Below are positions 1 to 32,844 of a stretch of DNA of 32,844 nt, piece after piece (position 1 is the stretch's first letter; every line of letters starts with the position of its first letter). The stretch comes from Bacteroidales bacterium UBA4866 (GTDB lineage Bacteria > Bacteroidota > Bacteroidia > Bacteroidales > P3). Below the pieces are notes generated by a model. The model worked only from the letters and a program-made list of their open reading frames with translations, was not told the origin of the DNA and did not search any database. The translations under genes and the position numbers were made by a program. The stretch lies in contig DHDW01000024.1 of assembly GCA_002399565.1 (NCBI GenBank), forward strand, positions 15,071 to 47,914, in the 5' to 3' direction.

Positions 1-941
1 GAGATGTTATGATTGATTCATACATGTGGGGAAAGGTTGATAGAATTTCTCCTGAGGCTCCTGTTCCTATTGCAACAATTGTCAAAACAGAAGACCGTTT
101 GGGAGGAGCAGCAAATGTTGCATTAAATATTAAAGCTATGGGAGCTAACCCAATTTTATGTTCAGTTGTGGGACACGACCCAAAGGCTAAAAGTATTCTT
201 TCTTTAATGAAAAAACTAAACATCACTAAAGATGGAATTTTACTTTCAAAGGAAAGAGAAACAACCGTTAAAACAAGGATATTAGGCAATAAAATACAAA
301 TGCTAAGAGTTGACCAAGAAATAACAACTCCTCTAAATGAAAAAGATGAGAACGATTTTATTGGTTCAATATTCAATATAATTAATTCAACAAAGATTGA
401 TTCCATAATATTTCAAGACTACGACAAGGGAGTAATTACACCAAACGTTATTTCGGAAGTTGTCAAACTTGCAAACAAGAAAGAAATCCCAACAGCTGTT
501 GACCCAAAGAAAAAGAATTTTCTTGAATATAAAAACGTTACCCTTTTCAAACCAAATCTAAAGGAACTAAAGGAAGGATTGAAAATTGAATTTGACCTTC
601 CTTCAATGGATAATTTGATTGATGCTTCAAATCTTTTGCATCATAGAATAAAATCTCAAATGATATTCATCACTCTAAGCGAAAATGGAGTATTTATTGC
701 TGACTACGGCTTAAAGCAAAACAATATGGTTATAATACCTGCACACAAAAGGTCTATTTCCGATGTTTCGGGAGCTGGCGATACAGTTATTAGTGTTGCT
801 TCTCTATGTTTGGCTCTAAAACTTCCATTTAAAACAGTTGCTGAAATATCTAATCTTGCAGGAGGTTTGGTTTGCGAACAAGTTGGAGTTGTTCCAATCA
901 ACAAACAATTGCTTTTAAGTGAAGTGTGCAATAAACTATAG
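1..941 (+). CDS. rfaE1: D-glycero-beta-D-manno-heptose-7-phosphate kinase-like PfkB-family kinase (5' end cut by window)
   Basis: PfkB/ribokinase-fold sugar kinase, most like the kinase domain of HldE/RfaE, which phosphorylates heptose 7-phosphate in the cytoplasm for ADP-heptose and LPS core synthesis. The frame is open from base 3 and reads Asp-Val before the first visible Met (base 9). Family members continue as GDVMIDSYMWG, so that Met is internal and roughly 15-20 N-terminal residues lie outside the window. Visible signs: the substrate-side stretch DRISPEAPVP, the RLGGAANVALNI motif, DYDKGV, the VDPKK strand, and the anion-hole and catalytic motif DVSGAGD at about residues 252-258 counted from base 9. 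There is no C-terminal cytidylyltransferase domain, so this is the stand-alone kinase form. The next gene follows after 31 bp on the same strand. Other PfkB sugar kinases are the alternative, but the N-terminal motif is specific enough to favour RfaE1. Confidence 0.85.
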   Translation, partial: DVMIDSYMWGKVDRISPEAPVPIATIVKTEDRLGGAANVALNIKAMGANPILCSVVGHDPKAKSILSLMKKLNITKDGILLSKERETTVKTRILGNKIQMLRVDQEITTPLNEKDENDFIGSIFNIINSTKIDSIIFQDYDKGVITPNVISEVVKLANKKEIPTAVDPKKKNFLEYKNVTLFKPNLKELKEGLKIEFDLPSMDNLIDASNLLHHRIKSQMIFITLSENGVFIADYGLKQNNMVIIPAHKRSISDVSGAGDTVISVASLCLALKLPFKTVAEISNLAGGLVCEQVGVVPINKQLLLSEVCNKL

Positions 942-972
942 GGAATAATCGTAATTATAAATAAAAAAGAGT

Positions 973-2130
973 ATGAAGAATTTTATGTTTTATAATCCAA
1001 CTCAAATAGTTTTTGGGAAGGATACGATTAAGAAATTAGATAAATTAGTTCCTCAAGAAAGTAGAGTTTTAATTACCTATGGAGGAGGAAGCATAAAGAG
1101 AAATGGGGTTTATGACCAAGTTATTCAAGCCTTAGGAAATAGAAAAGTGTTTGAATTTGGATCAATTGAACCCAATCCTCACTACGAAACATGTTTGAAA
1201 TGTGTTGATTTCATTAAGGAAAATAATATTGATTTTGTTCTTGCTGTTGGAGGAGGAAGTGTTATTGATGCAACTAAGTTTATTGTTGCTGCCTCATTAT
1301 ATGAAGGAGAAGACAAATGGGAAATTCTTCTTACAGGAGGGAATAAAATAACTAAGGCAATGCCTTTTGGAACAGTTTTAACCTTGCCTGCAACTGCATC
1401 AGAAATGAATAATGGAGCAGTTATAACTAAGAAAGAAACATTGGAGAAATTGGCTTTCCATAGTGAACATTGCTTCCCTAAGTTTTCAATATTAGACCCT
1501 CAAACAACCTTTACTTTGCCAGAAAGACAAATTGCAAACGGAATAGCTGATACTTTTGTTCATGTTATGGAGCAATATTTAACCTATCCCGTAAGAAATC
1601 AAATTTCAGATCGCTTTGCAGAAAGTATAATCATAACCCTTATTGAAGAAGCACCAAAAGTTTTTAAAGACCCAATGGACTATGAGGTTAGAGCAAACTT
1701 AATGTGGGCTGCAACAATGGGATTAAATGGATGGATTGCTTGTGGCGCTGTTCAAGATTGGGCAACTCACATGATTGGGCACGAGCTTACTGCCTTCCAC
1801 GACATTGACCATGGAACAACTCTTTCAATTGTACTCCCAGGAGTTATGAGAGTTATGAAAGATGAAAAGGGAGAAAAGATTATTCAGTTTGGAGAAAGAG
1901 TATTTGGAATTAAGGAAGGAAGCAAAGAAGAAAGAATTGAAAAAACAATTAAAGCAACTGAAGAATTCTTTGAATCAATTTGCATCCCAACACGTTTAAG
2001 CCATGTTGGATTAAATGAAAATTGCATTGAACCAATTGTTCAGAGAATGAAAGAAAGAAATTGGTCTTTAGGTGAGAATGGTACAATTAATTACGAAAAA
2101 GTTCGTTTGATTCTTTTAGACAGATTATAG
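973..2130 (+). CDS. Iron-containing alcohol dehydrogenase (YqhD/butanol dehydrogenase type)
   Basis: Group III metal-dependent alcohol dehydrogenase that reduces aldehydes with NAD(P)H in the cytoplasm. The 385-residue length is normal for the YqhD/BdhA branch. The nucleotide-binding loop GGGSVIDATK is near residue 93. The four expected metal ligands are present: D193 and H197 in ADTFVHVMEQ, and H266 and H280 in the HMIGHE...FHDIDHG segment. This spacing matches the Asp-His-His-His set of the family almost residue for residue. The true substrate cannot be read from sequence; butanal, propanal or toxic short aldehydes are all possible. The gene lies 31 bp after the kinase and 10 bp before porT, so co-transcription is likely, but no pathway link to either neighbour is evident. 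Confidence 0.92.
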   Translation: MKNFMFYNPTQIVFGKDTIKKLDKLVPQESRVLITYGGGSIKRNGVYDQVIQALGNRKVFEFGSIEPNPHYETCLKCVDFIKENNIDFVLAVGGGSVIDATKFIVAASLYEGEDKWEILLTGGNKITKAMPFGTVLTLPATASEMNNGAVITKKETLEKLAFHSEHCFPKFSILDPQTTFTLPERQIANGIADTFVHVMEQYLTYPVRNQISDRFAESIIITLIEEAPKVFKDPMDYEVRANLMWAATMGLNGWIACGAVQDWATHMIGHELTAFHDIDHGTTLSIVLPGVMRVMKDEKGEKIIQFGERVFGIKEGSKEERIEKTIKATEEFFESICIPTRLSHVGLNENCIEPIVQRMKERNWSLGENGTINYEKVRLILLDRL

Positions 2131-2140
2131 TATAAAAAGA

Positions 2141-2848
2141 ATGAGAAAACCTATCTTATTATTAATTTTATCGCTTTTCCTTGCTTTAAGTCTTACGGCT
2201 CAACGACGACCACAAAACTTGCCTCACTACGATGAAAAAATAGTTCATTTTGGGTTTCTCTTAGGTTATAATCAATTCTCTGCCCTATTGAAAGTTAAGG
2301 ACCCACTTCCTGAACCTGATAAGGTTGTAGGGATGAATATTGATTCTCAACATGGATTTCAAGTTGGGGTTATTGGAGATTTAAAGATTTTTGAATACTT
2401 ACGCTTAAGATTAACACCGACAATTAGTTTTGGAGAAAGGAAGTTTAATTATAATGTTATTGATGACAAGGGAATATACAAAACTGAGTCAACAAACATT
2501 GAAGCCATTTATTTGGAAACTCCTTTAGAATTTAAAATTCAATCAAGACGTTGGAGAGACTTTCGCCCATATGTAATTGCAGGGGGAAAACATGCCTACG
2601 ACTTAGCATCACTAAAAAAGAAGAAAATTGCAGAAGAAGATTTGCTCCTTAGAGTAGAAAACACCGATTGGATGTACACTCTTGGTGCTGGTTTTGATTT
2701 CTATTTGCAATACTTTAAGTTTGGTATTGAACTTAAATCTTCCTTTAGTTTCAACAATATGCATATTCCAGAACCTCAAAAACCATTCTCCAACATAATT
2801 GATAAATACAAAACAAGGATATTCTACATCACACTAACATTTGAATAG
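2141..2848 (+). CDS. porT: PorT-family outer-membrane beta-barrel protein (type IX secretion/gliding)
   Basis: A 235-residue secreted protein with an N-terminal signal peptide (basic MRK, long Leu-rich core, cleavage expected after the Ala of LTAQ). The mature part has alternating hydrophobic and polar beta-strand character and ends in a Phe-containing strand (ITLTFE), as expected for an outer-membrane barrel. The order of blocks resembles the PorT family: FGFLLGYN near the N-terminus, HGFQVGVIGD, an RLTPTISFGER strand, the YLETPLEFK block, RPYVIAGG, and a final YxFGIELKxSF block. PorT is needed for the type IX secretion system, which is restricted to Bacteroidota, and this supports the taxonomic reading of the window. 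The gene begins 10 bp after the alcohol dehydrogenase. The assignment rests on remembered family motifs; an unspecified PorT-like barrel is the fallback. Confidence 0.83.
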   Translation: MRKPILLLILSLFLALSLTAQRRPQNLPHYDEKIVHFGFLLGYNQFSALLKVKDPLPEPDKVVGMNIDSQHGFQVGVIGDLKIFEYLRLRLTPTISFGERKFNYNVIDDKGIYKTESTNIEAIYLETPLEFKIQSRRWRDFRPYVIAGGKHAYDLASLKKKKIAEEDLLLRVENTDWMYTLGAGFDFYLQYFKFGIELKSSFSFNNMHIPEPQKPFSNIIDKYKTRIFYITLTFE

Positions 2849-2894
2849 TATTTCAAATAACCTCTCTTATTTTTCCCTTATAAACAACAAAAAA

Positions 2895-4496
2895 ATGATA
2901 AAAGAAATAGAAATTAACCTATTGCCTGAAGATTTGGTAAGCCAAGAGGTTATAAAAAGAGCAATTGCAAAGAAAACAAGAATAAAGTTAATTGATATTC
3001 TTAGCTGTGAGGTTATAAGAAAGAGTATTGATGCAAGAAAGAAACCAATATCATATAGAGTAAAGCTTAGTCTTAATCTTCAAGACAAAAAAGAAAAGCT
3101 TGAGGAGGTAAGAGATGAGAATAATTCTCTTCCAACAAAAGACATAAGCCCTAAAAAGAGAGAATATAAAGATGTTCACAACTCTAAGCCAGTAATTGTT
3201 ATTGGTGCTGGTCCTGCAGGATTGTTTGCAAGTTTGAAGCTTATTGAAAAAGGATTTAAGCCTATAATTATTGAAAGGGGACAGTCTGTTAGTGAAAGGA
3301 AAATTGATATTGCACAAATTGTTCGTCAAAGGGAAATCAATTCAGAATCCAATTGGTGTTTTGGTGAAGGAGGTGCAGGAACTTTTTCTGATGGTAAGCT
3401 TTACACTCGTTCCAATAAAAGAGGAAATATTGATGAAGTTTTGGATATTTTCATTGAGCATGGAGCAGACAAAGATATTAAAATAGAAGCTCATGCACAT
3501 ATAGGAACAGATAAGCTGTCTTCAATAATTAAGAATATTCGTAAAACTATTGAAACCTATGGTGGAGAATATCATTTCAACACAAAGGTTGTTGATTTCA
3601 TCACTAAAGACAATAAAATAAAGGGAGTTATCACTCAAAAAGGAGACAAGATTGAAGCGGATAATGTAATTCTTGCAACAGGACATAGTGCAAGGGATAT
3701 TTATTATTTGTTTGATGCAAAGAAATGGGCTATTCAGGCAAAACCTTTTGCAATGGGAGTTAGAATTGAACATCCTCAAGAACTGATTAATCAAATTCAA
3801 TATCACTCTTCCAACTATTCAAAACTTCTTCCTCCAGCATCCTACTCTTTAGCATATACAAACAATGAAAGAGGAGTTTTCTCTTTTTGCATGTGTCCAG
3901 GAGGTATGATAATACCTGCCTCAACAAATAATGGAGAATTGGTTGTTAATGGAATGTCCAACTCTTTAAGAAGCTCTCCTTTTGCCAATTCAGGGATGGT
4001 AGTAAGTGTTAACGAAGAAGACGCAAAGGAATTTAGCAAATATGGAGCTTTATCTCTAATGAAACTTCAAGAGGATGCTGAAAAGAAAATGTTTGAAGCA
4101 GCAGACAACAGCATTGCAGCACCAGCACAACGCTTAACCGATTTTCTTAAAAACACCCCTTCCTCAGCCCTAAGCCCAACATCTTATTTATGTGGAGTTG
4201 TGCCAACTAATCTTAATAAGGTTTTGCCTAAGTTTATTTCCTCATCGCTCCATAATGCATTCAATGATTTTGGAAGAAAGATGAAAGGATTTATAACTCA
4301 TGAGGCTAATCTAATTGGTTTAGAATCTCGCACCTCATCTCCCGTTCGCATTCCAAGAGATAAGGAAACCCTCCAACATATTCAAATCTCTGGTCTTTAT
4401 CCTTGTGGAGAAGGAGCAGGATTAGCTGGAGGGATAACTTCAAGTGCAATTGATGGAATAAATATTGCTAATAAAATTGCAGAATTAAATAAATAA
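2895..4496 (+). CDS. NAD(P)/FAD-dependent dehydrogenase, COG2509 type
   Basis: A 533-residue flavoprotein of the uncharacterised FAD-dependent dehydrogenase family often found in anaerobes. Residues 1 to about 95 form a basic N-terminal domain. A dinucleotide-binding Rossmann motif follows at about residues 99-125 (VIGAGPAGLFASLKL, ending in the acidic residue of IIIERG). Further family marks are CFGEGGAGTFSDGKLYTR, a central ATGHSARD second FAD motif, and the C-terminal LYPCGEGAGLAGGITSSAIDG block that closes over the flavin. An in-frame ATG at 2841 would overlap porT by 8 bp and add 18 residues (MNSISNN...) unlike the family. I chose the Met at 2895, which starts directly at MIKEIEINL. Substrate and partner are unknown. 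It is the last gene before a 441-bp gap. Confidence 0.88.
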   Translation: MIKEIEINLLPEDLVSQEVIKRAIAKKTRIKLIDILSCEVIRKSIDARKKPISYRVKLSLNLQDKKEKLEEVRDENNSLPTKDISPKKREYKDVHNSKPVIVIGAGPAGLFASLKLIEKGFKPIIIERGQSVSERKIDIAQIVRQREINSESNWCFGEGGAGTFSDGKLYTRSNKRGNIDEVLDIFIEHGADKDIKIEAHAHIGTDKLSSIIKNIRKTIETYGGEYHFNTKVVDFITKDNKIKGVITQKGDKIEADNVILATGHSARDIYYLFDAKKWAIQAKPFAMGVRIEHPQELINQIQYHSSNYSKLLPPASYSLAYTNNERGVFSFCMCPGGMIIPASTNNGELVVNGMSNSLRSSPFANSGMVVSVNEEDAKEFSKYGALSLMKLQEDAEKKMFEAADNSIAAPAQRLTDFLKNTPSSALSPTSYLCGVVPTNLNKVLPKFISSSLHNAFNDFGRKMKGFITHEANLIGLESRTSSPVRIPRDKETLQHIQISGLYPCGEGAGLAGGITSSAIDGINIANKIAELNK

Positions 4497-4508
4497 AAAT
4501 CAAATTAA

Positions 4509-4541
4509 TTGCATTCAATTTAAAAAAAATATATATATTTG
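4509..4541 (+). promoter_or_regulatory. Bacteroidota-type promoter upstream of the HU-HIG gene
   Basis: TTG at 4509-4511 and TATATTTG at 4534-4541, 22 bp apart. The second box is an exact match to the Bacteroidota -7 consensus TAnnTTTG. A transcript would begin near 4548 and carry a leader of about 390 nt before the HU-HIG start codon. The match is clear, but AT-rich DNA yields some chance hits. Confidence 0.5.
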
Positions 4542-4937
4542 CATGCTCCCAAAAAGAATATTTGAGGGGATTATTGTTTTCTCGTTTTTCTAAGTTCTAT
4601 ATGTTTTGATGCAATTTTTGCATAAAACTTATTGCACCATTTTAAAACACTGATTATAATATACATATATAAATAAAACGCTCTTTGAAAACTGCAAAAA
4701 CAAATCTACAAAATTTACACGCCGTGTTTCGATATTTTACACGCCGTGTTTCGATACGTTTGACGCCGTGTTTTGATGCTTCAGACGCCGTGTTTTGATG
4801 CGTTTGACGGCGTGTAAATTTTACCTGTTCACTTTATGAAATTTAATGACTGATTATTAGTGAGATATAATTAAATAAAAAAGGGATTAAAAACCCTTTA
4901 ATTAATATTTTTTTTGTTTAACTTAATACCAATATTT
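4542..4937 (+). other. Long untranslated leader/intergenic region before the HU-HIG gene
   Basis: No coding frame is supported here. Apart from the 22-bp repeat array (4710-4822), it contains an AT-rich stretch, a short dyad (gatgcaatttttgcat near 4609-4624), and a small hairpin-like pair of AAGGG/CCCTTT runs near 4880-4900. If the promoter at 4509-4541 is used, all of this is transcribed as the 5' leader of the nucleoid-protein gene. Confidence 0.4.
4710..4822. repeat. 22-bp-period tandem array (4 full units plus an inverted end unit)
   Basis: The 15-bp core acgccgtgttt(c/t)gat begins at 4719, 4741, 4763 and 4785, exactly 22 bp apart. A fifth, altered unit acggcgtgt begins at 4807. The 7 bp between cores vary: attttac, acgtttg, gcttcag, gcgtttg. 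The outer edges form a perfect 16-bp inverted repeat, 4710-4725 against 4807-4822, so the whole array can close into one stem. It is GC-rich compared with its surroundings. Not a CRISPR array: the units are far too short. Confidence 0.9.
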
Positions 4938-5372
4938 ATGGCATTAGAAATTGTAGGGGTCGAACGTAAAGTTACCGTTGGACCTGAGCCAGGGATGAAA
5001 TTCATGGCTAAATTAAAAAAAGGCAGAAAGGTTCCTATGACCCAGATTTACAAAGATGTTACTGATTTGTCTTCTCTTTCAAGAGGGGATATTAAAAACA
5101 CTGTCGACAATCTGTGGTTAGTTATAGGTAAGTACTTGGCTGACGGAAGAGATGTTGATTTAGGTGAGTTTGGCGAATTTAAAATTAGTATTAGCGCAAA
5201 GGCAGTTGATACTCTTGAAGAGGTTACAGCTGAAACCATCAGAAGACCAAAGGTTATATTCCGTATGGGCAAGGAATGGCGAAACTTGTTGGAGGATACA
5301 CCAAAAGTTTTAGGCTCTTTGGACATGAAAGGCTACAAGTCAAGAAAGTCAACAGAGCAGGAAAATCCTTAA
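4938..5372 (+). CDS. HU family DNA-binding protein (HU-HIG type)
   Basis: Small basic nucleoid-associated protein of the Bacteroidota-specific HU-HIG group: an HU/IHF fold with an extended N-terminus, binding DNA in the cytoplasm. An upstream in-frame ATG at 4914 would add MFNLIPIF. I chose 4938 because MALEIVGVERKVTVG is a typical start. The predicted protein has 144 residues. It shows the helical dimerisation part (TQIYKDVTDLSSLSRGDIKNTVDNLW), then the GEFGEFKISIS beta-arm segment, a PKVIFRMGKEWR strand, and a charged tail of about 35 residues. It stands alone downstream of a long leader that carries the 22-bp repeat array. Autoregulation through that array is an attractive idea, but nothing in the sequence proves it. 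The gene converges on ettA. Confidence 0.85.
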   Translation: MALEIVGVERKVTVGPEPGMKFMAKLKKGRKVPMTQIYKDVTDLSSLSRGDIKNTVDNLWLVIGKYLADGRDVDLGEFGEFKISISAKAVDTLEEVTAETIRRPKVIFRMGKEWRNLLEDTPKVLGSLDMKGYKSRKSTEQENP

Positions 5373-5380
5373 AAATAAAG

Positions 5381-5452
5381 AGCTTAATGACTTTAAAGAC
5401 TTTAATGTCCTTAAGGTTGTTAAGCTCCTTAAACTTTTTAAGCTTCTTAAAT
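5381..5452. repeat. 9-bp-period NNNTTAANN array (8 units)
   Basis: Eight consecutive 9-mers carry TTAA at the same phase, with TTAA starting at 5384, 5393, 5402, 5411, 5420, 5429, 5438 and 5447. The flanking bases differ from unit to unit. The array lies between the convergent HU-HIG and ettA stop codons. A short dyad (gagcttaa 5380-5387, ttaagctc 5420-5427) falls inside it, so it might also serve as a weak bidirectional terminator. Confidence 0.8.
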
Positions 5453-5458
5453 TAATCT

Positions 5459-7141
5459 TTAATCAGCAATCAGTTTTTTGTATCTTGGTCTTTTTGGTGT
5501 TATATCTCCTAAACGTTTCTTGCGGTTTTCTTCATATTCTGAATAAGAACCTTCAAAGAAATACACTTCAGAATCTCCTTCAAAGGCAAGAATATGGGTT
5601 GCAATTCTGTCTAAAAACCATCTATCGTGGGAAATAACTACTGCACAGCCAGCAAAGTTTTCCAAACCTTCTTCAAGTGCTCGAAGGGTATTGATGTCAA
5701 TATCATTCGTTGGCTCATCCAGTAGCAAAACATTAGCTTCTGATTTAAGTGTTAGGGCTAAATGCAAACGATTTCTTTCTCCTCCAGAAAGTATTCCTGT
5801 CTTCTTGCTTTGGTCAGTGCCTGAAAAATTGAAACGAGAAACATAAGCTCTTGAGTTGATTAGTCTTCCTCCCATTTGAATTTGTTCATTGCCTTCTGAA
5901 ACAACTTCCCAAACTGTTTTCTCTGGGTCAATATCGCTATGTTGCTGATCAACATAACCTACCTTAACTGTTTCTCCAACATCAAATGTTCCATTTTCAG
6001 GTTGTTGAAAGCCCATAATCATTCTAAAGAGTGTTGTTTTACCTGCTCCATTAGGTCCTATAACTCCAACAATTCCTGCTGGTGGAAGAGAAAATGTTAG
6101 GTTTTCAAAAAGAAGTCTTTCTCCAAAAGCTTTGCTAACTCCATTGGCTTCAATAACCTTTGTTCCCAAACGAGGACCGTTAGGAATAAAGATTTCCAAA
6201 CGTTCTTCTTTTTCTTTAGTATCTTGTGAAAGCATTTGTTCATAAGCACTCAAACGAGCCTTTCCTTTGGCTTGACGAGCCTTAGGACTCATTCTAACCC
6301 ATTCCAACTCTCTTTCAAGAGTTTTCTTTCTCTTGCTTTCGGTTTTTTGTTCCATCTCCATTCGCTTGGTTTTTTGGTCAAGCCATGAAGAATAGTTGCC
6401 TTCCCATGGTATTCCTTCTCCTCTGTCAAGTTCCAAAATCCATCCAGCAACATTATCTAAGAAATATCTATCATGGGTTACTGCAATAACTGTTCCTTTG
6501 TATTGATGAAGGTGTTGTTCTAACCAGTCAATTGATTCGGCATCAAGGTGGTTGGTTGGCTCATCTAAAAGTAGAATGTCTGGTTCTTGAAGCAATAGTC
6601 TGCAAAGTGCTACTCTTCTTCTTTCTCCTCCTGAAAGAGTGCCTACAATAGCATCTTCTTCTGGACAACGAAGTGCATCCATTGCTCTTTCAAGTTTATT
6701 ATCAAGATTCCAAGCATCGTGTTGTTCCATAAGCTCCATAACCTCTCCTTGACGTTCCATTAGTTTGTTCATCTCATCATCGCTCATTGGCTCAGAGAAT
6801 TTCAAATTAATCTCATCATATTCTTTAATTATGTCAGCTACTTCCTTAACGCCTTCCATAACTACTTCCTTAACGGTTTTTCCATCATCCAACTTTGGCT
6901 CTTGCTCCAAATATCCAACACTATATCCTGGTGAGAAATGCACCTCTCCTTGATGCGAATGGTCTAAACCTGCAATAATCTTCAAAAGGGTTGATTTCCC
7001 TGAACCGTTTAAACCAATTATCCCTATCTTTGCTCCATAGTAAAATGATAGATAAATATCCTTCAAAACCTGCTTGTTTGGTGGATATGTTTTACCCACT
7101 CCTACCATTGAGAATATTATCTTCTTGTCGTCTAATGCCAT
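5459..7141 (-). CDS. ettA: Energy-dependent translational throttle protein EttA (ABC-F ATPase)
   Basis: A 560-residue ABC-F protein, close to the usual EttA length of about 555. EttA binds the ribosomal E site and gates the first peptide bond according to ATP/ADP level. There are two nucleotide-binding domains and no membrane segments. NBD1: Walker A GLNGSGKST (43-51), signature LSGGE (169-173), Walker B ILLLDEP (189-195). The charged arm insertion lies at about 95-140, which is EttA-like. The P-site linker region follows at about 255-310, rich in Lys, Arg and Glu. NBD2: Walker A GPNGAGKTT (362-370), signature LSGGE (451-455), Walker B VLLLDEP (471-477). The start is 9 bp after the recJ stop, so the two genes are probably one transcript driven from upstream of recJ. 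Confidence 0.95.
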   Translation of the reverse strand: MALDDKKIIFSMVGVGKTYPPNKQVLKDIYLSFYYGAKIGIIGLNGSGKSTLLKIIAGLDHSHQGEVHFSPGYSVGYLEQEPKLDDGKTVKEVVMEGVKEVADIIKEYDEINLKFSEPMSDDEMNKLMERQGEVMELMEQHDAWNLDNKLERAMDALRCPEEDAIVGTLSGGERRRVALCRLLLQEPDILLLDEPTNHLDAESIDWLEQHLHQYKGTVIAVTHDRYFLDNVAGWILELDRGEGIPWEGNYSSWLDQKTKRMEMEQKTESKRKKTLERELEWVRMSPKARQAKGKARLSAYEQMLSQDTKEKEERLEIFIPNGPRLGTKVIEANGVSKAFGERLLFENLTFSLPPAGIVGVIGPNGAGKTTLFRMIMGFQQPENGTFDVGETVKVGYVDQQHSDIDPEKTVWEVVSEGNEQIQMGGRLINSRAYVSRFNFSGTDQSKKTGILSGGERNRLHLALTLKSEANVLLLDEPTNDIDINTLRALEEGLENFAGCAVVISHDRWFLDRIATHILAFEGDSEVYFFEGSYSEYEENRKKRLGDITPKRPRYKKLIAD

Positions 7142-7150
7142 AAAAATTTA

Positions 7151-8935
7151 TTATTTATTTAGTTTAATATCTTTAATGTTTAATTGTATTGATGTTCTGC
7201 CATTCCATTGATTTTCGTCAATTTGATAGGCTATATCGAAGTTTTCACCATTGCGAATTTTGTTGTAATAGTCGCTAAGTCCAAATCCTATGCAAGAAAA
7301 AGGTAGATGGCGAATGTCTAAATGAATTGCAGAGAAATTTAAGTGTTTTTGTCCAACAGGACGCACTTGACCAGTGTCAACAACTCTTTTTGAAAGAAAT
7401 ACTGGAGTGTTGTTTTCTTGTCCAAAGGGTGCAAATTGTTTAATTATCCTATATAGCTTTGGAGTAATATCACTTAAGTTAATTTCTTGGTCTATTTCAA
7501 TTTCTGGAACAGATTGTTCGTCTGTCATATCCTGCTCCACCTTTTCTTTAAACAAACGTATAAACTCACTAAGATTTTCTTCCTTAATGGATAGTCCTGC
7601 AGCAAATTTATGTCCTCCAAAATGTTCCAAAAGAAAAGAACAGGATTCAATCGCATTATATATATCAAAATCCTTAACTGAACGAGCCGAACCAGTTATT
7701 AGTCCATTACTCTTTGTGAAAACAATAGTTGGCTTATAGTATTTTTCAATAAGGCGTGAAGCAACAATTCCAATAACTCCCTTGCTCCAATCTTTTTGAA
7801 AAACAACATTAGCCTTGCTACTCAAAAGGTCATGAGAGTTTTCAAGCATAGAAATGGCTTGCTGAGTTGCTTCAATATCCAACTTCCTGCGTTCATCGTT
7901 TGTTTCATTAATCTTTTCAGCAATTGTTTGAGCGTCTTCTAACTTATCACATATTAGAAGCTCAACAGAATTTCTTCCCGATTCAATTCTTCCAGCAGCA
8001 TTAATTCTTGGACCTATCAAAAATACCAAATCAATAATGCTTAATTCACGATTAAAATAGAGCTTTCTATCCTCTTCATTACAAACCCTTACAACATTAC
8101 TATACTTAAGAATGGCTTCAATTCCTGGACGAGGCTGCCTATTGATTATTTTCAACCCATAAAAAGCCAAAATTCTGTTCTCTCCTGTTATGGGAACTAC
8201 ATCAGCAGCAATGGAAATGGCAACAAGGTCTAAATAAGGAAGAAGTTTTTCGAAAGGTTGATTTCTCTTAATATTAATTGCCTGAATAAGCTTAAAGCCA
8301 ACACCACAACCAGAAAGCTCCTTGTAGGGATAATTGGAATCTTTAACCTTAGGATTTAATATTGCACAAGCCTTAGGCAATTCGTCTCCAGGGAGATGAT
8401 GGTCACAAATAATAAAATCAATTTCTTTCTCACTTGCATAAGTAATTTGCTCAATAGCCTTAATTCCACAATCTAATGCAATAACCAACTTATAACCATT
8501 ATCATAAGCCCAATCAATAGACTGATAGGAAATTCCATAACCCTCAATATATCTATCGGGAATGTAGAAATCCACCTCCGAATAGAACTTTTTCAAATAG
8601 GAATAGACTAATGCAACAGCAGAAGTACCATCTACATCATAATCACCATAAATTAAAATCTTTTCTCCAGCCTTAATAGCAACCATAATCCTAACCAAAG
8701 CATCCTCCATGTCCTTAAGAAGGAAAGGGTCGTGCAAATCCTTTAAATTAGGTCTAAAAAACTTTTTAGCCTCCTCATAACTCTTAATCCCCCTTTGCAC
8801 AAGAAGATTTGCAATAATATCATAAGCCCTATAATCTTCCTCTCTCAAACATGTAGAATCTACTCTCAAATCACGTGCAAGCTGCTCAACCAAAGTCCTA
8901 TCCCCATTTTTCTTTACCACCCAACGTTTATCCAT
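7151..8935 (-). CDS. recJ: Single-stranded-DNA-specific exonuclease RecJ
   Basis: 5'-3' single-strand exonuclease of the DHH phosphoesterase family, acting in recombinational and base-excision repair. The frame is open upstream to 9031, but that would add 32 Leu/Phe-rich residues lying across the promoter. I chose the Met at 8935 (MDKRWVVKKNGD), giving 594 residues, normal for RecJ. Catalytic motifs: DYDVDG (98-103), the ALDCG strand (153-157), DHH (178-180), the SGCGVGFKL block, and GPRINAAGR in the DHH core. The later GHKFAAGLSI block belongs to the DHHA1 domain, followed by a C-terminal OB-like domain. It is the first gene of a two-gene minus-strand unit with ettA and is divergent from pdxJ. 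Confidence 0.95.
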   Translation of the reverse strand: MDKRWVVKKNGDRTLVEQLARDLRVDSTCLREEDYRAYDIIANLLVQRGIKSYEEAKKFFRPNLKDLHDPFLLKDMEDALVRIMVAIKAGEKILIYGDYDVDGTSAVALVYSYLKKFYSEVDFYIPDRYIEGYGISYQSIDWAYDNGYKLVIALDCGIKAIEQITYASEKEIDFIICDHHLPGDELPKACAILNPKVKDSNYPYKELSGCGVGFKLIQAINIKRNQPFEKLLPYLDLVAISIAADVVPITGENRILAFYGLKIINRQPRPGIEAILKYSNVVRVCNEEDRKLYFNRELSIIDLVFLIGPRINAAGRIESGRNSVELLICDKLEDAQTIAEKINETNDERRKLDIEATQQAISMLENSHDLLSSKANVVFQKDWSKGVIGIVASRLIEKYYKPTIVFTKSNGLITGSARSVKDFDIYNAIESCSFLLEHFGGHKFAAGLSIKEENLSEFIRLFKEKVEQDMTDEQSVPEIEIDQEINLSDITPKLYRIIKQFAPFGQENNTPVFLSKRVVDTGQVRPVGQKHLNFSAIHLDIRHLPFSCIGFGLSDYYNKIRNGENFDIAYQIDENQWNGRTSIQLNIKDIKLNK

Positions 8936-8966
8936 AATATCCAAAATTTTCAAAACAAATAATCTA

Positions 8967-8994
8967 CAAAGATATAAAAATAAATTTACTTCAA
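8967..8994 (-). promoter_or_regulatory. Promoter for recJ-ettA
   Basis: On the minus strand, TATCTTTG (8974 down to 8967) matches the Bacteroidota -7 box TAnnTTTG exactly, with a TTG (8994-8992) 17 bp upstream. Transcription would start near 8960, about 25 nt before the chosen recJ start. This supports starting RecJ at 8935 instead of 9031. Confidence 0.55.
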
Positions 8995-9058
8995 GAAAAA
9001 GAGAGGTTGAGAGATGTAAAGTGAAAAACATATTGGTTATTGAAAAAAAACATCAAGT

Positions 9059-9156
9059 ATAATTGAAAATATGTCCCTTATATTTTTATTTATCTCCCTT
9101 ATATTTCCAAATATGTCCTTTATATTTTTGTATATGTCCCTTATATTTTTCATTAT
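9059..9156. repeat. 21-bp-period tandem array, copy A (4 units)
   Basis: The core atgtcccttatattt (one or two changes in some units) begins at 9071, 9092, 9113 and 9134, exactly 21 bp apart. The 6 bp between cores vary: ttattt, ccaaat, ttgtat, ttcatt. The two ends (9059-9072 and 9143-9156) pair as a 12-of-14 inverted repeat. A second copy of the same 98-bp element lies at 29871-29968. It sits in the recJ/pdxJ divergent gap (8936-9246), which otherwise holds only promoter elements. Confidence 0.9.
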
Positions 9157-9214
9157 GATTGATGTTTTTGGAGGTTAAATTTAAAGTAAAATGCAAATGT
9201 TTTAATTTCGTGCT

Positions 9215-9222
9215 TATCTTTG
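9215..9222 (+). promoter_or_regulatory. -7 promoter box for pdxJ
   Basis: TATCTTTG is an exact TAnnTTTG match, 24 bp before the pdxJ start codon. No convincing TTTG partner lies 17-23 bp upstream. The position supports the pdxJ start at 9247, because the earlier ATG at 9220 overlaps this box. Confidence 0.45.
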
Positions 9223-9246
9223 CAAAAAGTTTTTAAAAGGTTTATT

Positions 9247-9957
9247 ATGACAAAGCTTAGTGTTAATATTAATAAGGTGGCAACTATAAGAAATGCAAGA
9301 GGTGGCAATAATCCTGATTTAATTAAGGTTGCTATGGATTGTGAACGTTTTGGGGCTGAAGGCATAACTGTGCATCCTCGTCCTGATGAAAGACATATTC
9401 GTTATTCGGATGTTAGGAACTTGAAGCCTATTTTAACTACAGAGTTTAATATTGAGGGTAATCCTAATGATGATTTTATTCGTTTGGTTGAGGAAATTAA
9501 GCCAGCTCAAGTTACTCTTGTTCCTGATGCTCACAATGTTTTAACCTCTAATGCTGGTTGGAATACTATTAAAAATAAAGAGTTTCTTTCTTCTGTTGTT
9601 GAAAGACTTAAACCTTATAGTAGGGTTTCTATTTTTGTTGACCCTGAGGAGGAAATGGTTGCTGGGGCAAAGGCTTGTGGAGCTGACCGTGTGGAACTAT
9701 ACACAGAAAGTTATGCAAAGAATTATTTTATTGACAGAGATAAGGCCATTGAGCCATTTATTAAGGCTGCCAATGAAGCTAAGCATCAAAACTTAGGTTT
9801 AAATGCTGGACATGATTTGGATTTGGAGAACTTGGAGTTTTTCAAAAATAACATTCCTAATCTATTAGAGGTTTCAATTGGCCATGCTTTAATTTGCGAT
9901 GCTTTGTATTACGGCTTGCAAAACACAATTCAAATGTATAAACGTTGTTTAAAATAA
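9247..9957 (+). CDS. pdxJ: Pyridoxine 5'-phosphate synthase PdxJ
   Basis: Condenses 1-deoxy-D-xylulose 5-phosphate with 3-amino-2-oxopropyl phosphate to give pyridoxine 5'-phosphate, the last ring-forming step of the DXP-dependent vitamin B6 pathway. It is a cytoplasmic TIM barrel. The ATG at 9220 adds [10 protein letters not shown] chose 9247 ([20 protein letters not shown]), which gives 236 residues, the usual PdxJ size. Family marks are all present: [13 protein letters not shown] (active-site His and phosphate-binding Arg), TEFNIEG with the catalytic Glu, the VTLVPD strand, [10 protein letters not shown], and [13 protein letters not shown] with the C-terminal active-site His. It begins the pdxJ-U32 pair; the next gene follows after 25 bp. 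Confidence 0.96.
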
Positions 9958-9982
9958 ATAAATCACTTTTAATTAGATTATT

Positions 9983-11863
9983 ATGAAGCAGATTGAACTT
10001 CTTTCTCCTGCCAAAAACCTTGAAATTGGCATTGCAGCCATTGATTGTGGTGCTGATGCAGTTTATATTGGGGCGAATAATTTTGGGGCAAGAGTTCAAG
10101 CAGGAAATAGCTTGGAGGATATTGCCTCTTTGGTTTCTTATGCTCATTTATTTAATGCAAAGGTTTATGTTACCATAAATACTATTCTTTTTGACAATGA
10201 ATTAAAAGCTGCTGAGGATTTAATTCAAAAGCTCTACAAAATTGAAGTTGACGCAATCATTATTCAAGACTATGGCATTTTAGAAATGAATCTTCCTCCA
10301 ATACATATTCATTCAAGCACTCAAATGCATAATATTTCTAAGGAAAGGATTAAGTTCCTTAGTGATGTTGGTTTCAAGAGAGTTGTTTTGGCAAGAGAGC
10401 TTTCCATTGAGCAGATTAGAGAAATTCACAGCTTTGTTCCTGATATTGAATTAGAATTTTTTGTTCATGGAGCTTTATGTAATGGACTTAGTGGTCAGTG
10501 TTATTTGAGCTATGAACTAACCAAACGTTCTGGCAACCGTGGGGAGTGTTCTCAAGCATGCAGAAGCAAGTACGACTTAGTGAACTCTCAAGGCAAGGTT
10601 TTGATTAAAGACAAGCATCTCCTTTCTACAAAAGATTTTAACGCTTCATTACATATTCCAGAAATGATTGAGGCTGGGGTTAGAAGTTTTAAGATTGAGG
10701 GAAGATTGAAGGATATGGACTATGTTAAAAATGTTACAGCCCACTATTCAAGGGAGATAGATAAATTTATTTCTGCTGAAAACAATAAAGAAAAATATTG
10801 CAGAAGCTCATTAGGTAAAACTGAAATTGGATTTGAGCCTGATGTTGAAAGGAGTTTTAATCGTGGATTTACAAGTTTTAATCTTCAAGGCAAACAAGAT
10901 ATTATTGGTAATTTGGATTCTGCAAAGTCAATTGGGAAATATTTAGGTAAAATAAGCGATTTGAATAACTCAGGAAGAGGAAAATTCTATTTTCAAATTG
11001 ACACCAAAGAAAGAATTTCAAATGGAGATGGGCTATGTTATATTAACATGGAAGGAAATATTGAAGGTTTTTTGGTTAATGGAGTTGAAGAAAACCCTTC
11101 TCAAGGATTGGTTATGATATATCCCAACAAGAAACCAGACATTAGACTCCTAACAAAGATTTATCGCAACTTAGACACACAGTTTACTAAACAAGTTCTA
11201 ACGGACAAAACCAAAAGAAGGATAGCAATAGATATTATTCTTAAAGAAACTTCTCAAGGATTTTCTCTTCAAGCCATTGATGAGCAAAGTTTAAGCGTTC
11301 AAGAAGATATTATCGTTGAAAAGCAAATTGCACTAAAAGTTCAAGACTATGAGAAAAATCTTTTGAAACAGATTGACAAGCTTGGGGATAGTATTTTCTA
11401 TTTAAGAAGCTTTGATAATAAATGTTCTGATAATTTTTTCTTTGCCTCTTCCCTACTTAATCATCACAGAAGAAATCTTATTGAAAAACTTTATGAGTTA
11501 AGACAAAAGGCATATAAACCAATAAGAAAAGAGTTTGAAAAGAATGATGTTCCCTATCCTGAAAAAAAACTTGACTTTAAAGCAAATGTTGTTAATGAAA
11601 AAGCAAAGCAATTCTTTTTAAATCATAAGATTGAAGAAATTGAAAATGGACTTGAAAAGCAAGGAGAAAGAAATTCAAAATCTAAGGATATAGTACTTAT
11701 GAGAACTAAGAATTGTATTCGTTACACCTTAGGGCAATGTTTAATTAGGGATAAACAAACTCAAGACTTTAATCAAGAACTATTCTTAAAAGACAATAAA
11801 AGAACTTACAAACTACATTTTGACTGCAAGAATTGTTTTATGGATTTAATATCTTTGGAATAG
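9983..11863 (+). CDS. U32-family protein, RlhA-like (peptidase U32 plus DUF3656)
   Basis: A 626-residue member of the U32 'collagenase-like' family. The long form with a C-terminal extension resembles E. coli RlhA (YdcP), which hydroxylates C2501 of 23S rRNA; the shorter TrhP branch acts on tRNA. The N-terminal barrel starts with ELLSPAKNLEIGIAAIDCGADAVYIG. The U32 signature region (about 158-194) contains EFFVHGALCNGLSGQC and later GECSQACRSKYDL. C166, C173, C189 and C193 are the likely iron-sulfur ligands. The DUF3656-like region follows from about 330, and a last Cys-containing segment is at 598-622. It is named a peptidase in databases, but an RNA-modifying role is more likely from family knowledge. 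Probably co-transcribed with pdxJ; no functional link is known to me. Confidence 0.85.
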   Translation: MKQIELLSPAKNLEIGIAAIDCGADAVYIGANNFGARVQAGNSLEDIASLVSYAHLFNAKVYVTINTILFDNELKAAEDLIQKLYKIEVDAIIIQDYGILEMNLPPIHIHSSTQMHNISKERIKFLSDVGFKRVVLARELSIEQIREIHSFVPDIELEFFVHGALCNGLSGQCYLSYELTKRSGNRGECSQACRSKYDLVNSQGKVLIKDKHLLSTKDFNASLHIPEMIEAGVRSFKIEGRLKDMDYVKNVTAHYSREIDKFISAENNKEKYCRSSLGKTEIGFEPDVERSFNRGFTSFNLQGKQDIIGNLDSAKSIGKYLGKISDLNNSGRGKFYFQIDTKERISNGDGLCYINMEGNIEGFLVNGVEENPSQGLVMIYPNKKPDIRLLTKIYRNLDTQFTKQVLTDKTKRRIAIDIILKETSQGFSLQAIDEQSLSVQEDIIVEKQIALKVQDYEKNLLKQIDKLGDSIFYLRSFDNKCSDNFFFASSLLNHHRRNLIEKLYELRQKAYKPIRKEFEKNDVPYPEKKLDFKANVVNEKAKQFFLNHKIEEIENGLEKQGERNSKSKDIVLMRTKNCIRYTLGQCLIRDKQTQDFNQELFLKDNKRTYKLHFDCKNCFMDLISLE

Positions 11864-11906
11864 GATTTTTCTAAATATTCAGAAAAAATTTATCCTTAAG
11901 ACTTTA

Positions 11907-11938
11907 TTTGCCCATATAAAATATAATTCCTAATTTTG
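11907..11938 (+). promoter_or_regulatory. Promoter for sdhCAB
   Basis: TTTG at 11907-11910 and TAATTTTG at 11931-11938, 20 bp apart. Both boxes match the Bacteroidota consensus. Transcription would start near 11945, leaving a leader of about 45 nt before sdhC. Confidence 0.65.
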
Positions 11939-11989
11939 CAATCCTATTAATTTATAAGCAAATTTTTTATTTACTAAAAGCATAAATCT

Positions 11990-12856
11990 ATGAAACTAAT
12001 ACAATTTGCCTCCATCACCAAAAAAATAGCACTTGCCTCTTTCGGCTTGTTTTTGCTATTATTCTTGCCTGTGCACTTAGGTATCAACCTATGTCTTTTA
12101 AGAGAAGATGGTGGAGAATGGTACAGAAATGCAAGTCATTTCATGGGTACAAACTACATTGTGAAGGTATTCGAAATAGTACTTATGGCTTGTGTGCTTT
12201 TGCACATAGTTGTAGCTATTTTGCTCACAATTGAAAACTTTATGGCTCGCCCTGTTCGCTACAAAGTTAGAACTAAAACAAAAACTCCTTTTATGTCTCG
12301 CTATATGATTTGGACAGGAGGAATTGTGGCTTGTTTTTTAGTTTTGCACTTTATCAATTTCTATTTCGTTAAATTAGACATTGTTGAAGGCAAATACTCT
12401 GCAAACATAGAACAAGTTGATAAGGCATTTCAAGAAAAGGCTCTTAAACTCCAAAAAGGAGAGCTAAATGAAAAAGACCAAGCTGCACTTATGGCACAAT
12501 ATCAAGCAATAAGTCAAATTTCTCCAGATAAAATGGATAAGGGTCAAAAGAATATGGTTAATTTAACTAAAGAAGAAGTAGAAATATATTGTGGTAAAGA
12601 CTTTAAACATAAAGAACCCGATTTCTACACAATGAGTCAAGAGCTGTTTGCTAAAAAATCTTACTCATTTATCTATATTTTAGTTTTTCTTGTGTTAGGA
12701 TTCCATCTATATCATGCCATTAATTCTTTGGCTCAAACCTTTGGTTTAAGTCATAAGAAATACTCTCCAGTTATTGAATGGGTTTCTGTAATTTATGCTG
12801 TTGTGGTTCCTATTGGATTTGCAATCATTCCTCTTTGGATTATGTTTGTGAAATAA
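11990..12856 (+). CDS. sdhC: Succinate dehydrogenase/fumarate reductase cytochrome b subunit, with an enlarged loop
   Basis: Membrane anchor of the succinate:quinone oxidoreductase; holds haem b and the quinone site. Five hydrophobic segments are seen at about 12-33, 56-82, 104-127, 226-248 and 262-286, as in the single-anchor (FrdC-like, dihaem) type. Candidate haem-ligand histidines within or beside helices are H29, H72, H120, H239 and H242. The protein is 288 residues, longer than the 220-230 I expect for Bacteroidota SdhC. The extra length lies between helices 3 and 4 (about 130-220), a Lys/Glu/Gln-rich hydrophilic loop. With the N-terminus inside, this loop would face the periplasm. It is first in the sdhCAB operon; sdhA follows after 48 bp. 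Confidence 0.93.
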   Translation: MKLIQFASITKKIALASFGLFLLLFLPVHLGINLCLLREDGGEWYRNASHFMGTNYIVKVFEIVLMACVLLHIVVAILLTIENFMARPVRYKVRTKTKTPFMSRYMIWTGGIVACFLVLHFINFYFVKLDIVEGKYSANIEQVDKAFQEKALKLQKGELNEKDQAALMAQYQAISQISPDKMDKGQKNMVNLTKEEVEIYCGKDFKHKEPDFYTMSQELFAKKSYSFIYILVFLVLGFHLYHAINSLAQTFGLSHKKYSPVIEWVSVIYAVVVPIGFAIIPLWIMFVK

Positions 12857-12904
12857 CATAAGAAGATATAAAGTTGTTTATTAATAATATAAAGATATAA
12901 AGAT

Positions 12905-14845
12905 ATGAATACACTTAATTCCAAAATACCAGAAGGTCAGTTGTCGGAAAAGTGGACAAAATATAAAGCAAGTCAAAAATTAGTTAACCCAGCAAACAAA
13001 AGAAAACTTGATGTTATTGTTGTTGGAACTGGTTTGGCTGGTTCATCAGCAGCAGCTTCTTTGGGAGCTTTGGGCTTTAATGTTAAAATATTCTGCATTT
13101 CCGATTCTCCTCGTAGAGCTCACTCAATTGCAGCTCAAGGAGGAATAAATGCAGCAAAGAACTATCAAAACGACGGAGATAGCGTTGATAGACTTTTCTA
13201 CGATACAATTAAAGGGGGAGACTATAGAGCAAGAGAAGCAAACGTTTATCGTTTGGCAGAGGTTTCAAATAGTATAATTGACCAATGCGTTGCACAAGGA
13301 GTTCCTTTTGCAAGAGATTATTCAGGAATGTTGGATAACCGTTCCTTTGGTGGAGCTCAAGTTAGTAGGACATTCTATGCTAAAGGACAAACAGGACAAC
13401 AACTTCTATTAGGTGCCTATTCTGCACTTTCAAAAGAAATAAAGGCAGGCACTGTTAAGATGTATGAGAGAAGAGAGATGATGGATTTGGTGGTGGTTGA
13501 CGGAAGAGCAAGAGGAATTATTACAAGAAATCTTCAAAATGGAGAAATTGAACGTTGGGGGGCACATGCTGTAGTTATTGCAACTGGAGGTTATGGTAAT
13601 GTTTTTTTCCTTTCAACAAATGCAATGAATTGTAATGGTTCTGCTGCTGTTCAATGTTATCATAAAGGAGCTTTCTTTGCAAATCCTTGCTTTGTTCAAA
13701 TTCACCCAACTTGCATCCCTGTTAAGGGAGAATTTCAATCAAAACTTACCCTTATGTCTGAGTCATTAAGAAATGATGGAAGAATTTGGGTCCCAAAGAA
13801 AATTGAAGATGCACAAGCAATCAGAGAAGGAAGACTTAAACCAACCGAAATTGCTGAAGAAGATAGAGATTATTACTTAGAAAGACGTTATCCTGCTTTT
13901 GGCAACCTTGTTCCAAGAGATATTGCATCTCGTGCTGCAAAAGAAAGATGCGATGCTGGATATGGAGTTGGAGCAACTGGATTTGCTGTTTACCTTGATT
14001 TCAAATCAGCAATAGAACGCTTAGGAAGAGATAAGGTTGAGGCTCGTTATGGTAATCTTTTCCAAATGTATGAAAAGATTGTTGATGTTAATCCTTATGA
14101 AAACCCAATGATGATTTATCCTGCTGTTCACTACACTATGGGGGGTCTTTGGGTTGATTACGAATTGCAAACAACTATTCCTGGACTTTTTGCAACAGGA
14201 GAAGCTAATTTCTCAGACCACGGAGCTAACCGTTTGGGAGCTTCTGCTCTTATGCAAGGATTAGCTGATGGTTATTTCGTTCTTCCATACACAATGCAAA
14301 ACTATCTTTCTGACCAAATATATGAATCTAAAATTTCAACCGAAACAGAAGAATTTGCTGTTGCAGAAAAATCTGTTAAAGAAAAGCTTGAAAAGATAAT
14401 GTCAATTAATGGAGAAAAGACAGTTGACACATTACAAAGAGAACTTGGACACATTATGTGGGAATATGTAGGAATGGGTAGAAATGCACAAAACCTACAA
14501 AAGGCTATTCCAATGCTTGAGAATTTGAAAAAGGAGTTTTGGTCAAATGTTAGATTAACTGGTGATTTGAATTCTTTAAATCCTGAACTTGAAAAGGCTG
14601 TTCGTTTGGCTGACCACATTGAGCTTGCTCAAATTATGGCTAAAGATGCTCTTCAGAGAGAAGAAAGCTGCGGTGGGCACTATAGAGAAGAGTTTGTTAC
14701 CGAAGAAGGAGAAGCTAAGAGAAATGACCAAGACTTTATGTTTGTTGGAGTTTGGGAATATAAAGGGAAAGACCAAGAGCCAGTTATGCATAAAGAAGAT
14801 TTAAAATACGAATTTATTAACGTTCAACAAAGAAATTACAAGTAA
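12905..14845 (+). CDS. sdhA: Succinate dehydrogenase/fumarate reductase flavoprotein subunit
   Basis: Catalytic subunit that interconverts succinate and fumarate on the cytoplasmic face of the membrane. 646 residues, standard for the Bacteroidota enzyme. The FAD-binding Rossmann motif [16 protein letters not shown] is at about 39-54. The covalent flavin site is H73 in [15 protein letters not shown]. The substrate-binding and capping-domain block contains HPTC (Thr and His contacts) and [11 protein letters not shown]. The catalytic Arg lies in [16 protein letters not shown], and the C-terminal flavin motif is [22 protein letters not shown]. In an anaerobe it would mainly run as fumarate reductase, but direction cannot be read from sequence. 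It is followed after 1 bp by sdhB, so the two are probably translationally coupled. Confidence 0.97.
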
Positions 14846-14846
14846 G

Positions 14847-15608
14847 ATGGATTTTACATTAAAAATATGGCGTCAAGAGAACAGAAAAGCTAAAGGACGT
14901 TTTGAAACATATAAAATAAGTAACATTTCTCCAGATTGTTCTTTCTTGGAGATGTTAGATATATTGAATGAGAGTCTTGTAGATAAACTATCACACCCAG
15001 TTTGTTTTGATAATGATTGTAGAGAAGGTATTTGTGGAATGTGTGGTTTATATATTAACGGACATCCTCACGGACCAGACTCTGCAGTAACTACTTGTCA
15101 GTTACATATGCGTAAGTTTAGTGATGGAGAAACAATAACAATTGAGCCTTGGAGAGCTAAACCTTTCCCAATTATTAGAGACTTGATTGTTGATAGAACT
15201 GCTTTGGATAAAATTATTCAAGAAGGAGGATATGTTTCTGCAACCACTGGAGGAGTACCTGACGGAAATGCAATTCTAATTTCAAAACATAAGGCAGACG
15301 AAGCTATGGATTCTGCTTCTTGTATAGGTTGTGGAGCTTGTGTTGCTGCTTGTAAGAATGCTTCAGCAATGCTATTTGTTTCTGCTAAGGTTTCTCAATT
15401 GGCACTATTGCCACAAGGAAAGCCTGAGGCAGCAATTAGAGTTCAGAATATGGTTGCTAAAATGGACGATTTGGGATTTGGTAACTGCACAAACACTTAT
15501 GCTTGTGAAGCAGAATGTCCAAAACAAATTAAAAGATCAAATATTGCAAGAATGAACAGAGAGTTTATTTGTGCAAAAGTTGCTTCAGAAGAATCAACAA
15601 AAAGATAA
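14847..15608 (+). CDS. sdhB: Succinate dehydrogenase/fumarate reductase iron-sulfur subunit
   Basis: Electron-transfer subunit that carries electrons from the flavin in SdhA to the haems and quinone in SdhC. The N-terminal plant-type ferredoxin domain has the [2Fe-2S] ligands C58, C63, C66 (CREGICGMC) and C84. The C-terminal bacterial ferredoxin domain has C159-x2-C162-x2-C165-x3-C169 ([13 protein letters not shown]) and a second set, C214, C220 and C224 ([14 protein letters not shown]), for the [4Fe-4S] and [3Fe-4S] clusters. 253 residues, normal length. It begins 1 bp after the sdhA stop and ends the operon, which is closed by the terminator at 15629-15661. Confidence 0.97.
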
Positions 15609-15628
15609 CACAAAATAAATAGAATTTT

Positions 15629-15661
15629 ACCTCCTTTGTTTCTACAGAGGAGGTTTTTTTT
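15629..15661 (+). terminator. Intrinsic terminator after sdhCAB
   Basis: An 11-bp stem (15629-15639 with 15644-15654, acctcctttgt against acagaggaggt, one G-U pair) with a 4-nt loop, followed by a run of eight T (15654-15661). It lies 20 bp after the sdhB stop. Confidence 0.93.
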
Positions 15662-15689
15662 ATTCAAAAGAGATTTTTTTCAAAAAATA

Positions 15690-15721
15690 TTTGGAAAAAC
15701 AGATTTTATTTCATTACTTTG
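15690..15721 (+). promoter_or_regulatory. Probable promoter for nrfHA
   Basis: TTTG at 15690-15693 and TACTTTG at 15715-15721, 21 bp apart. The -7 box is one base shorter than TAnnTTTG. It lies between the sdhCAB terminator and nrfH, where a separate promoter is needed. No recognisable Crp/Fnr-type palindrome was seen nearby. Confidence 0.45.
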
Positions 15722-15747
15722 CCAAAATATTTAAATGAGACAAGGTT

Positions 15748-16326
15748 ATGAAGAAATTTTTAAGCTATTTCCCTGCCTGGTTAATAATTCCGCTTTTCGT
15801 TATTGGAGGGCTTATTGCAGGACTTTCTTCCTATGCTGTCTATATGTCGAGGTTCCATTCCTATCTATCTGATGATCCCGAAACATGTATTAACTGCCAT
15901 ATAATGGCTCCTTACTACGATACTTGGTCTCATAGTTCACATAGAAATTATGCCAATTGCAATGATTGTCATGTGCCTCACAACAATATTTTCAACAAAT
16001 ACTTTTTTAAAGCTAAAGATGGCTCCTATCATTCTGCTGTATTTACTTTTCATGCAGAACCTCAAGTTATTCGTCCAAGAAATGCAAGTTATAATGTTAT
16101 AATGGATAATTGTATTCGTTGTCATGAGCATTTGAATACAGCATTGGTAAATACTGGAATGTTTAGTTATAACGACACAAAAAAAGGAATGGCTAAAGCT
16201 TGCTGGGATTGCCATACAAATGTTCCTCATACAAAAATTAGTAATATATCTTCCTCTCCTAACTCTCTTGCACCACTTCCCAAATCACCCGTTCCCGATT
16301 GGTTAAAAAATAAAACAAAAAAATAA
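15748..16326 (+). CDS. nrfH: Cytochrome c nitrite reductase small subunit NrfH
   Basis: Membrane-anchored tetrahaem cytochrome c of the NapC/NirT/NrfH family that passes electrons from menaquinol to NrfA. One N-terminal membrane anchor (about 11-33) is followed by a periplasmic domain with four haem motifs: CINCH 47-51, CNDCH 71-75, CIRCH 122-126 and CWDCH 152-156. The Met at 53, just after the first motif, is placed like the NrfH haem-1 ligand. 192 residues; the last 30 or so are Ser/Pro/Lys-rich and unstructured. nrfA begins 4 bp after its stop, which fixes the role as NrfH and not another NapC homologue. Confidence 0.95.
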   Translation: MKKFLSYFPAWLIIPLFVIGGLIAGLSSYAVYMSRFHSYLSDDPETCINCHIMAPYYDTWSHSSHRNYANCNDCHVPHNNIFNKYFFKAKDGSYHSAVFTFHAEPQVIRPRNASYNVIMDNCIRCHEHLNTALVNTGMFSYNDTKKGMAKACWDCHTNVPHTKISNISSSPNSLAPLPKSPVPDWLKNKTKK

Positions 16327-16330
16327 TATT

Positions 16331-17830
16331 ATGATTATGAAGAAAATATCAGAAGCAATTAAGAAAAGACCAATTATAGGTTGGGCTATATTTGTTACTG
16401 TAATGGTAATCGTATTTCTTTTAGGATTATTGGCAGCTTCAATAACTGAACGTAGAGCTGAAATTGCTACTCTATATAGCAATAAGAAAGTTGAGATTAA
16501 AGGCATTAATCCTCATTCTTCTGAGTGGGGAATAAATTATCCGAGAGAATATAACACTTGGTTAAAAACCAAGAATATGGATTTTCAAAGCAAGTATAAT
16601 GGCAACATTAAACAAGACGTTTTGGAGAAAAGACCTGAAATGGTTGTGCTTTGGGCTGGTTATGCTTTTTCTAAAGACTACACTGCTCCAAGAGGACATA
16701 ATTATGCCATTGAAGATATTCATCATACACTTAGAACAGGAGCTCCAGAAACTGATACCGATGGACCTCAACCAGCAACTTGTTGGACTTGCAAAAGTCC
16801 CGATGTTCCAAGAGTTATGAATGAAATTGGTATTGAAAAGTTTTATAATAAAAAATGGGGAGCATTGGGAAAAGAAATTGTTAATCCAATTGGTTGTGCT
16901 GATTGTCATGACCCAAAAACAATGGCTTTAACCATAACTCGTCCAGCACTTATTGAAGCTTTTGCTCGTCAAAACAAAGATATTAAACAAGCTACTCCTC
17001 AAGAAATGAGAACTCTTGCATGTGCACAATGCCATGTTGAGTATTATTTCACAAAAGAAGGAAACTACCTAACCTTCCCTTGGGATAAGGGTATAAGTGT
17101 TGAAGCTATTGAAGAGTATTATGATAATAACAAATTCACCGATTGGACTCACGCTCTTAGTAAAGCACCAATGCTAAAGGCTCAACACCCCGATTATGAA
17201 CTTTTCTCTGTTGGACCTCACGCTCAAAGAGGGTTATCTTGTGCCGATTGCCATATGCCTTATGTTTCTGAAGGAGGAATTAAATATTCAAACCATCAAG
17301 TTATGAGTCCTCTAAACAATATATCTTCAACTTGTCAAACATGCCATAGAGATAGTGAGGAAAAGCTAATGGGTTATGTTTATGAATATCAAGACAAGGC
17401 AAATGAGATTAGAAACAGATTGGAAAAGGAACTTGCAAAGGCTCATATTATGGCTAAGACGGCTTGGGATAAGGGTGCAAGCGAAAAGGAAATGACAGAG
17501 GTTTTGAAACTTCTTCGTCAAGCACAATGGCGTTGGGATTATGTTGTGGCTTCTCATGGCTCAACTTTCCATGCTCCTGTTGAGTCTCAAAGAATTTTAG
17601 CTCACAGCTTAGACAAAACAATGCAGGCACAGCTTAAAGTTCAAAAGGTATTGTTTAATTATGGAGTTAAGGACGTAAACCTTCCTGATATTACAACAAA
17701 AGCTAAGGCTCAAAAATATATTGGGCTTGATATGGCAAAAGAAAATACTAATAAAGAAAACTGGATAAAAAATACTTTACCTAAATGGTTGGAAGATGCT
17801 AAAAAATCGGGGAAGCTATCAAAACTATAA
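16331..17830 (+). CDS. nrfA: Ammonia-forming cytochrome c nitrite reductase NrfA
   Basis: Pentahaem enzyme that reduces nitrite to ammonium with six electrons in the periplasm. The N-terminal hydrophobic segment (about 17-37) is an uncleaved anchor or signal. The catalytic haem site is the hallmark CWTCK (151-155), where Lys replaces His as the iron ligand. The other four motifs are canonical: CADCH 189-193, CAQCH 231-235, CADCH 304-308 and CQTCH 335-339. VEYYF after haem 3 and NHQVMSP (His322) fit the conserved calcium and haem-ligand regions. 499 residues, normal. There is a second possible start Met two codons on (16337). It is followed by resB and ccsA, needed to attach these haems. Confidence 0.97.
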   Translation: MIMKKISEAIKKRPIIGWAIFVTVMVIVFLLGLLAASITERRAEIATLYSNKKVEIKGINPHSSEWGINYPREYNTWLKTKNMDFQSKYNGNIKQDVLEKRPEMVVLWAGYAFSKDYTAPRGHNYAIEDIHHTLRTGAPETDTDGPQPATCWTCKSPDVPRVMNEIGIEKFYNKKWGALGKEIVNPIGCADCHDPKTMALTITRPALIEAFARQNKDIKQATPQEMRTLACAQCHVEYYFTKEGNYLTFPWDKGISVEAIEEYYDNNKFTDWTHALSKAPMLKAQHPDYELFSVGPHAQRGLSCADCHMPYVSEGGIKYSNHQVMSPLNNISSTCQTCHRDSEEKLMGYVYEYQDKANEIRNRLEKELAKAHIMAKTAWDKGASEKEMTEVLKLLRQAQWRWDYVVASHGSTFHAPVESQRILAHSLDKTMQAQLKVQKVLFNYGVKDVNLPDITTKAKAQKYIGLDMAKENTNKENWIKNTLPKWLEDAKKSGKLSKL

Positions 17831-17866
17831 TAACTAATAAAGACTAAAACAACCAATTAAATCATA

Positions 17867-19102
17867 ATGCATAACAAAAAAAGGATTTGGCAAATACCTT
17901 GGGGATATAGGGAAAGTATAGCAATTGTTTTGGGGATAGTTCTTGTGGGATTTATGCTACAAGCAACTATTGGGAAGTTTGATTTCTATCTTCTAAGCTT
18001 TCCTTTCAATCTCTACTTTGGAATCTTATCTTTAGCCTTTATTGTTTTATCTGTTTTACTTAAAAGAAAAGCTTTCTTTATTTGGTTTACCTCTTTGTCT
18101 TTTTCTGTTTCACTTATTGGGGCTATAACCTTCCTTTCGATAATTATGGGACTAACAAAACAAGTTCCAATTATTGATAAAGCTAATATTTTTACTCTTC
18201 TGGGCTTTAATCAGATGACCTCCTCATGGGCATTTGTACTTATATATTTTCTTCTCTTGCTTTCACTTGGCTCTACCATTGCAAAAAGAAAACCTCGCCT
18301 AACAAAACAATACTTAGTTTTTATTCTAAATCATATTGGTCTTTGGTTGATTCTTTTCTTTGCTGGATTGGGTTATTCTGATTTAAACCGTTATATAATG
18401 TATGTTGAAATTGGAGAAACACAGTGGAGAGTTTATGATAAAGACTCTAAGGTTGTGGAACTTCCCATTGCAATACAGTTAAACAGTTTTACTATTGAGC
18501 AGTATATCCCTAAGCTTGCAGTGATTGATAAAAAAACTGGAGAAGTGTTGCCTAAGGACAAGCCTATATATTTTCAAATAGATACAAATTCTAAAGAAGA
18601 GTTTACTTTTAATGGTTATAAGATAAGGCTAAAGAACTACATTCATAATGCTGTTCGCAGTAGCGATTCATCCTATAAGGAAGTGCCTATGAAGGCCTCT
18701 TGTCCTGCTGCCCTTGTTGAAATAAGGAATAATAATAAAGTAAAATCTCATTGGATTTCTGCTGGCAACAAAATGCAAAGTCCAATGTTTATGGATATTG
18801 ACTCCAATTTGGCTTTGGTTATGACTCCTTCGGAGCCTAAGAGTTTTATTTCTAATATTGAGGTTTACACTCAAGAGGGAGGATACTATAAGGAAGAAAA
18901 CCTCAGAGTTAATCATCCTTTAAAGGCTGGCTCATGGAGAATTTATCAATATGGATATGATAACAATATGGGTAAAATGTCCTCCTATTCAAGCTTTGAA
19001 TTGGTTTATGACCCTTGGTTGAATATGGTTTACGTGGGAATTGGGCTTTTGGCATTAGGTTCTCTTTTATTAATAATATTCGGTAAAAACTATAAGAAAT
19101 GA
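17867..19102 (+). CDS. resB: Cytochrome c biogenesis protein ResB (CcsB/Ccs1)
   Basis: Membrane half of the system II cytochrome c synthase, which exports haem and attaches it to CXXCH/CXXCK sites. 411 residues. Hydrophobic segments lie at about 18-35, 44-62, 68-92, 112-130 and 140-158. A large periplasmic domain of about 220 residues follows, then a last membrane helix near 387-407, which is the ResB layout. It lies 36 bp after nrfA and overlaps ccsA by 4 bp (ATGA). In Wolinella, a fused ResB-CcsA protein (NrfI) in the nrf operon is dedicated to the unusual CXXCK haem. The same place here suggests a similar job, carried by two separate proteins. Confidence 0.88.
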   Translation: MHNKKRIWQIPWGYRESIAIVLGIVLVGFMLQATIGKFDFYLLSFPFNLYFGILSLAFIVLSVLLKRKAFFIWFTSLSFSVSLIGAITFLSIIMGLTKQVPIIDKANIFTLLGFNQMTSSWAFVLIYFLLLLSLGSTIAKRKPRLTKQYLVFILNHIGLWLILFFAGLGYSDLNRYIMYVEIGETQWRVYDKDSKVVELPIAIQLNSFTIEQYIPKLAVIDKKTGEVLPKDKPIYFQIDTNSKEEFTFNGYKIRLKNYIHNAVRSSDSSYKEVPMKASCPAALVEIRNNNKVKSHWISAGNKMQSPMFMDIDSNLALVMTPSEPKSFISNIEVYTQEGGYYKEENLRVNHPLKAGSWRIYQYGYDNNMGKMSSYSSFELVYDPWLNMVYVGIGLLALGSLLLIIFGKNYKK

Positions 19103-19878
19103 GTTGGGATAGTTTCATTTGGTTTGCATTGCCTTCAATCTTGCTTTGGGTTATAGCTTCACTGCTTGTTTATAAAACAAATTATAGATTGATTTCTAAT
19201 ATTCTTTTCTTAATGGGAATATCAACATTTCTACTCTTTATCATTCTTTTTTGGAATCATATCAATAGACCTCCTTTCAGAACAATGGGAGAAACTCGCC
19301 TTTGGTATTCTTTTTTCATAACCACCATTGGGTTTATCACTTACAGGATTTGGAAATATAAATGGCTTCTTTCCTACACTACCTTGGTTGGCTCTGTTTT
19401 CATAATCATTAATCTTCTTAAGCCAGAAATACACTCAACAAACCTAATGCCAGCTCTTCAAAGCTCTTGGTTTATCCCTCATGTTACTTCCTATATTCTT
19501 TCCTATTCAATGTTTGGAGCATCAACCATTGCAGCCATAATTCTTCTTTTCAAACTAAGAAAAGACAAAGAGGATAAGGAACTTGAAAAGCTAATTGACA
19601 ATTTAGTTTATGTTGGATTTGGTTTTTTGGCTTTGGGAATGCTTATGGGTTGTATGTGGGCAAAAGCAGCTTGGGGAAACTACTGGTCTTGGGACCCCAA
19701 AGAGACTTGGGCTTTTTTAACCATAACAACTTATTTAGCCTTCATTCACACAAGAATACAAAAGATAGACATTAGAATTTCCCTTTGGATATTAATAATT
19801 GCACTAATTCTTCTTTGCATAACATGGCTTGGGGTTAGCTATTTGCCATCAGCTCAAGGAAGTGTACATGTTTATTAA
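19099..19878 (+). CDS. ccsA: Cytochrome c biogenesis protein CcsA (ResC type)
   Basis: Haem-handling partner of ResB in system II cytochrome c maturation. 259 residues with about eight membrane helices. It carries the Trp-rich haem-binding signature WGNYWSWDPKE at 192-202 (the WWD domain). H128 and H217 flank the WWD loop and are the likely haem ligands. Its start codon overlaps the resB stop (ATGA), so translation is coupled. It is the last gene of the nrfHA-resB-ccsA unit. The gap after it (19879-19956) holds a small dyad, caaaagg/ccttttg at 19892-19919, with no T-run, so I do not call a terminator there. Confidence 0.93.
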   Translation: MSWDSFIWFALPSILLWVIASLLVYKTNYRLISNILFLMGISTFLLFIILFWNHINRPPFRTMGETRLWYSFFITTIGFITYRIWKYKWLLSYTTLVGSVFIIINLLKPEIHSTNLMPALQSSWFIPHVTSYILSYSMFGASTIAAIILLFKLRKDKEDKELEKLIDNLVYVGFGFLALGMLMGCMWAKAAWGNYWSWDPKETWAFLTITTYLAFIHTRIQKIDIRISLWILIIALILLCITWLGVSYLPSAQGSVHVY

Positions 19879-19956
19879 TCAATATTTAGAACAAAAGGAT
19901 AACAAAATAAAACCTTTTGCGTAAACAATTCTTGGAAAACCAAATAAGATGAAGTT

Positions 19957-20238
19957 ATGGAAGATAAAATAGAAATAATAAACAATAAGGAAAAGAATAG
20001 GTTTGAGTTATTTGTCAACGAAAAAGAGGCTGGGGAGATTGATTATCAAATAAAAGATTCAAAACTAATTATTAATCATACAGGAGTTAATAAAGAATAT
20101 GAGGGAAAAGGCTTGGCAAAATTGCTTGTGGAGTATGCTGTAAACTATGCAAGGGAAAACAATTTTAAAATTACGCCTATATGCCCTTATGTGAAGATTG
20201 TTATTGAGAGAAATAAAGAATATCACGATTTACTATGA
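19957..20238 (+). CDS. Small GNAT-fold N-acetyltransferase, YjdJ/COG2388 type
   Basis: A 93-residue minimal acetyltransferase-fold protein. It has the short beta-sheet start with NEKEAGEIDYQI, then HTGVNKEYEGKGLAKLLVEYAV, whose EGKGLAKLL stretch is the acetyl-CoA pyrophosphate loop. It ends in ICPYVKIVIERNKEYHDLL, the Cys-Pro-Tyr motif typical of COG2388. The substrate of this family is unknown. The stop overlaps the start of the next gene by 4 bp (ATGA). The same two families are neighbours in E. coli (yjdI and yjdJ), so they probably work together. Confidence 0.9.
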   Translation: MEDKIEIINNKEKNRFELFVNEKEAGEIDYQIKDSKLIINHTGVNKEYEGKGLAKLLVEYAVNYARENNFKITPICPYVKIVIERNKEYHDLL

Positions 20239-20486
20239 GTGTTAGGAGCAAAATTAAAGATAGGGATATAGTTAGGCATTATACTAATGGAGAAGTAACA
20301 ATTGTTTGGCAACCAAATAAATGTTGTGCCTCTGGAATATGCGTTAAAAACAATCCTGAAGTTTTCAAAGCAAGCAAAAGACCTTGGATTCAACCTGAAC
20401 ACTCTACAACAGAAAAAATTATAGAAACAGTTAAGCTTTGCCCATCCGAAGCCTTGACCTACTATATGAATAATGAAAAACTTTAA
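20235..20486 (+). CDS. YjdI-like (4Fe-4S) mono-cluster protein
   Basis: An 83-residue protein of COG3592 (Fer4_19 type). Candidate cluster ligands are C30, C31 and C36 (NKCCASGICVKNNPEVF) and C69 in VKLCPSEAL. The PWIQPE segment is the usual family centre. These proteins are thought to hold one iron-sulfur cluster, but their redox partner is not known. Translation is coupled to the acetyltransferase through a 4-bp overlap. The adjacent CC pair at 30-31 differs from the C-I-H of many homologues, so which Cys binds iron is uncertain. Confidence 0.88.
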   Translation: MSVRSKIKDRDIVRHYTNGEVTIVWQPNKCCASGICVKNNPEVFKASKRPWIQPEHSTTEKIIETVKLCPSEALTYYMNNEKL

Positions 20487-20624
20487 ATAGTATTTCATTT
20501 TATCTTTTCTCAATTTCTCTCCCATAATTTATATATAATTTCACCCTAATTACTATTTAAAAATACTCTTATCCAATATAAGTTTATCAAACCCTTATTA
20601 TAATTGAATAAGATAAGGATTAAG

Positions 20625-20715
20625 TTTTGCATCCTGCCAGGATGTAGTATGCAAGGTGGCAGGATGTAGGTTACATGGTGGCAGGATGTAATGTGCAAGG
20701 TGGCAGGATGCAAAA
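20625..20715. repeat. 22-bp-period tandem array with inverted first unit
   Basis: The core ggtggcaggatgta recurs with caggatg at 20638, 20660, 20682 and 20704, exactly 22 bp apart. The 8 bp between cores vary: gtatgcaa, ggttacat, atgtgcaa. The first unit is preceded by its own inverse, so the array's ends (ttttgcatcctgcc 20625-20638 and ggcaggatgcaaaa 20702-20715) are a perfect 14-bp inverted repeat. It lies in the 20487-20874 gap, which holds nothing else I can support except short AT dyads (such as 20713-20734) and the tRNA terminator. Confidence 0.9.
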
Positions 20716-20824
20716 TTTATTCTTGATATAAATTTGACAGAATAAGGTTTGAATTTTCTTTTGCCTTTATTTTGGAAGTCTTTTTTGGAGTTTGTTGGGG
20801 AGGATTTAGGATATGATTGGGAAT

Positions 20825-20863
20825 AAAAAAAAGCGACTGATATGTTATAAATATCAATCGCTT
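20825..20863 (-). terminator. Intrinsic terminator after tRNA-Met
   Basis: On the minus strand, a 13-bp stem (20863-20851 with 20843-20831, one G-U pair that is only a match on this strand) with a 7-nt loop, followed by a run of T opposite 20832-20825. It lies 11 bp beyond the tRNA 3' end. Confidence 0.88.
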
Positions 20864-20874
20864 GCTTTGTTTTG

Positions 20875-20948
20875 TAGCGGGAACGAGAGTTGAACTCGTG
20901 ACCTCCGGGTTATGAATCCGACGCTCTAACCAACTGAGCTACCCCGCC
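20875..20948 (-). tRNA. tRNA-Met (CAT anticodon)
   Basis: A 74-nt cloverleaf on the minus strand. The acceptor stem starts GGCGGGG; the D arm is GCTC-AGTTGGTTA-GAGC; the anticodon loop is TTCATAA with anticodon CAT; the variable segment is AGGTC; the T arm is ACGAG-TTCAACT-CTCGT; and the discriminator base is A. CCA is not encoded. The full first acceptor pair (G-U) and the D loop suggest elongator Met and not initiator, but a CAT anticodon could also be the precursor of a lysidine-modified Ile tRNA. It has its own promoter and terminator. Confidence 0.95.
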
Positions 20949-20959
20949 AAATGAGTGTG

Positions 20960-20990
20960 CAAATTTACAAAAATTTCAATTACCAACAAA
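20960..20990 (-). promoter_or_regulatory. Promoter for tRNA-Met
   Basis: On the minus strand, TTTG (20990-20987) and TAAATTTG (20967-20960), 19 bp apart. Both match the Bacteroidota consensus, and transcription would start just before the tRNA 5' end at 20948. Confidence 0.65.
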
Positions 20991-21033
20991 TTAATATGGC
21001 TTTAATTGACTTTTTATTGGTTTTTGCTCTCTT

Positions 21034-23859
21034 TTATTGCATCTCTTTTTTGAGATATTCTCCTGTTATGGAATTAGGATTTTTGATTATTTCTTCAGGT
21101 GTTCCTACTGCAACTATTTCTCCTCCAGCCTTTCCTCCATCTTTACCTAAGTCAATAATATGGTCAGCAACCTTAATAACATCAAGATTATGTTCAATAA
21201 CAATCATTGAGTTTCCTCTCTGAACTAATTTATCCAAAACCTCCAATAAAATTCTTATATCCTCAAAATGCAATCCTGTTGTTGGCTCGTCTAATATGTA
21301 AAGAGTGTTTCCTGTTTCCAATTTGCCCAATTCGGCTGCAAGCTTAATTCTTTGAGATTCTCCTCCCGAAAGAGTTGTGGAGGGCTGCCCAAGTGTTATG
21401 TATCCAAGTCCAACATCATTAACCACTGTTAGCTGACGTTTAATTTTTGGATGATTTTCAAAGAATAGTGCTGCCTCTTCAAAGCTCATATTCAAAACAT
21501 CACTAATGGATTTTCCTTTATATCTAACCTCAAGGGTTTCTCTATTATATCTTTTGCCATTACAATCTTGACAAGTAACATAAACATCAGGCAAGAAAGA
21601 CATTTCAATTTGCTTTACTCCTGCTCCCTGGCATGATTCACATCTTCCTCCCTTTACATTGAAAGAAAATCTTCCTGCTTGGTAGTTTCTAATTTTGGCC
21701 GTTGGCAATGAAGCAAAAACCTTTCTTATTTCGTCAAACACTCCAATAAAGGTTGCTGGGTTTGAGCGTGGTGTTCTTCCAATTGGGTATTGGTCAATTT
21801 CAATTACCTTATCTATATTATCTATTCCTTTAATTTTCTTGTAAGGCAATGGTTTTTTGTCGGAACGATAGAAGTGTTGGCTAAGTATTGGGTGTAGAGT
21901 GTTGTTGATTAGTGAAGATTTCCCACTTCCCGATACTCCTGTTACGCAGATAAACATTCCAAGGGGTATCTTAATATCAATATTCTTTAAATTATGACCA
22001 GTGCACCCTATTATTTCAATTGATTTTCCATTTCCTTTTCTTCTTTCTTTTGGAATCTCAATTTTCCTTATCCCTTTAATGTAGTCGCCTGTTATGGAAC
22101 TTACTTTTGATTGAACTAATTCTTGAGGCGTTCCATTAAAGATTATTTTACCTCCATTTACTCCTGCACCAGGACCAATGTCACATATCCAATCACTCTC
22201 AGTAATCATTTCCTTGTCGTGTTCAACAACAATAACGCTATTACCCAAATCTCTTAGTTTTTTGAGTGCTTGAATAAGTTTTACATTATCCTTTTGATGC
22301 AGTCCTATGCTTGGCTCATCCAAAATATATAATACATTTACAAGCTCTGAACCTATTTGAGTGGCTAAACGAATTCTTTGCGATTCTCCTCCTGATAGTG
22401 TTCTTGTTTGACGGTTAAGGCTCAAATAACCTAAACCCACATCTAAAAGGAATTTTATTTTGGTATTAATCTCTCTAAGAATTTCCCTTGCAATCTCTTG
22501 TTTCCTCGTTGGCATCTTATCCAAAATGGTTTCGCTCCAAATTGCCAAGTCTTTAATGTCCATTTGAGCAAGTTCGGCAATGTTTTTGTCATCAATCTTA
22601 AATTGAAGTGATTCTGGTCTTAAGCGTTGACCCTTACAGTGAGGACATTCAACATTATTCATAAAATTACTTGCCCATTTCTGAATTGAAGAAGGCATAT
22701 TTTCTCCTAATTGAGAGTTAATGAAGTTAACAATGCCTTGAAATCTATCCTTGCTCAAAGACCTTATTCCAAGATTGGAGTCGTAGGTTTCAAGTTCCAT
22801 ATCAGAACCATAAAGAAGAATTTGCATTGCCTCTTCGCCAATATCTTTAATTGGAGTGTCGAGAGTGAAATCCATTTTCTTAGCCAATGCTTCCAATTGT
22901 TTGGTAAACCATGAGCTTTTATTGGGAACTCCCAAAGGCACTAATCCTCCTTCATTTAGAGTTTTAGTGTTATCGGGTATTAGCTTTTCCAAATTAACCT
23001 GTGTTGTTTCTCCCAATCCATTGCAATGAGGACAAGCACCATAGGGGGAATTGAAAGAAAAGGTGTTGGGCTGTGGCTCTGGATAAGATATTCCAGTGGT
23101 TGGGCACATTAGCTGACGACTTAAATAGCGAGATTTATTCTCCTCATCAATAATCATCATTGTGCCATTACCATGCTTGAAAGCAACCTCAACAGATTTC
23201 TTAAGCCTTGAAGTGTTGTCAGGATTTATTTTTATTTTATCAATAACAATTTCAATATCGTGTATCTTATATCTATCCAACTGCAATCCTGTTGAAATAT
23301 TTAATATCTCTCCATCAACTCTAACCTTCAAAAATCCTTTCTTTGCAGTAGAAACAAATAATTCTCTGTAATGTCCTTTTCTTGCCTTAATAACTGGTGC
23401 AAGTATTAAAACATTTTTATCTAAATAGTTAGTTTCAATTATTTCAAGTATTTGCTTTTCGGAATACTTAACCATTTTTTCTCCTGTGTTAATGGAATAA
23501 GCATCGGAAGCCCTTGCATAGAGAAGACGAATAAGGTCATAAATCTCCGTTGTTGTTCCAACTGTTGAACGAGGGTTTTTATTTGTTGTTTTTTGTTCAA
23601 TGGAGATTACTGGAGAAAGTCCTGTTATTTTCTCAACATCAGGTCTTGCCATTGAACCCAAATAGTATCTAATATAAGCTGAAAATGTTTCTAAGTATCT
23701 TCTTTGTCCTTCAGCATAGATGGTGTCAAATGCCAATGAAGACTTTCCACTCCCACTCAAACCTGTTATGGTTATAAGAGAATTTCTTGGCATTGCAAGA
23801 GAAACATTTTGCAAGTTATGAGCCTTAGCCCCAAAGATTTCGAGTTTGTCTTCTTTCAT
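21034..23859 (-). CDS. uvrA: Excinuclease ABC subunit UvrA
   Basis: Damage-recognition ATPase of nucleotide excision repair. 941 residues, normal length. The first Walker A GLSGSGKSS is at 33-41, with YLETFSAYIRYYLG and DVEKITGLSPVISIEQK following as in all UvrA. The signature LSGGESQRIRLA and Walker B ILDEPSIGLH close NBD1. NBD2 has GVSGSGKSS, LSGGESQRIKLA and ILDEPTTGLH. Cys pairs are seen in GACPHCNGLG, ECPHCKGQRL, RCESCQGAG and TCQDCNGKRY. The stretch that normally opens the first zinc module reads MCPTTGIS, with Thr in place of the second Cys. I recall this variant in Bacteroidota UvrA, so it is probably not damage. The gene stands alone; its stop is 86 bp from tRNA-Met on the same strand. 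Confidence 0.97.
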   Translation of the reverse strand: MKEDKLEIFGAKAHNLQNVSLAMPRNSLITITGLSGSGKSSLAFDTIYAEGQRRYLETFSAYIRYYLGSMARPDVEKITGLSPVISIEQKTTNKNPRSTVGTTTEIYDLIRLLYARASDAYSINTGEKMVKYSEKQILEIIETNYLDKNVLILAPVIKARKGHYRELFVSTAKKGFLKVRVDGEILNISTGLQLDRYKIHDIEIVIDKIKINPDNTSRLKKSVEVAFKHGNGTMMIIDEENKSRYLSRQLMCPTTGISYPEPQPNTFSFNSPYGACPHCNGLGETTQVNLEKLIPDNTKTLNEGGLVPLGVPNKSSWFTKQLEALAKKMDFTLDTPIKDIGEEAMQILLYGSDMELETYDSNLGIRSLSKDRFQGIVNFINSQLGENMPSSIQKWASNFMNNVECPHCKGQRLRPESLQFKIDDKNIAELAQMDIKDLAIWSETILDKMPTRKQEIAREILREINTKIKFLLDVGLGYLSLNRQTRTLSGGESQRIRLATQIGSELVNVLYILDEPSIGLHQKDNVKLIQALKKLRDLGNSVIVVEHDKEMITESDWICDIGPGAGVNGGKIIFNGTPQELVQSKVSSITGDYIKGIRKIEIPKERRKGNGKSIEIIGCTGHNLKNIDIKIPLGMFICVTGVSGSGKSSLINNTLHPILSQHFYRSDKKPLPYKKIKGIDNIDKVIEIDQYPIGRTPRSNPATFIGVFDEIRKVFASLPTAKIRNYQAGRFSFNVKGGRCESCQGAGVKQIEMSFLPDVYVTCQDCNGKRYNRETLEVRYKGKSISDVLNMSFEEAALFFENHPKIKRQLTVVNDVGLGYITLGQPSTTLSGGESQRIKLAAELGKLETGNTLYILDEPTTGLHFEDIRILLEVLDKLVQRGNSMIVIEHNLDVIKVADHIIDLGKDGGKAGGEIVAVGTPEEIIKNPNSITGEYLKKEMQ

Positions 23860-23955
23860 TTTTTGTGGTTGAAATAATTTGCAATAATACTACTTTTTTG
23901 CGAGCTAATTATTGATTCCTTGCCTTAAATATTCCTTCAATAACTTGTTGATTAA

Positions 23956-23985
23956 TTTGTAATCTAATTTTTTTTATTATCTTTG
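23956..23985 (+). promoter_or_regulatory. Promoter for the coiled-coil lipoprotein gene
   Basis: TTTG at 23956-23959 and TATCTTTG at 23978-23985, 18 bp apart, an exact match to the Bacteroidota consensus. It predicts a leader of about 50 nt before the start at 24042. Confidence 0.65.
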
Positions 23986-24041
23986 TAGCATTAAAATGCT
24001 AATATAATATTAATTCTTATAAACATTAAATCCTTTTTTGT

Positions 24042-24908
24042 ATGAAGAAAAGTTTGTTAATCATCGGTTTATTCGTTTCTGCAATGATGTTTAGTTGCCA
24101 AAACGACAAAGAACAACTTGCAAGGGAAAAACAACTACATGACTCCTTTGCTCAAGTAATGTCTGTTAAAGATGCAGATTTGGAAAATCTATTTATGGAA
24201 CTTAACCAAATTGACTCCTCTCTAACGGAAGTTACAAACAAATATACCAATGTATCAAAAGTTGCCAATACTTCTGGCGAAATGACTCAAGACACTAAAG
24301 TAAGTATTAGAGAAAAGATTGAAACAATAAATAGTCTTTTGGCTGAAAACAAGAGAAAAATTGCAAATGTTAACTCCAAGATGCAAAAGAACAACAAGGA
24401 GAACGAGCAATTGAAAGTTTTTGTAAGCAATCTTGAATCAAGAATTAAAGAACAGGAAGAACAAATTCAAGCTCTGAACTCTGAATTGGCAAAGAAAAAC
24501 ATTCAAATTGAAAACTTAAATAAAAACGTTGCTGATTTGAATGAAAAAGCAAAACAAAGAGATGCTCAAATAATGAAGATTGAAGATGAAAAGAACACAG
24601 CTTACTTCGTTATTGGAACAAAGAAAGAGCTAATGAGCAAGAATATTATTGACCGTAAGGGAGGTTTTATTGGAATTGGCAAATCATCTGTTTTATCTTC
24701 AAATGCTGACTATACTAACTTCACTAAGATAGACATTCGCAACACTCAAGAAATTGCACTAACAGGAAAGAGAGTTGAAATAATTACTTCTCACCCTGCT
24801 TCTTCTTATTCATTGGAAGGCGATGCAAAAGCACCAACATCAATCCGTATTACTAACCCAGAACAATTCTGGAAAGGAAATCGTTGCCTAATTATTAAAG
24901 TTGACTAA
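24042..24908 (+). CDS. Coiled-coil lipoprotein of unknown function (resembles Bacteroidota 'Cbp1-like' proteins)
   Basis: A 288-residue predicted lipoprotein. The signal peptide ends in the lipobox MFSC, so C19 would be lipidated; the Gln-Asn-Asp after it suits outer-membrane sorting. Residues of about 40-180 are almost entirely Glu/Lys/Gln/Asn-rich helix with heptad spacing of Leu and Ile (for example LESRIKEQEEQIQALNSEL), a long coiled coil. A compact C-terminal domain (about 185-288) begins FVIGTKKELMSKNII and includes DRKGGFIGIGKSS and FTKIDIRNTQEI. Proteins with this last domain are common in Bacteroidota, and some are named collagen-binding adhesins. I would not carry that function over. 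It is transcribed alone from a clear promoter, with a strong terminator downstream. Confidence 0.8.
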   Translation: MKKSLLIIGLFVSAMMFSCQNDKEQLAREKQLHDSFAQVMSVKDADLENLFMELNQIDSSLTEVTNKYTNVSKVANTSGEMTQDTKVSIREKIETINSLLAENKRKIANVNSKMQKNNKENEQLKVFVSNLESRIKEQEEQIQALNSELAKKNIQIENLNKNVADLNEKAKQRDAQIMKIEDEKNTAYFVIGTKKELMSKNIIDRKGGFIGIGKSSVLSSNADYTNFTKIDIRNTQEIALTGKRVEIITSHPASSYSLEGDAKAPTSIRITNPEQFWKGNRCLIIKVD

Positions 24909-24930
24909 GATACTTTAAATTACATAAAGA

Positions 24931-24968
24931 AAAACGAGGGTTAATTAATTTTAATCCTCGTTTTTTTT
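24931..24968 (+). terminator. Intrinsic terminator after the lipoprotein gene
   Basis: Stem 24931-24944 with 24951-24964 (core cgagg against cctcg, extended by A-T pairs and one G-U), a 6-nt loop, and T residues to 24968. The A-tract on the left side means it could also act on minus-strand transcripts of the converging gene, although that gene ends about 190 bp away. Confidence 0.9.
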
Positions 24969-25156
24969 ATTTGTTGTTTTAATCAAAGTACAATTTGAAA
25001 CACTATCTATTTTTTCTGAAATGTGATATTAAATTATATATTAATATTGCAATAACTAAGATTACATAGATTATCAGTATCTTTGAATAAGAAACGACAT
25101 ATTTTGATAAAGCAAATAAAAAAACTTTTTTATTTTCCTTAAAGCTCTCTTTAATT

Positions 25157-26146
25157 TTATTCAATCATAATTTGCTGATTTTGCATATCTTTTGTTAGGT
25201 AATCCCATGATAGGGCGTTTGTTGTAGGGAGGTAGATTCTTAGTTTTTTGTTATTCTTATTATAAATTTTACTTCCTCTTATTGACGGGTTTAGAAAACG
25301 AAGATGATTATACTTCACTCCTACTTGCTTAGCAAAAGCGTATAAGTCGTTGATTGTTGTATCAACTATTATCTCTTTTGTTGGTATTGGTTGATAGGTG
25401 TCTTTCTGTCTAAAATAATAGCCATATTGTTGAGGGTTTTCCATAATAAGCTTATAGGCAATTATTCTGTAAACATATCTTGCTGTTTCGGTGAAGGTAT
25501 ATAAATCCCAGTAATTGTCGCATCCTTGCTCATTCAATCTTGTCTTTACTGACCTCTCTCCTGAATTATATGCTGCACAAGCTAAAGCCCAATCGTTAAA
25601 AACTTCTTTTTTTTGTTTTAGATATTTACATGCTGCAATTGTGGATTTCTCCAAATCATATCTTTCATCCCATCCATCTAAAGTGTCTAAACCATATTCT
25701 TTTGCTGTTGGGAGTAAGAATTGCCAAAAGCCCTCTGCCTTAGCTGGTGAAACAACATTTGTTAATCCACTTTCAGCAACAGCCAAATATTTTATATCCT
25801 CTGGAACGGACTGACTTTTAAGCAAAGGTTCAATAAGGGGGAAAAATCGTTGTGCTCTTTTGAGAATAAGGAACGTTGTTGAGTGATTGTACATAATGGA
25901 AGTAAGCTCTCTGTCTAAAGCCTCTCTAACAAAAACATTATCCAATGGTATTTCCTTCCCACAAAACTCTACCTTTTGAGGAATGGGTGGAGCAAAATTT
26001 TGATAATGCTGCTTAACAATATCCATATACTCACTATCACTATTTGTAGGTACAGTTCTTGCCATTACAAATATTCCCATAAGAATAGCAATGGAGGATA
26101 ATACTATAGCCACAATACTCAATTCCTTGATCCAACTTTTTTTCAT
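25157..26146 (-). CDS. Membrane-anchored lytic transglycosylase (SLT domain, MltD-like)
   Basis: Cleaves the MurNAc-GlcNAc bond of peptidoglycan to leave a 1,6-anhydro end. 329 residues. There is an N-terminal membrane anchor (about 10-29) with no lipobox, unlike E. coli MltD. The SLT domain spans about 85-235: the catalytic Glu is E125 in YLAVAESGL, followed by SPAKAEGFWQF, LDGWDERYD, the ACAAYNSG motif (190-196), and the ETARYVYRIIAYKL helix. After it comes a region with LysM-like character (TTINDLYAFAKQVGV...LRFLNPSI...LRIYLP) that would hold peptidoglycan. Its -7 box TATCTTTG lies at 26188-26181 on the minus strand. It is divergent from the TPR-like gene and convergent with the lipoprotein gene. 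Confidence 0.9.
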   Translation of the reverse strand: MKKSWIKELSIVAIVLSSIAILMGIFVMARTVPTNSDSEYMDIVKQHYQNFAPPIPQKVEFCGKEIPLDNVFVREALDRELTSIMYNHSTTFLILKRAQRFFPLIEPLLKSQSVPEDIKYLAVAESGLTNVVSPAKAEGFWQFLLPTAKEYGLDTLDGWDERYDLEKSTIAACKYLKQKKEVFNDWALACAAYNSGERSVKTRLNEQGCDNYWDLYTFTETARYVYRIIAYKLIMENPQQYGYYFRQKDTYQPIPTKEIIVDTTINDLYAFAKQVGVKYNHLRFLNPSIRGSKIYNKNNKKLRIYLPTTNALSWDYLTKDMQNQQIMIE

Positions 26147-26180
26147 TACAATTAACCTTTTGTTTTTTTCGTTACTATTG

Positions 26181-26188
26181 CAAAGATA
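26181..26188 (-). promoter_or_regulatory. -7 promoter box for the lytic transglycosylase
   Basis: TATCTTTG on the minus strand is an exact TAnnTTTG match, 35 bp before the start codon. No clear TTTG partner is found at the expected distance. Confidence 0.4.
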
Positions 26189-26220
26189 CTTAATCTTATC
26201 TTCATTAGCGAAATTATTAT

Positions 26221-26228
26221 TATTTTTG
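26221..26228 (+). promoter_or_regulatory. -7 promoter box for the TPR-like gene and xseAB
   Basis: TATTTTTG fits TAnnTTTG and lies 36 bp before the start at 26264. The upstream box is not recognisable, and T-rich DNA makes chance matches likely. Confidence 0.3.
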
Positions 26229-26263
26229 TACTTTATTTTTAATCCATAACGTAAATTATTGAA

Positions 26264-28468
26264 ATGCTAAAACGATTCACTATAACCCTATCCTTAATTC
26301 TAATATCTCTTATTTCCTATTGTCAAACTCTTTCCGACCAACAAAGAAAAGATATAATATCCGATTTACAAAAGCAAATAACCATTGTTTCTGCTTTCTC
26401 CTCTGAAAAGCTTGATATGATTCCTGTTTATAATTCTCAACTACTAAATGCCAATAAAACTTTGGATAAGTATGAGACATATAAATCTGATAACTTGATT
26501 TATGCTAAATGGTTTGAGTTAAAGACTTTGGTTAAGCAAAACAAAGAAATGGTTGATTTCCTTGAGCCAAGAGTTGGCGACTGGTTTTACAGGAAAGCAG
26601 TTGGTTTTGTTGCAAACAATGAGAAAGCGAAAGCTGTTGAATTCTTGAATAAAGCTCTTGTTTACGATTCCAAGAATGTTATGGTGAACTATGAATTGGC
26701 AAAGATAAGCTTAGATAGTGGTAAAATTGTTGGAGCAACCAATCGTTTGACTAATATACTTTCGCAAATGCAGCCCGATGAGGAGGAGAAACTCCTTTGT
26801 CAAAATCTAATTGCTTTTGCTTATGATAAAAACCTTCTGAAGTCATTATCCCTAATCAATCAAGGAAAGTATGCTTATGCTGTTGATATTCTAACGGAGT
26901 TAGATTCCTATTGTCAAGCAGATATTTATGGCATTTGCAATAAGGCTGTAATTAAGAAGAATTTGGATTTTTGTAAGACAGGCATATATAACGAGCATAT
27001 AACCGTAAGCAAGAAAGCAATGGAGATTGGAAGGAGTGATGTGGCTGGAGATTTTGTTCAAAACACCTACGATTACTTCCAAAGAAACCGTCAATCCATT
27101 ACCGACACCACAAGCTTTGAGGGATTGGTTCGTGGAGTGGTTGATTCCTACATTGGACAAATTAAAAACCTCTATAGTGCAAAGAATAATGAGGCAAAGA
27201 TTGATTTAATTAGAAAGACTAAAGAGCTTGTTGCATTGGTTGGAGGAGAATATGAGGCTGGAGTTCTTAAAACACTCTCTTCAATGCAAGGAACAACAAC
27301 TCCTGTTGATATGAAACTTGACTCCATTGAAAATGCTGCTCCTGTGGAAGGCTACACTCATCAATATGCTCAATATGTTAAGGATAGCATAAGCAATGCA
27401 CAAGAAAAGGTTAAGGAGATAGAAAAACAATTTATTCCCTCCTCCGAAAATAAACTCCCAGAAAAATCATTAGCTGTTGAACAAACTAAAACCAAGAGCT
27501 TAAGAAAAGAAATTGATGATAAGTTTTATGAGTCTCGCACTTTTATGACCGTAAGCAATTATGATAAAGCCTTAGAGGTTTTGGAGAAAGCTAATCGTTT
27601 AGCTAAGATTGATGCAGAAAAGCAAGAGGTTGAAAAGATGTACACCTCAGCCATTAGGGAAATAACTGCAAGGAGAATGTCTGCTGCTGAATATTCAATC
27701 TTTCAAGGCGATGTTGCAAAGGCAGATAGCTTGGTGGGCATTACTAACGATTTGATTACAACCTATAAAATGGAAAATGACCCAACTATTATTAATATAA
27801 TGAATAGCTATTTGAGGGTTATTGACCAAAAGGTTTGCCAAAAGAAACAGGATGAAATTGATGTGTTTGTATATAATATTTTGGATTGTGTTAGAAGAAA
27901 TGATTTCTATAGGGCTGATGATCTAATTACAACAGCAATGCAAGTGAAAGGCTCCTCAGAGTGTAGATTAGACAAACAAAAGATACGTCAACTGAAACGA
28001 CAAATTGAAAAGCCTTTGGAATATGTTAATATGAAAGAAGGTGTAATGAAAAATTTGGAGGATAAAGACACCTTGCTTTTCATTAAAACATACGCAGAAT
28101 TGGAAGAGTTTTGGAACGATAACAAGCTTATTGAAATGAGCGTTGAGCATTTGCCATTAAGAAAGATATTATACAACACCAATAATAGCGACTTGGTTAT
28201 TAAGTCAATTGAGGAAATGGTTAAGTATCGTTTATACTTTGGTTCTTTGGAAGCTTTGGGAGCATTGAAAGATATGGGCTTTAAGAGAAAACAAACGAAG
28301 GACGCACAAAAGAAGATTGGGATGATGATGTCTTTGGATGTTGTTAATCGTCCTGACAAAATTAGAGAAAGCAATATTATTGACGATAAGTTTAAGAATG
28401 ATAAATGGTTTAAGGATTTCTATAAGAGCTATAATAAATATTTGATTAGTTGGCGTAAAAACAATTAA
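26264..28468 (+). CDS. Secreted/periplasmic TPR-like protein of unknown function
   Basis: I do not recognise a named family. 734 residues with a cleavable-type signal peptide (basic MLKR, hydrophobic core, likely cut near SYCQ). The Tyr before the Cys argues against a lipobox. The rest is mostly alpha-helical. TPR-like helix pairs are visible at about 105-165 (FYRKAVGFVANNEKAKAVEF, then LNKALVYDSKNVMVNYELAKI), at about 195-225 (NQGKYAYAVDILTEL), and at about 425-490 (NYDKALEVLEKANRLAKI, then AEYSIFQGDVAKADSLV). There are no enzyme motifs. A scaffold role at the cell envelope is an inference from the fold only. It lies 2 bp before xseA, so the three genes are probably one transcript, although the link between an envelope protein and exonuclease VII is unclear. 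Confidence 0.75.
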   Translation: MLKRFTITLSLILISLISYCQTLSDQQRKDIISDLQKQITIVSAFSSEKLDMIPVYNSQLLNANKTLDKYETYKSDNLIYAKWFELKTLVKQNKEMVDFLEPRVGDWFYRKAVGFVANNEKAKAVEFLNKALVYDSKNVMVNYELAKISLDSGKIVGATNRLTNILSQMQPDEEEKLLCQNLIAFAYDKNLLKSLSLINQGKYAYAVDILTELDSYCQADIYGICNKAVIKKNLDFCKTGIYNEHITVSKKAMEIGRSDVAGDFVQNTYDYFQRNRQSITDTTSFEGLVRGVVDSYIGQIKNLYSAKNNEAKIDLIRKTKELVALVGGEYEAGVLKTLSSMQGTTTPVDMKLDSIENAAPVEGYTHQYAQYVKDSISNAQEKVKEIEKQFIPSSENKLPEKSLAVEQTKTKSLRKEIDDKFYESRTFMTVSNYDKALEVLEKANRLAKIDAEKQEVEKMYTSAIREITARRMSAAEYSIFQGDVAKADSLVGITNDLITTYKMENDPTIINIMNSYLRVIDQKVCQKKQDEIDVFVYNILDCVRRNDFYRADDLITTAMQVKGSSECRLDKQKIRQLKRQIEKPLEYVNMKEGVMKNLEDKDTLLFIKTYAELEEFWNDNKLIEMSVEHLPLRKILYNTNNSDLVIKSIEEMVKYRLYFGSLEALGALKDMGFKRKQTKDAQKKIGMMMSLDVVNRPDKIRESNIIDDKFKNDKWFKDFYKSYNKYLISWRKNN

Positions 28469-28470
28469 AT

Positions 28471-29595
28471 ATGGCAAAAGAAGAAAATGGCATTAAATAC
28501 TTCACTCTTTTAGAAGCCTTAAGAAGCATTCAAAAAACCCTGCTCAATCGCTATACATCCTCTTTTTGGGTAAAAGCCGAATTGATGAAACTCAATCATT
28601 ATGCACATTCAGGACATGCCTATCCTGATTTGGTTGAAAAGCAAGACAATAAAATAGTTGCACAGATAAGAGCATTGATTTGGAAAGACGATTTTGATAG
28701 AATAAACTCCAAATTCCTATCCACCACCAAAGAACCAATAAAGGATGGAATAACAGTACTAATCTATTGCAGAGTTCAATTTGATGCCCTCTATGGACTA
28801 TCCCTAAGAATAATTGATATTGATCCCCTTTTCACTCTTGGAGAATTGGAGAAAGAGAGGTTAGACACCATTAGAAAAATTAAAGAAGAAGGAATTTGGG
28901 ATAAAAACAAAAGACTTGCCCTGCCCCTACTTCCACAACGATTAGCAATCATATCCGTTGAAACAAGCAAAGGCTACTCCGACTTTATGAACATAATCCA
29001 CCAAGACAAACAACCCTACAAACTCTTCACCATGCTCTTCCCCTCACTATTGCAAGGAGATAATGCCGTTGAATCTTTGCTCATTGCCTTAGATGCCATT
29101 GAAACAGTTAAAGACCATTTTGATGCAGTGCTAATAATTAGAGGAGGAGGAGGCGATATAGGCTTAGCATGCTATAATAATTATGAATTAGTAAAAAGAA
29201 TTGCCACCTATCCACTACCCATACTAACGGGAATAGGACATTCAACCAATGAAACAGTAAGTGAAATGGTATCAAACAAAACAGCCATCACCCCAACCGA
29301 ACTTGCCGATTTAATAATCAAACGCTTTGTTTCTTTTGACCAACAACTAAAAGACATAAAACAAAACCTCTTCAATATAGCCTCAAGACGAATAGAAAGA
29401 GAAACACAAACCCTAACCCACTACCAACAAATACTACAACTACTTGACCCCAAAAACCTATTAAAAAGAGGATACACCATATCATACCTGCAAGACAGGA
29501 TAATAACCTCAGCCTCCGAACTCCAAAAAGGCGACCAATTAGTAACACTATTCTCCGATGGAAAGGTAATATCAACAGTAAACGATAAAGAATAA
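28471..29595 (+). CDS. xseA: Exodeoxyribonuclease VII large subunit
   Basis: Catalytic subunit of the single-strand exonuclease VII, active in repair together with XseB. The N-terminal OB-fold (about 1-100) binds ssDNA: FWVKAELMKLN, GHAYPDLVEK and the VLIYCRVQF strand. The catalytic domain holds LAIISVETSKGYSDFMNII, LIIRGGGGDIGLACYNN, ILTGIGHSTNETVSEMV and AITPTELADLI, all standard XseA blocks. The C-terminal LLKRGYTIS block is also present. At 374 residues it is shorter than E. coli XseA (456). The missing part is in the coiled-coil arm between the catalytic core and the tail, where XseB subunits bind. Short forms of this kind are plausible for the phylum. It is followed by xseB after 9 bp. 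Confidence 0.95.
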   Translation: MAKEENGIKYFTLLEALRSIQKTLLNRYTSSFWVKAELMKLNHYAHSGHAYPDLVEKQDNKIVAQIRALIWKDDFDRINSKFLSTTKEPIKDGITVLIYCRVQFDALYGLSLRIIDIDPLFTLGELEKERLDTIRKIKEEGIWDKNKRLALPLLPQRLAIISVETSKGYSDFMNIIHQDKQPYKLFTMLFPSLLQGDNAVESLLIALDAIETVKDHFDAVLIIRGGGGDIGLACYNNYELVKRIATYPLPILTGIGHSTNETVSEMVSNKTAITPTELADLIIKRFVSFDQQLKDIKQNLFNIASRRIERETQTLTHYQQILQLLDPKNLLKRGYTISYLQDRIITSASELQKGDQLVTLFSDGKVISTVNDKE

Positions 29596-29604
29596 GATAG
29601 AAAA

Positions 29605-29817
29605 ATGGAAACAAAAAACTACACAGAGAACTTTGAAGAGCTAACCAAGATATTAAAAGAGTTGGAAAGAGGCGATATAACCATAGACAATATGACCCTT
29701 AAGATTCAACAAGCCTTAGTTCTATTGGATGAATGCAAAGAAAGCCTAAGCAAAGTAAACGAAGACGTAAATAAAATACGTGAGGAAATAAATTCAGCTA
29801 ACGAGAATAACATTTAA
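29605..29817 (+). CDS. xseB: Exodeoxyribonuclease VII small subunit
   Basis: A 70-residue helical hairpin that docks on the coiled-coil arm of XseA. It shows the typical opening NFEELTKILKELERGDITIDNM, then ALVLLDECKESLSKV, matching the family pattern (xxLExIVxxLExGxLxLExSLxxFExGxxLxxxCxxxL). The acidic, Asn-rich tail is unremarkable. It is the last gene of the unit and is followed by a 439-bp gap full of repeats. The hairpin tgggc-cat-gccca at 29831-29843 just after the stop has no T-run, so it is not called as a terminator. Confidence 0.94.
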   Translation: METKNYTENFEELTKILKELERGDITIDNMTLKIQQALVLLDECKESLSKVNEDVNKIREEINSANENNI

Positions 29818-29870
29818 TAGATATCTTTGTTGGGCCATGCCCAAATCTCATATTCAGAAAAAACCCAATC

Positions 29871-29968
29871 ATAATTGAAAATATGTCCCTTATATTTGGA
29901 AATATGTCCATCATATTTTCATTTATGTCCATCATATTTTTGTATATGTCCTTTATATTTTTCATTAT
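29871..29968. repeat. 21-bp-period tandem array, copy B (4 units plus a decayed fifth)
   Basis: Second copy of the 98-bp element at 9059-9156, in the same orientation. Cores begin at 29883, 29904, 29925 and 29946 (exact 21-bp steps), with a decayed unit at 29967. The 6-bp variable parts are ggaaat, tcattt, ttgtat and ttcatt. The last two equal those of copy A and the first two differ. Both ends (29871-29884, 29955-29968) are identical to copy A and form the same 12-of-14 inverted repeat. Confidence 0.9.
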
Positions 29969-29989
29969 ATCCCTTATTTTTTGAGGTGC

Positions 29990-30067
29990 GTAGGGGCATG
30001 CCTTGTGCATGCCCTGATTTATTTATTGTGGTTATTATTATTGGGCAAGCACAAGGCATGCCCCTAC
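29990..30067. repeat. REPIN-like element: two inverted GTAG hairpins
   Basis: Two 25-bp arms, 29990-30014 and 30043-30067, are inverted copies with one mismatch, separated by 28 AT-rich bases. Each arm starts with GTAG (on its own strand) followed by a hairpin: GGGCATGC, loop CTTGT, GCATGCCC in the left arm, with one mismatch in the right. A GTAG tetranucleotide ahead of a short palindrome, in an inverted pair, is the standard layout of REP sequences mobilised by RAYT (TnpA-REP) transposases. No RAYT gene is in the window. Confidence 0.75.
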
Positions 30068-30139
30068 AATCGACAAAAGAATCAAAGTTCAAGACAAAAT
30101 CCTACTAATCTTTTAATCCTATTAATCTTAATTCAGACT

Positions 30140-30247
30140 AAAATAGTTACCTAAGTTACTCAAATTACCCTCTAAAAAAAAGGTTTGAGGAAAAAAACAA
30201 AAACCTTTTCAAAACATAGTAACTTAAGTAACTTTGGTAACTATTTT
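30140..30247. repeat. Inverted sets of 9-bp-spaced GTTAC iterons
   Basis: On the left, gttac at 30146, gttac at 30155 and attac at 30164. On the right, its inverse gtaac at 30219, 30228 and 30237. All steps are exactly 9 bp. The outer ends pair perfectly over 12 bp (30140-30151 with 30236-30247), and taagttac (30152-30159) pairs with gtaactta (30219-30226). The set surrounds a smaller hairpin at 30174-30209 and lies immediately beyond the stop codon of the helicase gene. It may be an origin or binding site of the mobile element, its end, or a large terminator. Confidence 0.8.
30174..30209 (-). terminator. Probable terminator of the primase-helicase unit
   Basis: On the minus strand, aaaaggttt (30209-30201) pairs with aaacctttt (30186-30178) around a 14-nt loop, followed by a run of T opposite 30181-30174. 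It lies about 50 bp after the helicase stop. The stem is AT-rich, so its strength is uncertain. Confidence 0.55.
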
Positions 30248-30256
30248 TCATGAGAT

Positions 30257-31657
30257 TTAGAAATCTAAGTCTGATTCCTCACCAAATAAATCATTTTCTT
30301 CAATTGGTTTTGAATTATTTTCTGGAATATCCAATTCTTCAGGAAATTCAATTTCATTTATTCCCCTTACTTCACACCATACAAAGTTTTTATTTCCTGT
30401 TAATCTTTCAATTTTATAACCTAATCCTTTTAGTCTTGATGATAAAGTTTTAGTACTAATTTGATGATAATTATTCTCATCACAGAATCTATTAAATTCA
30501 TTATGTATTTCCTTTAGCAACTTCTTTTTAGAATTGGAAGGAGTATACATTTTTTCTTCCATAAAACTACAAACTGTGTCTGATTCAATACGGTATTCAT
30601 TTTTGAGAGCTTCAATTGTTTGACTGTCGCTAAACTTTTTGTTTTCTCTTAGATATTTAACGCCATCCAACAACCAATTGCAAATCCCTGGCAATTCTTC
30701 GCACAACTCTTGCTTTAAATTAGGATTGATTTTATCCGCAGGAATGGTATAGTTAAATGGAAAGATAAATAATCTGCTGTAAAATCCAAAAGAATAATCT
30801 GAACTTTGTGGAAGGTGGTTTGATGCTAATATTGTTTGAGGATAGTTCTTTGTTGAATATATGTCTTGATATAGCTTTTTAACAGTCATTGATTCTCCTG
30901 AAGTGTATGTTTTAAGTACTGAACTATCTGAAATTTTTGGAAGATTCTCAGCCGAAATATTAATTAACTTATTTTCCATTTGCTGAATTCCCAATCCATC
31001 ATTTTTCAAAATATATCCTAAAGATACATTACTTACATTATTTTCTCCCAAAGCACTACCTACAACATCAAGAGTTAAAGATTTTCCATTTCTTCCGCTT
31101 CCATATAAATAAATGATTTTTTCAAGATGTAAATTTGATAAAGGATATGCTAACACTTCTTGAATAAGCTTTCTTAAATCTTGTTCTGGAAGAATTTCAT
31201 TAATAAAGTTAATCCACCTTGGGCAAGTTGCATTAGAATCATAATTGTAAGGAAGTACATACTTCAGAAAGTCCTCTTTGCGATGTTCTCGAAACTCTAA
31301 AGTATTTAAGTCATAAGTGCCATTTGGAAAGTTTAATACATCTCTATTTGTTTCAAGTTCTTTATAGAGATCAAGTTTAGCCTGCTCATACAGGTCATGA
31401 GCTTTCTTATATGATTTATATTCTTTTTCTGGTATTCCTAATTCTTCAGCAAAATCACGCAAGAAGTTCTTTACATAAATTTTTTCTTTCAGTTGCCAAT
31501 GGGAATCCTCATAGAAATAAAATCCATTATTATAAACTACATTATCATTTTTTTCTTTTAAGATTTGAAGTATAAAGCATGTCATTTCTATTCTTACTTG
31601 AACAAATTGAGTATTTTTCTTTTCTTCCACTTTTGTTTTTTCTAAATTGTTGTTCAT
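30257..31657 (-). CDS. Phage/plasmid-type SF3 helicase (D5/P4 family)
   Basis: Replicative superfamily 3 helicase like those of phages, plasmids and integrative elements. 466 residues. The N-terminal D5_N-like domain (about 30-165) has FPNGTYDLNTLEFREH, a block usually seen before the helicase core. Helicase motifs: Walker A GSGRNGKS (186-193), acidic Walker B end INISAEN (232-238), motif C with sensor Asn ILASNHLP (276-283), and an arginine-finger-like FYSRLFIFPF (about 292-301). A winged-helix-like tail (about 370-430) and an acidic C-terminus follow. It starts 2 bp after the stop of the primase gene, so the two act as a split primase-helicase. No integrase or relaxase is in the window. Confidence 0.9.
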   Translation of the reverse strand: MNNNLEKTKVEEKKNTQFVQVRIEMTCFILQILKEKNDNVVYNNGFYFYEDSHWQLKEKIYVKNFLRDFAEELGIPEKEYKSYKKAHDLYEQAKLDLYKELETNRDVLNFPNGTYDLNTLEFREHRKEDFLKYVLPYNYDSNATCPRWINFINEILPEQDLRKLIQEVLAYPLSNLHLEKIIYLYGSGRNGKSLTLDVVGSALGENNVSNVSLGYILKNDGLGIQQMENKLINISAENLPKISDSSVLKTYTSGESMTVKKLYQDIYSTKNYPQTILASNHLPQSSDYSFGFYSRLFIFPFNYTIPADKINPNLKQELCEELPGICNWLLDGVKYLRENKKFSDSQTIEALKNEYRIESDTVCSFMEEKMYTPSNSKKKLLKEIHNEFNRFCDENNYHQISTKTLSSRLKGLGYKIERLTGNKNFVWCEVRGINEIEFPEELDIPENNSKPIEENDLFGEESDLDF

Positions 31658-31659
31658 AA

Positions 31660-32808
31660 TTATAAATTGTTTGAGTTATTATTATTAAAAATATATTGAA
31701 CATAAGGAGTATATTTGAATCCATTTCTTATAGTCCTTAGAGCTTCTTTTTCATTAAAGTCAGTATCCCCCCATTTATTCATAACAAAATTTAAAATTTC
31801 ATTCTCACTAATATTATAGTGTTTAGATTGAACGGCTAATAAAAAAGTTGCTGAATTTCTCCCACTGCAATTTTTGATAAAGTCTTTTAGTATTGCTTCA
31901 AGAATTTCAGTATTGGAAGTTGAACTATAATTGAAAGTATTATAAGTATTCATTTGTGGAACTTTCTTTTCCTTTTTTACCCAAGCAACTTTAAAGGGAG
32001 AAGAATTTGGATTAAAGAATACTTTAGCATCTCCACTCAAAAAGCATACACCTTGAAAGTTCTTAGCAGCTTTATCAATCACCAAATCAAATTTATTAGA
32101 ATAATATTCTCTAATTTTTTGATGAGCTTGATAGTGGAAGTCCTTAATGGTTTCAATTAATTCCTTTCTTTTTTGATTATCCAATTCCTCTTTCAATTCT
32201 TTATTGCATCTAATAATCTCACCATTTAAAGATATTCTAATAAGAATCTTAAGTCCGTAGCCACTTCCACGAGGAGAATCGAACATTAGGAATGTATTTG
32301 GACAATCGGATATATTTCTCTTAAGTGTTTTAATCCTTAATAGCAAGGTTGGGTTTTCTTTTAAATCTACATCCAATACAATTAATCCAGTGTAATGATA
32401 TAAATGGTTTTCATCTCTGTAGTTATTAAGATAAGATGAAAAGGTAATTAAAGGTAATTTGTTTTTAATAGTCTTATAATCCTTCATTAGCTCACTCTTT
32501 AATTCCTTATTCTTACATTCAATTTCCTTTATATTCAATTGCCTTAAACTAATAATTTGACTATCCAATTCCCTTTCTTTAATCATTTGAACGAGTTTAT
32601 CAATAGACAAATAAATATTGTTTATAACATCTGAAGCGGAAGCCCATATTTGAACTTTTGGCAATTCAGATAATTCATAATTTGAAGAAGGAGGCACAAT
32701 AGCCCCACTCCCAATAATAGGAGTAGGACCAAGTACCATTTTGTTTTCATACTGCGGATTAGCAATCATATTTAATGCATCATCCTGTTTAAATAAATTG
32801 TTTGCCAT
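31660..32808 (-). CDS. BT4734/VirE-N-type primase with PriCT-like C-terminal domain
   Basis: A 382-residue protein typical of Bacteroidota mobile elements. The central domain (about 115-245) fits the BT4734-like/VirE N-terminal family: LPLITFSSYLNNYR, then GLIVLDVDLKEN with a DxD pair (D146, D148), then FDSPRGSGYGLKILI and a Lys-rich stretch before FDLVIDKAAKNFQGVCFLSGD. The DxD plus SPRGSGYG pattern is what I would expect of an archaeo-eukaryotic-type primase palm, though I infer this. The C-terminal part (about 300-370: GRNSATFLLAVQSKHY, NEILNFVMNKW, EALRTIRNGFKYT) looks like a PriCT domain, the usual bridge to an SF3 helicase. That helicase is the next gene, 2 bp downstream. Upstream genes are cut off by the window edge. 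Confidence 0.85.
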   Translation of the reverse strand: MANNLFKQDDALNMIANPQYENKMVLGPTPIIGSGAIVPPSSNYELSELPKVQIWASASDVINNIYLSIDKLVQMIKERELDSQIISLRQLNIKEIECKNKELKSELMKDYKTIKNKLPLITFSSYLNNYRDENHLYHYTGLIVLDVDLKENPTLLLRIKTLKRNISDCPNTFLMFDSPRGSGYGLKILIRISLNGEIIRCNKELKEELDNQKRKELIETIKDFHYQAHQKIREYYSNKFDLVIDKAAKNFQGVCFLSGDAKVFFNPNSSPFKVAWVKKEKKVPQMNTYNTFNYSSTSNTEILEAILKDFIKNCSGRNSATFLLAVQSKHYNISENEILNFVMNKWGDTDFNEKEALRTIRNGFKYTPYVQYIFNNNNSNNL

Positions 32809-32844
32809 TTTTATAGATTAATGATTATTCATTTTCTTTCGTTT

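Follow-up and report, generated by a model that had tools for sequence, protein, structure and literature searches.

The window, a 32,844-nucleotide stretch of the genome of Bacteroidales bacterium UBA4866 (assembly GCA_002399565.1, contig DHDW01000024.1, positions 15,071 to 47,914), carries four intergenic tandem arrays, which we called with TRF and read directly in the letters. The arrays and their ends are as follows:

4710-4822, no strand: family A array, with five ACGSCGT cores at 4719, 4741, 4763, 4785 and 4807
4710-4725, plus strand: left inverted end of array A, the exact reverse complement of 4807-4822
4807-4822, minus strand: right inverted end of array A, a perfect 16-bp pair with 4710-4725
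9045-9169, no strand: family B element of 21-bp units (AAATATGTCCCTTATATTTTT), inside a divergent gap
20548-20735, no strand: family C element, made up of a 22-bp array with a flank on either side, with homology to many copies
20625-20715, no strand: family C array; its 14-bp ends, 20625-20638 / 20702-20715, are perfect inverted copies
29871-29982, no strand: second family B array of 21-bp units, its right inverted end degraded

TRF placed the arrays at 4715-4815 (period 22, 4.6 units), 9067-9157 (period 21, 4.3 units), 20638-20710 (period 22, 3.3 units) and 29879-29982 (period 21, 5.0 units), in keeping with the period of 21 or 22 bp that a preliminary description had given for all four. Three core sequences are shared out among them, as that description had it, with the arrays at 9067-9157 and 29879-29982 forming one family. 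The cores of the family A array follow one another in steps of exactly 22 bp, and the last of the five is inverted. The divergent gap that holds the first family B array lies between genes that we take to be recJ and pdxJ. Inverted ends, described earlier for every array, are present in three of the four: they are long and imperfect in the family B element (at about 9045-9069 / 9147-9169) and weak in the fourth array, where the right end is degraded. Inverted ends also gain statistical support from a wider set of palindromic arrays: 48 could be scored, and in 29 of these the first and last units were opposite, against 18.4 expected when the units of an array are shuffled (p 0.001); another 7 arrays could not be scored.

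The 21-22 bp period is commoner than other periods and occurs at far more than these four loci. Counting intergenic arrays with a period of 10-100 and at least 2.3 copies, we found a period of 20-23 in 20 of 25 within 341 kb of this genome, sampled by contig number, and in 49 of 56 within a first 400-kb sample that was partly picked around known matches. Intergenic 8-mers recurred at 65, 89 and 16 per 10,000 positions at lags 21, 22 and 23, respectively, and at 0-7 at every other lag between 6 and 41; harmonics appeared at 42-44 and 63-66. In coding DNA (250 sampled ORFs), recurrence was 0-2 per 10,000 at lags 15-47, with no peak at 21-22. The sampled species of the genus share the pattern; in other genera of the family it occurs patchily, and in the other Bacteroidota sampled it is hardly seen. 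One genome from another genus of the family, G023, has arrays of 11 bp, equal to one DNA turn, an observation that we count as support for a helical-phase reading. Array density was higher in convergent gaps, both in G000 (1.65 per kb versus 0.76 and 0.75 in other gaps) and in other species (1.42 per kb versus 0.76 and 1.14), an enrichment that plain tolerance of junk DNA fits as well.

Each brick of about 21-22 bp, or roughly two DNA turns, consists of a linker and a conserved core, which is often a short odd palindrome. A short palindrome at the unit centre passed our filter in 55 of 138 arrays, and unit palindromes reached p 0.05 in 9/20 and 7/49 arrays of two G000 samples. The commonest core form is an odd palindrome, stem-GCC/GGC-stem, and palindrome words are mostly restricted to a few gaps. 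When spacing was counted without TRF and without double-counted stretches, the step between successive identical palindromic cores of one gap was 21-22 bp for 50 of 62 pairs in G000 and for 24 of 33 pairs in other species of the genus; the remaining pairs were near multiples of the period in 8/12 and 7/9 cases, respectively. Linker identity within arrays was 0.36 (60 pairs) and 0.42 (18 pairs) versus 0.26 by composition: linkers are nearly random, and the spacing is held.

Conservation is greatest at the palindrome, with a majority share of 0.91-0.95 within 5 bp of its centre and 0.61-0.64 at 9-10 bp from it (44 arrays), against 0.86-0.92 and 0.76 in a random-phase control. Per-array unevenness was only mildly positive: clustered conserved columns were significant in just 21 of 100 arrays and the variance test in 4 of 100, in a list that includes two G002 arrays twice through overlapping stretches. 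Cores flip orientation in place. Where the centre is a single base, 39 of 44 centre changes were to the exact complement; at centres of two or three bases, exact inversions (8) were fewer than other changes (15). One half-site change makes the palindrome complete (ACCTTAC / AGGATGC).

The unit sequences of 64 arrays group into 34-41 families. After merging rows that matched on both strands, family A occupies 4 places in its own genome (5 match rows), family C 20 places (22 rows) and family B at least 23 places (32 rows), the last being a lower bound with 21 of 63 candidates scored. Family A has an orthologous array in G007 (L046). The family B array at 9045-9169 recurs as the same array in G010, with a differently positioned B-like array in G007 and G002, and UBA5371 has an array of different sequence. 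The family C element has matches at many places in G002, G007, G008 and G010, and its orthologous gap in G010, G007 and G002 keeps the flanks but contains arrays of other units (GGTGSCACC / GGTACGACC). Array replacement between unchanged flanks is seen, as is gain or loss of whole units. Common flanks joined 372 pairs of arrays versus 15-35 with shuffled flanks, and unit similarity was below 0.65 in 220 of these 372. For family C, the one family tried, the pattern had no exact match in viral contigs and blastn gave no match to phage and plasmid records.

Homologous copies differ in their core letters, but within any one copy the bricks are almost coherent, and symmetry is mostly kept. At one orthologous site, the inner core pair is G-C in 8/8 bricks of G000 and T-A in 11/11 (G002), 11/11 (G007) and 9/9 (G010); in dispersed homologues, it is G-C in 6/7, 5/8 and 6/8. 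Among seven K copies, 21 of 66 predicted pairs have two-sided changes, the RNAalifold covariation term on these copies being 0.11, which gives no support. The K bricks are imperfectly symmetric, with arms such as AAAC paired with GTCT.

We read the arrays as lineage-specific MITE-like intergenic repeats constrained in helical phase and dyad symmetry, probably forming a multi-site platform for a putative DNA-binding protein, and give this reading a probability of about 0.42. The period is fixed over dozens of unrelated brick sequences. Our data suggest that spacing and symmetry count more than letters, and we infer a constraint on dyad symmetry at fixed helical phase, with no particular word. 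Period, families and spacing also lend support to the earlier proposal that one geometry over unrelated sequences points to a common process or reader. On such a platform, protein dimers would line up next to one another along the same face of the DNA helix. The candidate reader could be an architectural or nucleoid protein, or the element's own mobilising protein, lost or unrecognised, and would sense symmetry and shape above letters; recombination between palindromic bricks could give unit gain and loss as well as inversions. The many core spellings contradict the idea of one protein that recognises a fixed word. More tentatively, a letter-blind system might write or maintain helically phased dyads in intergenic DNA, conserving the step (one or two turns) and the mirror symmetry while words are freely but coherently rewritten; the agent could be a protein that reads shape, or a self-templated process in which palindromic bricks are copied from one another.

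A possible alternative, though one we doubt, is that the arrays are plain MITEs with internal minisatellites, similar to BrickBuilt, in which the inverted ends would be transposase sites, the internal repeats neutral passengers expanded by slippage, and the period a legacy of one ancestral element. The arrays are indeed short, non-coding and present in many dispersed copies; they have common flanks, terminal inverted repeats in three of the four window arrays, opposite end units in the wider set and a strong likeness to BrickBuilt. At one orthologous site where G000 has the element, G010 is shorter by about 300 bp (L163 versus L249), with flanks too diverged to place the junction, and DDE_Tnp_1 has two matches in G000 and one in G010, in addition to one rve match. 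However, neutral drift would hardly keep the spacing while linkers randomise, no clear target duplication was seen by eye in family B flanks, and the Y1, DDE_Tnp_1 and rve families are all without a match in G002, G007, G013 and G014, which carry arrays and are 96-100% complete. Random array pairs have a unit similarity of 0.52, against 0.50 for shuffled units, so a common ancestor of the arrays would be very old. As necessary agents, Y1, DDE_Tnp_1 and rve were rejected, since there are array-bearing genomes without them, though some have them.

It seems unlikely to us that the arrays are purely mutational, with hairpin-assisted slippage and template switching on palindromic DNA creating, inverting and homogenising cores locally, and with a functionless 21-22 bp step that the machinery of replication or repair dictates. 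Such an origin would accommodate the flips to the exact complement, the half-site change that completes a palindrome, coherent rewriting inside one copy and the limitation of most palindrome words to a few gaps, but it would need very short conversion tracts that homogenise cores and not linkers. Nor does it itself explain the restriction to one family, and the sampled coding DNA has no 21-bp excess, although in-frame 21-bp repeats could survive there.

Action as RNA, in the form of long fold-back hairpins transcribed from the gaps, is very unlikely despite strong predicted folds, with z at or below -4 in 12 of 16 folded strands and 14 of 16 more stable than every shuffle. Shuffling linker letters weakens the folds (mean z -1.79; 31/57 below -1.64, two arrays being counted twice), and the two-sided pair changes in K copies also favour an RNA. 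Against it, folding was unaffected by shuffling core order (mean z -0.01) and not significantly weaker when intact linkers were permuted within arrays (mean rank 0.441, p 0.13; 52 arrays), divergent gaps carry arrays too, and an Rfam scan of the window at the gathering threshold matched a tRNA alone and none of the four arrays. The suggestion that each array can close as one stem needs qualifying: individual arrays fold well, but such closure is largely a by-product of palindromic units. The whole-array hairpin was rejected as a selected object in general, mirror linkers being 0.415 versus 0.388 complementary (p 0.17; p 0.054 in a per-array test).

CRISPR arrays consist of near-identical repeats much longer than 15 bp and unique spacers of similar size. 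The miniature CRISPR or other Cas1-written array once suggested by the conserved core and variable linker of fixed length has a negligible chance of being correct, given cores of about 13-15 bp that differ between loci and flip orientation, short linkers, and no Cas1 match in array-bearing G002, G003, G004 and G008. Cas1 is present in G006, G007, G009, G010 and others, with two weak pieces in G000, and was rejected as a necessary agent.

If geometry is conserved and sequence is not, catalogues based on sequence would split this class into dozens of unrelated 'families' and miss their common features. The class offers a natural experiment, one spacing rule being tried out with many different words, and it makes the selfish, architectural or mutational nature of bacterial intergenic palindromes testable. 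Among open-licence papers, we found nothing on a 21-22 bp intergenic repeat class.

Iterons and plasmid partition sites have repeats of about 20-22 bp, or two turns, a few units of which are bound side by side by one protein; each such set works with a single word at one origin or centromere, whereas the arrays here are dispersed on the chromosome in many words. Transposon ends of the MuA/TnsB type carry several protein sites of about 22 bp, in opposite orientation at the two ends. Unlike these, the window copies have no visible cargo or element gene, and rve has no match in G000, G002, G006, G007, G008, G013 and G014.

REP palindromes are associated with RAYT transposases, and the parts of PMC3733652 considered here report CGTC REPs from Bacteroidetes, without a dedicated transposase. 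They resemble our arrays, as far as those parts describe them, in being short palindromes with subfamilies that carry alternative complementary stem residues and in occurring as dimers or groups in several orientations (PMC3733652). The arrays differ in their regular 21-22 bp steps and, by eye, have no common GTAG/CGTC tag; RAYT (PF01797) had no match in G000, G002, G003, G007, G010, G013 and G014.

The closest known system is the BrickBuilt MITE/minisatellite of Porphyromonas gingivalis (Klein et al. 2015, PMC4596501). In the portions of that paper drawn on here, BrickBuilt is intergenic, with 19 dispersed copies of a spacerless tandem unit of 23 nt, 1-22.8 units per copy, a repeat number that varies from strain to strain at a given site, TIRs resembling those of the IS5 family with GAGACC.. 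ends, and predicted long stem-loops. On that description, the two share a Bacteroidales host, an intergenic and dispersed distribution, spacerless tandem units with conserved and variable parts, inverted-repeat ends, variation in repeat number at one site and predicted long stem-loops. BrickBuilt has one unit sequence and 1-22.8 units, whereas the arrays here have dozens of sequences and about 3-8 units; its TIRs are IS5-like, whereas DDE_Tnp_1 is unmatched in several genomes here that carry arrays, and the window arrays have 21-22 bp units and ends other than GAGACC... Core flips and coherent rewriting are unreported in those portions of PMC4596501, and the word 'palindrome' is absent from its text. 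It may be that BrickBuilt and the Porphyromonas repeats of 22/23 nt are the part of this class that has come into view so far.

All four intergenic arrays that the preliminary description reported are present in the window sequence, and its three core sequences stand, with the second and fourth arrays belonging to a single family. The inverted ends it ascribed to each array hold for the first three, imperfectly in the second, and are weak in the fourth.

4710-4822: first array, family A; core step of exactly 22 bp, 16-bp ends that are perfect inverted copies
9059-9156: second array, family B; long, imperfect inverted ends
20625-20715: third array, family C; perfect 14-bp inverted ends
29871-29968: fourth array, family B; degraded right end
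29990-30067: long inverted repeat (GTAGGGGCATGCCTTGTGCATGCCC and its imperfect inverse), immediately downstream of the fourth array

Families A, B and C are each scattered through the host genome and some sister species, with matches in 4/41, 9/41 (four of these with just one or two weak hits) and 5/41 genomes, respectively. Inverted single units occur, by eye, within copies. A piece resembling the inverted repeat at 29990-30067 flanks another family B copy (locus L035).

The period of 21-22 bp proved, in samples of the host genome, to be common genome-wide, beyond these four loci; the period law and the array anatomy are well supported.

Table. Intergenic arrays with a period of 20-23 (TRF)
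Host genome, sample picked by contig number: 20/25
Host genome, first sample, partly picked around known hits: 49/56
Genomes G002, G007 and G010: 8/8
Other species of the genus: 16/18
UBA5371 locus: 4/4
Other genera of the family: 8/15
Other families of the order: 1/2
Other named Bacteroidota, 379 kb sampled: 0/1

Autocorrelation of intergenic DNA gave peaks at lags 21, 22 and 23 and their multiples, and sampled coding DNA had no such peaks. In a control set (the order and other Bacteroidota), lag 21 reached 10 per 10,000, a signal that looks like 7- and 8-bp repeats because lags 7, 8, 14, 16, 24 and 32 rose equally high. A larger sampling of other genera, small for each genome, found the 20-23 period in 5/5 arrays of G013, 3/5 of G014, 2/3 of G011, 1/1 each of G015, G019, G021 and G024, 0/3 of G012, 0/1 of G016 and 0/5 of G023; samples of G020 and G022 held no arrays, nor did a second order-level sample of 106 kb. 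In G023, from another genus of the family, 4/5 intergenic arrays (L134, L203, L204; about three sequences) have period 11, which equals one helical turn, and show inverted ends on inspection by eye; a single 11-bp array (L125) comes from G012, a member of that genus. A 23-bp step, the unit length of the BrickBuilt element, occurs in a minority of arrays (L057:8576-8722, L115:4976-5110, L188:5250). Array counts in these drafts are lower bounds, since N runs (L147:3048-3394, L053:13276-13884, L144:10721-11323) and some contig ends (G000:C18, the host genome; G008:C29; G002:C30) fall inside arrays.

The common spacing is carried by diverse sequences. The 64 deduplicated host arrays fall into 34 unit families at similarity 0.75 and 41 at 0.80 (99th percentile for shuffled units, 0.67). 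Unit lists contain a recurrent stem-GCC/GGC-stem form (ATCATGCCATGAT, ATAATGGCATTAT, GAAATGCCATTTC, AAACAATGCCATTGTTT, TAAGGTGGCACCTTA) and further centres, among them ACG, CGC and CCG. Palindromes characterise part of the arrays: consensus units were palindromic at p <=0.05 in 9/20 of the contig-number sample and 7/49 of the first sample, and 55/138 arrays passed the palindrome filter. Across 44 palindromic arrays, the majority letter had a share of 0.91-0.95 up to 5 bp from the centre, falling to 0.61-0.64 at distances of 9-10 bp, a contrast that stems in part from unit picking, as a random-phase control also shows it (0.86-0.92 and 0.76). Independently of TRF, successive identical palindromic cores within one gap were 21 or 22 bp apart in 50/62 host pairs and 24/33 pairs from other genomes, with linker identity of 0.36 and 0.42, respectively, against 0.26 expected. 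Spacing persists where linker letters do not, the main argument from these sequences that helical phase may be under constraint. Single-base centre changes were exact complements in 39/44 cases, and those of two- and three-base centres in 8/23. First and last units had opposite orientation in 29/48 scorable arrays (18.4 expected, p 0.001).

Arrays change at orthologous sites. In G002, in G010 and, in two copies, in G007, the same flanks as at the window's family C gap enclose arrays of three to six different units; in G007 (L171, G007:C48) the left flank and array occur twice, at about 777 and 6289, some 5.5 kb apart, as if arrays served as recombination points. Between loci L072 and L188 the differences are a single clean 21-bp unit, a single clean 22-bp unit and one half-site, and L159 and L182, a single site, differ in unit centres. 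The inner core pair at L066 reads G-C in 8/8 host bricks (units) and T-A in 11/11, 11/11 and 9/9 bricks of G002, G007 and G010; purity is lower among dispersed homologues, with G-C in 6/7, 5/8 and 6/8, and the outer arm letters pair incompletely in some cases. Of the 66 pairs that RNAalifold placed on seven copies, 21 showed changes on both sides, but the program's covariation term (0.11) gave no support. Similar flanks were shared by 372 array pairs, against 15-35 after flank shuffling, with dissimilar units in 220/372; AT-rich sequence inflated the single-linkage clusters in this comparison. When orthologous gaps were compared, some of them being entered more than once, arrays stood on neither side in 43 cases, on both sides in nine, in the relative only in six and in the host only in one. 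Among the seven one-sided cases, three had N runs inside the host array, one was an array overlooked by TRF, two were the gap at 24908-25156 (G002, G007), a true difference, and one was a weak A/T-rich array at L072:11463.

Predicted folds of arrays often exceed shuffles in stability, and shuffling linker letters lowers it. Permuting intact linkers had no significant effect and core order had none in an order-shuffle test; the fold-back is therefore largely a product of palindromic units. Arrays per kb of convergent, co-directional and divergent gap numbered 1.65, 0.76 and 0.75 in the host and 1.42, 0.76 and 1.14 in other species, a convergent excess that fits both repeat tolerance away from promoters and a 3' role.

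The host genome is a draft of 2.11 Mb in 54 contigs, 84% complete. The nearest named relatives of the PdxJ-like protein are from metagenome-assembled Bacteroidales UBA4893 (97% identity), UBA5515 (96%) and UBA5371 (87%) and Bacteroidetes CTSoil_023 (96%). We take the window's gene content to be ordinary; six proteins were searched against NCBIfam. Adjoining the fourth array, at 30257-32808, a P4-type phage/plasmid primase gene lies beside a gene whose similarity to an NCBIfam CRISPR-associated primase-polymerase model is weak and falls below the cut-off, the pair being perhaps a mobile-element remnant. Among candidate agents, Y1 transposase had no matches in G000, G002, G003, G007, G010, G013, G014 or G021. 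DDE_Tnp_1 matched twice in G000, once in G010, six times in G004 and four in G009, with none in G002, G003, G006, G007, G008, G013 or G014. For rve there were three matches in G003, one each in G004 and G010, and none in G000, G002, G006, G007, G008, G013 or G014. Cas1 is present in G006, G007, G009, G010 and others, as two weak pieces in G000, and had no matches in G002, G003, G004 or G008.

The mechanism is not well supported, less so than the anatomy and period law. Our first choice, at a probability of about 0.42, is a protein that would read phase and symmetry on MITE-like elements. Second, and somewhat unlikely, the arrays would be neutral minisatellites of MITEs; a mutational copier comes third and is improbable. 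In the open-licence literature we found no paper on one geometry common to many unrelated arrays. The BrickBuilt paper (PMC4596501) mentions other repeats of 22, 23 and 41 nt for P. gingivalis, and its authors compare the BrickBuilt ends with IS5-family elements; BrickBuilt is the nearest described element we found to the present arrays.
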